Part shown: in pieces, positions 1 to 64,000 of the stretch
Layout: every line of letters starts with the position of its first letter
Numbering within the stretch: the first letter of the stretch is position 1
Assembly: GCF_009795885.1 (NCBI RefSeq)
Contig: NZ_WTEV01000007.1
Location: 5,036-69,035, forward strand
DNA length: 64,000 nt
From: Gilliamella sp. Pas-s25
GTDB lineage: Bacteria; Pseudomonadota; Gammaproteobacteria; Enterobacterales; Orbaceae
Direction of reading: 5' to 3'
The notes under the pieces: generated by a model
What the model was told of the DNA's origin: nothing
The model's database searches: none
What the model saw: the letters and a program-made list of their open reading frames with translations, nothing else
Translations under genes and position numbers: made by a program

Positions 1-86
1 GTGTGCTGTGTGCTGTGTGCTGTGTGCTGTGTGCTGTGTGCTGTGTGCTGTGTGCTGTGTGCTGTGTGCTGTGTGCTGTGTGCTGT
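1..86. repeat. Heptanucleotide tandem repeat (GTGTGCT)n
   Basis: Twelve perfect copies of the 7-mer GTGTGCT plus two further bases start at the first base of the window, so the array probably continues to the left. No frame of the unit contains a stop on either strand, so it could lie in a gene or between genes. No reading frame continues convincingly to its right. Such arrays change length by slippage. Confidence 0.95.
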
Positions 87-413
87 TACTAATCATTTTA
101 CCATGACCTATACATTTTCGCAAAGCTTTTAATTTATTTCGTTATCTTCATATAAAATCAATAGGTTAGCAATTAATAACTAATTAATTTTCCCCAATTG
201 ATTATTCAATAATAACTTATATTTAAATCTCACAATAAGACTTTAGGATAAATAGAGAGACAGATTATAAACATAAAAGTATATCACTTTAAAGTAAATA
301 CTCCCATTTTTTTGTTAAGATTTGTAAAGATATCTTATTTCCCTTTCCAAACTATGTAAAATATATAAACAAGTAAAATAAGCTTACGACCAAACATAAT
401 TTAAATTTTTTAA
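87..413. other. AT-rich intergenic stretch without a gene
   Basis: About 330 bases between the heptamer array and the end of the PilT-like gene. It is very AT-rich with many stops in all frames. I see no RNA gene, clear terminator or coding relic. Confidence 0.6.
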
Positions 414-1355
414 TTAGTAGTCTTGCATAATTTGCATGCCATACTGCTGCCCAGTCTGCATAAGCGAGAAGATCTGCTTCGTTTTGCCTTCATTGATCAA
501 ATTACTAACTGCTGGAGTATTAATCAGTATTTCAAATAAAGCTTTACGTCCGTTATTATCTGGAACTAATTTTTGACTTATAACAGCTCTTAGACTTGTT
601 GATAATTGCGTGCGAATAAAATCTCGTGAACTATCTTTAAATACATCGATGATACGATTAATGGTTTGAATAGCAGAATGAGTATGCAAAGTAGCAAAAA
701 CTAAATGACCGGTTTCAGCAGCGGTTAATGCAGCTTGGATCGAGTGTTTATTGCGTAGTTCACCTAGCAATATGATATCGGGATCTTGCCTTAAAAGGCT
801 ATCAATAGCACTTCCAAAATTTGCCACCTCGCATTGCTGAATTAATGATTTATCATTTTGGTAAATATATTCAATTGGATCTTCTAAAGTAATAATATGC
901 TTAGCGACTGTCGAATTTATATATTGAATTAATGATGCTAAAGTCGTGGATTTACCGCTTCCTGTTGTACCTGTTATAAGAATAATCCCTGAGTCAATTG
1001 TAGCAAGTTTTCTAAAAATAGCCGGCGCATTAATTTGTGATAAGGTTGGAATACGATGATTAATAACACGAAATACTGCTGAAATGCCACGCTGTTGATA
1101 GAAAATATTTACCCTAAATCGCCCTATTTCTGCCAAATGATAAGCAAAATCAAGTTGTCCACTTTGTTTAAAGGCATCAATTTGTGATTGTTCCAGCAAA
1201 TTAAATAATTCCATTTCAAGTTGTAATGGTGATAATTTTTCTTCAGCCAAAAACTGTAATTGCCCATTAACTCGAATGCATGGCACTGTGCCACTTGAAA
1301 GGTGCAAATCTGACGCATTTTGCGTTACACTAAGAGCCAAAATTGAGTTTAACAT
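414..1355 (-). CDS. yggR: PilT/YggR-type GspE-family ATPase
   Basis: A 313-residue hexameric ATPase of the PilT retraction-motor family. Walker A GTTGSGKST is at about residues 129-137, the Walker B-type DPDIILLGE at 191-199 and the His box HLVFATLHT at 217-225. The usual Asp after GExR is Asn here (GELRN). The C-terminus is a little shorter than in typical PilT. It is divergent from yggS with only 36 bp between start codons, the E. coli yggR-yggS arrangement, so it is the YggR paralogue rather than a pil-operon PilT. Whether it drives pilus retraction is unknown; no pilin genes are in the window, although comEC is present. Confidence 0.88.
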   Translation of the reverse strand: MLNSILALSVTQNASDLHLSSGTVPCIRVNGQLQFLAEEKLSPLQLEMELFNLLEQSQIDAFKQSGQLDFAYHLAEIGRFRVNIFYQQRGISAVFRVINHRIPTLSQINAPAIFRKLATIDSGIILITGTTGSGKSTTLASLIQYINSTVAKHIITLEDPIEYIYQNDKSLIQQCEVANFGSAIDSLLRQDPDIILLGELRNKHSIQAALTAAETGHLVFATLHTHSAIQTINRIIDVFKDSSRDFIRTQLSTSLRAVISQKLVPDNNGRKALFEILINTPAVSNLINEGKTKQIFSLMQTGQQYGMQIMQDY

Positions 1356-1391
1356 TAAACTTTACCTACTAATTACCAATTGGGAATTAAC

Positions 1392-2093
1392 ATGAATATA
1401 ATACAAGACAATTTAATTGTTATTAAAAAAGAAATTGAGAAAATTGCATTAAAGTGCGAACGCGATCCCAATACAATAGAACTTATTGCAGTCAGTAAAA
1501 CCAAATCTGTACAACAAATCACCGAAGCCATAAATGCGGGTCAATCCGTTTTTGGCGAAAACTATGTGCAAGAAGGCGTAGAAAAGATTCAATATTTCAA
1601 ACAAATCATGCCAAATAGAGTACTTACATGGCATTTTATTGGTCCATTACAATCCAATAAAAGCAAATTAGTCGCTGAACACTTTGACTGGATGCACACC
1701 ATTGATCGATTTAAAATCGCACAGCGTTTAAACGATCAGCGCCCAGCTAATATGGGAAAACTCAATGTTTTAATTCAAGTTAATATTAGTCAAGAAGCGA
1801 GTAAATCGGGGGTTGCTCCTGAAGAAGTTGCAGATTTGGTGCAACACATTATCACGCTACCAAATTTAAATTTACGTGGTTTAATGGCTATTCCTGAAAT
1901 AGAAAATGATTTTGATAAACAATTAGATGTTTTCAAACAAATGCAACAACTTCTGCAATCATTACAGGCGGATTACCCATTTATGGATACATTATCTATG
2001 GGAATGAGTGGCGATATGCAAGCTGCGATTATTGCTGGTAGTACTATGGTTCGCATAGGAACGGCAATCTTTGGAGCAAGGCAATATTTGTGA
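1392..2093 (+). CDS. yggS: YggS family pyridoxal phosphate homeostasis protein (PLPBP)
   Basis: A 233-residue alanine-racemase-fold protein that binds PLP through a lysine in the AVSKTK motif (Lys36) and buffers cellular PLP; it has no known catalytic activity. The C-terminal LSMGMSGD motif of the phosphate-binding loop is present. I chose the ATG at 1392 because GGGA lies six bases before it; an in-frame TTG at 1380 is less likely. The next gene, yggT, begins 36 bp downstream, as in E. coli. Confidence 0.93.
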   Translation: MNIIQDNLIVIKKEIEKIALKCERDPNTIELIAVSKTKSVQQITEAINAGQSVFGENYVQEGVEKIQYFKQIMPNRVLTWHFIGPLQSNKSKLVAEHFDWMHTIDRFKIAQRLNDQRPANMGKLNVLIQVNISQEASKSGVAPEEVADLVQHIITLPNLNLRGLMAIPEIENDFDKQLDVFKQMQQLLQSLQADYPFMDTLSMGMSGDMQAAIIAGSTMVRIGTAIFGARQYL

Positions 2094-2129
2094 TATATTG
2101 CCAAAAGAGTTTATATTAAGGAGTCTTAA

Positions 2130-2687
2130 ATGACATCACTTTATTTTTTGTGCAAAACTATTTTAACGTTATGCCTATATATCTTAATTTTGCGTTTATG
2201 GATGCAAACTGCACGTGTAAATTTTTATAATCCATTTACCCAATTTATTGTCAAAATAACCCAACCTATTATTGGTCCATTACGTCAAGTTATTCCGTCG
2301 ATTAAGCGTATGGATACTGCTACATGGGTTCTTTTGTACTTTGTTGCTGTTATTAAGATCGTTTTTATTTTCTATTATGGCATGATTAATACACCAATGT
2401 GGTCTAGTGAATACCTTCTATATGCTATTGCAGCCATAGCGCATGCGTTTGGATATTTATTATTTTGGTTATTACTATTTCGAGCAATTTCGAGTTGGGT
2501 AAGCCGAGGGCAATCAGGTGCAGATGAATTGCTTGCTCAGTTAACAGAACCTCTTATATCGCCAATCCGTCGCATAGTCCCTCCTATAGGTATGATTGAT
2601 ATCTCATTTATGATTTTCGTATTTATTTTGATGTTTTTAAATATGTTGGCTATCGATATTGTTGGATATCTATGGCTGATACTTTAA
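2130..2687 (+). CDS. yggT: YggT family membrane protein
   Basis: A 185-residue inner-membrane protein with two tandem YGGT domains. Each has a hydrophobic helix followed by a NPF or P-I-x-P-hR-R type loop (around residues 30-60 and 130-150). AAGGAG lies six bases before the ATG. It follows yggS in the same direction and the unit ends at a strong hairpin. The molecular role of YggT is not settled. Confidence 0.9.
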   Translation: MTSLYFLCKTILTLCLYILILRLWMQTARVNFYNPFTQFIVKITQPIIGPLRQVIPSIKRMDTATWVLLYFVAVIKIVFIFYYGMINTPMWSSEYLLYAIAAIAHAFGYLLFWLLLFRAISSWVSRGQSGADELLAQLTEPLISPIRRIVPPIGMIDISFMIFVFILMFLNMLAIDIVGYLWLIL

Positions 2688-2725
2688 GTTCAAATAACAG
2701 AGGAACACTTTTTTAGATTATTGAT

Positions 2726-2753
2726 AAAAAGCTCGCTTTTTAGCGAGTTTTTT
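2726..2753 (+). terminator. Rho-independent terminator after yggT
   Basis: CTCGCT/AGCGAG stem with a TTTT loop (2732-2747) followed directly by six T, 45 bp after the yggT stop. A textbook intrinsic terminator for yggS-yggT. Confidence 0.88.
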
Positions 2754-3110
2754 AGTTAATAGATAAGTGAAAAATAATCAAAGGTATTGCCAATGCTGAA
2801 AAAATACATTCATTAAACATAAAAAAGACAACAAGCCTTTTTTCCACAAAATCATTTTGTTCTTAACATTGTAAATACCGCTGATTTTGAGTTTATTCGC
2901 AAGGTAGCAGGCTAAGCACTTTAAATCCAACTGTTACGCCCCAATTACCTACCAAATAAAAAGCAGTCTTATTTTAATAAAATAAATTTAAAATATTGAT
3001 TTTATTAAAATTTAAACTTAAATATTTTACAAAATATTCTTAACAGCACTATGTTAGATTTAAATAATAGCGAAATTTATCAACAATCTAAGAACACAAT
3101 AACTCTCTTT
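2754..3110. other. Intergenic region without a recognisable gene
   Basis: About 360 bases between the yggT terminator and the end of ycgN. AT-rich with stops in every frame. A short minus-strand stretch near 2880-2945 reads like coding sequence but is too short to assign. Confidence 0.5.
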
Positions 3111-3533
3111 TTAAATAATATGATCTTCCCAACAAATCACATCTTTTTCATAAACAATGCGATTTTTAACGGATATTTTTAGCTTATGCATAAGTTTCTT
3201 ATTCCCTGTAATTAGTGGGTGCCAATGAGGCAGCTGACCTGTTTCAGAAAAATAACGATAAGTACAAGTTGGTGGTAACCATTCAATGGTAAGCAGATTT
3301 TCACGGGTCAGCTTAATACAATCGGGTTCATATTTAAAACGATTATGATAATGTTTGCATTGACAAGTTTTAGAATCAAGTAAATTACAAGCCACATTGG
3401 TATACAAGATTTCGTCGGTATCTTCGTCCATTAACTTATTAAGACAGCATTGACCACAGCCATCACAAAGCTGTTCCCATTCATCATCGCTCATTTGATC
3501 TAATGTTTTAGATTCCCAAAATGGTTCAATCAT
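3111..3533 (-). CDS. ycgN: YcgN family cysteine cluster protein (UPF0260)
   Basis: A 140-residue protein of the UPF0260/CxxCxxCC family. CDGCGQCC at residues 23-30 and later cysteines (CNLL, CQCKHY, PDC, PTC) suggest metal or Fe-S binding. Function is unknown. Its start overlaps the stop of ycgL by four bases (ATGA), so the two are translationally coupled, as in E. coli. Confidence 0.92.
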
Positions 3534-3778
3534 ACTTTAAAATCATCTTCTTTTAACATCTGCAAGAAAAAACCATCTGTCTTTATTTTTTCTTCAATTT
3601 CATCGGAAGTACCGACAACAAACCGCCGTTTACCATCAAGTAATACTTTCATCACAAATACCGGCGAACCAAAAATAGAAAGTATTTTTTCAGGAATACT
3701 TGAAAAGTCATTTTCATGTTCCATATACAAATAGCAATTTTCTTTTTTAGTACTTCGATAAATATAACACCACATCAT
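3530..3778 (-). CDS. ycgL: YcgL domain protein
   Basis: An 82-residue YcgL-family protein beginning with the typical CYIYRS-K stretch. The middle part ([10 protein letters not shown]) is also characteristic. The first two codons are both ATG, so the start may be one codon later. It overlaps ycgN by 4 bp. Function not established. Confidence 0.88.
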
Positions 3779-3802
3779 AAAATAAAACCTTATTAATAAA
3801 CC

Positions 3803-4762
3803 TTACTTAAGACTGTTTTGCAAATAAACACCAGCACCCAATAGCCCAGGATCTTCATGAGTTATCACATAAACAGGAATTTTTTTAACTAAATAAGACA
3901 TGCGACCTTTATGTTCAAATGCCTCTCTAAATGGTGATGATTTAAAAAATTCTATAAAACGAGGCACAATCCCCCCAGCAATATAAACACCACCTTGAGT
4001 ATTCAGTGTTAAAGCTAAATTGCCACCAAAGCGCCCCATAAAAGTACAAAAATACGTTAGAGTTTGCAAACACAGCGGGCAACTTTTTGATAAGGCATTT
4101 TTAACAATAATGTCTGGCGTAAGTGCTTCTATAGGTTGTTCATTAATTTGCAACAGCGCTTGATAAATATTAACAATACCATTTCCTGATAGGAAACGTT
4201 CGGTCGAAACCCGTCCAAACTTTTTTCTTAGCTGAGCTAAAATACGATCTTCATCTTCACTGGTCATTGGCAATTCGGTATGACCACCCTCTCCAGATAA
4301 ACTAATCCAATGCTGCTTAATTTTTATTAAATGAGACACGCCTAGCCCTGTACCTGCACCATAAATTGCAATGGGGTAATTTAGATTAGGTTCGTCACCA
4401 CCAATTTTGATTAAATCTTTTTTTGATAATTGAGGTATTGACATTGACACTGCTGTAAAATCATTAATCACCTCAAGTTTTATAAGATTTAATGCTTGAA
4501 TTAATTCAGAACGCGAAAATGATAAATCATTATTAGTCATATTGATCACATCCTCATCATCAATCGGGCAAGCAATTGCAATACAAGCCATTTCAACGGT
4601 TACTGATTGGGATGCTAAATAGTCTTTAATTAATGTTAATAATATATCATTTTTTGAGATAAGAATTTTAGTGATTGCAGATAACTCATTAGTTGCTAAA
4701 TCATACAACGCAAAACGAGCATTGGTACCACCAATATCTGTGACTAGTGCATATTGACTCAT
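3803..4762 (-). CDS. glk: Glucokinase
   Basis: A 319-residue cytosolic hexokinase-fold enzyme that phosphorylates glucose with ATP to glucose 6-phosphate. The phosphate-binding TDIGGTNARF motif is at residues 8-17, GAGTGLGVS near the middle, and SGEGGHTELP further on, all diagnostic of the Glk family rather than ROK kinases. Length matches E. coli Glk (321 aa). It stands alone with its own 5' region. It would feed glucose entering without the PTS, or released from oligosaccharides, into glycolysis. Confidence 0.95.
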   Translation of the reverse strand: MSQYALVTDIGGTNARFALYDLATNELSAITKILISKNDILLTLIKDYLASQSVTVEMACIAIACPIDDEDVINMTNNDLSFSRSELIQALNLIKLEVINDFTAVSMSIPQLSKKDLIKIGGDEPNLNYPIAIYGAGTGLGVSHLIKIKQHWISLSGEGGHTELPMTSEDEDRILAQLRKKFGRVSTERFLSGNGIVNIYQALLQINEQPIEALTPDIIVKNALSKSCPLCLQTLTYFCTFMGRFGGNLALTLNTQGGVYIAGGIVPRFIEFFKSSPFREAFEHKGRMSYLVKKIPVYVITHEDPGLLGAGVYLQNSLK

Positions 4763-4958
4763 GTTGTTCCCTTTTATGATAAATTAATTATTTTAATTTA
4801 AATAGTAAGCTTTTTATTCATCATACCGAAAGCGCAATAGGTAACATTATAAACCATTTATAATAATTTCAATAAGTTACCTTAATTGATATTGCTTATA
4901 TGGGGCTGCGCTAAACCGAGTTAGCGGATAAAGTTTTAAAAATTTAAAATAGCAAAAT

Positions 4959-5900
4959 CTACAACCACTTTTTAAGTTTAAAATAAATATAAGGTGCAAC
5001 ACCCGCTAGTAACATTAATAGTAATGAAAACGGATAACCGTACTCCCATTTTAATTCAGGCATAAATTCAAAGTTCATACCATAAGCAGAAGCAACCACT
5101 GTTGGAGGTAAAAACACAACCGACACAACCGAGAAAATCTTAATAATTCGACTCTGTTCAATATTAATGAAGCTGGTTGCAGCTTGCATTAAGAAGTTTA
5201 CTTTTTGAAATAATGATTCATTATGCGGAACAAGTGACTCAATATCGCGAATCACCTCACGAGCTTGTTCAAGTTGTTCTACTGGCATTTTTGCGCGACG
5301 AACTAAATAGTTAACTGCTCGTTGACTATCCATTAAACAAAGCCGTACTTTCCACGCGGTATCTTCAAGTTCAGCTAATGAGGTGATCGCTTCATCATAA
5401 TGTTCTTGCGCAGAGCGATCCATAATAATTAAACTTAACTCTTCTAATTCACTATAAATATTTTCGATTTGATCGGCTAATTGTTCTACTTTAACTTCAA
5501 ACAAATCAAGTAATACTTCATAGGGATTTCCATCGTTCATGCTTTGATAACGAGAACGCATGCGATACAAACGAAAGGCCGGAAGATCACGCTCACGCAA
5601 GGTAAATAGACGTCCATTGTGCACAGTAAATGCAACTGTTGAGTTACCTGCTCGGTCTTCTGCATCTGCATAAAAAAAGAAAGAGTGAACATGTAATCCT
5701 TCGTTGTCCTCAAAAAAACGCGCTGACGCCTCAATATCATCTAACTCAATACTCGTTGCTAAGTTTTGTCCTAAATGTGTTAAAACAAAATCACGATCAG
5801 CTTCCTCTGGCTCAATCAAATCAACCCAAGTCGCATTATTTATATCGCCTTCATTAATTTTTACTAATTGTTTGTTTTTTAATCCAAACGCATTAATCAT
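4959..5900 (-). CDS. corA: Magnesium/cobalt transporter CorA
   Basis: A 313-residue CorA-family Mg2+ channel: a long acidic cytoplasmic domain with helical segments, then two C-terminal transmembrane helices separated by the signature [11 protein letters not shown] (from about residue 273). The start is set at 5900 (MINAFGL) because GGAG lies just upstream and E. coli CorA starts at the same point. An in-frame start 15 codons earlier exists but lacks family support. It ends in a lysine-rich tail (KLKKWL) as usual. Confidence 0.95.
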
Positions 5901-6036
5901 AAGGTCTCCAGTAGGGGGGGAATGTTTAGAACAATACACCAACAAATATTTGGCATTATACTCGTTAAAGTAAAAAATTCCTATGGTTAGACCAATCTTT
6001 CTCTATCTTTACATAATGGGATCAATATTCCATTAA

Positions 6037-6066
6037 TTGAATTAAATTCGCTGATATTACTATAGT
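6037..6066 (+). promoter_or_regulatory. Candidate sigma-70 promoter of ssb
   Basis: TTGAAT at 6037-6042 and TATAGT at 6061-6066 are 18 bp apart, about 50 bp before the ssb start. No LexA-type CTGT-N8-ACAG box is visible nearby. Confidence 0.45.
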
Positions 6067-6118
6067 CTCATGTTACAATACCTAGCTTAAATACTTATGT
6101 AATTTTTAGGAGTTAACA

Positions 6119-6646
6119 ATGGCCAATCGAGGAATAAATAAAGTCATTTTAGTCGGTAACTTAGGACAAGACCCTGAAGTTCGTTACATGTCTAATGGTA
6201 ATGCAGTTACTAATTTGAGTGTCGCAACATCAGAATCATGGAAAGATAAACAAACTGGTGAAACCCGCGATCGCACTGAATGGCATCGCGTTGTTGTTTT
6301 CGGTAAATTAGCTGAAATTGCTGGCGAATACTTAAAAAAAGGTTCGCAAATTTATCTTGAAGGACAATTACAAACTCGAAAATGGCAAGATCAGTCAGGA
6401 CAAGATCGTTATACTACAGAAGTGGTGATCAACCCAATTGGTGGGACTTTACAAATTTTAAGTTCAAGAAATAGTGGCGAAAGTTTCAATGATGGCTCAC
6501 AAAATTGGGGACAAAGCGCAAATAATTTTTCATCTGCACCAGCTGCTCAATCTCGCCCGACAACACAAAGTGCACCAGCAGCACCAACACAACCAGCCGC
6601 AACTCCCGAACCTCCAATGGATTTTGACGACGATATTCCATTCTAA
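6119..6646 (+). CDS. ssb: Single-stranded DNA-binding protein
   Basis: A 175-residue SSB. The N-terminal OB fold (residues 1-110) begins [15 protein letters not shown]. It is followed by a Gln/Ala/Pro-rich disordered linker and the acidic tip MDFDDDIPF that recruits replication and repair partners. Length is close to E. coli SSB (178 aa). TAGGAG lies just upstream of the ATG. In E. coli ssb is divergent from uvrA; here the neighbour is corA. Confidence 0.97.
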
Positions 6647-6681
6647 GTTTTACCTTAGAGTATAAATGTAAAAACTTCATC

Positions 6682-6717
6682 AACAACTCCTTTGTTATAA
6701 GGGGTTGTTTGTTTTTA
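6682..6717 (+). terminator. Rho-independent terminator after ssb
   Basis: An 11-bp stem (AACAACTCCTT with AAGGGGTTGTT, one G-U pair) and T-rich 3' side, about 35 bp beyond the ssb stop. Confidence 0.8.
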
Positions 6718-6822
6718 TATTTTATATAAAACAGCTAATATAAAAACGCCCTTTAAATATGTAAAAATATAATTCTAAAACGCAATAGTGATAAATTAAA
6801 CATTACTGCTACTTAGAGTAAA

Positions 6823-7515
6823 TTACAGTTTTGGTATATTTTTGATCATTTCCACTTGCATTAAATAATCATAAAGCGGGACTAATTGTTTAAATCCTTT
6901 CATTAATTTATTGGGTAAATCGCTATTTAACACATCTTCAATATGATCACTTGTTACCATAACAGCAAGATTTTTGCGGTTATACCATGTTGCTATTTTT
7001 ACATCTTGCTCTTTGATTAACGGCCGTTTATAACTTTCACCAACAAGCTCAAATGGTTTTTTAACGCAGTGCGTCATCGCTAAAAATTTCTTAGTATCAT
7101 TAAGGATTTCATCTCGAAAAATATCCATCGTTTGTTTTGATGAACAATAATAACCAAGACCATATTGATAGCTACTTGGGCTAATTTCAAAAAAGTAGGC
7201 AGGTGCTTCTTTCCAATCTCGATTAGGTCGTTTAAAGGTCAACCATAAGCGACTACGATAAAGTGATTTATCATTTGAAAAACGAGTATCGCGATGAATA
7301 CGCGAAATAGTTTTACCAATGGCTGGTCGAGTCTCAAACCATTCATCAATTTTAAGCATCTCTGGAGCTAGTTGATCAACTAATAGCCTAAAAGGCTTAA
7401 CTAAATCGTTATCATAAATAGCGCGATGTTGTTCAAACCATGGTTTGCTGTTATTTATCCAAGCATCTTGCAAAAAATTAAGCCCTGCTTGTGTAAAACC
7501 AGTGAAGTTTGCCAT
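6823..7515 (-). CDS. DUF2461 family protein
   Basis: A 230-residue protein of the DUF2461/TIGR02453 family. The N-terminal FTQAGLNFLQDAWINN and central IHRDTRFSNDKSLY motifs are typical. Function is unknown. The gap to the next gene upstream (kdsB) is only 3 bp, so it probably ends the lpxK-ycaR-kdsB transcription unit. Confidence 0.87.
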   Translation of the reverse strand: MANFTGFTQAGLNFLQDAWINNSKPWFEQHRAIYDNDLVKPFRLLVDQLAPEMLKIDEWFETRPAIGKTISRIHRDTRFSNDKSLYRSRLWLTFKRPNRDWKEAPAYFFEISPSSYQYGLGYYCSSKQTMDIFRDEILNDTKKFLAMTHCVKKPFELVGESYKRPLIKEQDVKIATWYNRKNLAVMVTSDHIEDVLNSDLPNKLMKGFKQLVPLYDYLMQVEMIKNIPKL

Positions 7516-7518
7516 TGC

Positions 7519-8283
7519 TTACTCCTTAAATAACGCTCTTACTTTTTCTAAATCTTCTAGCGTATCAACCCCTATTGCTGGGGGCTGTTTTGCCACTGCA
7601 ACATGAATTTTCTCACCATACCAAAGCACTCTAAGTTGTTCTAACATTTCAATTTGCTCAAGTGAAGATGGTGCCCAGTTGATATACTGACGAATAAAGC
7701 CAGCACGATAAGCATAAATACCAATATGACGAAGATAAAAATTACCAATACTGGATTGCTTTAAGAGATCAACCGATTTAGCAAAACGATCGCGCTCCCA
7801 AGGAATCGTAGCACGAGAAAAATAAAGCGCATACCCATCTTTGTCGGTCACAACTTTAACCGCACCGGTATTAAATGCCTCTTCAACAGAAGCAATTGGC
7901 ACCGCTAATGTTGCCATTCCAGTTTTATATTGCACCAAGTTTTCAGCCACTTGATCAATAATAACGGGTGGAATTAAAGGTTCATCCCCCTGTACATTAA
8001 CAATGATTTCATCATTAGCAAACTGATAAGCATTAATGACCTCTGCTAACCTTTCAGTACCAGAATTATGCTTGTCACTAGTAAGAATGACTTCACCGCC
8101 ATACTCCTTGACTACATCAAAAACTTGCTGATGATCTGTTGCAATAATTACTCGAGTGGCTGACGATTTTTTTGCTTGCTCCATCACTCGAACAATCATA
8201 GGTTTACCATGAATATCCGCTAGCGGTTTAGCTGGCAAACGACTTGAAGCATACCTAGCAGGAATAATAACTGAAAAATTCAT
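7519..8283 (-). CDS. kdsB: CMP-Kdo synthetase (3-deoxy-manno-octulosonate cytidylyltransferase)
   Basis: A 254-residue cytosolic nucleotidyltransferase that activates Kdo with CTP for the lipopolysaccharide inner core. The N-terminal [14 protein letters not shown] motif (residues 8-21), [10 protein letters not shown] and [10 protein letters not shown] are family signatures. It follows ycaR by 17 bp and lpxK beyond that, the E. coli order. Confidence 0.96.
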
Positions 8284-8300
8284 AATTAATACCTTAACTC

Positions 8301-8486
8301 TTATTCTTGAACAGGCTGTGATTGATTGAGTGGCTTTGCCTCGCTTTCTAGTAATACCGGAATGTTATCTTTGATTGCATAAACTAGATTATCTGCTGGA
8401 CAAATTAACTGCTGATTGTTGGCATCATATTGTAGTTGCCCATGGCATTTAGGACAAGCAAGTGCGCTTAATAAGATTTCTTTCAT
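8301..8486 (-). CDS. ycaR: Trm112 family protein YcaR
   Basis: A 61-residue zinc-ribbon-like protein: ACPKCHGQL near residues 10-18 gives one CxxC pair, with a later single Cys (LICP). It starts 3 bp after the lpxK stop. The role of bacterial Trm112-like proteins in LPS clusters is unproven. Confidence 0.9.
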
Positions 8487-8489
8487 ATT

Positions 8490-9497
8490 TTATTCTCTTT
8501 GAGATTTTGTCTTAGCTAATAACAAACAGATCTGATCAACAGCCTCTACGGGTATTACCGCATCAATAGGTAGATACCACCAATTTTTCTGGGCAAATTG
8601 CCTACATTTAACGGCGTCTTTTTCAGTCATTAAAAGTGTTTGTTCACTACTTGCGACATTGTTTAACAACGGCAAAGTAAATTTTTGATGATCAGCAAAA
8701 GAAACGGTTTTAACCACATCAATTTGCATGTTGATCAGCATATCAAAAAAACGTTTTGGATTACTAATACCCGCAATAGCATAAATATTTTGCAATGAAG
8801 ATAATGCTTTTTTTTCTTTAGTTAGTAAATTTACTGCATATAGTGGCGTTAATTGCATGGTGTAGGTTTTATTTGGATACTGCTGAGCCAAATTATTTAC
8901 GCTATCACCGTTTATAATAATCAGATCAACCGATTTTAATCGTCTTTTTCGCTCTCTCATTGGTCCTGCCGGCATCCACCATCCATTACCAAATAAACGT
9001 TTTCCATCAACCACTACTACTTCAATGTCGCGCGATAATGCATAATGTTGTAAACCATCATCGGTCAAAATGACATCTAACTCATACTGCTTTAATAATG
9101 CTTGAACAGCTTCAGCTCGGTGGGGCGATACAGCAACAGGCACATTAGTACGTTGAAAAATAAGTACCGGCTCGTCACCAGCTTGTTCGGTTGTGGTTGT
9201 ATTATCTAAAATAAGCGGATAGCTATCAGCCTTGCCACCATATCCTCGCGAAACAACGCCAACTTGTAATCCTCTTTGTTTTAACAATTCAATTAAACCA
9301 ACAACCAGTGGTGTTTTGCCATTACCACCAACGGATAAGTTGCCAATAACAATAATAGGTACAGGGGAGCGCCAAGATTTAAAAATACCTAATTGATATA
9401 AAAAGCGGCGAACAAAAGCAATCAAACCATATAATAAAGAAAATGGTATGAACAACCAAAATAATCGATTTTTACCATACCACAGTTTTTCAATCAT
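8490..9497 (-). CDS. lpxK: Tetraacyldisaccharide 4'-kinase
   Basis: A 335-residue inner-membrane kinase that adds the 4'-phosphate to the lipid A precursor. It has an N-terminal hydrophobic helix (about residues 12-38), Walker A GNLSVGGNGKTPL at 52-64 and the DDGLQHY motif. Members usually follow msbA; here msbA is missing and comEC is the upstream neighbour. Confidence 0.95.
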   Translation of the reverse strand: MIEKLWYGKNRLFWLFIPFSLLYGLIAFVRRFLYQLGIFKSWRSPVPIIVIGNLSVGGNGKTPLVVGLIELLKQRGLQVGVVSRGYGGKADSYPLILDNTTTTEQAGDEPVLIFQRTNVPVAVSPHRAEAVQALLKQYELDVILTDDGLQHYALSRDIEVVVVDGKRLFGNGWWMPAGPMRERKRRLKSVDLIIINGDSVNNLAQQYPNKTYTMQLTPLYAVNLLTKEKKALSSLQNIYAIAGISNPKRFFDMLINMQIDVVKTVSFADHQKFTLPLLNNVASSEQTLLMTEKDAVKCRQFAQKNWWYLPIDAVIPVEAVDQICLLLAKTKSQRE

Positions 9498-9598
9498 AAC
9501 TTTAACATCACTTAATTACATTCAGTCAAATTGTTTTATCTTTTAATGTCGATATAACAATTATTAACATGGTTGCCTATAGCAAACGATAGCCTATT

Positions 9599-11902
9599 TT
9601 ACTCATAAATTGGAAAACTACCAAACCAATCATGATACCATCTGGGTTTAATTTCGTCTCGCATGGTTTTTAACTTCCAAGTGTGCTTATTAAAAAATAG
9701 ACTTATTTGACCAGTTCTAGCTGTAACATAATAATCTAAGTGTAAATCTTGATACCGCTTTATTACCTTATTGGAAGGCAGTTTCCAAGGATTATAACGA
9801 GAGGTAGACGCCAACGATTTTAGTGGTTTAACATGGTTTAAAAATGCATAACTTGACGAAGTACTACTACCATGATGCGGAATTTGTAAGATTGTGGATG
9901 CTAACTGATTTCGATATTTTGTAATTAACTGATACTCCTGATTACGCTCTAAATCCCCAGTTAATAATACAGAAAAGTGCCCATCGGTTACTTGTATTAC
10001 ACAAGAGTCCTCATTTTGGGCATATTTTACCAACTTATTAGGCCACAATATATTAAATGTCAGATCGTTCCAATTAATACGATTATCGGCTAAACATGGA
10101 TAGTTATTATTTAAATCAGAAGAAGAACTCATTAACCATGCCTTTGGGTAAACTTGTTGAAGCAATTTTAAACCTCCAACATGATCATTATGTTGATGAC
10201 TAATAATAATGCCCTGTACATTCAAATTATGCCATTGCAAAAAAGGAATAATGACCCTTTCCATAGCTGAACTTGTTTCCCAGTTGGCTCCGGTATCATA
10301 CAAAATGGCTGACTTGCCATCATGAATAACAATTGCCAAGCCATGACCAACATCTAACATATCTAACCGCCAACGATAGTGTTGCTGTTTGAAAAATGGT
10401 GTGACCAATATCGCCAAAATGGCTAACAAAGTAATACTAAAGTGGTGCCAAATCCCAGTGCGCATTATAACTACACCTAACCAGCCTAAAAGACTTAACC
10501 AATAAAATTCTGAAGGAATGTTAAGCCATAACCAATTAAGCCAATTTAAATTAAAAAATAACCATTGCAAAGATTTATCAGCAATCAACCAAAACCACAA
10601 TGCGATGGAAAAACAGTTGATAATACTAAATATTAGTGCCAGTAAAACAGAAGGAAAAGTAAATAACGAAATAACAGGAATCGCAATCAAATTGGTTAAA
10701 ATTGAAACCGCACTAACACCCTGAAAAACTAAAAATTGAATGGGAAGCAACAACAAGGTTAACCCAAACTGCAAATGCAATAGCCTAACTACATACCAAC
10801 GCTTTTTGTTCTTTACTGCTTTAGGGAGTGGCAACCAATCAAACCAAAAAATTAAGCTAATTACCGCATAGCAAGATAACCAAAAACTTTCAGATAAAAT
10901 CATCAACGGATCAAACAGTAATAATAACGCAATAATTCGATTAACTTTTTGCCATGCACTTATATGATGTTTTGTATAACGTAAATAAATCCAAATTGAT
11001 AAAGCCAGTATAGCGCGCAATGTAGGGGGATTGAAACCCGTTAACCATGCATAAAAAAGAGCGCATAACCACCCTATAATAATCGGCACAAAAAAATAGA
11101 TAAAGCGCTTTGGAATAAAAAATAGTAACACTTTAACCATAAAACAGCTCAGGCCAAAAACCACTAAAATATGCATACCCGATATAGCCATTAAATGGGC
11201 GATGCCTGTTTGCTTCATCACCACACGATGTGAGTCATCTAATTGAGATCGATCACCAAAAGCAAGGGCATACAAGATACCTCGATAACGAAACAAATCA
11301 ATGTAAGATAGTGCTGAATCAGTAATAAATTGTCTTAGATCAGATTTACTATCTACTAGTTTGGCATCAATTAATTTAGCTGATAGCAAACTTCGGTTTG
11401 CTATCGAAAAGCGCTGGCTATCAAATCCGCCTTCATTTAAATAGCTATGCACAACTTTCGTTTTTAGTGTTAATTGCCAAATTTGTCCCGATTTGGGGAG
11501 GTCTGGCTTATCCCAATAAACCGAAATCGGAATACTATTAGGCAGCATAACATCTGAAATAGAAAAAACAGAACATGACAAATAATAAGGATCAATTGCT
11601 GTTTGTCGTGTATTTATATTTACTATTTTGGCTTTAACAACAAGCTGTTTATCAATATAAGGCGAAATACTCGATAAATATTGTTTAGAATATGCCGTAG
11701 ACCATAAAAAACCTAAACCCAATACAATAAAAATAGACAAAATATTGTGTAACTTAACTGGAACAACCAACATCAACATGATCAAGATTATGGCAATACC
11801 ATACCACAACCAATCAGATAATAAGTATGGCAAAAACAATAATGGCAAGCAGCCTAGCGAAAACATGATAGCCAATAAATCAAGAGAATAAAATTGCCGC
11901 AT
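9599..11902 (-). CDS. comEC: ComEC/Rec2 family DNA uptake channel
   Basis: A 767-residue polytopic membrane protein (YcaI in E. coli). N-terminal transmembrane helices and an OB-like region are followed by the competence domain (GIAHLMAISGMHI at about 233-245) and many helices. The C-terminal metallo-beta-lactamase-like domain has the intact metal motif SHQHNDH and a later LTGDLE. It would carry single-stranded DNA across the inner membrane during transformation. It lies between ihfB and lpxK as in E. coli, but without msbA. Confidence 0.93.
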   Translation of the reverse strand: MRQFYSLDLLAIMFSLGCLPLLFLPYLLSDWLWYGIAIILIMLMLVVPVKLHNILSIFIVLGLGFLWSTAYSKQYLSSISPYIDKQLVVKAKIVNINTRQTAIDPYYLSCSVFSISDVMLPNSIPISVYWDKPDLPKSGQIWQLTLKTKVVHSYLNEGGFDSQRFSIANRSLLSAKLIDAKLVDSKSDLRQFITDSALSYIDLFRYRGILYALAFGDRSQLDDSHRVVMKQTGIAHLMAISGMHILVVFGLSCFMVKVLLFFIPKRFIYFFVPIIIGWLCALFYAWLTGFNPPTLRAILALSIWIYLRYTKHHISAWQKVNRIIALLLLFDPLMILSESFWLSCYAVISLIFWFDWLPLPKAVKNKKRWYVVRLLHLQFGLTLLLLPIQFLVFQGVSAVSILTNLIAIPVISLFTFPSVLLALIFSIINCFSIALWFWLIADKSLQWLFFNLNWLNWLWLNIPSEFYWLSLLGWLGVVIMRTGIWHHFSITLLAILAILVTPFFKQQHYRWRLDMLDVGHGLAIVIHDGKSAILYDTGANWETSSAMERVIIPFLQWHNLNVQGIIISHQHNDHVGGLKLLQQVYPKAWLMSSSSDLNNNYPCLADNRINWNDLTFNILWPNKLVKYAQNEDSCVIQVTDGHFSVLLTGDLERNQEYQLITKYRNQLASTILQIPHHGSSTSSSYAFLNHVKPLKSLASTSRYNPWKLPSNKVIKRYQDLHLDYYVTARTGQISLFFNKHTWKLKTMRDEIKPRWYHDWFGSFPIYE

Positions 11903-12206
11903 TAGTGCCCGCCATATTTATTTTCAACCAATAGCCAGCCTATCACTGAATATGCTTAACAAGATAAATGAGTTTGATTTTTTCGATCAGTCTTCCAATT
12001 TGATCATTAATTTAGATAAAATTAGCTAAAATTTGTTTGTCATGTTCATAATTAAAAAATACAACATAGTTATCGTGTTGATGGATTTTTCATGGACGGA
12101 TTGGATTAAATAAACGAGAGAACATTGCTCAATGAATTAGCTTGCTCAAAATAAAAAAGCCAATGATTCGACTCAAAGGCTTTTAATTAAACATAGAATT
12201 TAAAGA
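11903..12206. other. Intergenic region between comEC and ihfB
   Basis: About 300 bases. It holds the ihfB terminator at its right end and presumably the comEC promoter. No gene is seen. Confidence 0.5.
12153..12185 (-). terminator. Terminator downstream of ihfB
   Basis: On the minus strand AAAAGCC pairs with GGCTTTT across a 15-nt loop, followed by a T-rich tail, about 20 bp after the ihfB stop. Confidence 0.65.
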
Positions 12207-12503
12207 TTATGCGTTTGCAGCTTTGTTTACTCTTTCTCGCAACTCTTTACCTGGTTTAAAGTGAGGAATATATTTATGTTTCACTTCAACACTTCCACCC
12301 GTTCTTGGGTTTCTTGCTTTACGTGGAGCACGATAGTTTAAACTAAAACTACCAAAGCCTCGGATTTCTACACGATCGTTGCTTTCCATGGCTAAAGCGA
12401 TCTGCTCAATAATATCTCTAACAGAATCATCAACTAACTGCACAGGAAGATGTGTGCGCCAATTAACAATTCGTTCTACTAAATCTGATCTGTTCATGGT
12501 CAC
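12207..12503 (-). CDS. ihfB: Integration host factor subunit beta
   Basis: A 98-residue HU/IHF-fold DNA-bending protein. The N-terminal [10 protein letters not shown] (preceded here by MT), [10 protein letters not shown] and the arm sequence [11 protein letters not shown] are characteristic of IhfB. It pairs with IhfA (not in the window). It sits downstream of rpsA, the conserved gammaproteobacterial location. IHF is also needed for spacer acquisition in several CRISPR systems. Confidence 0.96.
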
Positions 12504-12550
12504 TCCTAATTTATTTATGTGTCATGTAACTTATTCAGTTTATACCATAA

Positions 12551-12575
12551 AAGAAAAAGAGGGCAAGCCCTCTTT
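12551..12575 (-). terminator. Terminator between rpsA and ihfB
   Basis: An 8-bp stem AAAGAGGG/CCCTCTTT with a 4-nt loop, followed on the minus strand by a T-rich run, just after the rpsA stop. It may attenuate read-through into ihfB. Confidence 0.72.
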
Positions 12576-12595
12576 ACTCTTTACATAAATATTTT

Positions 12596-14278
12596 TTACT
12601 CAGTTTTTGAAGCGGCTTTAAATGCTTCAGCCATTGCATTAGTGAATGATGCCTCTTCTTGAGTTGCAGTACTATTTACCGCAGCAAGTGCTTCTTTTTC
12701 GTCAGCTTCATCTTTTGCACGTACTGATAAAGAAATTGCACGAGATTTACGATCGATATTAACGATTTTAGCTTCAACTTCATCACCAACTTTTAATGCC
12801 GTTGTTGCATCTTCAATACGTTCACGAGCGATATCTTGTGCTTTTAAGTAGCCTTCAATACCTTCAGCGATTTCAATAGTCGCACCTTTAGCATCAACTG
12901 CTGTTACATTTCCTTTAACAATTGTGCCTTTTTTGAAGTTAGAAGCAAAGCTACTAAATGGATCGTCTTCTAGTTGTTTAACACCTAGAGAGATACGTTC
13001 ACGTTCAGCATCAACTTGTAACACAACAGCTTCGATATCATCGCCTTTCTTATAAGCTTTAACTGCTTCTTCGCCAGGCATATTCCAAGAGATGTCTGAA
13101 AGATGAACTAAACCATCAATACCACCATCTAAGCCAATGAAGATACCAAAATCAGTGATTGATTTGATCTTACCGCTAACTTTATCACCTTTATTGTGTG
13201 ATTCAGCAAATTGTAACCATGGATTTGGTTTGCATTGTTTAAGACCAAGTGAAATACGACGACGCTCTTCATCAATTTCAAGTACAACCACTTCAACTTC
13301 ATCACCAAGACTAACAACTTTAGAAGGATGAATATTTTTGTTTGTCCAATCCATTTCAGAAACGTGAACTAAGCCTTCAACACCCGTTTCAATTTCAACA
13401 AAACAACCGTAATCAGTTAAGTTAGTTACTTTACCTGTTACTTTAGTACCTTCTGGGTAACGCTTAGCAATTGAAACCCATGGATCTTCGCCTAATTGTT
13501 TTAAGCCAAGAGAAACACGTGAACGTTCTTTATCAAATTTAAGTACTTTAACAAGTAATTCTTGACCCACTTCAACCACTTCACTTGGGTGTTTAACACG
13601 TTTCCAAGCCATATCAGTGATATGAAGTAAACCATCAACGCCACCAAGATCAACAAATGCACCGTAATCAGTAAGATTTTTGATAATACCTTTAACTTCA
13701 GAACCTTCTTGTAGATTTTCAAGAAGTTGTTCTCTTTCTGCACTATTTTCTGATTCAATAACAGCACGACGTGATACAACAACGTTGTTACGTTTTTGAT
13801 CTAATTTAATAACTTTTAATTCGATTTCTCTATTTTCAATATGAGACGTATCGCGTAATGGACGTACATCTACAAGCGAACCAGGAAGGAACGCACGAAC
13901 GCCATTAAGATCAACCGTAAAGCCACCTTTAACTTTACCATTGATAACACCTAAAACTGTTGCAGCATCTTCAACTGCTTTTTCTAGAATTAGCCACGCC
14001 TCGTGACGTTTAGCTTTTTCACGAGATAAGATTGTTTCACCAAAGCCATCTTCAATTGAGTCAAGCACAACATCAACAATGTCGCCGACTTGAACTTCTA
14101 ATTCGCCTTGGGCATTTTTAAACTGCTCTACTGGAATTGCTGATTCAGATTTTAAACCAGCATCAACTAAAACAACATCTTTGTCGATAGCAACAACAGT
14201 ACCACGGATAAGATTACCAGAACGAGTGTCTAGTTGATTTAAAGACTCTTCAAAGAGTTGAGCAAAAGATTCAGTCAT
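12596..14278 (-). CDS. rpsA: 30S ribosomal protein S1
   Basis: A 560-residue protein with six S1 RNA-binding repeats: two N-terminal ones that anchor to the ribosome, then four with recurring G-x-V-x-x-hTDYGxFV and GLVHhS-D signatures. It brings structured mRNAs to the 30S subunit. Length matches E. coli S1 (557 aa). The order cmk-rpsA-ihfB is conserved. Confidence 0.98.
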
Positions 14279-14389
14279 ATTTATATACTTAAATTAATAT
14301 TAACGTCCACATTACATCATGTCTTGTGGGGTTGTTTAAAATACTCCAAATATCCCTATATTGGAGCTTGATCAACGCTGAAAATAAAT

Positions 14390-15070
14390 TTACAGCGCAA
14401 GTTTTTCATTTATATACTTAATAGATTGATTAAAAACATCTTGAATAGAAAGTGATGTGGTATCAATTATTAGCGCATCAATTGCAGGTTTTAGTGGCGC
14501 AAAAGTTCGATTACGATCGCGCAAATCACGCTCAGTTATCTCCTGCAAAATTTGGGCGAATTTAACATGATTTTGCTTATCTTGCAACTGTTTCATCCGT
14601 CTTTCTGCACGAGAATGTGCACTTGCGTCAAGAAAAATCTTAACAGGTGCATCACTAAATACCACGCTGCCCATATCACGTCCATCGGCAATCAGTCCCG
14701 GCGCTTGCCTAAAGTCACGTTGGCGTTGTAATAAAGCAGCTCTGACTGTATTAATAGCCGCCACTTTTGATGCTGCGCCACCTATTTGTTCTGTGCGGAT
14801 GTCTTTAGTGACATCAATATGATTTAATAGCACCTTAACTTCACAACCATCAGTATTAAACGTTAACGGTAAATTAAGTGCTAATTGCACAAGCTGACTT
14901 TCATCTTCGAGAGCAATAGCTTGTTTAATCGCACTAAGTGCTAGCACCCTATAAATAGCGCCAGAATCTAAAAGATGCCATTTAAAATGATTGGCTAACG
15001 CTTGGCATAATGTGCCCTTACCAACACCACTTGGTCCATCAACAGCAATAATGGGAACAGGTTTATTCAT
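14390..15070 (-). CDS. cmk: Cytidylate kinase
   Basis: A 226-residue kinase that phosphorylates CMP and dCMP. P-loop GPSGVGKGT is at residues 12-20; ADGRDMGSVVF is the NMP-binding signature and the lid RDLRDRNR follows. Its ATG lies 1 bp from the aroA stop, so the two are cotranscribed. Confidence 0.96.
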   Translation of the reverse strand: MNKPVPIIAVDGPSGVGKGTLCQALANHFKWHLLDSGAIYRVLALSAIKQAIALEDESQLVQLALNLPLTFNTDGCEVKVLLNHIDVTKDIRTEQIGGAASKVAAINTVRAALLQRQRDFRQAPGLIADGRDMGSVVFSDAPVKIFLDASAHSRAERRMKQLQDKQNHVKFAQILQEITERDLRDRNRTFAPLKPAIDALIIDTTSLSIQDVFNQSIKYINEKLAL

Positions 15071-15071
15071 T

Positions 15072-16352
15072 TTATTTTTCGCTTAATCGTTTAAATTGTT
15101 CGAAATAATCAGGAAAAGTTTTCATGGTACATTTAGGATCTAATATTGTTACAGCTGTATCAGAAAGCGCCACGAGTGAAAAGCACATAGCAATACGGTG
15201 ATCGTTATAAGTTTCGATTTCGGCATGGGTTAATTTTGCGGGTGGCAAAATAGTAATATAATCTTTGCCTTCATCGATCGTCGCCCCTACTTTACGCAAT
15301 TCAGTTGCCATTGCATATAAACGGTCGGTTTCTTTAACTCGCCAATTATAAATATTACGGATTGTAGTTGGCCCTTTAGCAAATAAAGCCGTTGTTGCTA
15401 TCGTCATTGCTGCATCAGGAATATGATTCATATCCATATCAATACCGTGTAATTGCCCATGTGAACATTCAATATAATCATCAGCCCAAATCACTGTAGC
15501 ACCCATTTTTTCAAGCACATGGGCAAATTGTATATCACCTTGTAAGCTTTTTTTACCAATGCCCGTTACCCTAACTGTGCCACCTTTAATTGCAGCCGCT
15601 GCTAAAAAATAAGAAGCCGACGAGGCATCGCCTTCAACTAAATAATGCCCCGGCGATTGATAACACTGATTTGCTTTAACCGTAAATTTTTGATAGTTGT
15701 GATTTGTGACTGACACACCAAAAATAGCCATCATTTTGATAGTGATATCAATATAAGGTTTAGATACCAAATCCCCAATGATAGTAATTTCGGTATCATT
15801 TTGTGCCAATGGCGAAGCCATTAACAAGGCTGTTAAAAATTGGCTAGATACAGAACCATTAACTTGGATGTTACCACCGGTAAAACCACCTTGAATATGT
15901 AGTGGTGGATAACCTTCATTTTCGAGATAATCAATATTAGCGCCTCCTTGACGCAATGCATCGACTAAATGACCAATTGGACGTTCTTTCATACGAGGTT
16001 CGCCAGTTAACACAATATTATTAGGACCAAGACATAATGCAGCAGCTAAAGGACGCATTGCCGTACCAGCATTACCTAAAAAAAGCTCTAATGAATGGTC
16101 AGATTGCAACATTCCCCCTATACCTTGAACATCACAAATGGTGCGATCATGCGATAACTGATACTTAACACCTAATGCTGCAAGTGCATCAAGCATATAA
16201 CGCACATCATCACTATCAAGTAAATTAGTTAAACGAGTATTGCCTTTACTTAATGCTGATAGTAATAAAGCACGATTAGAAACGCTTTTCGAACCTGGCA
16301 AATTAATCGTACCACTAAATTTTTTTATCGGTTGTAATGTTAAGGATAACAT
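15072..16352 (-). CDS. aroA: 5-enolpyruvylshikimate-3-phosphate synthase
   Basis: A 426-residue shikimate-pathway enzyme joining shikimate 3-phosphate and [20 protein letters not shown] (from residue 18), [15 protein letters not shown] and [14 protein letters not shown] are class I EPSPS signatures. In E. coli serC precedes aroA; here an XRE-type regulator gene does. Confidence 0.97.
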
Positions 16353-16373
16353 AATGACTCTCTTTAATATTCT

Positions 16374-17246
16374 TTAAAATTTTTCTAACGTCGTTTTTAA
16401 TAAATCAATTGCTTGCTTATCTTTCGCGCTATTTTGCCATAACTTATCAAATAAATGACGATACCGTTTAATAGCATCATAAGATGATGTGATTGACGCA
16501 ATACCAGTAGTAACATTAGGTAACTCACCTAATCGAAATGGGCTCATTGCTAATGAGATGGGACTTTCATCTTGATAAAAAATCTGAAAAGCAATTGATG
16601 GAATTGCTTCTTGAGTAATAGCAATAGTGGGTGCAAAGGATTGTTGTTCTATTAGCTCGATTAAATGATAAACTTCTTTACGTGCTAATAACATCCTTTC
16701 TGACTTCTTGCCTGGCGAAATTGTCAAATTTCCCACTAAACCAATATGCAAAAACCGCTCTACATTACGCAAACTAATTAAATTAATTACCTTTGGGACT
16801 GATTGATGAAACTGCTTTTTACGTTCTTTTAAAATTGACAAAATGACAGAATATTTTGGGTGATCAATCGATTCATTTGATTCATTTAGCATCAGAGCTA
16901 AATGAGCAAGATAATTTGGTGAAGTTAATAAAAATGAAAAAGGATCGAAGTGAGAATAGATATGAGTTGATTGCTCTTCTAACTGACGCATACGTTCAAA
17001 AAAACCTTCACCACTCGAATAGTATTCAGTATCAATGCCAAGCAAACTTGCAAAAGACGTATCGAGTAAAGATGCCAGTCGCTCTAAAGTTTCGATTTTA
17101 ACGATCTCACCTTTTTCTAACCGATAGACTGCTGCTCTTGAAATTTTAAGACTTTCTGCCACATCTTCAGCCTTCAAAGAAGCAGCAATCCGATACGCAC
17201 GCAGACGTTGACCTATAGCACAATAATCAATCGATCCAGTAATCAT
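16374..17246 (-). CDS. XRE-family transcriptional regulator
   Basis: A 290-residue protein with an N-terminal Cro/C1-type helix-turn-helix at about residues 10-60 (GQRLRAYRIAASLKAEDVAE, then SRAAVYRLEKGE). A larger C-terminal region of unknown ligand follows. It ends 21 bp before aroA in the same direction, in the place E. coli has serC. A role in regulating aroA or its own operon is only a guess. Confidence 0.82.
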   Translation of the reverse strand: MITGSIDYCAIGQRLRAYRIAASLKAEDVAESLKISRAAVYRLEKGEIVKIETLERLASLLDTSFASLLGIDTEYYSSGEGFFERMRQLEEQSTHIYSHFDPFSFLLTSPNYLAHLALMLNESNESIDHPKYSVILSILKERKKQFHQSVPKVINLISLRNVERFLHIGLVGNLTISPGKKSERMLLARKEVYHLIELIEQQSFAPTIAITQEAIPSIAFQIFYQDESPISLAMSPFRLGELPNVTTGIASITSSYDAIKRYRHLFDKLWQNSAKDKQAIDLLKTTLEKF

Positions 17247-17360
17247 AATACACTCAAACTATTAGGGTTTTGGCAGTGTATCACAAGGTGATAACAATGC
17301 CAATTTTTGGCAAAATGTTTTAGGTGTAGCCTATATTTTTATCAACAATTTAAATAACCA

Positions 17361-20264
17361 CTATTTTAATAACACATCTTGCAATGCCGATACATTTTCA
17401 AATTCAGTAAACTCAGAAATTGCCTCTGGCTGTTTAGCATTATCTTCACGCTTACCAAGAACTTGCGATGCAAATACAAAACCTTTTTTATCCATCACTG
17501 AACGATTATAAAAATCAACTAAATCTTGTTGAGTTATTTTTTTCAATTGTTCAATTTTTTGCTGTCGTGAATCAAACGCAAAACGCGAATTCCGATAGTC
17601 AGCCATATAACGACTAAACTCTTCATCCAATGTTTGCGGAGGCATTTTCAATTCATCAAGTACCGCTTTTTTATATTGCTCAATATCTTCTTTAGATAAT
17701 GCTTTAAGCTTATTTGATATAACAGGATAAAATTCTTGATAACGCTTAAATAAATAAGCTGGATCGTATTGGTTACTTTGAATGATAAAACTCATTCCAA
17801 CTGAATCTCCAACTGTAACAGGGCCTGCAAATACAGCGTAGCCGAGTTGCTCGTTAGTACGCAATTGATCAAAAAACCATGGTGATATGATTTTAGACAG
17901 CGTATAACTTAGCATACAACTGCTAATTCGATCATAACCGGTTGGAATATAGCTCATCATCAAAGCATTATCAGTGCTTTTCGCATGTTGAGTCATTTTG
18001 GCCTCCAATGATTTTTTAATCTGAATATTATCAACAGGAGTAAATTCAACATCACGCACTAGTGTTTTTTGGATGGAATGATAAAGATCTAAAGAATCCT
18101 CGTTAGACAAATTACCCAAGCTAAGCATATAAGGTACTGAGTGGGTTAATAAATTATCGCGATAAGTTAAAACGTCATTAATAGTCATTGTTGCTGTAAT
18201 TTGACGTCTTTCATCCCGTTCAAAATATGGTAAATCTGACAATTCATTAATAGGATTAACCGCCAACCAATAACTTTTAGCATGCTCAGATTTATCCAAT
18301 TCCTGCAAATACCAAGATTTAGCTAACACTAAACTTTGCTCATCAATCGTCACATTGCGATAACTATTAATAATTGCTGTCACCATTTTGGGTAGATGCT
18401 GACTAAAGCCACTAGCTGAAATCATCAGGCCATTATCATTATTTGTTGATAAAGAAATACCCGCAACCCTAGCCTGAAATCGTAATTGTTCTAAATTACG
18501 ACTTGCAATGTAATCAAGTAAATTAAAAGCGACCTCTGCTTTAGCATCACTAAAAGCCTCGTTATTCCGTAACGAAACCACAATCGCCGCTTTAGGTTCA
18601 GTTTTGAAATATTGACTAACAAAATGAAGATGATTACCACGTTTACTAAACCCAGCTGGTTGAGCTTGAGCACGGTTTTGCTTCACAATTGAAAAATCGT
18701 CAGGAATATAAGGATTTAATTCAGGTAAACTAAATGTGAAATTTTTGCCTAAAGCCAACCAATTCGCTTTTTGCTCACTAGTAATATTATCGATTTTATA
18801 AGGTGCGTCTACAAAATAAGCCGTCTTATTAGTCGTTTGATTTGGTGAAATAATCCAAGCTCTAACGTTATCCGGCGTTAGGCTTTTTAAGCGAGCGGCG
18901 ATCGCTGTTTTATCAAAATTATTAGCAATAAAATCAGAGTTTAATATATTTTTAACGGGGTACAACAACATTTGATCAGATAGCCATTCCACATAAGACA
19001 TATCACGCTCAACATCCTGATACTTAAATTCTAGTGCTAAAACTTTCTTAAGTTCTTCATAATAAGCATCAGAAATTCCTTGCTTTTGAATTAACTGCAA
19101 ATAATTAAAAATAGCCCCAATAACTTTATCTTTTTGAGCGAGACCATCGTCGGTTAAGCTCACATTAATACTCAACATACCACTATTACCATAACGGATA
19201 GGGTTGATAGACGAACTAATACCTTCAATAAGACCCTGCTTTTGTAACTGATCAGACAACGTGTTGGGGCTACTATTATCAATTAAATAAGTGATATATT
19301 CATCGCTTTTATCAGCAAATTTATCTAAATTGTTTTCCATTGGAAATTGTAAAAATAGCAATTTCTTAGGTTGCGCTGGCACCATTGCAATCTGTTTGCT
19401 TAGCACATTTGGAGTGATCGCTGGCTTATCAACTATTGGAGCATTAATGTTTTTATTAGGGATTTTCCCAAAGGTGTTTTCAGCTAATTTTGCTAATTTA
19501 TTGATTGACTGATTACTATAAATTACCCCCACCATGATATTAGACGAATAATAATTTTTATGAAAAGTCACTAAAGCATCTTGTAATTTACTACTTGGTT
19601 TATCACTTAATGTTTCTAAATTGCCACCCGAAAATTGTGCCGATGGGTGATTAGGATTAATAGTTTCGGAATTAACTTGTTCAATACGAAAACCATCGTT
19701 CGATCTAGCCATCGTCATTTCGGCATTAACAGCATTGCGTTCTTTATCGGCAAATTTAGGATCTAAATTGGGCTCGGCAATAGCATCGGCTAAATGATCT
19801 AGCGCTTTATCAAATGCGCTATTTTCGACCTCAAAATAAAACGCAGTTCGATGTGTGGCAGTACTGGCATTATAGCTACCAGAATGAAGGCTTAAAAACT
19901 GAGAAAAGCTTGCTGGTTCTGGGTAATTTTTCGATCCCATTAATACCATATGTTCAGCATAGTGCGCCAGTCCTTGCTGATCTTTTGGATCTTGCAGTGA
20001 CCCAACTGGTAATGCTAACGAACCGAGTGACATAACAGCATTAGGATCAGACACAAGTAACACGCGCATTTTATTTGATAGCTCAATCACTTCATATTGG
20101 CGCTTATCGCGCTCACTTTGCTGAACTTTTTCTAACAAAACGGGGCTCACAAGCTTATTTTCAATAGCAAACGATACCGGTGAAGTAGTCATAGTTAATA
20201 ATCCAATAAAACTACCTATTATTAAATTAACTATTTTTTTATTTTTCAAATCCATAATATTCAC
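17361..20264 (-). CDS. ptrA: Pitrilysin (protease III)-type insulinase-family zinc metalloprotease
   Basis: A 967-residue M16A protease. An N-terminal hydrophobic signal (about residues 8-33, ending near SFA) predicts export to the periplasm. The inverted zinc motif HYAEH is at 101-105, with the downstream ERNAVNAEM glutamate. Four M16 half-domains fit the length (E. coli Ptr is 962 aa). It would cleave small peptides. In E. coli ptrA sits among recBCD; here it stands alone. Confidence 0.9.
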   Translation of the reverse strand: MNIMDLKNKKIVNLIIGSFIGLLTMTTSPVSFAIENKLVSPVLLEKVQQSERDKRQYEVIELSNKMRVLLVSDPNAVMSLGSLALPVGSLQDPKDQQGLAHYAEHMVLMGSKNYPEPASFSQFLSLHSGSYNASTATHRTAFYFEVENSAFDKALDHLADAIAEPNLDPKFADKERNAVNAEMTMARSNDGFRIEQVNSETINPNHPSAQFSGGNLETLSDKPSSKLQDALVTFHKNYYSSNIMVGVIYSNQSINKLAKLAENTFGKIPNKNINAPIVDKPAITPNVLSKQIAMVPAQPKKLLFLQFPMENNLDKFADKSDEYITYLIDNSSPNTLSDQLQKQGLIEGISSSINPIRYGNSGMLSINVSLTDDGLAQKDKVIGAIFNYLQLIQKQGISDAYYEELKKVLALEFKYQDVERDMSYVEWLSDQMLLYPVKNILNSDFIANNFDKTAIAARLKSLTPDNVRAWIISPNQTTNKTAYFVDAPYKIDNITSEQKANWLALGKNFTFSLPELNPYIPDDFSIVKQNRAQAQPAGFSKRGNHLHFVSQYFKTEPKAAIVVSLRNNEAFSDAKAEVAFNLLDYIASRNLEQLRFQARVAGISLSTNNDNGLMISASGFSQHLPKMVTAIINSYRNVTIDEQSLVLAKSWYLQELDKSEHAKSYWLAVNPINELSDLPYFERDERRQITATMTINDVLTYRDNLLTHSVPYMLSLGNLSNEDSLDLYHSIQKTLVRDVEFTPVDNIQIKKSLEAKMTQHAKSTDNALMMSYIPTGYDRISSCMLSYTLSKIISPWFFDQLRTNEQLGYAVFAGPVTVGDSVGMSFIIQSNQYDPAYLFKRYQEFYPVISNKLKALSKEDIEQYKKAVLDELKMPPQTLDEEFSRYMADYRNSRFAFDSRQQKIEQLKKITQQDLVDFYNRSVMDKKGFVFASQVLGKREDNAKQPEAISEFTEFENVSALQDVLLK

Positions 20265-20368
20265 TCGCTTGACTTTATCGTCAAAAAACTGCTGTTAAAG
20301 AGAAAGAAGCGGATTTATCAAAACACCTAGGCATAATAATAAATTCCGCTATTATGTGATAAATACAA

Positions 20369-21961
20369 TTAATGTTCCCGAGTTTTTCTAAATTCAACAT
20401 CAGGATATCGTTCTTCGGTCAAATTCAAATTAACCATACTTGGCGCAATATAAGAAAGATTATCTCCCCCATCCAAAGCCAAGTTCTGCTCGCATTTGCG
20501 CTTAAACTCTTCTAATTTTTTCACATCAGAACATTCAACCCAACGAGCGGTTGTCACATTAACAGACTCATAAATGGCTTCAACGTTATATTCCGATTTT
20601 AAACGCGCAACCACCACGTCAAACTGTAGTACCCCGACAGCACCTACAATTAAGTCATTATTAGTTAATGGACGAAATACCTGTACGGCACCTTCTTCAG
20701 ACAATTGCACTAATCCCTTTAATAACTGCTTTTGTTTCAGTGGATCTTTAAGACGAATTCGGCGAAACAGTTCCGGTGCAAAGTTAGGAATACCGGTAAA
20801 TTTTAAATTTTCCCCTTGAGTAAAAGTATCACCAATCTGTATAGTACCGTGATTGTGTAATCCAATAATATCGCCAGCATAGGCTTCTTCAACTTGTTCA
20901 CGATCACCCGCCATAAATGTCAATGCATCTGAGATATTAATATCTTTAGCCAAACGAACATGGCGCAATTTCATGCCTTTTTCATATTTACCCGATACAA
21001 TGCGCATAAATGCCACACGGTCACGATGTTTAGGATCCATATTTGCTTGAATTTTAAAAACAAAACCACTGAATTTTTCTTCTGATGATTCAACTTCACG
21101 CTTATCAGTTTGACGAGGTTGAGGAGTTGGCGCCCAAGCAGTTAAACCATCAAGCATATGATCAACGCCAAAATTACCCAGTGCTGTACCAAAAAAGACT
21201 GGCGTTAAATCACCCGACAAGAAAGCATCTAAATCAAATTCATTTGATGCCCCTTGCACTAACTCAAGTTCTTCACGCAGTTGCTGTGCTAAATCATCAC
21301 CAACAGCTACATCCAAATCAGGATTAGTTAGCCCTTTAATAATTCGGACTTCTTGTATTGTATGACCTTGACCTGATTGGTAAAGGTATGTTTCGTCTTT
21401 CGCTAAATGATAGACACCTTTAAATAACTTGCCACAACCAATCGGCCAAGTAATTGGTGCGCACATTATATTTAGCTCGTTTTCGACTTCATCAAGCAAT
21501 TCCATCGGATCGCGAATATCACGATCTAGCTTATTCATGAACGTTAAAATTGGTGTATTACGCAAACGCGTGACTTCCATTAATTTACGGGTACGATCTT
21601 CAACCCCTTTTGCCGCATCAATCACCATTAAACAGCTATCAACCGCTGTTAACGTACGGTAAGTATCTTCAGAAAAATCCTCGTGCCCTGGGGTATCTAA
21701 TAAATTAACTAAACAGTCATTATAAGGAAACTGCATCACAGAAGTGGTAATTGAAATACCACGCTGCTTTTCCATTTCCATCCAGTCTGACTTAGCGTGC
21801 TGGGCATTAGCACCACGGCCTTTAACCGTACCTGCGGTTTGGATTGCGTGACCAAATAAAAGTACCTTTTCGGTAATGGTGGTTTTACCGGCATCGGGAT
21901 GAGAAATAATCGCAAAAGTGCGACGTGCATTAACTTCGTCTAAATAAGCTTGTTCTGTCAT
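20369..21961 (-). CDS. prfC: Peptide chain release factor 3
   Basis: A 530-residue translational GTPase that recycles RF1/RF2. G1 [13 protein letters not shown] is at residues 20-32, G3 [12 protein letters not shown] and G4 [10 protein letters not shown] follow, and EF-G-like domains complete the protein. Length equals E. coli RF3 (529 aa). It is divergent from the ilvY-type gene. Confidence 0.97.
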
Positions 21962-22166
21962 AAAACTGTTTTAATCCACACAAAAATAATCGTCTATTTT
22001 AGCAGGTATCTGTCTATTTTGCCATTGATGTTATACACAAGCCCATTTGCCTTATTTGTTGATCTATGCATAATATTTTCCTAGCTAATAAGTCATGCAT
22101 AATTTACTGCTTCTTGACAAAAAGTTTCAGGAAACTATGCGTTTTAGTATAAAACCGGAACTTGCT

Positions 22167-23069
22167 ATGAACATTCGTGATTTAAAATTGTACCTACATT
22201 TATGCGAAACCTGTCACTTTGGTATCACCGCACATGCCATGCATGTTAGTCCTTCAACCTTATCAAGACAGATCCAACGGCTTGAAGAACATTTTGGTCA
22301 TCCGCTATTTATTCGCGACAATAGACAAGTACAAATCACTCAAGTCGGCGAAAAAGTCAAACGCTTTGCTCAACAAGTAATAAACATGCACCAACGGCTA
22401 AAATATGATTTAGATCAATCCAACCAACAGCTTGTTGGAGAACTTACGCTTTTTTGTTCGGTCACGGCCGCATATAGCCACTTGCCCGAAATACTCGATC
22501 GCTTTAGGAGCCTCTATCCACTTGTTGAAATTAAGATTTCAACCGGTGATGCCGCCGACGCAGTTGAAAAGATACAAGCAAATGCAGCCGATTTAGCCAT
22601 TGCCGGCAAACCTAAACAACTCCCAACTGGCATTGAGTTTTTAAAATTTGGCGAAATTGAAATGGTCTTGCTGATCCCCAAACTTAACAGCACATTTAGC
22701 GAAAAGTTACATCAAAAACAACCCGATTGGCATAATATCCCGTTTATATTGCCAGAACACGGACCAAGTCGTCACCGTATCGACTTATGGTTTAAGCAAA
22801 AAAAAATCACCAATCCCAAAATTTATGCAACAGTTGCGGGGCATGAAGCCATTGTATCGATGGTTGCTTTAGGATGTGGCGTAGCTTTATTGCCAAAAGT
22901 TGTAATGGACAACAGTCCTGAACGAGTAAGAGAACGCATAACCGAATGGTCCACTAACTTAATGGAACCGTTTGATGTAGGTATTTGCGTACAAAAGAGA
23001 CGGTTATCTGAAAAAATCATCGCTGCCTTTTGGGCAATTTGCAATTTAAATCGACCTAATAACGGATAA
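22167..23069 (+). CDS. ilvY: LysR-family regulator, IlvY type
   Basis: A 300-residue LysR protein. The winged helix-turn-helix at residues 1-60 contains MHVSPSTLSRQIQRLEEHFG; the effector domain shares FCSVTAAYSHLP and GDAADAVEKI with E. coli IlvY, which senses acetolactate-type substrates and activates ilvC. The start at 22167 (MNIRDLK) matches E. coli; a start 24 codons earlier is unlikely. ilvC, normally divergent from ilvY, is not adjacent. Confidence 0.88.
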   Translation: MNIRDLKLYLHLCETCHFGITAHAMHVSPSTLSRQIQRLEEHFGHPLFIRDNRQVQITQVGEKVKRFAQQVINMHQRLKYDLDQSNQQLVGELTLFCSVTAAYSHLPEILDRFRSLYPLVEIKISTGDAADAVEKIQANAADLAIAGKPKQLPTGIEFLKFGEIEMVLLIPKLNSTFSEKLHQKQPDWHNIPFILPEHGPSRHRIDLWFKQKKITNPKIYATVAGHEAIVSMVALGCGVALLPKVVMDNSPERVRERITEWSTNLMEPFDVGICVQKRRLSEKIIAAFWAICNLNRPNNG

Positions 23070-23206
23070 CAAAAATATAGTGTATAATCGCACATTAAAA
23101 ACTAAAAGCATCACAATAGACGTATTAAATTACTGATAAACGACTAATTTTTTGCAAGATATTATAATAATTAAATCTGAAAAATATAATTGTAATGGAA
23201 TTCCAA

Positions 23207-25393
23207 ATGAAACAGATAAAAATGTTAGCCTCATTGATACTTCTTGCTGGTGTAACCCTACCATCAGTGGCACAGGCCAACACGACAGAATCAACAGAAC
23301 CAGTTAAAAATACACAAGCAACCACATCTGGAACAAACACAGATACCAGCATAAAAATCGATAGCAAAACAACAGTTGCAGCTACAGCTAAAACCAATAT
23401 TGACACTACTAGTGATACCCCCGCCCCTATTGACAATACAATCCACAAACCTAAGTGGTTAATTCGCAGTACATTGACTTATTATGATGGCGATAGCAAC
23501 GATCTTGTTACCGCTGGACTGGGCTTTACGCCGTTATCAACCACCATTATTACTCCTGAAGTCGAAGTTCCGACCAAACCACACTTTCAAGAACGACGAC
23601 AAGCCAAATTAAATCGCTATATTGACACCAAAATTGGCGAGGGAACATTATTTGGTTTTAGAAAGCGAGAATTAACTCCTTTGTTTGATGGCAAAATTGC
23701 AGGTACCGAAATATTAGCGGTGCAAAGGCAAGACGGCGTGGGCATGTTGCTTCAAATTCCGATTGATTTTGACAAAAACAAACCCTGCATTGTTGCCGTT
23801 CCTGCCAGTGATTCAGATGGAATACTCAATGCCAAAGATGTACAAATCCGTGGATTATGGGGACTGAGACACAACTGCGCAGTGGTCTATAACGACAAAG
23901 GGTTAGGCAATGGCATTTATGATATCGAACGCAAACTTGGTTTTACCGTATGGGGCGAAGTGGATAGCGGTAATATCTTATTTCACCCTTCGATAAAGAA
24001 TAAAGAAAAATATATTCAAAAATATCCCCATCGCTATGCCATAAAACAACTGCACTCAAAAATCAATGCCGAAGCACGTTGGGGCGAACATGTATTAAAA
24101 TCCCTTGAGTTTGCCTTTTATGAACTTAATAGTATGTTTTCGCCCAATAAACAAGTTATATTTAATAAAGACAATACCCTTGTTTTAGTCTATGGAGCAA
24201 GTGATGGCGGCGGTGCCGCATTAAAAGCAGGCGAATTGGATGATCAAAATATGATAGACGGCATTGTGGCAGTTAATCCACAAATTCAGCCGAATATTGA
24301 TAAGTCCCGAGTTACTCTAAAAATAGGTAATAGCAACAAACAAAAGCTAGAAGCCAAATCCATTGCCAATTATAGTGCTTATGGCGCATTATATATACCG
24401 TGTGCAATTCCCGCAATAAAACCTTATAAAGACAATGCTTACGTGCCTTATGCGAGTTATTTTCTTTACTCACAACAACGCTGTAATGCCCTAAAAAAGG
24501 CAAAATTACTCACGACAGGCACGCCCGAAGAAGCCCTAGAAAAACTACACAAAAATGGCTGGACACCCGATATGGACATCCAACTACCCTATTTTTACTA
24601 CACGGAATCCATTGGCCTACCTTACCAATATATTAGTGCTTATGGCAAATACGACGTCACTGAAAACATGTGTGATTTTTCGGTCGCCAGTACTCAGCAA
24701 AATCCAATATACTACAGTGGAAAAGTTGCGCCATTAGAAGAAATTTCGTTTGAACAAGTATGGGAAATGGCAAACGGGCATTTGCCACTTTGGAATGGTC
24801 GAGATGCAACAGTTTTAGATCTGGTTGAAAACGAAGATCTCAACACGCCAAGACGTGAATTTTATTCTAGTTCGCAAACAAAAAATACGGTTGATTATGG
24901 CACTAAAGGCGCAATTTGTGTTTATAAAAAATCACAAGATCCACGCGTGCAGCAAGGCATAAAACAAGTTATGGCATCGGGCAACTTAAATGGTATAAAA
25001 ACTTTTATTGTACATGGACGTAATAATGTTAAACAATTACCCAACTATACATCGCGTGCTTATGTTGCTTTAAATAGTTTAGTTGAAGGAAAACAATCGC
25101 AATTACGATACATTGAAGTTGAAAATGCCAGTTACTTAGACGGCAGACCACCATTTGACAACACTTTACTACCAATTGATTATTATGGCGAAGATGCCAT
25201 TGAATGGTTATGGGCCAATTTGACCACCAACGCCACACTACCTGTAAGCCAAGTAGTGCGAGCCAAAGCGCGCGGTGGCAAAAGTGGTTATGCTCCACAA
25301 GTAACCAGTAAAAATTTAAAATCGATAACGCAAACGCCAAATCGCAATGATGTCATCCAAACAAACGATGGCAAACTGATATTACCAAATTGA
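23207..25393 (+). CDS. Exported D-(-)-3-hydroxybutyrate oligomer hydrolase
   Basis: A 728-residue protein of the 3HB-oligomer hydrolase family. A signal peptide (about residues 1-25, ending VAQA) is followed by a Thr/Ser/Ala-rich linker to about residue 80. The catalytic domain carries the nucleophile region YGASDGGGAAL. The family cleaves short 3-hydroxybutyrate oligomers from bacterial polyester to monomers. I chose the ATG at 23207 because the signal peptide starts cleanly there; an ATG four codons upstream is possible. No PHB synthesis or depolymerase genes are nearby. GC looks higher than in the surroundings, which suggests transfer. Confidence 0.85.
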   Translation: MKQIKMLASLILLAGVTLPSVAQANTTESTEPVKNTQATTSGTNTDTSIKIDSKTTVAATAKTNIDTTSDTPAPIDNTIHKPKWLIRSTLTYYDGDSNDLVTAGLGFTPLSTTIITPEVEVPTKPHFQERRQAKLNRYIDTKIGEGTLFGFRKRELTPLFDGKIAGTEILAVQRQDGVGMLLQIPIDFDKNKPCIVAVPASDSDGILNAKDVQIRGLWGLRHNCAVVYNDKGLGNGIYDIERKLGFTVWGEVDSGNILFHPSIKNKEKYIQKYPHRYAIKQLHSKINAEARWGEHVLKSLEFAFYELNSMFSPNKQVIFNKDNTLVLVYGASDGGGAALKAGELDDQNMIDGIVAVNPQIQPNIDKSRVTLKIGNSNKQKLEAKSIANYSAYGALYIPCAIPAIKPYKDNAYVPYASYFLYSQQRCNALKKAKLLTTGTPEEALEKLHKNGWTPDMDIQLPYFYYTESIGLPYQYISAYGKYDVTENMCDFSVASTQQNPIYYSGKVAPLEEISFEQVWEMANGHLPLWNGRDATVLDLVENEDLNTPRREFYSSSQTKNTVDYGTKGAICVYKKSQDPRVQQGIKQVMASGNLNGIKTFIVHGRNNVKQLPNYTSRAYVALNSLVEGKQSQLRYIEVENASYLDGRPPFDNTLLPIDYYGEDAIEWLWANLTTNATLPVSQVVRAKARGGKSGYAPQVTSKNLKSITQTPNRNDVIQTNDGKLILPN

Positions 25394-25413
25394 CAGTAAA
25401 TATCCAAAAACCA

Positions 25414-25453
25414 CTATCGGTTTAAGCGGCAGTACAACAGCTTAAACCGATAG
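25414..25453. terminator. Convergent inverted repeat between the hydrolase and acpH
   Basis: A perfect 14-bp stem (25414-25427 with 25440-25453) and 12-nt loop lies between two convergent genes. It has no strong T-tract but is well placed to end transcription from both sides. Confidence 0.65.
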
Positions 25454-25467
25454 CAACAAAATCCATC

Positions 25468-26049
25468 TTAGCTCATGCTTGCTTTTACCGTTAAACAAAT
25501 TTTGGGATATAACACAAAAAACAACGACTCGAGTTGCGCATAGTGTTGCTTAATATCAACAATAGTTTCTCTTAACAAATACAATTTTGGTCGTCGATTT
25601 GCCATACCACCAAGTACATCACCGACAAAATCGATAGAAGCGTAATTTTCGAGCCATGCGCCTTGCCACATCGCGTTCATAAAATGTTGATAATCGGTCG
25701 GATAAGCGTCAACATAGGGCTGGATATGCGCTTTAGTTACTTGATTAAATTGAGCCACACTTGGCAGCACCCCATAATTAGCCCAATGTTTTGACAAAAA
25801 GTGATCCCATACAATATCTAACGCAATGGAAGCAACGCGCTGATGAGATTTTCGAAATAGCAACTTGGCCTGTTTAACTTCAAACAGGCTATCAGTTAAG
25901 CTATCAATTTTGCGATGCAACATAATGCCATCAGCAATAGTGGAATCATAAGTTAAATAAGGATCACCTTTAACAAAATCCGCCACAGTATTACCAATTA
26001 ACGAACTACGCGCCAACGTAGCCAAATGCAAATGAGCCAAAATATTCAT
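25468..26049 (-). CDS. acpH: Acyl carrier protein phosphodiesterase
   Basis: A 193-residue protein of the AcpH (DUF479) family, which removes the 4'-phosphopantetheine arm from ACP. The N-terminus MNILAHLHLATLA, then GNTVADFVKG, LHRKIDSLTD and DIVWDHFLSKHW match E. coli AcpH, and the length is identical. The start at 26049 follows this match; the frame stays open further upstream but overlaps the next gene. Confidence 0.92.
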   Translation of the reverse strand: MNILAHLHLATLARSSLIGNTVADFVKGDPYLTYDSTIADGIMLHRKIDSLTDSLFEVKQAKLLFRKSHQRVASIALDIVWDHFLSKHWANYGVLPSVAQFNQVTKAHIQPYVDAYPTDYQHFMNAMWQGAWLENYASIDFVGDVLGGMANRRPKLYLLRETIVDIKQHYAQLESLFFVLYPKICLTVKASMS

Positions 26050-26065
26050 AAAATAGTAATACTCA

Positions 26066-26875
26066 TTATTCACGATGCTTAAATTCGCCTTCGGCAAAAC
26101 CTTCTCGCCAATAGCTAGTAATATGAAAAGCATCTGGCTGCAAATGTGGATATTTATCCTTAACGGCATGACGAACAGCTTGTGCCAACGAACGTTCCAT
26201 TCCGCCCCAAAATAATAACTTATCTTGCCCTGATAAATCGGCACTGATCACCGCATCAATTAACTGATGAGGGTTATTTGAATTTTGCACCAACCAGTTA
26301 ACCTCAACACTTTTATTAACTGGTAATGACACCATATCACTTTTATGATTAACCTGCATAAAAGCAAAAACCTTTTGTTTTTTAGGCAGATGCTCAAGTG
26401 TATAACAAATGGCAGGCACTGCTGAAATATCGCCCATCAAAACCAAACAATCATCAGTAAATTTCAACTTACCGGCAGCGCCAATTAAACCAATTTGATC
26501 GCCAACCTTAGCTTTTTGCGACCAAACCGAAGCTAAACCAGTGTCATGAATGGCAAAATCAACAAAAAATTGATTGGCAACATGATCAAACTCGCGCACG
26601 CTATAGCTACGAACAAGCTGACGCAACTTATCGTCAACAAGGATTTTATTATTTGCATCAAGTTGCGGAAACTCAATTAAGCCAGTTAAAGGATCTGGAA
26701 ACAACAATTTTAAATACGGACAAATCCATAATGGATCAATATTAACTGGTTTATTGCAACCAAACTCAATGCGAATAAAGCTCGGTGAGATTTTTTCAAC
26801 ATTCAATACTGTTAATAACGCATTAACAATGACTTTTTTGTTTATTTTGATTTTTTGTTTTTTTTCATCCATCAT
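26066..26875 (-). CDS. Siderophore-interacting protein (NAD(P)H-dependent ferric-chelate reductase)
   Basis: A 269-residue FAD-binding SIP-family protein (YqjH/ViuB type). RSYSVREFD near residue 90 is the flavin-binding motif, and GDISAVPAICYTLEHLP begins the nucleotide-binding part. It would reduce and release iron from imported ferric siderophores in the cytoplasm. The ATG at 26875 has AAGGTGG upstream; a GTG two codons earlier is possible. It precedes acpH by 16 bp. Confidence 0.88.
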   Translation of the reverse strand: MMDEKKQKIKINKKVIVNALLTVLNVEKISPSFIRIEFGCNKPVNIDPLWICPYLKLLFPDPLTGLIEFPQLDANNKILVDDKLRQLVRSYSVREFDHVANQFFVDFAIHDTGLASVWSQKAKVGDQIGLIGAAGKLKFTDDCLVLMGDISAVPAICYTLEHLPKKQKVFAFMQVNHKSDMVSLPVNKSVEVNWLVQNSNNPHQLIDAVISADLSGQDKLLFWGGMERSLAQAVRHAVKDKYPHLQPDAFHITSYWREGFAEGEFKHRE

Positions 26876-27025
26876 GTCCACCTTTATTTTTATTGTTAAT
26901 TAAAATCATCATACAACAAAAAATGTTAGAGTTATGCTATTTTTACAATTGAAGAAATAGATACACTTGTTCGACCTAATAGTGGAGGAACAAGTGCAAG
27001 CAAAAAAACTAATTGCCGAATAAAT

Positions 27026-27687
27026 TTAAAACGTTAACTTACCAAAAGCACCACACCAATCTTGATTAAACTTAGTAATTGCTGCATCCACAGCTGGATC
27101 AGAAATAAACTGTTCTGCCACATCTACCGGTAACGTAATAGACTTGCAACCTGCAAGCATACAATCTAACACTTGCCTTGGTGTTCTAAAACTGGCGGCT
27201 AATACCATCGACTGTGGCTATGCAAATCTAATAGTTTTTGCAATTCGAGCACGGTATCTTTACTATTTCCACCTTGAGCATCAATACGATTGACATAAGG
27301 TGCAATATATTTAGCTCCTGCTAATGCTGCCAAAAAGCCTTGCCCTGCCCCATAAACAGCCGTGCCTAACGTAGGAATACCTTGTTGGGCTAGTGCTTTT
27401 ATTGCAATCAAGCCTTGCGCATTAACAGGGATTTTAGTCACAATCGACGGCACCGCCTTTCTAAGTTGATGAGCCTCTTTTATCATTTCGTCGGCATTAC
27501 TTGAAAGCACTTGGGCAAACAGCAATTTATCTGAACCTAGCACCTCTTGTAATTCATCTAATAACGAAAAAATTGACTTGCCCGATTTTGCTACAATGCT
27601 TGGATTAGTGGTAACCCCACTAATAGGTAACACCTTGGCTAAACGTTTAATGGCGACAATATCGGCGGTATCTAAGTATAATTCCAT
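27026..27687 (-). pseudogene. fsa: Fructose-6-phosphate aldolase (transaldolase-like), frameshifted
   Basis: Two overlapping frames together encode a full-length FSA/TalC protein. The first (27687 to 27199) carries LYLDTAD, the Schiff-base lysine in VTKIPV and YVNRIDAQGG. The second (27208 to 27026) continues [14 protein letters not shown] to the normal C-terminus. One base is missing near 27205 (after LDLHSHS). Either a recent mutation or a sequencing error explains it, because everything else is intact. The enzyme would interconvert fructose 6-phosphate with dihydroxyacetone and glyceraldehyde 3-phosphate. The divergent AraC gene may be its regulator. Confidence 0.85.
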
Positions 27688-27847
27688 GGTTAACTCCTAG
27701 TTAAAACCAACAAACATCTATTAACGTATACGTATAACGCTCTTTGTATTACAAATTTTGCGTGACAGCTATAGTAAAAAAAACTGATCCAACCGCCTAG
27801 AAGACAATTTTGTCATTTACTGGATTTTTGTACGCTAAATAAGAAAT

Positions 27848-27863
27848 TGAGATTTAGATCACA
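27848..27863. promoter_or_regulatory. Candidate CRP binding site
   Basis: TGAGA-N6-TCACA matches the CRP consensus TGTGA-N6-TCACA at nine of ten core positions. It lies between the divergent fsa and araC-type genes, about 80 bp upstream of a TATAAT at 27934-27939 that may be the -10 box of the regulator gene. Confidence 0.5.
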
Positions 27864-27984
27864 CAACTAAAAATTCACATTAACCTATTAAATAAAAAAA
27901 TTTATGTTTGTTTTTATCTTTCCCATATCCGTATATAATCTAAGCAACATAGTACATAACTTTATTTATTATCAAGTTGTTTTT

Positions 27985-28851
27985 ATGACAAAAATCATTA
28001 ACGAAAAATTAGCCAAACTAGTCAATAACCAAGAGTCAATCAATCATATCTATTTTGCCAATAGTAATGCTTGCCCCCCTTTACTTGCCTACCAAGTCAA
28101 CTTTCCTAGAATTGAAATCATATTAGAAGGCAAGCAACAAATGCAATGGGCGGATAATAATGGAAAAATTATTGAAAAAATATTATCGACTAATGATCTT
28201 TTATATATTTCCCCTCAAAGTTGGAACAACCCCATTTGGACAACCCCTGTTACATCATTAAGTATTTTGTTTGGAAAACAACAAATTGGAATGAGCTTAT
28301 TGCACTGGGATGGCACTCAATTAATCCCCCATGGACAAGTAAACAAATCTAGGCGGGGGCCAAGAGTGGGAACATTTATCATTCAAGCACTTACAGAACT
28401 AAATTGGCAAAATCAACCACAGGAGCAAAACCAAACAGCATACTTTCTGATTCAAAGCTTGCTCAGCAATACACTAGATTTACTTAATGTTGAGATCGAA
28501 ACATCATCCAAAACCACCAGCTTATTTGAAGCTATTCGCCAATACATTGATACCCACTTTCGTGAAAATATTACACGCGACTTTTTAGCTAACATGTTTT
28601 ACATTTCGCCCAATTATTTATCACATCTATTTCAAAGCGAGGGAAAAATAGGGTTAAATGAATACCTAAATCATATTCGTTTAGAATATGCCAAATCGCT
28701 ATTAAAAGATTATGATCTAAATATAAAAGAAATTGCTCTAGTATCGGGGTTTAAAGATAGTAATTATTTTTGTCGGATTTTTAAAAAAAAGACAGAGCGA
28801 ACACCAACCGAATATCGTCGACAATATCATAGTAAGTTAATGTGCAAATAG
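27985..28851 (+). CDS. AraC-family transcriptional regulator
   Basis: A 288-residue regulator with an N-terminal cupin-like sensing region and a C-terminal AraC double helix-turn-helix (about residues 190-285): TRDFLANMFYISPNYLSHLF, then IKEIALVSGFKDSNYFCRIF. Start chosen at MTKIINEKL. It is divergent from the broken fsa gene, so sugar metabolism is a plausible but unproven target. Confidence 0.88.
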   Translation: MTKIINEKLAKLVNNQESINHIYFANSNACPPLLAYQVNFPRIEIILEGKQQMQWADNNGKIIEKILSTNDLLYISPQSWNNPIWTTPVTSLSILFGKQQIGMSLLHWDGTQLIPHGQVNKSRRGPRVGTFIIQALTELNWQNQPQEQNQTAYFLIQSLLSNTLDLLNVEIETSSKTTSLFEAIRQYIDTHFRENITRDFLANMFYISPNYLSHLFQSEGKIGLNEYLNHIRLEYAKSLLKDYDLNIKEIALVSGFKDSNYFCRIFKKKTERTPTEYRRQYHSKLMCK

Positions 28852-28895
28852 TTTTTTCACAGTTAACGTTCAAACGCTTTTGTTTTTCACAATGA

Positions 28896-29105
28896 GCTAT
28901 AGAAAAAGTCGAACCATTAGAAGCTCAAGAATTTATTATTAATGATTTCGGTCAAGCTAATTATCAATTTCCAATAAACGGTAAGCAATCAGCATTTGCC
29001 AAATTAGTTGATAACAACGGCAATGAAAAGACTATTTGGTCGAAACAGATTAATCGATTTTTAAATGACAATAAAGCAGAAAAAGGAGATAAGATTATAA
29101 TATAA
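28896..29105 (+). pseudogene. C-terminal fragment of a conjugative relaxase/primase-type protein
   Basis: An open stretch of 69 codons without a start. It reads FIINDFGQANYQFP, then FAKLVDNNGNEKTIW and ends GDKIII. This resembles the module with pattern G-A-x-Y-x-F ... F-V-x-L-x-D-x-x-G-x-x-x-T-I-W-G ... G-D-x-I found at the end of plasmid and ICE mobilisation proteins. The rest of the gene is absent. Confidence 0.42.
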
Positions 29106-29202
29106 GGTGATAAGTTTATAATGAATAAGAATCAAATTAAGACTATAAACTTATCACAGATAGAAATTTAAAAACCACATGAGTGGCTTTTATGCTCTTA
29201 AA

Positions 29203-29424
29203 TTAATCAGTCCATTTTCCTGTATTAGTTGGTCTACTAAGACTAACCATTGCTTTGTGATAGTTTTCACAATTCAAACTATCACCATCAATTTCACCGT
29301 TCTCACATTTTTTACGGTATTCATCTAGTAGTTCTTTGTTATTTTCAAAGTCTTATACAGTATAGGTCTTCTCATTACATCCGAATAAAAACATGGCAGT
29401 AATCATTACTAGTATTTTTTTCAT
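29203..29424 (-). pseudogene. EexN-like entry-exclusion lipoprotein, one premature stop
   Basis: A 73-codon frame starting MKKILVMITAMFLFGCNEKTY, a lipoprotein signal with Cys16 in FGC. It continues DFENNKELLDEYRKKCENGE and ends GKWTD. This matches EexN-family lipoproteins of conjugative plasmids, which block entry of related elements. An in-frame TAA follows TYTV at codon 24; the rest is intact. RBS-like AAGGAA lies upstream of the ATG. Confidence 0.68.
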
Positions 29425-29457
29425 ATAAATTCCTTATAATTGTGGGTTAATATTAAA

Positions 29458-29715
29458 TTAAGATCTATTGTGTTTCGTTAAGGAATCATTTACTGCTAAT
29501 CTTAGCAAATCAGATATTGTTTTTAAAGGCAACTTTGCTCGTTTATTTTTTATTTCAATATCGTCTAATTCTTCATATTAGCTTTCATCAATTTCAAACG
29601 AAATTTTTCTGATGACTTTAGATTTAGATTCTTTTTTACCGCTAGAATATGGACAATCTGCTAATTCATCAGCCAGTTTATTTGCTTAGTTGTTTATAGT
29701 AATTTGATAAGACAT
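29458..29715 (-). pseudogene. Small plasmid-type accessory protein, two premature stops
   Basis: An 85-codon frame (MSYQITINN to TKHNRS) interrupted by TAA at codons 10 and 46. The middle (KVIRKISFEIDES) and the end (TISDLLRLAVNDSL) look like a small helical or ribbon-helix-helix DNA-binding protein of the kind near conjugation genes. It is 33 bp upstream of the EexN-like relic on the same strand. Confidence 0.5.
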
Positions 29716-29719
29716 TGTA

Positions 29720-30034
29720 ATGAATATAAATAAAAAACAAAATTAACACTTTATCAAAGACAAGAGATTTGTCACATAAATCATAAAGAAAGAATAACTG
29801 TCACTGAATTGGCTAAACGCTTTATGGTTAGTCGTCCAACTATTTATAACGTACTAAAGAAAGCCCGATTGAAGCTGTTTGTGCATCTAACCAGTATAGT
29901 TAAACGTTATAAAACAATTAGTTATAAATCTAAACATCTGGTTAAAGTTAAAAAGTCCATTGAAGATAAATTAAGACAACAAGCTAACTAAACACTATAA
30001 CAAAACCTATCCGGGCGAAATAATCACTGAATAG
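29720..30034 (+). pseudogene. IS481-type transposase N-terminal remnant
   Basis: About 100 codons of transposase broken by at least two frameshifts. The start MNINK is followed, after a shift, by LYQRQEICHINHKERITVTE and the helix-turn-helix LAKRFMVSRPTIYNVLKKAR; after a second shift NKTYPGEI appears, as in IS481-family enzymes just before the DDE domain. The catalytic domain is missing. The remnant stops 12 bp before the first CRISPR repeat. Confidence 0.68.
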
Positions 30035-30046
30035 CATAACCAATGA

Positions 30047-30614
30047 TTTCTAAACCGCATGTGCGGCGGTAAACAAGGTAATTTGCTGCAAGACTGGGAT
30101 GATGACTTTCTAAACCGCCTATTCGGCGGTAAACGGCTTGATTGTTGATTATTGAATGATTAATTTTTTCTAAACCGCCTATTCGGCGGTAAACCCGACG
30201 AAGTGGAGCGCCGATTTTTGTTTATCTTTCTAAACCGCCTATTCGGCGGTAAACCATCTTTATGTTCTGAAGTTAATTTTTCTTCTTTTCTAAACCGCCT
30301 ATTCGGCGGTAAACGAATATCTGCTCCGGCGTCGTGAAACATATGATTTCTAAACCGCCTATTCGGCGGTAAACATTTTTTGAGCGCGCAGTTAATGGCG
30401 GCAGCATTTCTAAACCGCCTATTCGGCGGTAAACTAATATTTGCTGTTGTGATTTGCTCAACCCATTTTCTAAACCGCCTATTCGGCGGTAAACTGTAAC
30501 AGATGTAAGGTGGGCTTGTTCCCTGATTTCTAAACCGCCTATTCGGCGGTAAACAACAAGCTTAGCTTCGTCTTCACTTAGTAATGTTTCTAAACCGCCT
30601 ATTCGGCGGTAAAC
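30047..30614 (-). CRISPR. Type I-F CRISPR array, 10 repeats and 9 spacers
   Basis: Ten 28-bp repeats start every 60 bp (30047, 30107 ... 30587) with nine spacers of exactly 32 bp. The repeat in crRNA orientation is the reverse complement of the plus strand: it begins GTTTACCGCC, ends GGTTTAGAAA and has an internal CCGCC/GGCGG palindrome, the I-F pattern. The leftmost repeat has three changes in the loop (ATGTGC for CTATTC), as expected for the leader-distal end, so transcription is leftward from a leader at 30615 onward. No cas gene is in the window. Confidence 0.96.
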
Positions 30615-30830
30615 TAGAAACCGATATACTATAAACCCTGTTTAGCAAAAGGCAAATAGGATTTCTATTTTCAAAAACCCTTTTTTGTAGCACTTCCCTA
30701 ATATGTTGTTTTTATTTGCTTTAATTTATTAATAAAAAAAAGGGTTGGCAGCGTTTTGGTTATTTTTATGATGGGTTAATTTTACTGTTAAAAATTATTC
30801 AGGTAGCATATTGATTTTATTAAATTTTAG
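30615..30830 (-). promoter_or_regulatory. Probable CRISPR leader
   Basis: AT-rich, gene-free DNA next to the conserved end of the array. An inverted pair AACCCTTTTTT (30676-30686) and AAAAAAGGGTT (30736-30746) stands out. By position it should hold the array promoter and any integration signal. Confidence 0.6.
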
Positions 30831-30831
30831 T

Positions 30832-30861
30832 TTTGTATGTTTTTAAAGTAAAACATACAAA
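30832..30861 (-). terminator. Hairpin downstream of proP
   Basis: A perfect 12-bp AT-rich stem (30832-30843 with 30850-30861) and 6-nt loop, 17 bp after the proP stop. No strong T-tract follows on the minus strand. It would separate proP transcription from the CRISPR leader. Confidence 0.5.
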
Positions 30862-30877
30862 TCCAAAAAATAAAAAA

Positions 30878-32383
30878 TCAATCTAACTTAGGATGCTGAT
30901 CCACTAAATTCTGTCGCTGAGCCTGCAGAGTTTCGATCTTCTGTTCAATATCTTCGACTTTGTGCTCAATTGTGTCAAAGTGATCCGATAAGATTTCTTT
31001 GGCTTCTGAACGATCTGATGCCGCTGGCGTTGCGCCACGCAATGGTTGGTTTGCGGTTTCTCTCATCTTTATGCCAGTAAGTAATCCAATTAATGCTACA
31101 ACCATTAGATAATATGCTGGCATATATAGATTATGACTTTCTTCAACCAGCCAAGCGATAACGGTAGGTGTCGCACCGGCAACTAATACCGAGATATTAA
31201 AAGATATCGCCAATGCACTATAACGAATACTGGTTGGAAAGATAGCCGGTAAAATGGAAGCCATAACGCCAGTAAAACAGTTAAGTAATACAGCTAAAAT
31301 CAGTAATCCTAAGAAAATAAGACCAATAATGTCACTATTGATCATAATGAAAGAGGGATAAGAAAGAATTAATAAACCTAAGCTACCGCCAATAATAAAT
31401 GGTCGGCGACCTATTTTATCACTAATAAATCCAATCAATGGTTGCACAAAGAGCATGCCTATCATAATGGCAATAATAATTAGCACCCCATGTTCTGTAT
31501 GATAATTTAGGTTGTGAGATAAGTAGCTAGGCATATAAGTAAGCAACATATAATAAGTCACATTAGTGACAATCACAAGCCCTACACAAACCAGTAGGCT
31601 CTGCCAATATTTGGTTATGATCTCTTTAAATGTCATTTTAGGTTGATTGGTAATATGATCACGATCATTTTGATCCATTAAATCGGTATGCTGTTGAAAT
31701 GCTGGTGTTTCATCTAATGCATGACGTAAATAAAGCCCAATTAATCCAAGTGGCAAAGCAAATAAGAATGGAATTCGCCAGCCCCAATCATGAAATGCGT
31801 TTTTACCAAGAATGCTTGATAATAATACCACTAAGCCAGCGCCAACTAAAAACCCAGCAATAGAACCAAAATCTAACCAACTCCCCATAAAGCCACGTTT
31901 GCGATCTGGCGAGTATTCGGCAACAAATATGGCTGCGCCAGAATATTCGCCGCCAATTGAAAAGCCTTGCGCGAATTTAGCTAGCAGTAATAATACGGGC
32001 GCGGCGATGCCAATTGAGGCATAAGATGGAATTAAACCAATACAAAAAGTGCTTAATGACATTATGATAATGGTGATTGATAATACTTTTTGTCGTCCAA
32101 ATTTATCGCCAAGAATACCAAAAACCAATCCCCCTAACGGCCGAACTAAAAACGGTACCGAAAATGTGGCAAGCGCTGCCACCATTTGAACACTTGGCGA
32201 AGCATCAGGGAAAAAGACTTGCCCTAATACATAAGCTAAAAAGCCATACACACCAAAATCAAACCACTCCATTGCATTACCTAACGCTGCTGCGGTAATG
32301 GCTTTTTTTAACTTGCTATCATCAATTATTAAAATATCGTTGATGTTTAATGGTTTGTTTTTGGACTTTCTTATTTTTTTCAT
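30878..32383 (-). CDS. proP: Proline/glycine betaine:H+ symporter ProP
   Basis: A 501-residue MFS transporter (metabolite:H+ symporter family). AALGNAMEWFDFGVYGFLAY in TM1, DKFGRQ in the first loop, GGEYSGAAIFVAEYSPDRKR and GSWLDFGSIAGF closely follow E. coli ProP. The C-terminus (about residues 465-500, IEHKVEDIEQKIETLQAQ) is the antiparallel coiled coil that tunes ProP to osmolality. It imports osmoprotectants under high osmolarity. Confidence 0.94.
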   Translation of the reverse strand: MKKIRKSKNKPLNINDILIIDDSKLKKAITAAALGNAMEWFDFGVYGFLAYVLGQVFFPDASPSVQMVAALATFSVPFLVRPLGGLVFGILGDKFGRQKVLSITIIIMSLSTFCIGLIPSYASIGIAAPVLLLLAKFAQGFSIGGEYSGAAIFVAEYSPDRKRGFMGSWLDFGSIAGFLVGAGLVVLLSSILGKNAFHDWGWRIPFLFALPLGLIGLYLRHALDETPAFQQHTDLMDQNDRDHITNQPKMTFKEIITKYWQSLLVCVGLVIVTNVTYYMLLTYMPSYLSHNLNYHTEHGVLIIIAIMIGMLFVQPLIGFISDKIGRRPFIIGGSLGLLILSYPSFIMINSDIIGLIFLGLLILAVLLNCFTGVMASILPAIFPTSIRYSALAISFNISVLVAGATPTVIAWLVEESHNLYMPAYYLMVVALIGLLTGIKMRETANQPLRGATPAASDRSEAKEILSDHFDTIEHKVEDIEQKIETLQAQRQNLVDQHPKLD

Positions 32384-32718
32384 AAAATACCGCCTGTTTA
32401 CCTAGAAATAATAAAAAGGAATGATGCAACAAGGTAAACGGTTACCTTTTAATACATAAAAACAATACTTTTTTGGACTACACATCAAGATGTGTTTATC
32501 AGCTAATTAAAATTGAAGCAAAAGACAGCAAAGATAAAAAAAGAGGATAATAAAAAAGCAAAAATTAATGTTTTATTGTCTATTTTGTTTTTAGCAAATC
32601 ACAACAAAACAATTCCTTTTCGTGAAGATTGAATACCAATTATAGCAAAATCCCCTTATTTTGTAAAATCCAGCAAATAAACTGCTAATCATGTAGCGGT
32701 GTAAACATAATTAGCAGT
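32384..32718. other. proP upstream region and 3' flank of the EamA gene
   Basis: About 335 bases without a gene. A 16-bp perfect palindrome, ACACATC-AA-GATGTGT at 32480-32495, lies about 100 bp before proP and could be an operator. A 15-bp inverted repeat (32675-32689 with 32710-32724) overlaps the stop codon of the EamA-type gene. Confidence 0.45.
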
Positions 32719-33600
32719 TTATTTTTTTGAACAAAAATAGATCCCAATCACAATGAATACTATTGAAACAAGATGAAAATAGGCAACTGGTGTATGTAAA
32801 AACACAATACTGAAAATGCCAGCTGATAAGGGGATGATATGGGTATAAATTTGCCCTCTTGTTGCGCCAATTTCAACTATGCCTTTATTCCAAAATAAAT
32901 AAGATAGCCAAGATGCAAAAATAGCAATATAGAGTAAACCCAGCAAAAAGTCAGGGGTAGTATAATGTGCTAGATTAGAAACTGGATAACAATAAAAATA
33001 GACTAAAGCAATGGGCAATAGCATTGCTGAACCTAACACTGCACTGATAGTTACAAAGGCATTACCCGATATCGATTTATCTTTTAACCGCAAAAATGCG
33101 CTATAACAAGCCCAGCTTAGTGCCGATGCCATTGCCCACAGGTCACCTTTGTTGATATTGCTAAGTTCACTTAAATTGGTTAGGTTTCCTTGTAAAATTA
33201 AATAAATCACACCGATAGTACTAAATAAAACCCCTAAAATATTATTTTTTGAAATCGTATCATTAAATAATAATTTATTCATAACCAATACCATGCATGG
33301 CGTTGCCGAAAGGTAAATTGACGCATTAAGCGATGAGGTATATTGCAATCCAATATAAAGTGTTAACGGGAACAAAATTTGCCCAAAAATAGCAAGCAAA
33401 CATATTGGCCAAATCGATTTTTTAATTTTAGGCAGATCACTGCGGAGTTGTTGATGGTATAAACACAATAATAACAGCGCAGTGATGACCCAACGACCTT
33501 CAGATATTACCATAGGATCGGCTTGTGTAACTAGAACGCGCCCAACAACATAATTTCCGCCCCAAAAGCAAGCCGCTAATGTAAGTAACAAATATGGCAT
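32719..33600 (-). CDS. EamA/DMT-family transporter
   Basis: A 293-residue integral membrane protein with about ten hydrophobic helices in two EamA repeats (residues 1-135 and 150-290). Motifs such as ACFWGGNYVVGR and GDLWAMASALSWACYS are typical of drug/metabolite exporters. Substrate unknown. It is divergent from the metallopeptidase gene. Confidence 0.85.
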   Translation of the reverse strand: MPYLLLTLAACFWGGNYVVGRVLVTQADPMVISEGRWVITALLLLCLYHQQLRSDLPKIKKSIWPICLLAIFGQILFPLTLYIGLQYTSSLNASIYLSATPCMVLVMNKLLFNDTISKNNILGVLFSTIGVIYLILQGNLTNLSELSNINKGDLWAMASALSWACYSAFLRLKDKSISGNAFVTISAVLGSAMLLPIALVYFYCYPVSNLAHYTTPDFLLGLLYIAIFASWLSYLFWNKGIVEIGATRGQIYTHIIPLSAGIFSIVFLHTPVAYFHLVSIVFIVIGIYFCSKK

Positions 33601-33823
33601 AATAATACCCTAACATTAAAATGAAGATATAATGACTGTTGAGCGTATTATATACCTAAAAACAGTCAGAAAATAACGCAGTTGAAAAACAAACACGCCA
33701 CCTAATTTAAATTCACTGATTTCGGCTAATTTATGTAAATTTCGATAAGACTATCAACTTAATCTAGAATCCTTATTTGTTATCCTTTAAAATAATTAAA
33801 TCTAAACTGATAAGGTGATCCCT

Positions 33824-34681
33824 ATGCGCTGGAGAGACCAAAGAGAGAGTGATAACATCGAAGATCGTCGCTCACAATCAGGAAGTGAAATGGGAACAAA
33901 AATCCCCATTGGTGGTAAAGGCAAAGTTGTTTTATTTATTGTCGTGTTAGTGGCGGGCTATTATGGCGTTGATTTGACCGGCTTGTTAAATTCAAATCTA
34001 ATTGATACTAGCAGTACTGAGCAAAGTACCAATCAATATTCAATTGATGATGAAGATGCTGCTAAATTTACATCAATCATTTTAGCCAGTACTGAGGATT
34101 ATTGGCATCAAGAATTTCAACGTTTAGGCAAAACCTATGTTCCCCCCAAATTAGTACTTTATAAAGGCGCAACAAGAACATCGTGCGGCACAGGGAAAAC
34201 CTTTATGGGGCCGTTTTATTGCAGTATTGATAAAACCGTTTATCTCGATATGTCGTTTTATCAAGAGATGAAACAGCGACTTGGCGGTGGTGGTGATTTT
34301 GCTCAGGGCTATGTGATTGCGCATGAAATTGGTCATCATGTACAAAATTTGCTGGGTACTTTTAGCCAAGTTGAACATTTAAAGCAGGAGCAATCAACAA
34401 TAACTAATAATCAATTATCCGTTAAATTAGAGCTGCAAGCTGATTGTTTTGCTGGTATGTGGGGCAATGCAATGCAGCAACAAAATCGACTAGATACAGG
34501 TGACATTGAACAAGCCTTAAACACAGCAAAAGCTATTGGCGATGATCGCTTGCAACAACAAAGCGAAGGATATGTGGTGCCCGATAGTTTTACGCACGGC
34601 ACATCTAAACAACGTTATAGTTGGTTTAAACGAGGATTTGATAGCGGTGCAATTAATGAATGCAATACATTTGCCCAATAA
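33824..34681 (+). CDS. ypfJ: YpfJ-type neutral zinc metallopeptidase
   Basis: A 285-residue membrane-anchored protease. [16 protein letters not shown] is the family N-terminus, one transmembrane helix spans about 33-50, and the zinc motif HEIGH is at 167-171 with the third ligand region [11 protein letters not shown] further on. The ATG at 33824 has AAGGTGA upstream. Natural substrates are not known. Confidence 0.9.
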
Positions 34682-34690
34682 GGAAAGAAT

Positions 34691-35470
34691 ATGCTAAATA
34701 AGTTAGTTAACCGCGTTTTATTAGTGAATGATGACGGATTTGATGCACCGGGCATTAAGTTATTGCAAGAAATCGCAAAGCAAATAGCCCACGAGGTTTG
34801 GCTTGTTGCGCCAGCGATAGATCAAAGTGGTGTATCGTGTTCGGTAAGCCTAAAATCGCCATTTAGGGTTGCTCAGCGTGGTAAACACGAATTTGCCGTT
34901 TATGGCACACCTGCCGATTGTTCGTTATTTGCGATTAAATATTTGATGGCGGATCATTTACCTGATGTTGTGCTATCGGGAATTAATAATGGTTCGAATG
35001 TAGGCTTTGAAACAATCTTATCTGGCACGGTTGGTGCGGCAATGATGGCAATGACGTTGGGCATTCCTGCGATTGCTTTAAGTCAAGTAACCAGTGAAGA
35101 TAATCAGCCAACTAATTGGGATTGTGCTAAGCACCATGCACAATCAGTTATCGCTAAATTACTTTCGTTATCGGCTCCCAAAAATATCTGCTTTAATGTC
35201 AATTTTCCTGCCTGTGCAGCACATCAGGTTAAAGGTTTGAAAATAACCAAACAAGGCGATAGCGATGTAAGTCGTTTTGTGGTGATGCCAACCCAAGATC
35301 CCGAAGGCAACGACTATTTTTGGTTTAGAGCTAAACGCAATTTGCAAGTAATTGATGATAATAAAGAACTTGATGGTGTTAATGCCGATTTTATTACCAT
35401 TACACCATTGAGTTATGAAAGGACAGATTATGTCTTTTATGAAAAACTATTAAACACGTTTAATCTTTAA
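34691..35470 (+). CDS. surE: 5'/3'-nucleotidase SurE
   Basis: A 259-residue metal-dependent phosphatase acting on nucleoside monophosphates and polyphosphate. VNDDGFDAPG at residues 12-21 holds the metal-binding Asp pair; GTPADCS and SGINNGSNVG are further signatures. AAGGAA lies upstream of the start. In E. coli surE is next to pcm and rpoS; here it follows the metallopeptidase gene by 9 bp. Confidence 0.95.
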   Translation: MLNKLVNRVLLVNDDGFDAPGIKLLQEIAKQIAHEVWLVAPAIDQSGVSCSVSLKSPFRVAQRGKHEFAVYGTPADCSLFAIKYLMADHLPDVVLSGINNGSNVGFETILSGTVGAAMMAMTLGIPAIALSQVTSEDNQPTNWDCAKHHAQSVIAKLLSLSAPKNICFNVNFPACAAHQVKGLKITKQGDSDVSRFVVMPTQDPEGNDYFWFRAKRNLQVIDDNKELDGVNADFITITPLSYERTDYVFYEKLLNTFNL

Positions 35471-35484
35471 TTGTTTTTTGGCGA

Positions 35485-35513
35485 TTTGTCTTCCTAACTA
35501 TTAGGAAGACAAA
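35485..35513. terminator. Convergent terminator between surE and the sugar exporter
   Basis: A perfect 13-bp stem TTTGTCTTCCTAA/TTAGGAAGACAAA with a 3-nt CTA loop, midway between two convergent genes. It could serve both directions. Confidence 0.78.
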
Positions 35514-35530
35514 TTTGCTATTAATTATAT

Positions 35531-36739
35531 TTAATCCACTTTATTTTGTGGATCTTTTACCAATGCACAAAATAATAATGATACTGCGACCATAACTAAC
35601 GCAATCCAATAGATGAGCTCATGCCCATAGGCTTTTGAGACAAATCCTTGTAGCATTCCAGCGATAATTATGCTAAAGACAACACCATTATTAAATAAGG
35701 TTGAAGCCACGCCCATTTGAGTTGGCAATAAGTCCTGAAAATAGATAATGCCAATATTGGCCACTATCCCAATAAATAGCGCGTTAAATAGCTGTAATGC
35801 TAACAAAGCGGTTTTATCGGTACAAAAAATCATGCCAATATAAAAAATTAAACCGCAGATAATCGCAATAAAAAATAGATTTCGTTTGCCTAAATAAGGC
35901 ACTAAATATCCAGCAATAATCATAACGGGAATTTCAATACCTGCAGCAAGCCCCATTAACACCCCTGGCAATGAATCAGATAGATGCAATGCAACATCCA
36001 CATAAATCGGCATATCAATGATATACATCATGTTTGCTGTCCACATAAATACGGTGGATAACAATAAGCAAAGCACATTTCTGTTTTGCCAAATTGGTTG
36101 ACTTGCCGCTTGTAGCTCTGTTGCGTTATTTAGTTGTGAAGTGGGATTTTTGGCAACCGAAGGTAAAAAAATGGCAACAAACAGCATCGCGACCATAAAC
36201 ATGCTCATGGCGGTTAAATACATAACCGTAAAGCCAAATTTAACGGCTAAACCAAATGAAATTGGCGGACCAAACACCCAAGCTAGCGAAAGTTGAGCAC
36301 GAATAAGTGAATTAAAGGCCACAACATTACGCCCCGTTTTTACCGCATATTCGCGCGCTAGGGCAAAAATTTGTGGCATAGCAGCAGAAGATAACGCAGC
36401 AAACAGTACCCCAAGGGTGATTAACACTAAATAGTGACGTGAAAAGGCGAAGATGACGCTGTTAGCAATACCCATTAAACAGCAGAAAATGACAATATAA
36501 CGCCTGTCACCTTTTTGGTCGGAATATTTAGCCAATAAAAAGCTACCCACAATGCTTGCTAAAGCATTAATCGAGAAAAAAAGCCCTACTAAACGAGAAT
36601 CAACGTTGACTTCAAAGGTTAAAAATCGACTTAATGTGGGAGATTGTAAAGCGCCTGCAATACCCACAATAAAAGTGGTAACTAGAAAAGCAAAAAAAAT
36701 AGTGCCTTGTTTTTGGCGAAATGAAGATATATTAGCCAT
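35531..36739 (-). CDS. Set-type sugar efflux MFS transporter
   Basis: A 402-residue, about 12-helix MFS protein resembling the SetA/SetB sugar exporters: FALAREYAVKTGRN, SLIRAQLSLAWVFGPPISF and YSDQKGDRR. Start taken at 36739 (MANISSF), where the family usually begins; the frame is open 19 codons further. Set proteins pump out glucosides or lactose-like sugars and limit sugar-phosphate stress. Confidence 0.82.
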   Translation of the reverse strand: MANISSFRQKQGTIFFAFLVTTFIVGIAGALQSPTLSRFLTFEVNVDSRLVGLFFSINALASIVGSFLLAKYSDQKGDRRYIVIFCCLMGIANSVIFAFSRHYLVLITLGVLFAALSSAAMPQIFALAREYAVKTGRNVVAFNSLIRAQLSLAWVFGPPISFGLAVKFGFTVMYLTAMSMFMVAMLFVAIFLPSVAKNPTSQLNNATELQAASQPIWQNRNVLCLLLSTVFMWTANMMYIIDMPIYVDVALHLSDSLPGVLMGLAAGIEIPVMIIAGYLVPYLGKRNLFFIAIICGLIFYIGMIFCTDKTALLALQLFNALFIGIVANIGIIYFQDLLPTQMGVASTLFNNGVVFSIIIAGMLQGFVSKAYGHELIYWIALVMVAVSLLFCALVKDPQNKVD

Positions 36740-37076
36740 ATCAATAAATAATAGAGGAGGGTTTCTGCCAATTATATACTTAAAATCGACATACACGTAA
36801 CAAAATTTCGAACTAAAATTCGAACTAAAATAAGCTTTCTTCGATTTTTTTGACCATTTATTATAGTTTAAATCGACGCTAATGTGACTTTAAATTTTAC
36901 AGCAGTAATAATTTGAATTTATTATGATTGATGTGATAATGATGAATCTGTTTTCCAGAAAATAAGGTAATAAGATTTGCAATATGATAGCTAATTGACA
37001 ATTAAGCAATAGTGAGGCACGCAATTTTACCAATAAATAACCCAATTTACTAACCTATCTATTTGATATAAATAAA
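36740..37076. other. Intergenic left border of the accessory island
   Basis: About 340 bases of AT-rich DNA without a gene or clear repeat. It marks the step from core genes to the run of small immunity-like genes. Confidence 0.5.
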
Positions 37077-37325
37077 TTAAAGTGTTGATAGATATTGAAT
37101 AATATTCTTTTTGGTCACTTTTTCTAAAATCACTGCATTTTTATCTTGAAAATAGCCGTTATTAGTTATTTCATGATTAGCATCTTGAACAAATCGCACA
37201 GGATCATAAAAATTGAAGGTATAGTGACGGTTATTTATGGTGACGTTGAAATTTAAAATGATACCTTTTGCTTCACTTTCAAATTGTAATAAATCGTCAT
37301 ACCAATCAGGTAGTTGAATCATCAT
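37077..37325 (-). CDS. Small uncharacterised protein
   Basis: An 82-residue soluble, acidic protein I do not recognise. AGGATAA precedes a double ATG, so the start is either of two adjacent codons. It contains FNVTINNRHYTFNFYDPVRF, which looks like a compact beta-rich fold. It is the left-most gene of the immunity-like island and on the same strand as its neighbours. Confidence 0.6.
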   Translation of the reverse strand: MMIQLPDWYDDLLQFESEAKGIILNFNVTINNRHYTFNFYDPVRFVQDANHEITNNGYFQDKNAVILEKVTKKNIIQYLSTL

Positions 37326-37443
37326 TTATCCTATTTTTTGCTATATAAAATCTTATGCTGAAAATCTAAAAATTTTTGATGCATGATATTATTGATTGTA
37401 TATCAATAGATTAAATATTTATTAACTGGTTGTCTTTGTTATT

Positions 37444-37890
37444 TTATTCAAATACTTTCAACTTTGATAATCGATAATCGCCTTTATCGTACACACATCC
37501 AAGTAAAACATTCCCTTGGGTCTTTATGGTTATTTCACGCTGATAACAATACTGCTGTTCAAAGTGCCATGCTATATTTGCAATATCAAGATATTTTAAG
37601 ATAAGCTCAAAACTACTATTAGCATTGATAGTAAAATCATTTAAAAATGTAAAAGAGCTACGCTCGACATCAACGCCTAATGAGTATATTTTGGCTTCTA
37701 TTATCATGATTTCTATTGCCTGATAAAAATAGCTAAAGCCTTCGTCTTTATTAGATTCATCAAAGTAATGTTTTTTACCTAATACTTTGGGGGGTAAAAT
37801 TGCATATAATGCTTGTTCGGATAACCCTACTTTTAAGCCTAAATAACTACCTGTTTCTAGAAAGTTTTTTATATTCATTGATTTATCCAT
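37444..37890 (-). CDS. Putative immunity-type protein
   Basis: A 148-residue acidic, soluble protein without signal peptide. No named family is recognised. The N-terminal part (GLKVGLSEQALYAILP, then SNKDEGFSYFYQAIEI) has the look of small immunity proteins that describe a conditional charge-rich surface. A second ATG at 37878 has a better-spaced GGA. Function is inferred only from island context. Confidence 0.6.
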   Translation of the reverse strand: MDKSMNIKNFLETGSYLGLKVGLSEQALYAILPPKVLGKKHYFDESNKDEGFSYFYQAIEIMIIEAKIYSLGVDVERSSFTFLNDFTINANSSFELILKYLDIANIAWHFEQQYCYQREITIKTQGNVLLGCVYDKGDYRLSKLKVFE

Positions 37891-38002
37891 AACATGGGGA
37901 ATAGATATAACACATAAAAAAACACGCGGTATTATTATTACCTTAACCCTTTGTTATCACAACGAGTATTTATTGGCTTTTTAGTACTATTTATGCTGAG
38001 CA

Positions 38003-38386
38003 CTATTTAACATCATATAAATAAAATCCCTCTTCAGTGAGATAAAAAACCCGTTTGCAATCTTGCGTAAATATGGAAGATATCAAAAATGGCCTGAGAT
38101 CATCATAATTAATGGCGTGCTGAATAAAATCGATCAATTGTGCTTTAAATGCCCTGACTAGTTGCCCTGCAAATATGGCTTTTTTACCCTTATAAACAAT
38201 TAAGTTATGTGCAATATAATAGCTATCCTTTTCAAGGAGATAAACAAGGTCTGAAAATGACTGAGTAAATAAAGTTAAATTGCCCTTACGCACAACGTCT
38301 AACATGTTGAAAAATATATCTTGCTTATCAGTTCCTAATACAAATTCTTTGTTGGCTAAATTTTTAAATACGTAATTATTTTTCAT
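38003..38386 (-). CDS. Putative immunity-type protein
   Basis: A 127-residue soluble protein of unknown family. Hydrophobic strands alternate with helices (QLVRAFKAQLIDFIQHAINY). It lies 8 bp after the next gene upstream on the same strand, so the two probably share a transcript. Confidence 0.6.
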   Translation of the reverse strand: MKNNYVFKNLANKEFVLGTDKQDIFFNMLDVVRKGNLTLFTQSFSDLVYLLEKDSYYIAHNLIVYKGKKAIFAGQLVRAFKAQLIDFIQHAINYDDLRPFLISSIFTQDCKRVFYLTEEGFYLYDVK

Positions 38387-38394
38387 TGTTCTAT

Positions 38395-38682
38395 TTATGA
38401 TGACTTAATATCTGTAAGTAACTGCTTTAGTCGTCTAATTTCATTAATTAATCTTGGTATATCCTGTCGTGCATGAGCAATAAATTCTTGATCGGCAATA
38501 GTTGCGCCAATAAGCTCGATGTCTTCGCCTCGATTATTGTTATCACCTGTCATGATAAAATTACCACCACTAGTATGATCTCTATCCTCAACATAAGACA
38601 CCCAAGGTCCTTTAGTTGCGTTATTACATCGCATTTGTATCAATTTTAATTCGTCATCAGAGATATTCGTTGTTCGTTGCAT
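38395..38682 (-). CDS. Small immunity-island protein
   Basis: A 95-residue protein. RCNNATKGPWVSYVEDRDHT, a GxNFIMTGD stretch and FIAHARQDIPRLINEIRRLK form a pattern I have seen in widely scattered small proteins of unknown function. ATG at 38682 is chosen because AAAGAGGTG sits just before it; a GTG two codons upstream is inside that ribosome-binding site. Confidence 0.68.
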   Translation of the reverse strand: MQRTTNISDDELKLIQMRCNNATKGPWVSYVEDRDHTSGGNFIMTGDNNNRGEDIELIGATIADQEFIAHARQDIPRLINEIRRLKQLLTDIKSS

Positions 38683-39039
38683 TGACACCTCTTTAGCTAA
38701 GCACGGTAAAATAATGGGAAAAGTTGATTATCTTGATTGCTAAATGCAGTATATAACCATAAATTGATCATTAAATAAATTTAAAACCAGTAAATCATCT
38801 CGATAAACAAACATAATGATTTATATTTCTAGGCAAAATCATCCTATACTTTAATTAAATTTTATTATTAACAAACTTATATCCATTAATCATTTTATTT
38901 TTCTGCATAATCCAGTTCAAAAAGTTAATCGGCTATTCTTCTATTATCATTTTAAACCAATCTTAACGCAGTTGTTGGCTCTGATACAAAATTGGGAACT
39001 AAATAGTTTTGTTTTAGATTGTTTTAAAAAATAGTCTTA
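38683..39039. other. AT-rich spacer inside the island
   Basis: About 350 bases without an open frame of note on either strand. No hairpin with a T-tract was seen. Confidence 0.45.
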
Positions 39040-39426
39040 TCATTTGTTATTTAATCGTCGTTTTAACTTTCTTATTTCAGGCGTTAATGCAAAGCAGTCT
39101 TCTATAGGCTCATCAGATAACGACCAATAATCAATGAGATCCATATAATCATCATGATTATGAAATAAAAGCGCTAATACTTGGCTAATTTTTGGCGATG
39201 ACGCGCTCATTCCCGATGATAATAAATCATTGGTCACATCAAGTAATAAAGTCATGAGTATGTGCTTTTGTAACTTTGAATATGTTGAATTAACATAAGC
39301 ATAGAGGTATTTATCGAGCCATGTTTGCGTTCGATACTGATCGGGCAGTTCATACGCCCAATCTTGAGTGAATTTATCACCGAGTGGTAAATGTAGATCG
39401 TTACATAGCTGTTTTAGTTCCCACAT
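39040..39426 (-). CDS. Putative immunity-type protein
   Basis: A 128-residue, mostly helical soluble protein (LQKHILMTLLLDVTNDLLSS, LTPEIRKLKRRLNNK). No family recognised. The ribosome-binding site is weak. Same strand as the flanking small genes. Confidence 0.6.
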   Translation of the reverse strand: MWELKQLCNDLHLPLGDKFTQDWAYELPDQYRTQTWLDKYLYAYVNSTYSKLQKHILMTLLLDVTNDLLSSGMSASSPKISQVLALLFHNHDDYMDLIDYWSLSDEPIEDCFALTPEIRKLKRRLNNK

Positions 39427-39470
39427 ATTTTATTCTTTCATTATTGATGAAGCTATAATTGATTGTTGCG

Positions 39471-39809
39471 TTACAGCTCTAAAAAATTATCATTTTCTGC
39501 ATAATAATTTAATGATTGAATAAAGTCATCTATCGTGGCTGACGGCTTTTGATCTAAGACAACATCAACAACATCAGCAAATTGTTGACCTGAATAAAGA
39601 TAATGTAAATGCTTTTGCCGTACAAGAGGAGGGTAAATTTCTTGTCCATCATCATCGACTTCAGGATAGTCATCAATATAATAGCTTTCTTGATTTTCCA
39701 ACTCTTTGTCTTCAACGCCATATACACAAAAATCATCATCTCGTTCAAGACTATTTTTCATATAGTTGATTATATCGTTTATTGAATAAAGATTTTCTTT
39801 GATAAGCAT
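39471..39809 (-). CDS. Acidic small protein, paralogue of the protein at 46082-46393
   Basis: A 112-residue acidic protein. Its C-terminal third (FADVVDVVLDQKP-AT-DDF, then YYAENDNFLEL) aligns with that of the protein at 46082-46393, giving the shared pattern P-x-AT-x-x-D ... YY-x-END-x-FL. It may belong to DUF7716, from memory. AGGA lies right before the start. A DNA-mimicking or toxin-binding role would fit its charge but is inference. Confidence 0.65.
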   Translation of the reverse strand: MLIKENLYSINDIINYMKNSLERDDDFCVYGVEDKELENQESYYIDDYPEVDDDGQEIYPPLVRQKHLHYLYSGQQFADVVDVVLDQKPSATIDDFIQSLNYYAENDNFLEL

Positions 39810-39869
39810 GTTCCTAATACTCCTATATCATTTTGGATCATTATAATATTGCGAATATAATCTCTACTT

Positions 39870-40280
39870 TTATAAAAAGGCCGTTTCAGCATAACCTATT
39901 TTTATCATTGAGAGATTTTTTAATTTAACGCCGATACCATGTTCACTATCGCCAGACCAGGCAAACATAAAGCCATATTCATCCTTTTCTGGTAATAAGT
40001 AAATTTTAATGAGTGAAATTTGCGATAATACTTTACCGCCATCTTGCTTATAAACTTGAGTAATATAAGCCGTGATTTCATTATTGATGATGTGATGAAG
40101 TTCGACTTGGTGAGATTTAATAAAATCGATATTATTTAGCATGTTATTATCAGACTCAAAGGATTCTAGATAAATAATCGGGATACATTGTTGGCTAAAA
40201 CTAGCCAACAGAATATCTATTGCTATGCCTTCGTCCTCAATAATATAGCTGTTTATATTTTGGCGATTGTTCTTTTCCAT
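39870..40280 (-). CDS. DUF6985-like putative immunity protein
   Basis: A 136-residue acidic protein. The C-terminal part FMFAWSGDSEHGIGVKLKNL followed by KIGYAETAFL resembles the DUF6985 pattern W-x-x-D-x-EHG-x-G ... IG found in immunity-like proteins. The family assignment is from memory and tentative. It is directly downstream of the ComJ-like gene. Confidence 0.6.
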   Translation of the reverse strand: MEKNNRQNINSYIIEDEGIAIDILLASFSQQCIPIIYLESFESDNNMLNNIDFIKSHQVELHHIINNEITAYITQVYKQDGGKVLSQISLIKIYLLPEKDEYGFMFAWSGDSEHGIGVKLKNLSMIKIGYAETAFL

Positions 40281-40346
40281 TTATTAATCTCGGTTAAATT
40301 TGTGGCGAGTATGTCCCGATTAGCGCTAAACCTGTTGAAGTTAGCA

Positions 40347-40829
40347 TTATACTCTACCTGATTGAAGCATTTTCCCTTTTTGACCACCCCATTGGTCATC
40401 AATAATGTAGTGAGCAGTAATCGGCACAAGTGCAGGTACAAAGGTAAATTTATAAAAAACTTCATCACCTTCACAAATTTCATAATGCAGTGAATATAAT
40501 GGTGCATCTAATTGTAGGTTAACAGTAAATTTTTCTGTCGCCGAGGCAACTTCAATCACATTGTCAGGATGTGTATAAAAAGGAACAACAATGCAGCGTT
40601 GGGTTTGGTTATCCATTATAAAATTATCTGCTAAGGTTAAAACGACATTCGCACCGAAAGCATCATCAGGTAATGGATCAAAAATAACATAATCGTGATG
40701 AATAACGGCACCTTGTTCGATATTTTGGTTGCCCCATTGCGATAATTCTTCACTGAATGGTCTTGATCTAACCAAAATTTGACTATGAGATATTAATAAA
40801 TCCACAACCTGCTGTTTGTTTTTTTCCAT
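40347..40829 (-). CDS. ComJ-family nuclease inhibitor
   Basis: A 160-residue ComJ-like protein. SHSQILVRSRPFSEELSQWG, DYVIFDPLPDDAFGANV, a CIVVPFYT strand, FYKFTFVPALVP and a C-terminal DDQWGGQKGK follow the Bacillus ComJ pattern. ComJ inhibits the extracellular DNA-entry nuclease NucA. No NucA-like gene is in the window, so here it more likely protects against a NucA-type toxin domain delivered by competitors. ATG at 40829 follows GAGGGGATT; two in-frame TTG codons lie just upstream. Confidence 0.78.
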   Translation of the reverse strand: MEKNKQQVVDLLISHSQILVRSRPFSEELSQWGNQNIEQGAVIHHDYVIFDPLPDDAFGANVVLTLADNFIMDNQTQRCIVVPFYTHPDNVIEVASATEKFTVNLQLDAPLYSLHYEICEGDEVFYKFTFVPALVPITAHYIIDDQWGGQKGKMLQSGRV

Positions 40830-41045
40830 CAACAATCCCCTCTTTTACACACTATAAAATCATCAAATTAAATATAGGAAACCGCTGGATTGTTTACACC
40901 ACATAATTAAACTAATCCGCTAACACTTACAAGGCGTTTTACTAAAAATCGATTAAGTTTTGTTTTCTATTTTTTACATCACTAACTATTTGCTTATTAT
41001 GCCACATCCCAATGAAAGTAAACATATTTTTCTGATTTTTCATTC

Positions 41046-41400
41046 ATTTATTAGCTAGCATCTTTTGTGAATGTTTAATTGATTCGTTAGTATCATAGGT
41101 CTTAACCAATAGATGCTGCAAAGTCTCAATTAATCACCAAACGGCATAGAATCCTGAATATTTTTTACAAAAATATGACCGAAGAAATGAGCCTCACATC
41201 TTCATTAAAATACCTATCTCTTTTAGTTTTCCCATTCTTTTGTCGGCTAGCAGGTTTTGTGAATGTTTGAGTGATACGTTAGTATCATAGGGATTAACCA
41301 ATAGCATACGGTAAAGTCTCCATTAACCGCCAAACGGTATAGAATCCTGAATATTTTTTACAAAAATATGACCGAAAAATCGACAGTTGGGTAAATACCC
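41046..41400 (-). pseudogene. Tandem decayed copies of one reading frame
   Basis: Two imperfect direct repeats of about 140 bp (about 41046-41184 and 41238-41377, offset 192-193 bp) each encode, on the minus strand, FFGHIFVKNIQDS-[MI]-PFG, then after a stop and frame change a run with YDTN-x-S-[IL]-KHSQ and LLA-x-K. The right copy continues MGKLKEIGIL. They look like remains of two paralogous immunity-type or toxin-tip genes. I could not name the family. Confidence 0.5.
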
Positions 41401-41487
41401 TGCCTGTTTTAGTAGATAGCAGATTATTTAATTCTTCATGAGGTCTTTCGGTGTTATCTATATGACTTAAAAAGAATATAACAAAAC

Positions 41488-41922
41488 TTATTTAACTAAA
41501 ATAAGATTAAGTGGGTTATTTAATTCAATTACTATTTTGAAATTGGCACTTGATTCCACCCTAAGAAAGTGATTGGGTAATTCAATTGCATTAATGAATG
41601 GGTTTGATGTTTCGAAATAGATCACCCATTTTAAATCATCCTTAGGTGTTAAGTAGGCGATAAAACCTTCCGAGCCATAGCTTCCTTCACCTAAAAAGCA
41701 TTTATTACCATTTGTTAGGGTGATTTTTTGGATGATATCTATATTAGTGATATTATCAGGATCTTTATCCAAAAAAAGATTAAGGTGGAATGGTTTCCCT
41801 TTTTTAATTAACAATTGGGGATAAAACTGGGCTGAAAGGGATATCGATTCACCAGTAGAAAAGTAAATCCCGTCTTTTATAGGTAACGTTTGTTTATTCC
41901 ATAACGCCAATATTTTTGTCAT
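41488..41922 (-). CDS. Putative immunity-type protein
   Basis: A 144-residue beta-rich soluble protein of unknown family. LGEGSYGSEGFIAYLTPKDD followed by WVIYFETSNPF is a striking motif. AAGAGTG precedes the ATG. Island context suggests immunity; nothing else supports it. Confidence 0.62.
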   Translation of the reverse strand: MTKILALWNKQTLPIKDGIYFSTGESISLSAQFYPQLLIKKGKPFHLNLFLDKDPDNITNIDIIQKITLTNGNKCFLGEGSYGSEGFIAYLTPKDDLKWVIYFETSNPFINAIELPNHFLRVESSANFKIVIELNNPLNLILVK

Positions 41923-42000
41923 CTAAGCACTCTTTTATATGTTAATCCCAAAAAGCGTGGTTAATTTATTGCATAATCAAATCTAGATTTGATGCAAGTA

Positions 42001-42504
42001 TTATAAATCTCTATTAGCTAATTTATACGGAATATTCATCAAAGTAGCCTTTTGTTTTTTATCGAACATTACTTTATATTTGCTTAATGTCGAGTGATTA
42101 ACTGAACTATAATGCTCTAATTCAGTGCTTAGTGTACCATCATCCTCCCAATCACATAATGGGCAAACATCGTATTGTCCTTGATGAGTTAAGGTTAAAT
42201 AATGGCAACAAGGGCATGCATGCAAAATATCTTCGTCCCCTATAATGGTAATAGATTTACCATATAAAGCACTAACATATTGTTTTAAATATTGATTAGA
42301 ATAGCCTTTCAATTTAATATCAATAAAATAGCCTAATAAAAACGGTTGAATAGCATCATCATAGATATTTGTATATGCTAAAGGTTGACCATCTTTATCA
42401 AGATAATTTGCAAAGAGAATATTCTCAATATCCTGTTTTGAAGATTGTGCAATCATTTCGATAGCTAACAGTGTTAAAGCGAGTTTTCGGCTGAGCGTCT
42501 TCAT
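42001..42504 (-). CDS. CPCC-family cysteine-rich protein
   Basis: A 167-residue protein whose middle (about residues 94-120) carries CPCCHYLTLTHQGQYDVCPL followed by CDWEDDG, the zinc-binding CPCC domain. This domain often occurs in small proteins next to polymorphic toxin loci. An N-terminal helical region precedes it. It is divergent from the next gene by about 130 bp. Confidence 0.72.
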   Translation of the reverse strand: MKTLSRKLALTLLAIEMIAQSSKQDIENILFANYLDKDGQPLAYTNIYDDAIQPFLLGYFIDIKLKGYSNQYLKQYVSALYGKSITIIGDEDILHACPCCHYLTLTHQGQYDVCPLCDWEDDGTLSTELEHYSSVNHSTLSKYKVMFDKKQKATLMNIPYKLANRDL

Positions 42505-42631
42505 TGAGTTAAAGTGAACGATGATAAATTATCTAATTTATCAAAAATACAGTTTGATCACTACCTCGCTTTTTATTTTATGCTTATGATAAATGAAAAA
42601 CTGGAACAATAAAAAAGATAGAATGTGAAAT

Positions 42632-43084
42632 ATGGAAAGATTAAATATTGATCTTATTGATATTATTAACAATGGCGGCTTTTTAAAGTGCCTGCCTGCT
42701 TTAGCGCAAGATGCTTTTTTTCGACGTTGCCGAATAGAAACAATGAAATCAGCCATTTTGTACACAGCTAAAATCGGACTTTTTGATATAGAAATAGGTC
42801 TTGATAAAAAAGAACATAGTGGCTATGAACTCATTAATTTATCTGAAGATAACCATGAAGTTAGTGGTATCGCTATCCATGATACTTATGGAATAATGAA
42901 AACAAATTTTAATGCTTTATTACCAGCTAATATTATCCAACTATTGCCTGAGCATACAGTAAACCATATAGATAATATAGAACAAATTGAAATACACTTC
43001 TGTAGTGGAAGCACTATAATTTATCAGCGAGCTGACTTACCGCCTGCGGTGATATCCAATACATTAAAGAGCGTCATTTTTTGA
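42632..43084 (+). CDS. Putative immunity-type protein
   Basis: A 150-residue soluble protein, first of the rightward half of the island. No family recognised. It begins with a helical region and ends with beta-rich sequence (IEIHFCSGSTIIYQRAD). The ribosome-binding site is weak. Confidence 0.6.
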   Translation: MERLNIDLIDIINNGGFLKCLPALAQDAFFRRCRIETMKSAILYTAKIGLFDIEIGLDKKEHSGYELINLSEDNHEVSGIAIHDTYGIMKTNFNALLPANIIQLLPEHTVNHIDNIEQIEIHFCSGSTIIYQRADLPPAVISNTLKSVIF

Positions 43085-43126
43085 ATTGGAATAATGTGTG
43101 ATTTGTTTATCGTCATCAATTAATAT

Positions 43127-43270
43127 ATGATTATTATTGATTATATAAGGAAAAATAGAGATAACATTTCAAAAGAAGATCTCAAAATTTAATCAATTAA
43201 AATTGAGTCACATGAAAAAAGAAATGTTGCCCTTGATCTGTTGCGATACCCAAAAGGTAATAAAAAATGA
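43127..43270 (+). pseudogene. Decayed C-terminal reading frame overlapping the next gene (ATGA)
   Basis: A 47-codon frame with one in-frame TAA (codon 22): KNRDNISKEDLKI, stop, SIKIESHEKRNVALDLLRYP, then KGNKK. Its TGA overlaps the ATG of the gene at 43267 as ATGA, the coupling typical of toxin-immunity pairs. I read it as the eroded tail of a toxin or of an upstream immunity gene. Confidence 0.4.
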
Positions 43271-43860
43271 ACTCTATCGATATTATAAAAAGCTATTTGG
43301 CAGGCACACTTTCTCCACAGGATTTTCAAAAAGAACTTTATTATAATAAGGATATTGAAGATCTTCTATCGGAAGAGAACCAAATTCCCCCCTATACCAA
43401 CAGATATAAAAACGCATTTTTATATCTTATTGAAATTGATATTTTATTGCCATCAGGTGAAATCAATAGTAAAGATTTACTTTCAAAGTTTCTCGCTAAA
43501 AGAAATATTAACTTCTCGTTAAATAATGAACATGAAAAAAAGTATGATCTATTCATGAAAATTCAGCCAAGCTGGTTAAATTTAACTGAACCATACTTTA
43601 ATTTAATCATGAATAAACATCGGGATAAAGTTGGAGTTGAATTAGAAAGAGCGTTAAAATTAGAAATTAAGAAAGATTTTAAATTCTTAAAAAATAGACC
43701 TAAGTGGCTCCAATCCCCAAACTGGCCAACCGTAGATAACAAACCATTAATTTTTATAGGTCAATTAGATATAACCGAAATCAGCCACGATATTACCTAT
43801 TTATATATTTTTTTAAATGAAAAGGAAAATACATATATGACTTTTGAGCAATCAACATAA
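43267..43860 (+). CDS. Putative immunity protein (DUF1963-like end)
   Basis: A 197-residue protein. The N-terminus (IDIIKSYLAGTLSPQDFQKE) resembles colicin-immunity-like helices that define how a cell carries a small binding partner. The C-terminal half has PKWLQSPNWPTVDNKPLIFI then GQLDI, recalling the YwqG/DUF1963 motif W-P-x-x-x-x-x-P-h-x-F-h-x-Q-h-x-h. The start overlaps the stop of the relic upstream. Confidence 0.66.
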   Translation: MNSIDIIKSYLAGTLSPQDFQKELYYNKDIEDLLSEENQIPPYTNRYKNAFLYLIEIDILLPSGEINSKDLLSKFLAKRNINFSLNNEHEKKYDLFMKIQPSWLNLTEPYFNLIMNKHRDKVGVELERALKLEIKKDFKFLKNRPKWLQSPNWPTVDNKPLIFIGQLDITEISHDITYLYIFLNEKENTYMTFEQST

Positions 43861-43946
43861 ACAATAACTAACTGGCAACACGGCGATATGATTTAATAAT
43901 AATTCTATCGGGGTGTCATATCTAGCAAAATCTCAAGCGATATATC

Positions 43947-44324
43947 ATGAATAAATTGAAAATTAAGCAACAAAAGTTTGAAGTCAAACATTACTGGTCC
44001 CCAGATATACATGATCCTTGGCGATGGAAACCAGAAGACAATGCAGTATTTTACTTATTAGAAATGAATATTGGTATTACAGGAAAGGATGAAACAGATA
44101 TTTATTCAATTATTATTGCCACTCCAGAAGGGATAATGAATTTAAATAACAACAGAATGCAACAACCTAAATTATATAAAATGTTGTTACTATACCAATA
44201 CGATTGGAATAAGGTTAGACGCACAATAGATCAGCAGCTTGCTTTGATAAATCCCACTGATGAAATACAAGCCTTGGATAAATTAGCCAGTAGTTTTTAT
44301 TGGGAATATGATGCTATGAAATAA
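43947..44324 (+). CDS. Imm8-family immunity protein
   Basis: A 125-residue protein with the Imm8 pattern: HYWSPDIHDPWRWKPEDNAV, then LLEMNIGITGKDETDIYSII and ATPEG, ending with a helix and FYWEYDAMK. Imm8 proteins neutralise toxin domains of contact-dependent or secreted polymorphic toxins. No matching toxin gene is upstream; only 86 bp separate it from the preceding gene. Confidence 0.8.
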   Translation: MNKLKIKQQKFEVKHYWSPDIHDPWRWKPEDNAVFYLLEMNIGITGKDETDIYSIIIATPEGIMNLNNNRMQQPKLYKMLLLYQYDWNKVRRTIDQQLALINPTDEIQALDKLASSFYWEYDAMK

Positions 44325-44384
44325 CCCTAAAAAAATATGCTAATTATGAATATGTGGTGATGAGTAATTAGCACAATTTATTAA

Positions 44385-44519
44385 GTGATCCTTTATAGCG
44401 GTTTGAGTAAAAATAGTTCGGTTGAGACTGAGCCTAATGAGAACGTGCAAACTAAAACCAGCGTTCATGTGGATTGCAAAAGTGAAGTATATAAGTATTC
44501 CATAAAATGGGAGTTTTAA
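44385..44519 (+). pseudogene. Orphan C-terminal coding tail upstream of an immunity-type gene
   Basis: A 44-codon open stretch without a start, containing SSVETEPNENVQTKTSVHVD and, after CKSE, VYKYSIKWEF before TAA. It ends 5 bp before the ATG at 44525, and the ribosome-binding GGGAG of that gene overlaps its last codons. Position and composition suggest the tip of a lost toxin gene. Confidence 0.4.
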
Positions 44520-44524
44520 TATTA

Positions 44525-44989
44525 ATGCATATTCAAAGAGAAAAGATCTTATATGCACTGCAAAAAGCATATGGCGATTTAAGCAACCCTGATTTCCATT
44601 TCGTGATGAAATCCTACAATTCTCTAAAATATAAATGTCTACTAAATGATATCCATGCTTTATTTAAAATAGAAGATAATACTGATTTAAACTATGACGT
44701 ATGTATATCGCTAAAATTTAATTATCATAATAAATCAATGTATTTATATTTATCTTTAGTATCGGCCTATGCTTTTTTATATTATGAAAATAAAGTTATT
44801 GATTGTAATGATGATATTTATCAAATATTGCCTGAACTGATTGATATATTACATGATTATCATTTTGTGTTGTTAAACAAAAATGAGCTTTTATATACCT
44901 TTGATATAAATTCCTCGGCTTTTGGTGTCGAGGATAAAAAAGCCTCAGTTTTAGCACTGTTGTTTTCATTCGGTTTATCGGTCAATTAA
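44525..44989 (+). CDS. Putative immunity-type protein
   Basis: A 154-residue acidic protein of unknown family, rich in Tyr and Leu. Start set at 44525 because GGGAG at 44509-44513 is well spaced; an in-frame ATG at 44507 includes that site. It directly follows an orphan coding tail. Confidence 0.62.
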   Translation: MHIQREKILYALQKAYGDLSNPDFHFVMKSYNSLKYKCLLNDIHALFKIEDNTDLNYDVCISLKFNYHNKSMYLYLSLVSAYAFLYYENKVIDCNDDIYQILPELIDILHDYHFVLLNKNELLYTFDINSSAFGVEDKKASVLALLFSFGLSVN

Positions 44990-45049
44990 AAATAATAATT
45001 AAACTACATGATGACAGCTTGGGAATAGTCGAAATAGGAGAAAAATAAA

Positions 45050-45409
45050 ATGCCAGAAGTACACAATCAGGCAATTGAAACAATCTATGGAGAAATATAT
45101 GGAAGAGACGCTTTAATATTAAAAGACATCATATTTGATATGTTTCCACTGGAATTAAAGGTAGTAGCTTCTTTGTGGTTACCACATTGTCAACCCAGCA
45201 GAAGATTAGAAGGTGAGGCTTTAATCTGTTTTAAATTTAAAAATATAAAAAGTTTAACTATTACGATGATTGATGAATCAAAATATCAGCTGGTAAAAAA
45301 ATCTTGTTTCGATAAAGTATTTGATAAGGAACAAGATGAACATTATGTTTTAAGTACTTATGATCATATTTTTGATGTGATTGGTCAATGTGAAGTAAGC
45401 TACAAATAG
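45050..45409 (+). CDS. Putative immunity-type protein
   Basis: A 119-residue soluble protein with a TAGGAG site. Sequence such as ALILKDIIFDMFPLELKVVA and EGEALICFKFKNIKSLTITM suggests a beta-sandwich. No family recognised. Confidence 0.6.
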   Translation: MPEVHNQAIETIYGEIYGRDALILKDIIFDMFPLELKVVASLWLPHCQPSRRLEGEALICFKFKNIKSLTITMIDESKYQLVKKSCFDKVFDKEQDEHYVLSTYDHIFDVIGQCEVSYK

Positions 45410-45555
45410 TTATTAACGTTTGTAATAATTTGGAAGGAAAATTGGCTGATAATATGGTTGTACATCATAAAAACCCATTATTTCGTCAATAATAAGATTT
45501 ACACAAGTATCCTAAAAGAATATCCCTTATTTGGTGTTAATTAAAAGAGGTTGGT

Positions 45556-46041
45556 ATGAATTTATTCTGCGATAATTGTAATAAAGCATTTATAGCATCA
45601 GAGGAGCAAGACCGATTCATCTTAGTTTCTCGTGAAAAAAACATGAAATTCATTATGATACAGTGCCCTTATTGTTCAATGAGTTATGCTTTTAATCCAA
45701 TGCAGTTAACTAACCTAGACAATAAAAAAATTCCTGTTGTTAATGGGTTAAGATGCCCTAAAGAAATATGTACGGGTATAGTATCTTATATTGAAGATAT
45801 CCCTCCATTTTTTGGGTGTGGTGAATGTGGTAACGTCTGGTTAAAAAAAGAAAATTTGTATGATGATATTAAAAATATAATATCTAAGTATCCTTATAGA
45901 AAACATGCATATAATATAATAAACGGCGAATACTTACCCGTTCTAGATAAAGAAATTCCATCATGCTATGATGAGCAAGTCAGTTTAGAGTGGAATGATC
46001 AAATAAATCAAAATGATGGTTGTGATGATTGCAGAAAATAG
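45556..46041 (+). CDS. Zinc-ribbon protein of the immunity island
   Basis: A 161-residue protein with four Cys pairs: CDNCNKAF at the start, CPYCS near residue 38, CPKEIC near 67 and CGECGN near 90, plus CDDC at the end. The pattern indicates two zinc ribbons. GAGG precedes the ATG. Function unknown. Confidence 0.65.
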   Translation: MNLFCDNCNKAFIASEEQDRFILVSREKNMKFIMIQCPYCSMSYAFNPMQLTNLDNKKIPVVNGLRCPKEICTGIVSYIEDIPPFFGCGECGNVWLKKENLYDDIKNIISKYPYRKHAYNIINGEYLPVLDKEIPSCYDEQVSLEWNDQINQNDGCDDCRK

Positions 46042-46081
46042 CCAGATACAATTTATTGTAAATAATAATTGGAGATTATGA

Positions 46082-46393
46082 ATGAAAACTATAAAAGGAA
46101 TTGAAAATTTATTCCGTATTTATAAAAATCTGGATGAACCATGGCGCTTTTTTGTGGAACCTGAATTTATAAATGAGATCAATTGCATTAAAAATGCCAA
46201 TTATTACGTTGCAGAGACGGAAGATGAATTTGATGAAATGGATGATACACCTGATAAATATAACCCATGGTTAGAATATCCGACATTTCAAGCCATTATC
46301 GATAATAAACTTGAACATCATCCTAATGCTACAAAAAAAGATTTATTAGATGCTATTATTTATTACCTTGAAAATGATGATTTTTTGGATTAA
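46082..46393 (+). CDS. Acidic small protein, paralogue of the protein at 39471-39809
   Basis: A 103-residue strongly acidic protein (many Asp and Glu around residues 45-65). The C-terminal pattern P-x-AT-x-x-D ... YYLENDDFLD pairs it with the protein at 39471-39809. TTGGAG lies upstream. Possibly DUF7716. Confidence 0.66.
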   Translation: MKTIKGIENLFRIYKNLDEPWRFFVEPEFINEINCIKNANYYVAETEDEFDEMDDTPDKYNPWLEYPTFQAIIDNKLEHHPNATKKDLLDAIIYYLENDDFLD

Positions 46394-46402
46394 TCCAAAA
46401 TA

Positions 46403-46432
46403 GGAAGGTCAAAAAAAGGTCTTTCCGTTTTT
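46403..46432 (+). terminator. Terminator after the acidic paralogue
   Basis: GGAAGG/CTTTCC stem (one G-U) with a 12-nt loop, followed by GTTTTT, 10 bp after the stop at 46393. Confidence 0.6.
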
Positions 46433-46520
46433 AAGCAAAAATCTGTAGTAGTAAAATTTACCGTTGTTAACTGCATTAATGTAGTCTATTTAAAACAGTT
46501 TTTATCGCTAAAGAGAAATT

Positions 46521-47402
46521 ATGAAAAAATTTTTAGAATTACTAAATAAACAAGGTATAAAGTACCTCATTGAAGACAATAAGATCACAGTTGATGGTAA
46601 TTTAAATCTAAGAAATAAAGGAATTAAAGCATTACCTGAAAACTTGTTTGTTAACGGGGATTTGATTTTAACTCATACAAAAATTGAAGCACTGCCTAAA
46701 AATTTTTCTGTTAGTGGTGATTTAGATTTAACAAATACAGAAATCAGAAAATTACCTGAAAATATACTTATTGGTGGCTATTTATATTTAACAAATACGG
46801 AAATCAAAGCATTACCTAAGAATTTTTCGATTAGTGGTAGTCTAAATTTAGCAAAAACAAAAATAACAGCACTACCAGAAAACCTATCTGTCCAAGGTGA
46901 TCTCAATTTAACAGTGACAAACATCAAAATGCTACCGGAAAACTTATCAGTTGGTGGGAGTTTATACTTAGGATTTACAGAAATAGAAGCATTACCAGAA
47001 CACTTTTCTATTAAAGGTGACTTAGATTTGAAATTTACCAAAATGACTAAGTTACCTGAATACTTATCCGTTGATGGTCTCTTAAACATCGAATCGACAG
47101 AAATTCAAGAATTACCCGAAACCTTATCTGTTACTCGTGGCATACATTTGGATATAGATCAAATACAGAATATAGCTTATCGTAAAACTGATGAAGATAA
47201 GTCGCAAACTATTTTTGCTTGTTGGGCTAATGGCGCATTTGCAATTCAAGCAACAGACTTTTTTGGTACACTTGCAGATTTTGAAAAAATGGTGGATGAA
47301 AACTATTCTGAAGAAAATGCGATACAATATAAAAAAATGGCGAATGAATGTATTAAAGAGTTAACTATAAAGCTTAATAAACCGTCACTGAGAGTAAATT
47401 AA
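46521..47402 (+). CDS. Leucine-rich-type repeat protein
   Basis: A 293-residue protein. From about residue 35 to 214 there are nine tandem 20-residue units of the form I-x-aLPenlsV-x-GdLdLt-x-Te, giving a visible 60-bp period in the DNA. A non-repeat C-terminal domain follows (CWANGAFAIQATDFFGTLAD, with a helical end). The repeats should build a curved solenoid for protein binding. Good AAAGAGAAATT site. No signal peptide, so it acts in the cytoplasm; a toxin-sequestering role is inference. Confidence 0.78.
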   Translation: MKKFLELLNKQGIKYLIEDNKITVDGNLNLRNKGIKALPENLFVNGDLILTHTKIEALPKNFSVSGDLDLTNTEIRKLPENILIGGYLYLTNTEIKALPKNFSISGSLNLAKTKITALPENLSVQGDLNLTVTNIKMLPENLSVGGSLYLGFTEIEALPEHFSIKGDLDLKFTKMTKLPEYLSVDGLLNIESTEIQELPETLSVTRGIHLDIDQIQNIAYRKTDEDKSQTIFACWANGAFAIQATDFFGTLADFEKMVDENYSEENAIQYKKMANECIKELTIKLNKPSLRVN

Positions 47403-47542
47403 GATAAGTTAAAAAAGCAAATCTTCTTAATTGACTCAATGCTATCGCCAGATAAAGTAATATTATACCAATCACGTTCTTCTATATGATTAGGTAACAA
47501 GCGCTTTAGATATTTACGATAATATTGTTGATTTAAAGCAAT
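47399..47542 (-). pseudogene. Minus-strand coding relic
   Basis: A 47-codon open stretch without a start: ALNQQYYRKYLKRLLPNHIE, then ERDWYNITLSGDSIESIKK and a stop at 47399. Codon and residue make-up are protein-like. It lies antisense to its neighbours. Family unknown. Confidence 0.35.
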
Positions 47543-47574
47543 CTATTGTTTAAAACAAACTAAGCTGCTAAAAA

Positions 47575-47934
47575 ATGAATATACAACATATAGAAACAGC
47601 TGATTGCAATATCTTGGATACTAAAATATTTTCTCATGAAATTAAGATATATTTTGCATCAGTTTACCAATTAGAGACAAAACAACGTATAACTAATGTT
47701 TGTTTATCGATTTTTAATTGGTCATTTTTTGAAGCAAATGTTTTTATCGTTAATCATTTGAATAATCGCTTTGAACAGAAAACGTTATTCAAACATGAAT
47801 TAGAGTTTTTTGAATATATTCAGAAAATATCGCTTGAACAAAATAATTTTATATTACAAGGATACAGTAAAAAATCTGGCAACTGGCTAGAGTATCGTTT
47901 CATAGATAGTGATTTTTGCTTGACCATGTTTTAA
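47575..47934 (+). CDS. Putative immunity-type protein
   Basis: A 119-residue soluble protein, beta-rich, unknown family (VCLSIFNWSFFEANVFIVNH). No clear ribosome-binding site, so expression may depend on a leaderless or weak start. Confidence 0.55.
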   Translation: MNIQHIETADCNILDTKIFSHEIKIYFASVYQLETKQRITNVCLSIFNWSFFEANVFIVNHLNNRFEQKTLFKHELEFFEYIQKISLEQNNFILQGYSKKSGNWLEYRFIDSDFCLTMF

Positions 47935-48108
47935 CAAAAATATAGCTGCGCATGTAATAACTATGCAACCGTTTTTGTAGTGCTATAAGCATTGATAAAA
48001 AAATAAATTAATTGTCTGACAAAAAGCTTAAGTGATCTATGGAATATAGGCTGTTATTTCTAGTGTCATAACACGTTTATTTGGGTATCAATGTAAAGGT
48101 ACATAATC

Positions 48109-48713
48109 ATGAAATCAAAAGATCAACGCTTCCTATTCTTAATTGAAAATAAAACCGCCCCTTGGGGCGATATACTTTGGACAGGGTTAACACCTTGGGA
48201 TGAAAATAAGCAGTCTATTGCTATCGAACGTACTGGACCTTTTACTCCAAAAGCTTATTTTTCAAATAATAACTTTATTTTTACAAAAGAAATAAAGGAA
48301 CTAATCGAAAATTCCTCATTAAAAGACATTAAATTTTTGTATGAAATAGAAAAAAAGAAAATTATTAATCTTGATTGGACAAAATGGGATGTGAATAAAG
48401 ATATAACTGATTATTTGATCTATATGAACCAGTGGATTTAATTTTTGATGGTATTAATGATGTAAAATTAAATCAGGATATGCCAGATTATTACTTGTCT
48501 AGTATAGAAAGCCAAATTCATTTAAACAAAAATAAACTTATCGATATGCAAAACCCTTCGGAATATATTACTTTTGTTGGCAACGCACTTGATGATTCTG
48601 ATTTTTTTATGGGAATTGAAATACTAGGCTGTTTTATTAGTGCAAGAGCCATAAATTGGCTAGAAAAATACTGCCCTAACTGTTTTGATTACTATTTAAT
48701 TAAACCTGATTAA
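48109..48713 (+). pseudogene. Imm11-like (DUF1629) immunity gene split by a 2-bp frameshift
   Basis: Frame one (48109-48441) contains TPKAYFSNNNFIFTKEIKEL and frame two (48432-48713) contains GNALDDSDFFMGIEILG and ends YCPNCFDYYLIK; together they follow the Imm11/DUF1629 layout. The join lies at CTATATGAACC. Removing one AT unit (48422-48425 region) fuses them as ...DYLIYEPVDLIFDG.... Frame two could start at GTG 48432, but has no ribosome-binding site. Either a recent mutation, a reversible switch, or a sequencing error. Confidence 0.62.
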
Positions 48714-48731
48714 TAGTGGAAATATTCTAAC

Positions 48732-49064
48732 TTAATTGCTTAATCTAAATAAAAGATAATCATATAATTTTTCTGCTAAAAAATTAGCATGCTCACTTTT
48801 TACGATTAAATTAAAAAAATAGTATTGGTTATACAAATCTTCAATTATAGGATCTGAAAGTCTACAAAATTCGATGTAAGCTAAATATAATTTTTTTATA
48901 TCATCAGAAATTTCTTCTAAAGAGATATGATAATTGGTTATATCATAAAAGATATTAGTGAATTTATGATTAATAATACTTAACTCTATAAAAGGAGTAT
49001 GACTTTTCTCACAAAATGCCCAGTGCATAGATTTTGTTTTATCATCTTTATAAATAAATTTCAT
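48732..49064 (-). CDS. Putative immunity-type protein
   Basis: A 110-residue helical, acidic protein (DDIKKLYLAYIEFCRLSDPI) of unknown family. It starts 2 bp after the end of the decayed frame at 49067-49460 on the same strand, as an immunity gene would follow its toxin. Confidence 0.6.
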   Translation of the reverse strand: MKFIYKDDKTKSMHWAFCEKSHTPFIELSIINHKFTNIFYDITNYHISLEEISDDIKKLYLAYIEFCRLSDPIIEDLYNQYYFFNLIVKSEHANFLAEKLYDYLLFRLSN

Positions 49065-49066
49065 AA

Positions 49067-49460
49067 TTAATCTTTTATCTTAAAATTTGTGACTTGTATC
49101 ATTATGTCATTTTCCCCTGTTTCACCATATAATGGATTCCAACATCATTAATTTTTGTTCTATCCTCTAAGAGCTTTGATTGTGGTTCACTCATCGCATA
49201 ATTCAACTTGACTATGGCAAAATAATTTTCGGGTGTTCTATCTAAATAAGATCTTCATTAGTATTTGTTTGAAAACCCCAAAATGACTTCTAACGGCAAT
49301 GATTCTCCAACACAATCAATACAGTAGTCAAAGGTACGTTGCGTTTTTTTGTTATAGCGCGATTAATCGACCAAAACATCCCATTTATGTCTAATCTGGT
49401 TATTATTGAATTTATATTTTAGTTATTCTGAATCATTACCAACTGGTGAAAATAAAATAT
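49067..49460 (-). pseudogene. Decayed gene immediately upstream of an immunity-type gene
   Basis: About 130 codons of protein-like sequence broken by four or more stops and one frameshift: RHKWDVLVD, RTFDYCIDCVGESLPLEVIL, TPENYFAIVKLNYAMSEPQS, then KINDV and, in the next frame, YGETGENDIMIQVTNFKIKD. No start is seen. Likely the C-terminal part of a toxin or a larger immunity protein; family not recognised. Confidence 0.5.
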
Positions 49461-49470
49461 AATCAATTAA

Positions 49471-49899
49471 CTAATAATTCAATAGCGAATAACTTTGTGA
49501 TAATTTTGTGATAAAGTTATCAAAGGATTCAGACACTAAAACTAATTCTTTTTCATCCATTAACCATATATATATTTTCCCATAATTTTCATCTTTTAAT
49601 GAAAGTACAAAGCAATTTCCACCTTCATCATAAGCAAAAGGAATCATATTCTTTAAATTAGGGAAACTATCCACTAAGTCAGTGTATATATTTTCTATAG
49701 TTACATCACCGTATTTTATCGAATTAAAGCCACCTAATAAAAAGAAATTATGTCTTCCATTTTCAGGTGGGTAACCGCCATTAAATTCCATATAAAAATT
49801 AGAAAACGAAAGTGGAATCTTTTTGTCAAAGTATTTGCTAAATTCGTCTAATTCATCAAAAGATAATTGTTTTTCTGATTCTTCAAGTTTTAACCCCAT
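49471..49899 (-). CDS. SMI1/KNR4 (SUKH)-family immunity protein
   Basis: A 142-residue protein with the SUKH pattern: IPLSFSNFYMEFNGGYPPEN, FLLGGFNSIKYG, then MIPFAYDEGGNCFVLSLKDE and YGKIYIWLMDE. SUKH proteins are the largest group of immunity proteins against polymorphic nuclease toxins. It belongs to the minus-strand group 48732-50240. Confidence 0.85.
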   Translation of the reverse strand: MGLKLEESEKQLSFDELDEFSKYFDKKIPLSFSNFYMEFNGGYPPENGRHNFFLLGGFNSIKYGDVTIENIYTDLVDSFPNLKNMIPFAYDEGGNCFVLSLKDENYGKIYIWLMDEKELVLVSESFDNFITKLSQSYSLLNY

Positions 49900-49994
49900 T
49901 TGCCATTGCCTTTTTTAGTTGCGTAAATCTGTCTAAATACAGACCTAGATATCATCTAAGATAAAATCAGTTTTATAGCTATTATTTATAAACC

Positions 49995-50240
49995 CTATAA
50001 ATCATCTTCAAACACTAATTTAGAAATAAATTCATTAAAACTATTGCATAGAAATTGTTATCTTTAAAAGTTTTTCAACCTCATTTAGGTCAGCGGTATT
50101 ATTGCTTGTTCAGAGTCATAGAATTTGTTACTTGCTCTTGGTTTAATATCTTTATATTCAATAGTTTCATCTTAGTCTTGTTCTTCATTATAGGCTAAAG
50201 TATTTAAAAAACTTTCTAATGAATCAAATATATTCATCAT
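49995..50240 (-). pseudogene. Decayed small gene upstream of the SUKH gene
   Basis: Starts MMNIFDSLESFLNTLAYNEE, has an in-frame TAA after EEQD, resumes DETIEYKDIKPRASNKFYDS with EKLLKITISM, then shifts frame to NSFNEFISKLVFEDDL and stop. A small acidic protein, probably a dead immunity gene. Confidence 0.5.
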
Positions 50241-50331
50241 ACTAATTCCCAAATTATATTGCACCTGTAACTATCCGCAAAATAATAGAGTAAAAAAACA
50301 CAAAACTCATCTACAATATCAATAAAATAGG

Positions 50332-50670
50332 ATGATAATTTTTAGGCAAATAGCCATGATCCAAGAAATATTAAATAATCTAAGAAATGGTCCAACTATT
50401 TTAACGTTATCTCAGATAATAGATGTAATGAAATATCTTCAAGCATTTAAAGTTGAGGAGATATTAAAAAATGATCAAGGTTTTTTGGAGGTATTAGATA
50501 TATTAGTTGAATCTTATTCTGATTCAGCGATATTTGAAGTCAATAATGATAATAAATCATTTTTAGAAAATTTTAGTGATTGGTTGCTTAAATTAGGAGA
50601 AAAACACCCACTAGGTAACGATCAAGATGATTTAAGCTCTTATGCAAATATGTTTTTGAAAGAAATGTAA
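50332..50670 (+). CDS. Putative immunity-type protein
   Basis: A 112-residue, mostly helical acidic protein of unknown family (DVMKYLQAFKVEEILKNDQG). The alternative ATG at 50356 is equally plausible, giving 104 residues. It follows about 90 bp of gene-free DNA. Confidence 0.55.
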   Translation: MIIFRQIAMIQEILNNLRNGPTILTLSQIIDVMKYLQAFKVEEILKNDQGFLEVLDILVESYSDSAIFEVNNDNKSFLENFSDWLLKLGEKHPLGNDQDDLSSYANMFLKEM

Positions 50671-50921
50671 TATAAGATATTACTACTGAAAGCAGCTAAA
50701 GGTATGGAAAGCAAGATTCTAAATTATTATTTCAATAAATAATTTCATAGCTTTACATAAAAATATTTTTAATGCCTATTGTAGACCATATTCAAGTTTA
50801 GATGCATGAAAGCGAATATTAAATCTCTGAATCAAGATTATAATTTAGTTGCTAATGCTATATACTTTAAAATTATCAATTGAATAATGACTTTCTTTAA
50901 GAAAAAATAAGGATTCATAAA

Positions 50922-51290
50922 ATGAAAAATAAATATCTTACTGAAATTGATGATTATTTATCTGTTCCAACAAATTTCGATTTTTTAAAGTTATTAGATG
51001 CAGATCATCAATTGGATCTAAGAGATGAACATATATTTGATGATCAGTGGATGAATACCTTTAATGCATTAAAAAATAAAAGCTTTGATAATGATGAAAT
51101 CAAATTGATTAACACATTACGAGAAAAAGCATTTATGCTATCTTTAAAAGCGATTAATAATTTTGAAATATCATCCCGAATCGCTGACGATATTGAGATA
51201 ATAGCCAAGAGCTTTATAGCAGGAGAATATACTAACTGGGCTATTACACACTTATGGTCTGCTTATAAGAATAAAAGATTTCCTGTATAA
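50922..51290 (+). CDS. Putative immunity-type protein
   Basis: A 122-residue helical protein. LINTLREKAFMLSLKAINNF and SRIADDIEIIAKSFI with a C-terminal LWSAYKNKRFP. AAGGA precedes the ATG. Family not recognised; island context only. Confidence 0.62.
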   Translation: MKNKYLTEIDDYLSVPTNFDFLKLLDADHQLDLRDEHIFDDQWMNTFNALKNKSFDNDEIKLINTLREKAFMLSLKAINNFEISSRIADDIEIIAKSFIAGEYTNWAITHLWSAYKNKRFPV

Positions 51291-51345
51291 ATTTTATAAA
51301 AAAATAGCAGTTAGATAAAATACAGTTCGGCATGGTATATATTTT

Positions 51346-51798
51346 ATGCATAAAAATTTATTCACCATTGATGAAAAAAAATATCCTATTGCATGGAGAT
51401 TTAATTCTCAAGATTGCTTGCTATCCTTTGATGAAAAAAACAGGATTGTTTTCCTTGATACCGAAGAATCGAGTCATTTTTGGGATATGATATTTCCATT
51501 TGAACATTTAATGAACATCAATTCATCATGTTATTCTATTCTAGAAAAAATTACTTTGGATTTTAACTTTCCTCAAGAATCTTCTTTGTTTTTTAAAAAT
51601 AAATTAACCGACATTTCATCAGTTTTTTTCTTTTGGGAACGAAAAGCGAGTGCTATTGTACCGGTGGAGATTTTTGTTAAAGCATGGAGCGATTTTTTTT
51701 ATCCTAGTGATGAATCAAGTATTCTTTTAATTACCAATAGCAATAAGATGATCTTTTCTTATGAAGAAACATTTTTTTATGCAGATATATTAGATTAA
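51346..51798 (+). CDS. Putative immunity-type protein (possibly DUF2947)
   Basis: A 150-residue protein. PIAWRFNSQDCLLSFDEKNR and, near the end, FVKAWSDFFYPSDESSILLI recall the DUF2947 layout, from memory. Weak ribosome-binding site. Last gene of the island before zntA. Confidence 0.58.
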   Translation: MHKNLFTIDEKKYPIAWRFNSQDCLLSFDEKNRIVFLDTEESSHFWDMIFPFEHLMNINSSCYSILEKITLDFNFPQESSLFFKNKLTDISSVFFFWERKASAIVPVEIFVKAWSDFFYPSDESSILLITNSNKMIFSYEETFFYADILD

Positions 51799-51910
51799 TA
51801 AAGGATCAAAAGATCTGTCATCCCCCATTACCTCATTATTAAAAATAAAATGATTTTCTTTTTTATTTTTTAGCGTACAATCAAAATCATCCCCAAAACG
51901 AGGTAACGTT

Positions 51911-54229
51911 ATGTTATATAATAACAAATCAATGTGCCACAAACATCACCACCATGAATGTTGTCATGATAATTGTCAAAATATGGCGCATAATCATGCA
52001 CATTTATCTCATGAGTTAAATTGTCATCAAGATTCAACGCTTTGTTCAGGTGGCGATACCCATATGACTAACCCAAAAAATGAGTTTGACGATCCCCCTG
52101 ATGACCCCGACAGGCAAATCAATCAAACTAAATTAACATGGAAAATAAAAGGCATGGATTGTGCAAACTGTGCACAAAAAATTGAAAATAGTGTAAAGAC
52201 ATTACCCAATATTTGCCAAACCAAGATTATCTTTTCTACCGAAAAATTAGTTGTTTTTGTTCCACAAAAGAATGAACAAACCATTAAATTGATCGAAGAT
52301 AAAATCATCGAGTTAGGCTATAAACCCATTTTTGAATCATCCCCCGAACATTCACATCATCATGAGCATTCCCATCGTTTTGATAATAAAGCATTAATCC
52401 CTTTAGGAGTATTAGGCGCTTTAATTGTTGTGAGCTATATCCTGTTGTTATGTAATCAAACCGTTGGCGAATATGCCTTTATGGTAACAGCAATTGTTGG
52501 ACTTATTCCTATTTTGAAAGAAGCATTGGTTTTAACGCGCAGTGGAACACCATTTGCGATCGAGTCGTTAATGAGCGTGTCAGCTATTGGTGCTTTATTT
52601 ATTGGTGCTGCCGAAGAAGCCACCATGGTCATATATTTATTTATGATTGGTGAAATGTTAGAAGGTGTTGCAACAAGTAAAGCAAAAAAAGGCATCTCCT
52701 CGCTTGCTCAGCTCATGCCAGAAGAGACCGTGATAATCATTGACGGTGTAAGAAAAACCGTTGCCAGTCATAGTTTAAAACCCGAGGACATTATTGAAAT
52801 TTCATCTGGAGGGCGGTTGCCTGCTGATGTCATTTTAATGAGTGAGCAAGCCAATATTGATGAAAGCGCATTAACTGGCGAGTCCATTCCTGTTAATTAT
52901 CTTTCAGGCGACAAAATTATGGCTGGTTCGCTGGTGGTTGATAATACAATTCAACTTAAAGTGGTATCAGAAGTCGGGCAAAATGCGGTTGATCGTATTT
53001 TACAGATGATTGAAGATGCCGAGGAACGCAAAGCGCCTATTGAACGTTTTATTGATAAATTTAGCCGTTACTATACGCCTACAATTGCTTTATTTGCACT
53101 ATTGGTGATTGTTGTGCCACCTTTGTTGCTTAATGCTGATTGGTATACTTGGTGTTATCGTGGCTTGACGTTGTTATTAATTGGTTGCCCTTGTGCGCTG
53201 GTGATTTCAACGCCTGCGGTGATAACATCGGCCTTGTCGAATGCGGCAAAGCAAGGGGTGTTAATTAAAGGTGGAGCAGCATTAGAGCATATTGGTTCGG
53301 TTAAACTGGTTGCGTTTGATAAGACTGGTACCTTAACTGAAGGTAAACCACAAGTAACCGATGTGATTCCTCAAGATATTTCCAAAGAACAATTATTAAC
53401 AATGGTTGCCTCGGTTGAAAGTGGTTCGCATCATCCTATTGGTAAAGCTATTGTTGATTACGCATTACAAAATCAGTTAAGCATTAATCAGGCCGATAAT
53501 CGTAAAGCGATTGCGGGAATTGGTATTCAAGGCGAGATTGATAATCAGAATTTTTATATTGTTTCGCCAAACAAAGTTGCGACCGTTTCAACGCCTTTAA
53601 ATGATGAACACACTAAAATCATTGCGGAACTTGAAAGTGCAGGTAAAACCGTGGTGGTTGCGGTAACAAATCAACAACTGATGGGCATTATTGCTCTGCA
53701 AGATATATTGCGGTCAGATGCAAAGACTACAATAAATGAACTTAATCAGCTTGGTATTAAATCTTTGATGCTAACAGGCGATAATGCGCGAGCAGCTAAA
53801 GCTATTGCCGATCAGTTAGGTATGGATCACCGCGCTGAACTGTTGCCTGCCGATAAGTTGATTACCATTGAAAAGATCCGTAACACAACGTCAATTGCTA
53901 TGGTGGGCGATGGTATTAATGATTCACCAGCCATGAAAGCCGCAACTGTGAGTATTGCCATGGGAAGTGGCACAGATGTTGCGCTAGAAGCTGCCGATGC
54001 CGCATTAACTAAAAATAGCTTACTCAGTTTGCCTAAGTTAATTCGCTTAACTCGCTTTGCGAGTCGTAATATTAAACAAAATATTACCATTGCATTAGGC
54101 ATTAAGTTGATCTTTTTGATTACCAGTTTGTTTGGTTTTACTGGATTGTGGCTAGCAGTGTTGGCTGATTCAGGCACGACTGCGATTGTGACCGCTAATG
54201 CTCTTAGGGTTTTGAAATTTAAAAAATAA
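51911..54229 (+). CDS. zntA: Zn/Cd/Pb-exporting P-type ATPase with His-rich N-terminus
   Basis: A 772-residue P1B-type ATPase. The first 55 residues are rich in His and Cys (CHKHHHHECCHDNC). A heavy-metal-associated domain follows with GMDCANCA at 81-88, then transmembrane helices, a second His stretch (HSHHHEHSH) before TM1, the CPC motif in GCPCALVIST, phosphorylation site DKTGTLTEG and GDGINDSPAM. It should pump Zn2+ and Cd2+ out. GAGG lies before the ATG. It begins about 110 bp after the island. Confidence 0.94.
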   Translation: MLYNNKSMCHKHHHHECCHDNCQNMAHNHAHLSHELNCHQDSTLCSGGDTHMTNPKNEFDDPPDDPDRQINQTKLTWKIKGMDCANCAQKIENSVKTLPNICQTKIIFSTEKLVVFVPQKNEQTIKLIEDKIIELGYKPIFESSPEHSHHHEHSHRFDNKALIPLGVLGALIVVSYILLLCNQTVGEYAFMVTAIVGLIPILKEALVLTRSGTPFAIESLMSVSAIGALFIGAAEEATMVIYLFMIGEMLEGVATSKAKKGISSLAQLMPEETVIIIDGVRKTVASHSLKPEDIIEISSGGRLPADVILMSEQANIDESALTGESIPVNYLSGDKIMAGSLVVDNTIQLKVVSEVGQNAVDRILQMIEDAEERKAPIERFIDKFSRYYTPTIALFALLVIVVPPLLLNADWYTWCYRGLTLLLIGCPCALVISTPAVITSALSNAAKQGVLIKGGAALEHIGSVKLVAFDKTGTLTEGKPQVTDVIPQDISKEQLLTMVASVESGSHHPIGKAIVDYALQNQLSINQADNRKAIAGIGIQGEIDNQNFYIVSPNKVATVSTPLNDEHTKIIAELESAGKTVVVAVTNQQLMGIIALQDILRSDAKTTINELNQLGIKSLMLTGDNARAAKAIADQLGMDHRAELLPADKLITIEKIRNTTSIAMVGDGINDSPAMKAATVSIAMGSGTDVALEAADAALTKNSLLSLPKLIRLTRFASRNIKQNITIALGIKLIFLITSLFGFTGLWLAVLADSGTTAIVTANALRVLKFKK

Positions 54230-54253
54230 AAGTTAAGAATATGTTTGCTTAAT

Positions 54254-54287
54254 CTATTCCGCTTGTTACAAGCGGAATAGTTTTGTT
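54254..54287 (+). terminator. Terminator after zntA
   Basis: A perfect 12-bp stem (54254-54265 with 54269-54280), TTA loop and TTTTGTT tail. The neighbouring birA converges, so it may serve both. Confidence 0.85.
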
Positions 54288-54304
54288 AAATCATTTTGGG
54301 TTTA

Positions 54305-55258
54305 TTATTCATCAATTCTTAATGATATTTCGCCACCAATATGGGCATTAATTTTACCATTTTGTTCTAACAATAAAGCGCCTTGCTCATTAATGCCTTT
54401 TGCAATGCCACGAATAGTGTTATCGCCAATTAATAGTTTTACTGGTCGATTGGCAAAATTATCTAGTCTATTCCAATCATGAATAAATGGAGCTAAACCA
54501 TGTTTTTCAAATTCGATTAATTTACTTTTTAAGACTTTGGAAACTTGTGCCACAAGTAAATTACGATCAACATTACCTAAATTAGCCCATTTTTGGTTAA
54601 CTATGTTGATATCGGGGTTTGTCATGGTTAGATTGACGCCTACACCAATCACTACATGGGCACAGTCGCCAGTTTTACCGGCGAGCTCAACTAAAATTCC
54701 TGCTAACTTTTGGTCGTTAAGATAAAGATCATTTGGCCATTTAACTTTGATATCTTGGCCTGATAATGTGCGCAAGGTATCGGCAAGTACTATCCCGACC
54801 ACCAAACTTAACCCCATTGCCGCAGCCACGCCTTGATCTAATCGCCAATACATCGAGAAGTATAAATTGCTACCAAAAGGTGAAAACCATTTTCGCCCAC
54901 GTCTTCCTCTTGCTTTTGATTGAAATTCAGCCACACAACAATCACCCGATGTTAATTGCCCTATTCGATCAAGCAGATATTGGTTGGTTGAATCAATAAT
55001 CGGTAATATTTCGCAATGGCTGTCGGATTGGTAATGCTGATCAATCTTGTTTTTATTGAGCAAATCAAGCGGCGCTGCCAAGCAATAGCCTTTTCCTTGC
55101 ACTGAGGTTAACGCTATTCCCCACTCACGCAGTTGTTTGATATATTTATTAATACCTGCACGTGTAATGCCAAAAATGGTTGCCAATTCTTCGCCTGAGT
55201 GGAACTGTCCATCGGCTAATATTTCAATTAATTTAAGTGGATTTTTGTGGCTGCGCAT
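54305..55258 (-). CDS. birA: Bifunctional biotin protein ligase / biotin operon repressor
   Basis: A 317-residue protein: N-terminal winged helix (residues 1-60, ATIFGITRAGINKYIKQL), then the ligase domain with KARGRRGRKWFSP (biotinyl-AMP loop) and KWPNDLYLNDQKLAGILVEL, and a C-terminal SH3-like domain. It biotinylates BCCP and represses bio genes. Its 5' end overlaps ycaD by 26 bp. Confidence 0.95.
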   Translation of the reverse strand: MRSHKNPLKLIEILADGQFHSGEELATIFGITRAGINKYIKQLREWGIALTSVQGKGYCLAAPLDLLNKNKIDQHYQSDSHCEILPIIDSTNQYLLDRIGQLTSGDCCVAEFQSKARGRRGRKWFSPFGSNLYFSMYWRLDQGVAAAMGLSLVVGIVLADTLRTLSGQDIKVKWPNDLYLNDQKLAGILVELAGKTGDCAHVVIGVGVNLTMTNPDINIVNQKWANLGNVDRNLLVAQVSKVLKSKLIEFEKHGLAPFIHDWNRLDNFANRPVKLLIGDNTIRGIAKGINEQGALLLEQNGKINAHIGGEISLRIDE

Positions 55259-56375
55259 CCGTTCCTCTTTTTTTAACTAATAAGATAACGAAGTATAACG
55301 AAATTATAGCAAAACTAACAAATAAATAGGTATTACTCGTTTTATCCATGATGAATGCTATCACCGCAGGAGCAACTAAGCTACCTAAGGTGTTAGTTAA
55401 TAGCATTGCTTGGTTCATAGCCACAATATTTTGCTTTTTAACACATGAGCAAGCCCAAGCCATCGATATGGGATAAATGGTGTAAATGGTTGCACCTAAT
55501 AAGATAATTGCCAATGCGCCAAACCAATTAAATATAAGCATAATACATGCAACCAACATGAGTAGCGATTCAATTAGCAATACCATTTGCCGTCCAAATT
55601 TGTCGGCACACCAGTTGGCAGGCATTTGTGCTGCCACTCCTGATAAAATAAGTAAAATCATCCAATTAGCAACTTGAGTATCGCTATAACCCAAGTGTGA
55701 ATAATAAACTGGTAACAGTGAATATAACGACCCGATTAACATACCAGCAATAACGCAACCGGTTAACCCAAGCCGAGAGGGTTTATTTAATATCATTGGC
55801 ATAATGTCAAAGCTGCTTTTTTTTCTTTTTGGTAATTTATAATGTGTGCGCAAAATAAATAAAATCGCAAGCCCCATTAGTAACATAATCACCAATCCAA
55901 AATACAAGACATCTTGTGGAAAATACTGTAACAAAGCTTGCCCCAAAACCGTGCCTAAATAATAAGTGGTTAAATAAACTGCAAGCATCCTTCCACGGGT
56001 ATGCACTGGGCCAGTGAGTAATATGCAACTTTCAATCACCACCCAAGTGACAGCACAAGCGATGCCAATAAAAAAGCGCCACATGATCCAACTATAAAAA
56101 TTCATTGAAAAACTTAAGCCAATAGTTGCAATAGCAAAAATAATGCAACTATAGGTATAAGTGTGTCGAGCATTAAATTTACCAATAAACCAATTGGCAA
56201 AAATAGTGCCAATCAAGTTGCCAGTAAAATAACTTGATCCCACAAGACCAATTTGCCCCAGCGAAAATTCATTACGCACTAACCACAATGGTACTTGTGT
56301 GTTGAGTGCTGACAACGAGATAGTCACAAAGAGTAAACTCGTTAATAAAATAGGAAATGAATACGAATGTTTCAT
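55233..56375 (-). CDS. ycaD: YcaD-type MFS transporter
   Basis: A 380-residue, 12-helix MFS protein. LNTQVPLWLVRNE, VGSSYFTGNLIGTIF and CAVTWVVIESCILLTGP follow E. coli YcaD. Substrate unknown. It lies between murB and birA, which are adjacent in E. coli, and its end overlaps birA by 26 bp. Confidence 0.87.
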   Translation of the reverse strand: MKHSYSFPILLTSLLFVTISLSALNTQVPLWLVRNEFSLGQIGLVGSSYFTGNLIGTIFANWFIGKFNARHTYTYSCIIFAIATIGLSFSMNFYSWIMWRFFIGIACAVTWVVIESCILLTGPVHTRGRMLAVYLTTYYLGTVLGQALLQYFPQDVLYFGLVIMLLMGLAILFILRTHYKLPKRKKSSFDIMPMILNKPSRLGLTGCVIAGMLIGSLYSLLPVYYSHLGYSDTQVANWMILLILSGVAAQMPANWCADKFGRQMVLLIESLLMLVACIMLIFNWFGALAIILLGATIYTIYPISMAWACSCVKKQNIVAMNQAMLLTNTLGSLVAPAVIAFIMDKTSNTYLFVSFAIISLYFVILLVKKRGTDAQPQKST

Positions 56376-56434
56376 AATGTTATCGCATATAATTTATGGG
56401 TTATAATTTGCAGGCAATTATAATTTGGTATCAA

Positions 56435-57445
56435 TTATAAATAACTGTCAGCATCAATTTCGCCCGAGTTGCCGATAAATCGGATTTCTGGCGATAAACT
56501 CACCAAGAATTTTTGTAATACACATTTTTTTATATAACGAGCTAATTCAACTACATCATGTGCAGTTGCTTGTTTTTTGTTGACTAACACTAACGCTTGT
56601 TGCTGATGCACGGCAGCTCCGCCTATTTGATAGCCTTTTAGACCACACTGATCGATAAGCCAACCTGCGGCCAATTTTGTTTGATGATTGGCTTGTGGAT
56701 ATATTGGCATATTCGGATAAATTTCAAGTAGCTTATCTGCCTCAATTTTATCGACCACGGGATTTTTAAAAAAGCTCCCGCCATTGCCAAGCTCTTTTGG
56801 ATCAGGCAATTTACTGCGGCGAATATCACATACCTTATCAAAGACCATTTTTGGGGTGACACTTTTTGGATCAAAGTTTCGTAATTCACCGTAAGTTAAT
56901 ACTGGTTGCCACTGTTTGGGTAATTTAATACCAACATTGATGACCGCATAACCTTGCAAATATGCTTTTTTGAAGATGCTTTCCCGGTAACCATATTGAC
57001 CATCGATAACTGTAATGATGTTACCTGTGGCAAGCTCAAGCAGTTCTACATAATCAGCTACTTTTTGAAATTCAACCCCGTAAGCACCAATATTTTGAAT
57101 AGGTGCAGAACCAACACACCCCGGAATTAATGCGAGGTTTTCAAGCCCTGATATATCTTGCGCAATAGTTCTTGACACTAAATCATGCCAAATTTCGCCA
57201 GCCCCCACTTTTAAATGCCACGCTTGTTCGGTTTCAGTTATAGTAATACCTTTTATGCGATTAACAATAACAATACCTTCAAAATCACAGGTAAAAAGAG
57301 TGTTACTGCCTTCACCAATAATCATAATCGGTAAATGCGGCGAGTTATCTTGCCAAATCTGTTGTAATTGTTCGACAGTTGTGACAGTAATAACTTTTTG
57401 AGCAAAAACAGTTAGACCAAATGTATTAGGAATTTTTTGTTTCAT
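56435..57445 (-). CDS. murB: UDP-N-acetylenolpyruvoylglucosamine reductase
   Basis: A 336-residue FAD enzyme making UDP-MurNAc for peptidoglycan. IIGEGSNTLF near residue 43, GCVGSAPIQNIGAYGVE and LGNGGSFFKNPVV (active-site Ser) are type I MurB signatures. Length is close to E. coli MurB (342 aa). Confidence 0.96.
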   Translation of the reverse strand: MKQKIPNTFGLTVFAQKVITVTTVEQLQQIWQDNSPHLPIMIIGEGSNTLFTCDFEGIVIVNRIKGITITETEQAWHLKVGAGEIWHDLVSRTIAQDISGLENLALIPGCVGSAPIQNIGAYGVEFQKVADYVELLELATGNIITVIDGQYGYRESIFKKAYLQGYAVINVGIKLPKQWQPVLTYGELRNFDPKSVTPKMVFDKVCDIRRSKLPDPKELGNGGSFFKNPVVDKIEADKLLEIYPNMPIYPQANHQTKLAAGWLIDQCGLKGYQIGGAAVHQQQALVLVNKKQATAHDVVELARYIKKCVLQKFLVSLSPEIRFIGNSGEIDADSYL

Positions 57446-57901
57446 TAATCACTACCTTTATTTTGTGAAAGTAGACACCCAAGTGTAATTCGATTTTATC
57501 TGTTATTGTTATGATTTGGGCTCTATTGCATTTGCTGATTATATTACCACATTGGTTAAGCTTATTTGATTAATTATTTGATCGCGAATAATTTTAAATT
57601 TTCTTTAAATTTGCTATTAATCGTGCACTTCATAAAATTAGTCTATTTACTTTTTTTCGACAATAGTGTGACTATTATCAAATTCATCACATTATTTATA
57701 CAAATATTCGACTAAAGTAACGCTTAAATCTTTTTTGTTTTTTGTTATCGTGTATTATAACTAACCAAGCGATGTTTTTTATAAATTATAGTCTGAATTA
57801 CTTATTGCTAGCACGAAAAACAACCAATGTTATTTGATTAGCAATTATTGATTATATTGATTGTGCGCAAGTTAAGTTTTGCTTATGAGTTAGAGGAAAT
57901 T
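57446..57901. other. Intergenic regulatory region upstream of deoB
   Basis: About 450 bases between divergent murB and deoB. AT-rich, no gene. It should carry both promoters. TGTGA and TCACA words occur at about 57667 and 57687 but with the wrong spacing for a CRP box. Confidence 0.5.
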
Positions 57902-59131
57902 ATGAAAAGAGTTTTTATTATGATCCTAGATTCCTTTGGAATCGGCGGCGCTGCAGATGCCAAAAAATTTGGGGATGAAGGTGCTGATACATTGGGTCAT
58001 ATCGCTGAGTTTTGTGCATTAGGTAAAGCGGAACAAGGTCGAAGTGGACCATTAAAATTACCTAATCTAGGAAAATTAGGCTTAATAGAAGCCGCCTATG
58101 AGTCAACCGGAGCATATCCTAAAGGCATGATGACAGAAGGCGAAATTATTGGTTCATATGGTTATGCCAGTGAAATTTCATCAGGTAAAGATACACCTTC
58201 AGGACATTGGGAAATTGCAGGTGTACCAGTCCTTTTTGACTGGGGCTATTTTACTAATACGACTAACAGCTTTCCTCAAGATCTTTTAGATAAGATTGTT
58301 TCTCGCGCAAAACTACCCGGTTATCTTGGTAATTGTCACTCATCAGGCACAATTATTCTTGATGAACTTGGTGAAGAACATATGGCGTCTGGCAAACCTA
58401 TTTTTTATACTTCTGCTGATTCAGTATTTCAAATTGCCTGTCATGAAGAAACATTTGGCTTAGATAGACTTTATGAAGTTTGCGAAATTGCTCGCGATGA
58501 ACTAAATAAGGGTAATTATAATATTGGCCGTGTTATTGCAAGACCATTTGTTGGTAAAAAAGCGGGCGAATTTGTGCGTACTGGTAATCGTCACGATCTT
58601 GCTGTTGAACCACCAGCGCCAACAATGATTAAAAAGTTGGTTGATGAAAAACAAGGCACAGTGGTGTCCATCGGTAAAATTGCCGATATCTATGCCCAAG
58701 TTGGAATTACCAAAAAAGTGAAAGCAACTGGTATTGAAGCTTTATTTGATGCATCACTTGAAGAAATCAAACAAGCAAAAGATAACACTATCGTATTTAC
58801 TAATTTTGTCGATTTTGACTCCTCATATGGACACCGTCGCGATGTTTCGGGGTATGCTGCTGCGTTAGAATATTTTGATCGTCGCCTACCTGAAATGTTA
58901 GCGCTTATGAATCCCGGCGATCTACTTATTATTAGTGCCGATCATGGTTGCGATCCTACTTGGCCTGGCACTGATCATACTCGCGAACATATACCTGTCA
59001 TTGTTTATGGAAATAGTGTGCCAACTGGATCTTTAGGTCATCGTGAAACCTTTGCCGATATTGGGCAAAGTATTGCCGATTATTTTGGCTTATCACCAAT
59101 GGATTATGGTAAATCGTTTATAAAAAAATAA
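57902..59131 (+). CDS. deoB: Phosphopentomutase
   Basis: A 409-residue alkaline-phosphatase-fold enzyme converting (deoxy)ribose 1-phosphate to the 5-phosphate. [11 protein letters not shown] near residue 9 holds a metal-binding Asp; [11 protein letters not shown] holds the phosphorylated Thr; [18 protein letters not shown] provides further metal ligands. GAGGAAATT precedes the ATG at 57902. It is followed by deoD, as in E. coli. Confidence 0.96.
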
Positions 59132-59183
59132 GTAATTTAAGTTTAAGTAATATTGATTTAGAAACAAATATCAGGAGAAGTTG

Positions 59184-59900
59184 ATGTCTACCCCGCATAT
59201 TAATGCCATTGATAATGCTTTTGCAAAAACCGTTTTAATGCCTGGCGATCCGCTACGAGCAAAGTTTATTGCAGAAACCTTTTTAGAAAATGCCCAAGAA
59301 GTAACTAATGTAAGAGCCATGTTAGGTTTTACGGGTTATTATAAAGGCCAAAAAATTTCAGTTATGGGACATGGAATGGGTATTCCGTCTTGCTCTATTT
59401 ATACAACCGAACTAATTAAATTTTATGGTGTTGAAAACATTATTCGTATTGGTTCGTGTGGTGCAATTAGCCCTAATGTTAATGTGGGCGATGTTATTGT
59501 TGGAATGGGTGCATGTACCGATTCAAAAGTTAACCGCTTACGTTTTAAAGATCATGATTTTGCCGCTATCGCTGATTTTGATTTGACCTGTAATGCCGTC
59601 AATGCGGCTAAAAAGTTAGGTGTAAATGTGAAAGTGGGTAATCTTTTTTCTGCCGATCTTTTTTATAGCGTTGAGCCTGATATGTTTGATGTTATGGAAA
59701 AATATAATATTTTAGGTGTTGAAATGGAAGCGGCTGGGATTTATGGAGTTGCTGCCGAATATGGCGCTAAAGCACTGGCCATTTGCACGGTTTCGGATCA
59801 TATTCGAAAAGGCGAAGCAATGTCGGCAGAGCAAAGACAGTTAGGCTTTAAAGAAATGATCACAGTTGCACTAGAATCTGTTTTATTAAATCAAAACTAA
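59184..59900 (+). CDS. deoD: Purine nucleoside phosphorylase, DeoD type
   Basis: A 238-residue enzyme splitting purine (deoxy)nucleosides with phosphate. [39 protein letters not shown] and [10 protein letters not shown] are signatures, and SDHIRKGE has the catalytic Asp. CAGGAGAAG precedes the ATG at 59184; the TTG just before is not needed. Confidence 0.97.
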
Positions 59901-59930
59901 AAAAATGGCAGGTAATCTGCCATTTTTTAT
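59901..59930 (+). terminator. Terminator after deoD
   Basis: An 11-bp stem AAAAATGGCAG/CTGCCATTTTT with a GTAAT loop and a T tail, directly after the deoD stop. Confidence 0.9.
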
Positions 59931-60007
59931 TTTTATTTATCAAATAATGATTATATTCGTGTTTAGATAATAGATTACACCAAGATCTCATTAATAAGGA
60001 ATCATAA

Positions 60008-61264
60008 ATGAATATTAAGTATCAGCTTAAAGTTATATTTTTCTTACAATTTTTTATCTGGGGAAGCTGGTTAATTACCTTGGGTTCTTACATGATGCGT
60101 AAATTAGATTTTACTGGCATTGAAGTAGGATCAGTATATGGCACAATGGGTATTGCTTCGTTGTTCATGCCTAGTTTGCTTGGTATTGTTGCTGACAGAT
60201 GGATCCCCGCTAATCGTTTATATGTTCTTTGTCATTTGATAGGTGCTATAACACTGTTTATAGCTGCTTCTGTAACATCCCCTTTCTTGATGATGATTGT
60301 AATACTTATTCATTGCTTAGCTTTTATGCCTACTATCGCAATTTCAAATTCAATTTCTTATTCCTGCTTAGAATCACAAGGACTTGATGTTATTACTCAG
60401 TTCCCTTGTATCAGAATATTTGGCACCATCGGCTTTATTGTTGCCATGTGGCTTGTGAGCTTTTTACAGTTAGAACTTAGTAGCATGCAACTTTATATAG
60501 CTGCTGCATCTTCTTTGTTACTTAGCCTTTATTCTCTCTCATTACCACTGATTCCAACTGCTAAAAATGCTACTGAAGAAAAAAGCATCATTAGTTCATT
60601 AGGATTAGATGCTTTCGTTTTATTCAAACAACCTAGAATGGCTATTTTCTTTTTATTTGCGGTTTTATTAGGCGGCATTTTACAAATCACCAATACTTTT
60701 GGTAACCCATTTTTGCATGATTTTGAAAAATTCCCAGAATATGCCGATAGTTTAGTAGTTAAGTATCCTTCTGTATTGTTGTCGATTTCTCAAATTTCAG
60801 AAGTGGTATTTATTTTATTTGTACCTTTCTTTATGAAACGTTTAGGTATCAAATATGTTATGCTAATTAGTATGTTTGCTTGGGTGGCACGTTTCGGTTT
60901 ATTTGCTTATGGTGACCCATCTCCTGTCGGTTTTGTACTATTACTTCTTTCAATGATTGTTTATGGTTGTGCCTTCGACTTTTACAATATATCAGGCTCA
61001 ATGTATGTTGAAAAATCAGTATCTCCAACCATTCGTAATAGTGCTCAAGGATTATTTATGACCATGACTAATGGACTTGGTGCTTATTTAGGTTCAGTAA
61101 TTAGTGGCTTTGTAGTCGATCATTACACAACTACAAGTGGCATTGATTGGCAAACGGTCTGGCTTGTTTTTGCAAGTTATGCTTTGGTTCTAGCTATTGT
61201 GTTTATGTTGATTTTTAAAAACGAGAATCCAAATCCACAAGCAACTGCGACCATCAATAAATAA
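60008..61264 (+). CDS. nupG: NupG/XapB-type nucleoside:H+ symporter
   Basis: A 418-residue, 12-helix MFS transporter of the NHS family. FFLQFFIWGSWLITLGSYMM in TM1, GIVADRWIPANRLYVLCHLI, QFPCIRIFGTIGFI and DFYNISGSMYVE are typical. It would import nucleosides for the deo enzymes and the deaminase downstream. AAGGAA lies before the ATG. Confidence 0.9.
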   Translation: MNIKYQLKVIFFLQFFIWGSWLITLGSYMMRKLDFTGIEVGSVYGTMGIASLFMPSLLGIVADRWIPANRLYVLCHLIGAITLFIAASVTSPFLMMIVILIHCLAFMPTIAISNSISYSCLESQGLDVITQFPCIRIFGTIGFIVAMWLVSFLQLELSSMQLYIAAASSLLLSLYSLSLPLIPTAKNATEEKSIISSLGLDAFVLFKQPRMAIFFLFAVLLGGILQITNTFGNPFLHDFEKFPEYADSLVVKYPSVLLSISQISEVVFILFVPFFMKRLGIKYVMLISMFAWVARFGLFAYGDPSPVGFVLLLLSMIVYGCAFDFYNISGSMYVEKSVSPTIRNSAQGLFMTMTNGLGAYLGSVISGFVVDHYTTTSGIDWQTVWLVFASYALVLAIVFMLIFKNENPNPQATATINK

Positions 61265-61306
61265 TTCATTGAGTGGTTGTTCATTCCAACCACTTAATCA
61301 ATATGC

Positions 61307-61334
61307 AGGCAGCAATATAAGTTGTTGCCTTTTT
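61307..61334 (+). terminator. Terminator after nupG
   Basis: A 9-bp stem AGGCAGCAA/TTGTTGCCT (one G-U), 6-nt loop and TTTT tail. A weaker hairpin (61272-61294) precedes it. Confidence 0.75.
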
Positions 61335-61543
61335 CTAGCACAAAATTAGCGTAAAAATATGATTTACCAAACAAAAATATAAATAAGTAATGCAAAAGGT
61401 ATGGCAGAAAGATGTCTTATCAAGGTAAAATACCCTAGCTTATAATTAACAACAATAAATATGCTATTTTTAGTTTTGATAAGTGTTTTAATGTCATTAT
61501 TACTAAAAACCATTTAGCTCATTTTAAATAGATTAAACACCTA

Positions 61544-62713
61544 ATGAACAATCAAATAATACCCAAAGTCATATTACATGAGCACATTGAAGGGAGCATT
61601 ACTCCTATTATGGCTCAAAAGTTAGCTGATAAAAATCAGATCCCCTTTCCTAGTTCTTTATGTTATAAAAAGGGAGAATATGATGAGCAAGAGTATCAAA
61701 ATGGACGTTATCGATATGATGAAACAAATTTCATAGAATTTATTCAAACTTATGATGCCGTTTCTCACTTTTTAAAAACGCCAGAAGATTATTATTTAAT
61801 TACATTTGATTTTTTGAGTAGAAATGCCAAACAGGGACTCATCTACTGTGAACTTTTTATCTCTCCTTACCATATCTGTGCAACCGAATTTGATGGCAAG
61901 ATGACTTGGGATAAAAAACGATTCCAACAAACCTTAACGCAAATGGATAAAGCCATTATTGACGTCCAAAAAAATCATAATATTACCGTTAGGTATCATG
62001 TTATCGGCGTTCGACATCTTGGTGCTAAAATTGTCCATGAAACATTGAAATTTATTGAAAATAATCCTCACCATTTTATTACTGGATTCAACATTGCAGG
62101 CAATGAAAGAGCAGGTCATTTCGATGATTTTCAAGATTCACATCAATTAGCATCTAAATTAGGCTTACAAAAATCTTATCATGCAGGCGAAATTGAGCCA
62201 GCAGAAAGCATCATTCAAGCATTAAAACATGGCGCAACAAGAATTGGGCATGGCATTAAAGCCATTGATGATCAAAATCTAATTAATGAACTGATTAAGA
62301 ACAACATCACCCTAGAAGTTGCACTCACCAGTAATCGTATTTTGGTTAATGAACTACAAGGCGATATCTATCAGCACCCAATAAGACGGCTTTATGACCA
62401 AGGCGTTCGCATTACGCTAAATACCGATGATGCAGGAATTTTCGGCACCGATATTGAAAAAGAATATAGCATTGCCCAATCCATATTTGCATTTTCACGC
62501 TTAGAATTGCTCGACATAACGCTGTGTGGCATTCAGGCCGCATTTGCCGAAGAATCGGTTAAAAGTTGTTTGATAGAGCATGTTTTTTCATGTTTTACCT
62601 CTGATGATAAGCAGGTGATGAAAAAATGCATTAATGATAAGAAATATAATCCAGCAATCATTGAACGATTTTTAAAATATCAAAAGCAGTTGCTAGCCAT
62701 GTCCGTTAACTAA
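61544..62713 (+). CDS. add: Adenosine deaminase family protein
   Basis: A 389-residue TIM-barrel metal hydrolase. The first metal motif is HEHIEGSI at residues 12-19 (E. coli Add has HVHLDGA). AGEIEPAESI, RIGHGIKA and LNTDDAGIFGTD provide the catalytic Glu, His and Asp. It should convert adenosine to inosine, but the Glu for Asp in the first motif and the length (about 50 residues over E. coli Add) leave room for a related substrate. Context with deoD and nupG supports nucleoside salvage. Confidence 0.82.
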   Translation: MNNQIIPKVILHEHIEGSITPIMAQKLADKNQIPFPSSLCYKKGEYDEQEYQNGRYRYDETNFIEFIQTYDAVSHFLKTPEDYYLITFDFLSRNAKQGLIYCELFISPYHICATEFDGKMTWDKKRFQQTLTQMDKAIIDVQKNHNITVRYHVIGVRHLGAKIVHETLKFIENNPHHFITGFNIAGNERAGHFDDFQDSHQLASKLGLQKSYHAGEIEPAESIIQALKHGATRIGHGIKAIDDQNLINELIKNNITLEVALTSNRILVNELQGDIYQHPIRRLYDQGVRITLNTDDAGIFGTDIEKEYSIAQSIFAFSRLELLDITLCGIQAAFAEESVKSCLIEHVFSCFTSDDKQVMKKCINDKKYNPAIIERFLKYQKQLLAMSVN

Positions 62714-62742
62714 TTTAGTTAGCAGAATAATAGGAGATTCGC

Positions 62743-64000
62743 ATGAAAAAAAATAAACGCATCCTGACCTTTTTACCCCTATTTATTTCCGGTATTGCTA
62801 ATGCTGCAACGGTTGATTTAAGAATTATAGAAACCACCGATTTACATGGTAATATGATGAACTATGATTATTTTAAAGATCAACCTATAGATACATTTGG
62901 ATTAGTAAAAACAGCCAATTTAATTCATCAAGCAAGAAGTGAAGTTAAAAATAGCGTTCTTGTGGATAATGGCGATCTGATTCAAGGTAGCCCAATGGCT
63001 GATTATGCCGTGCATAAAGGCCTTAATGATGGCGATATTCACCCCGTTTATAAGGCACTCAATACACTTGATTATGTTGTTGGTAATATTGGTAATCATG
63101 AATTTAATTTTGGCTTGGAATTTTTACAAAAAAGCCTTGCTGGTGCTAAATTCCCTTATGTTAATGCAAATGTCTATGATGCTAAAACCAATAAGCCGTT
63201 CTTTAAGCAATATCTTATTGTCGATACCCCCGTCGTTGATAGAAGCGGCAATAAACAAACAATAAAAATTGGCTATATTGGCTTTGTGCCACCACAAATT
63301 ATGCAATGGGACAAACTTAATCTTGATGGTAAAGTTGTAGTTAAAGACATTACCGAAACAGCCAAGCACTTGGTTCCAGAAATGAAAAAGCAAGGCGCTA
63401 ATATCATTATTGCCATTCCCCATTCGGGTGTTTCTTCTGAACCTTATAAAGCTTTAGCCGAAAATTCGGTTTATTATTTAAGTCAAGTTAAAGGTATTGA
63501 TGCAATTATGTTTGGCCATGCCCATGGCGTGTTCCCAAGCGAGGAGTTTAAATCATTACCAAATACCGATATCAAAACAGGTAACATTAATCATGTGCCA
63601 GCTGTTATGCCCGGACATTGGGGTAGCCATTTGGGCGTGGTGGATTTAGTGCTTGATGGCGATAAATCTAATTGGCAAGTGACGTCAGGCAAATCTGAAG
63701 CTAGACCGATTTATGATGTCAAAAATAAAAAAGCACTAGTTGAAGCAGACCCCAAAATTATTGATATTCTAACCGAAGATCACCAAGGTACGCGTGAATT
63801 TGTTGGCAAACCAATTGGTAAGGTTTCAATTGATATTACTAGTTATTTGGCCTTGGTTGAAGATAGCTCTGCGTTACAAATTATTAGCGATGCGCAGATC
63901 GATTACGTTAAGCAATTTATTCAAGGCGATCCTGACCTTGATGGATTACCTGTTTTATCGGCCATTGCACCATTTAAAGCAGGTGGCAGGAAAAACGATC
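62743..64000 (+). CDS. cpdB: 2',3'-cyclic-nucleotide 2'-phosphodiesterase / 3'-nucleotidase (3' end beyond window)
   Basis: At least 419 residues, cut by the window edge. A signal peptide of about 22 residues (ending ANA) predicts a periplasmic location. The calcineurin-like motifs follow: [37 protein letters not shown] and [20 protein letters not shown] precedes the ATG. E. coli CpdB is 647 aa. It would turn extracellular cyclic nucleotides and 3'-nucleotides into nucleosides for uptake by the upstream permease. Confidence 0.93.

Follow-up and report, generated by a model that had tools for sequence, protein, structure and literature searches.

What purpose does a run of more than 20 small genes serve between an MFS transporter gene and zntA in Gilliamella, a bee gut symbiont? 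The original prediction, made for a stretch of 64,000 nucleotides from Gilliamella sp. Pas-s25 (the whole of which is called the window), was a store of resistance genes against the toxins of competitors. That proposal is supported: Rhs toxin partners have been found, and those matched toxins that were tested are missing from the own genome. The island very likely serves as a stock of orphan immunity genes in the chromosome, directed against Rhs toxins that sister Gilliamella and Snodgrassella inject.

Positions 37077-51798 hold 26 non-overlapping ORFs of at least 82 aa (I01-I26, left to right; Table 1), whereas 50 first-order Markov shuffles give 1.64 on average and never more than 3. The predicted number of more than 20 small genes is thereby confirmed. 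The gene count is 25, because I20 and I21 match a single gene of 193-205 aa in G010, G041 and G020, and are its two halves (G-codes denote compared genomes; G000 is the own genome). Coding sequence takes up 10,785 of the 14,722 bp, and G+C content is 29.4%, as against 36.0% in the remaining window, where the genes, judged by eye from their first residues, are housekeeping-like. The two opposed blocks first described are a simplification; the strands are indeed opposed, but in four runs (minus, I01-I10; plus, I11-I21; minus, I22-I23; plus, I24-I26).

Pfam searches with all 26 ORFs gave matches above cut-off to ComJ, Cys_rich_CPCC, Imm8, SMI1_KNR4/SUKH-1, DUF7716 (twice) and DUF2947. Imm8, SUKH, ComJ and CPCC had thus been recognised correctly, whereas the presumed Imm11-like member has no Imm11 match in Pfam. 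ComJ of Bacillus is an inhibitor of the NucA nuclease. No immunity call was added by an NCBIfam search of 20 of the 26 proteins, none of the ten proteins given to the PADLOC anti-phage models matched, and I11, I13, I08 and I23 had no match in PDB sequence searches at the thresholds used. Structure prediction reached no usable confidence for I11 (mean pLDDT 30.6, 7 sequences) or I14 (42.2, 3 sequences). The predicted absence of toxin core, secretion and mobile-element genes agrees with our searches: no recombinase, transposase or secretion family scored above the Pfam cut-off in the island ORFs, and tblastn with three Rhs ends from G012 showed the window to be free of detectable Rhs core remnants (best E 0.28).

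Table 1. Features of the island and its flanks, with the homologues that bear on function (positions in the window; percentages are amino acid identities).
Feature	Position	Strand	Observation
Left flank, MFS transporter	35531..36796	-	126-360 bp from zntA in 13/18 Gilliamella genomes
I01, 82 aa	37077..37325	-	Homologue behind Rhs remnants in G017 (61%) and N-G2 (51%)
I02, 148 aa	37444..37890	-	62% homologous ORF overlaps end of full-length PAAR-Rhs (1,464 aa), S. alvi App4-8
I03, 127 aa	38003..38386	-	53% homologue directly 3' of Rhs toxin, S. alvi App4-8
I04, 97 aa	38395..38688	-	Homologues behind Rhs remnants in G006 and G020
I05, 128 aa	39040..39426	-	62-63% homologues behind same Rhs toxin: S. 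alvi (open), N-G2 (internal stop)
I06, 112 aa, DUF7716	39471..39809	-	Linked only through DUF7716 relatives, 38-41% identical, that follow WHH-like Rhs toxins
I07, 136 aa	39870..40280	-	54-55% homologue overlaps end of Rhs with WHH nuclease domain, S. alvi
I08, 162 aa, ComJ	40347..40835	-	62% identical ComJ overlaps annotated RHS core protein, Burkholderia multivorans plasmids
Dispersed intergenic repeat (~184-192 bp), two copies	41003..41379	.	Generic, not immunity-gene specific
I09, 144 aa	41488..41922	-	Toxin neighbour only for 30% relative in G040
I10, 167 aa, C-terminal CPCC	42001..42504	-	61% homologue directly 3' of same Rhs toxin, G012 and S. alvi
I11, 150 aa	42632..43084	+	67-71% homologues directly 3' of same Rhs toxin: G012, G046, G045, S. 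alvi
I12, 197 aa	43267..43860	+	83% tandem homologues behind broken Rhs ends, G017
I13, 125 aa	43947..44324	+	Imm8 (Pfam)
I14, 160 aa	44507..44989	+	Without independent immunity evidence
I15, 119 aa	45050..45409	+	Homologues behind Rhs ends: G010 (81%), S. alvi (42%)
I16, 161 aa, cysteine-rich	45556..46041	+	Without independent immunity evidence
I17, 103 aa, DUF7716	46082..46393	+	58% homologues directly 3' of WHH-like Rhs toxins: G046, Snodgrassella
I18, 293 aa, LRR-like 20-residue repeats	46521..47402	+	Second gene in WHH-like cassette
I19, 119 aa	47575..47934	+	75-79% homologues behind broken Rhs ends: G046, G017
I20+I21, two overlapping ORFs, one 193-205 aa gene elsewhere	48109..48713	+	
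I22, 110 aa	48732..49064	-	75% homologue behind Rhs fragment, G012; adjoins I10 in WF3-4
I23, 142 aa	49471..49899	-	SMI1/KNR4 (SUKH-1), Pfam
I24, 112 aa	50332..50670	+	72-74% homologues directly 3' of same Rhs toxin: G012, G045, Snodgrassella
I25, 122 aa	50922..51290	+	Without independent immunity evidence; Burkholderia relative without annotated toxin neighbour
I26, 150 aa, DUF2947	51346..51798	+	76-77% homologues directly 3' of same Rhs toxin, G012 and S. alvi
Right flank, P-type metal ATPase (ZntA type, by eye)	51911..54229	+	

The main evidence on function comes from the neighbours of homologues in other genomes. Sixteen of the 26 ORFs have, in at least one other Gilliamella or Snodgrassella, a homologue that starts no more than 600 bp behind the end of a same-strand Rhs core; the criterion was applied at 35% identity or more, in the loci examined. 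Ten of these stand behind an open toxin module and five behind a broken or partial one, and I06 is linked by family only. Homologues of I18 and of I20/I21 are found further back in Rhs toxin cassettes; the I20/I21 counterpart in G020 comes after an AHH toxin and Imm43. At another site, in four genomes, a homologue of I04 is fused in one ORF with a relative of I05. Together with ComJ, Imm8 and SUKH, Rhs adjacency and later cassette positions give independent evidence of immunity function for 21 of the 25 genes.

The association is strand-specific: among 93 distinct homologues from outside islands, 35 are preceded, at a distance of 0-600 bp, by an Rhs core end on their own strand, and none by one on the opposite strand. 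After exclusion of the loci that had been retrieved with Rhs or toxin queries, the proportion was 26 of 83 homologues (31%), against 75 of 588 other ORFs of the same loci (12.8%; Fisher p = 4e-5), with other array genes counted among these control ORFs.

The search for co-resident species with toxins beside matching immunity genes was answered by Snodgrassella, whose Rhs cassettes hold homologues, 53-77% identical, of ten island genes (I02, I03, I05, I07, I10, I11, I17, I18, I24 and I26), nine of them directly behind the toxin and I18 in second place. In G012, a single 90-kb stretch of Rhs cassettes has homologues of 13 island genes. The matched toxins are Rhs toxins of the T6SS type. The best toxin-linked homologue of each island gene is only 41-83% identical, and specificity may therefore have drifted.

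The own genome has a T6SS gene and other Rhs genes, and the matched toxins that were sought in it are missing as full toxins. A genome-wide search for eight matched toxin domains returned no full toxin, only a scrap of 44 aa, and three more toxins, sought in 116 kb of its own Rhs stretches, yielded only tox15-like sequence in pieces. The expectation that no toxin core would be continuous with the island held, as the window is free of Rhs core and the eight domains are absent as full toxins. Elsewhere the homologues appear, from gene order, to be cognate immunity genes beside toxins, which would place the island among AID-like orphan immunity arrays.

Comparison of the site among genomes bears on the origin of the island. 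Of the 18 Gilliamella genomes with both flanking genes on one contig, 13 have no insert, and 126-360 bp separate the MFS and zntA matches. Genome G005 has an Rhs array (L021:1044-8526; core matches at 46-66%) that ends 2.7 kb from the same MFS gene, on the island's side. The island could accordingly descend from an Rhs cassette array that once occupied this site, with displaced toxin ends lost to decay and immunity genes surviving. Because the G005 array adjoins the same MFS gene, this alternative gains weight and the reading as a gathered store loses some; moreover, the distal part of the G012 array contains little Rhs and many small genes, and the genome's own C48 array resembles it. Against a remnant, no Rhs core ends lie between the island genes, in contrast to a cassette array formed by C-terminal displacement; 19 of the 20 fetched site loci, WF3-4 included, lack an Rhs core match; L021 contains no homologue of any island gene, and a search of G005 for zntA gave no hit; 13 relatives have nothing at the site, and the island strands are mixed. 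We regard a remnant as rather unlikely on balance, although the island may in part be what an Rhs array left behind. Even then its members are still orphan immunity genes, and only their origin differs.

For the store of orphan immunity genes, assembly in layers may be proposed. The minus-strand array is common to the own genome and WF3-4 and is inferred to be older, with the plus-strand block added later. The I08-I22 block is present at another site in G. bombi, with dS of 0.13 against 0.68 for flanking genes, and has thus moved horizontally. The junctions of the added blocks show no clear target repeat, and megablast of the island against 72,556 plasmid and 50,697 phage records found no near-identical match, unlike what cargo of plasmids or phages would give. 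Of ten further neighbours given to Pfam, three could be named: G041 has a transposase, G005 a DUF7919 protein and G018 a pyrroline-5-carboxylate reductase. The remaining seven matched no family.

The repeat of 184-192 bp was considered as a recombination element and rejected. Seven places inspected in the own genome are ordinary intergenic regions, and the repeat is hence not immunity-specific; an RNA fold test gave z of -0.71, and Rfam over 36700-52000 returned one match, far below the gathering score. Promoter-like sites are fewer than in shuffles (68 vs 104), and terminator-like sites are about as frequent (7 vs 5.3).

Four genes, I09, I14, I16 and I25, have neither an immunity family in Pfam nor an Rhs neighbour by the criterion given above. 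Some members may act against non-Rhs attackers or have other roles, a view that the Burkholderia relative of I25 (Table 1) also favours. We consider this doubtful, as I09, I14 and I16 lie within the block common to G. bombi, and the G012 array stretch holds homologues of I09 and I14; it is in any case compatible with a store of anti-Rhs genes.

The island genes are under purifying selection (omega 0.286, bootstrap 0.22-0.36, G000 vs G041, both of which carry the island). Since I26 is broken in G041 and I20/I21 is split in the own genome, some decay occurs. A neutral hotspot, at which small foreign genes pile up at a permissive site without function, would fit the unrelated genes at the same site in G021 (a 5'-nucleotidase and an endonuclease/exonuclease/phosphatase family protein), the low G+C content and the one split gene, and is nevertheless very improbable given this omega and the concentration of toxin-partner families in the island.

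Orphan immunity islands as such are already known, and the one described here is a further case. The suggested likeness to the acquired interbacterial defence loci of gut Bacteroidales (AID-1/rAID) holds for the effector-free array of small orphan immunity genes, toxin-linked homologues in co-residents and horizontal sharing, as far as those loci are covered in the sections consulted. It does not extend to three tested features of rAID clusters, which, in the portion of the source used here, are associated with a tyrosine recombinase and have genes in one orientation, separated by spacers with conserved motifs (PMC12247911). The island has no recombinase match (Pfam for the 26 ORFs, the rest of the window by eye), its genes are in four strand runs, and no exact 12-mer is common to at least three of its 24 spacers; the Rhs toxins that it matches come from bee symbionts. 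The SAIDI-1 islet of Salmonella Typhi is likewise a mosaic with a fixed place in the chromosome, and, according to the sections cited, most of its members have homologues in T6SS or CDI loci elsewhere, with toxins reportedly absent from the genome (PMC7400221). Its immunity array has eight genes, in an islet of 14, as against about 25 genes here, and, in the same sections, no two of its homologues share a locus, whereas relatives of 13 island genes occur together in a single stretch of Rhs array. Vibrio cholerae similarly keeps runs of orphan immunity genes after toxin replacement; in the part cited, T6SS clusters carry these arrays in their 3' region (PMC5361080), whereas our window is free of Rhs and T6SS genes. 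The orphaned immunity genes described for Gilliamella and Snodgrassella concern the same bacteria and the same toxin class (PMC8125069, PMC5727410); the sections cited contain no account of an Rhs-free island in which such genes are consolidated, nor of its site, mosaic assembly or horizontal movement. By analogy, the island would work like AID and SAIDI loci, yet without the tested rAID features.

In the mechanism that we propose, immunity genes would have moved out of Rhs cassette arrays, leaving their toxins behind, and collected between the MFS gene and zntA, the minus-strand array (I22, I10-I03) first, and then the plus-strand block (I11-I21) and the additions at the ends. Each small protein would bind and block the toxin domain of the matching injected Rhs protein, and the cell would thereby survive contact with armed neighbours while keeping its own T6SS and other Rhs genes. 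It is conceivable, if slightly short of an even prospect, that Gilliamella lineages trade a portable repertoire, a ready-made, toxin-free anti-Rhs set that passes between chromosomal sites without a recognisable recombinase and is tuned to the toxins of one co-resident group, Snodgrassella, and of sister strains; about 14 toxin-linked proteins without a Pfam match above cut-off would then found new immunity families.

Gene position ties I01-I05, I07, I11, I12, I15, I18-I22 and I24 to Rhs immunity, and likewise links the DUF7716 and DUF2947 families to it. Standing apart from toxin arrays, these orphan immunity genes show layered assembly, block movement between lineages and purifying selection. 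The locus offers a testable pairing of shield and weapon between bacteria from two different classes that share the simple community of an animal gut, and a concrete one, in that named island genes can be set against the Snodgrassella Rhs toxins that they should block.

Between the MFS gene and the gene for a ZntA-type ATPase, the genome of Gilliamella sp. Pas-s25 (G000; 2.81 Mb in 109 contigs, the window being C95:5036-69035) contains 26 ORFs of at least 82 aa, I01-I26, against an average of 1.64 in shuffled sequence. I20 and I21 match a single gene of 193-205 aa in three relatives (G. bombi, App6-5 and Gilliamella G020), and the island is therefore counted as 25 genes, in agreement with the original prediction of more than 20. 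Pfam names the predicted families ComJ, CPCC, Imm8 and SUKH (as SUKH-1) among the island ORFs, together with two DUF7716 members and DUF2947; the proposed Imm11-like member did not emerge, since the same search of these ORFs gave no Imm11. The island also includes two copies of a dispersed repeat, which is tandem in relatives at L007 (109 bp spacing) and L087 (185 bp spacing) and has ordinary intergenic surroundings at seven places examined in G000.

By inference from work on Rhs systems, the C-terminal domain of an injected Rhs protein would be neutralized by a specific binding protein encoded beside it. Homologues of the island genes outside islands (E 1e-5, identity of 35% or more across half the length) were counted in 166 of 205 loci, the 39 island loci being excluded. 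A same-strand Rhs core end lies upstream, no more than 600 bp away, in 35 of the 93 distinct homologues; an opposite-strand one does so in none. These same-strand ends cover 16 ORFs: in one or more relatives, ten have an open toxin module ahead (I02, I03, I05, I07, I10, I11, I15, I17, I24, I26), five have broken or partial modules only (I01, I04, I12, I19, I22), and I06 is Rhs-adjacent only via its DUF7716 relatives. When the loci obtained with Rhs or toxin queries are set aside, 26 of 83 homologues, representing 14 ORFs, keep this arrangement, compared with 75 of 588 other ORFs in those loci, 10 of the controls following an opposite-strand end (Fisher p = 4e-5); the test is conservative, because the control ORFs include many other array genes. 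Homologues of I18 and I20/I21 stand later in cassettes, and I08 (ComJ) is 62% identical to a ComJ protein gene overlapping that of an annotated RHS core protein in six Burkholderia multivorans plasmid records. Thus 21 of the 25 genes have independent immunity evidence, with Imm8 and SUKH counted by family; none was found for I09, I14, I16 and I25.

Searching with I11 led to loci in five Gilliamella (G. bombi, App6-5, WF3-4, N-G2 and Pra-s52) and in Snodgrassella alvi App4-8. In Gilliamella G012, the 26 Rhs core matches of the genome all fall in one 90-kb stretch, together with homologues of 13 island genes (I01, I02, I03, I08, I09, I10, I11, I13, I14, I18, I22, I24, I26), with toxin modules directly preceding those of I24, I10, I11 and I26. 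The same cassettes recur in Snodgrassella. In S. alvi App4-8, a single 6.4-kb stretch reads toxin-I10, WHH-like toxin-I17-I18, toxin-I11; the end of a 1,464-aa PAAR-Rhs protein gene is overlapped by an I02 homologue (62%), and further cassettes pair toxins with I03 (53%), I05 (62%), I07 (WHH toxin, 54-55%), I15 (42%) and I26 (77%). Toxin-I24 (74%) occurs in another Snodgrassella genome, and toxin-I02 (64%) and toxin-I17-I18 in a third. For each island gene, identity to the best toxin-linked homologue lies within 41-83%. App4-8 has seven of the eight toxin domains searched, at 57-99% identity, matches occurring in three of 14 genomes of its genus; three domains are 97-99% identical between this betaproteobacterium and gammaproteobacterial Gilliamella (L094, L175), so that the toxin cassettes themselves cross classes, and recently. 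In four Gilliamella genomes (L168-L171), relatives of I05 and I04 form one ORF of 308-380 aa beside what looks by eye like a SugE-like gene; in G014, an I09 relative adjoins it.

Among 35 Gilliamella genomes, the eight toxin domains are present in five others (G012, WF3-4, G020, N-G2 and Pra-s52); only a 44-aa scrap was found in G000, and no match in App6-5 or G. bombi. The search of 116 kb around the 29 Rhs core matches of G000 with 11 toxins retrieved only the tox24 scrap and pieces resembling tox15 (the domain matched to I15), which adjoin a 42% relative of I15. G000 is itself probably armed, since its contig C29 carries a gene for TssC.

Both flanking genes were sought in 24 Gilliamella genomes, G000 included. 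They share a contig in 18 and stand on separate contigs in five; G005 has no zntA match. Thirteen of the 18 have an empty site, with 126-360 bp between the two matches; the gap is about 1.0-1.1 kb in G016 and G006, 2.9 kb in G021, 4.9 kb in WF3-4 and 15.1 kb in G000. That of G016 contains tandem copies of a dispersed repeat core. In G021 the site carries genes for a 5'-nucleotidase and for a protein of the endonuclease/exonuclease/phosphatase family, and it therefore accepts non-island genes too. A Rhs array beside the MFS gene of G005, on the island's side and with its last core 2.7 kb away, speaks against a simple clean-site story; this stretch has no homologues of island genes, and no Rhs core was matched in the other 19 of the 20 site loci retrieved.

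The island appears to be layered. At this site WF3-4 has eight island genes in unchanged order (I22, I10, I09, I08, I07, I05, I04, I03), all of them on a single strand, and their dS from the G000 copies (0.875) resembles that of four flanking genes (0.988), which indicates that the minus-strand array is old. The plus-strand block I11-I21 stands between I10 and I22 in G000 and is missing at the WF3-4 site, which explains the opposed blocks. G. bombi has I08-I22 on contig C63, with MFS and zntA on other contigs. Its DNA identity to G000 is 95.9% over 5,985 bp, as opposed to 83.5% in surE/MFS and 82.4% at the start of zntA, and dS is 0.126 for 13 island genes (0.02-0.14 in I11-I22, 0.23-0.42 in I08-I10) versus 0.680 for three flanking genes (584 codons). 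Because the block is so much closer than the flanks, we read I08-I22 as exchanged horizontally between lineages, at two different sites. A five-gene immunity-like islet adjoins the G. bombi block and occurs also in G000, App6-5 and WF3-4; the array stretch of G012 contains relatives (51-66%) of four of its genes, and for one of the four a 53% relative also stands directly behind a Rhs end in Snodgrassella.

In App6-5 the island genes, apart from a broken I26, show 93-99% amino-acid identity and are spread over three contigs, two of which join flanking genes; a transposase (HTH_Tnp_1) lies beside I22 at a contig end. Between G000 and App6-5, dS is lower in the island (0.062) than in its flanks (0.185), which points to recent exchange between these lineages too. 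For 23 genes (I20, I21 and I26 excluded), dN/dS is 0.286 (bootstrap 0.22-0.36), and 0.110 for seven flanking genes; constraint on the island is weaker than on its flanks, and its ratio is clearly below 1.

Features and their locations
Feature	Location	Genome	Remark
Immunity-like gene broken into two overlapping ORFs (I20, I21)	window 48109-48713	G000	unbroken in G010 (G. bombi), G041 (App6-5), G020
Dispersed intergenic repeat, 184-192 bp	window 41003-41379	G000	conserved core of ~38 bp
Stretch compared with G. bombi	window 41436-47416	G000	
Own Rhs array stretch	L204 (C48:44001-64000)	G000	mostly small immunity-like genes, few toxin ends
Five-gene islet	L215:1146-3826 (C85)	G000	
Rhs array beside MFS gene	L021:1044-8526	G005	core type differs; three similar tandem cassettes
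Pair of additional genes separating I18 from I19	L085:1884-3461 and 5432-6078; L082:11419-12996	G041, G010	DUF2750 protein and I18 paralogue; absent from window

Orphaned immunity genes were already raised for other Gilliamella species in a 2021 bee-gut paper (PMC8125069); in the open-access literature on Gilliamella immunity and bee-gut islands, no paper on this particular island was found by title or abstract start. The island would work like AID of gut Bacteroidales and SAIDI-1 of Salmonella Typhi, and differs from rAID, whose tested features were not found in it; we call it a further instance of the known class of orphan-immunity loci. An orphan Rhs immunity protein of Serratia that shares 88% identity with its cognate counterpart protects (PMC10539506). 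Diverged orphan proteins of rAID can do so too, and the identity of rAID genes to their cognates can fall to 30% (PMC12247911). The island proteins may, by analogy, have kept a protective function.
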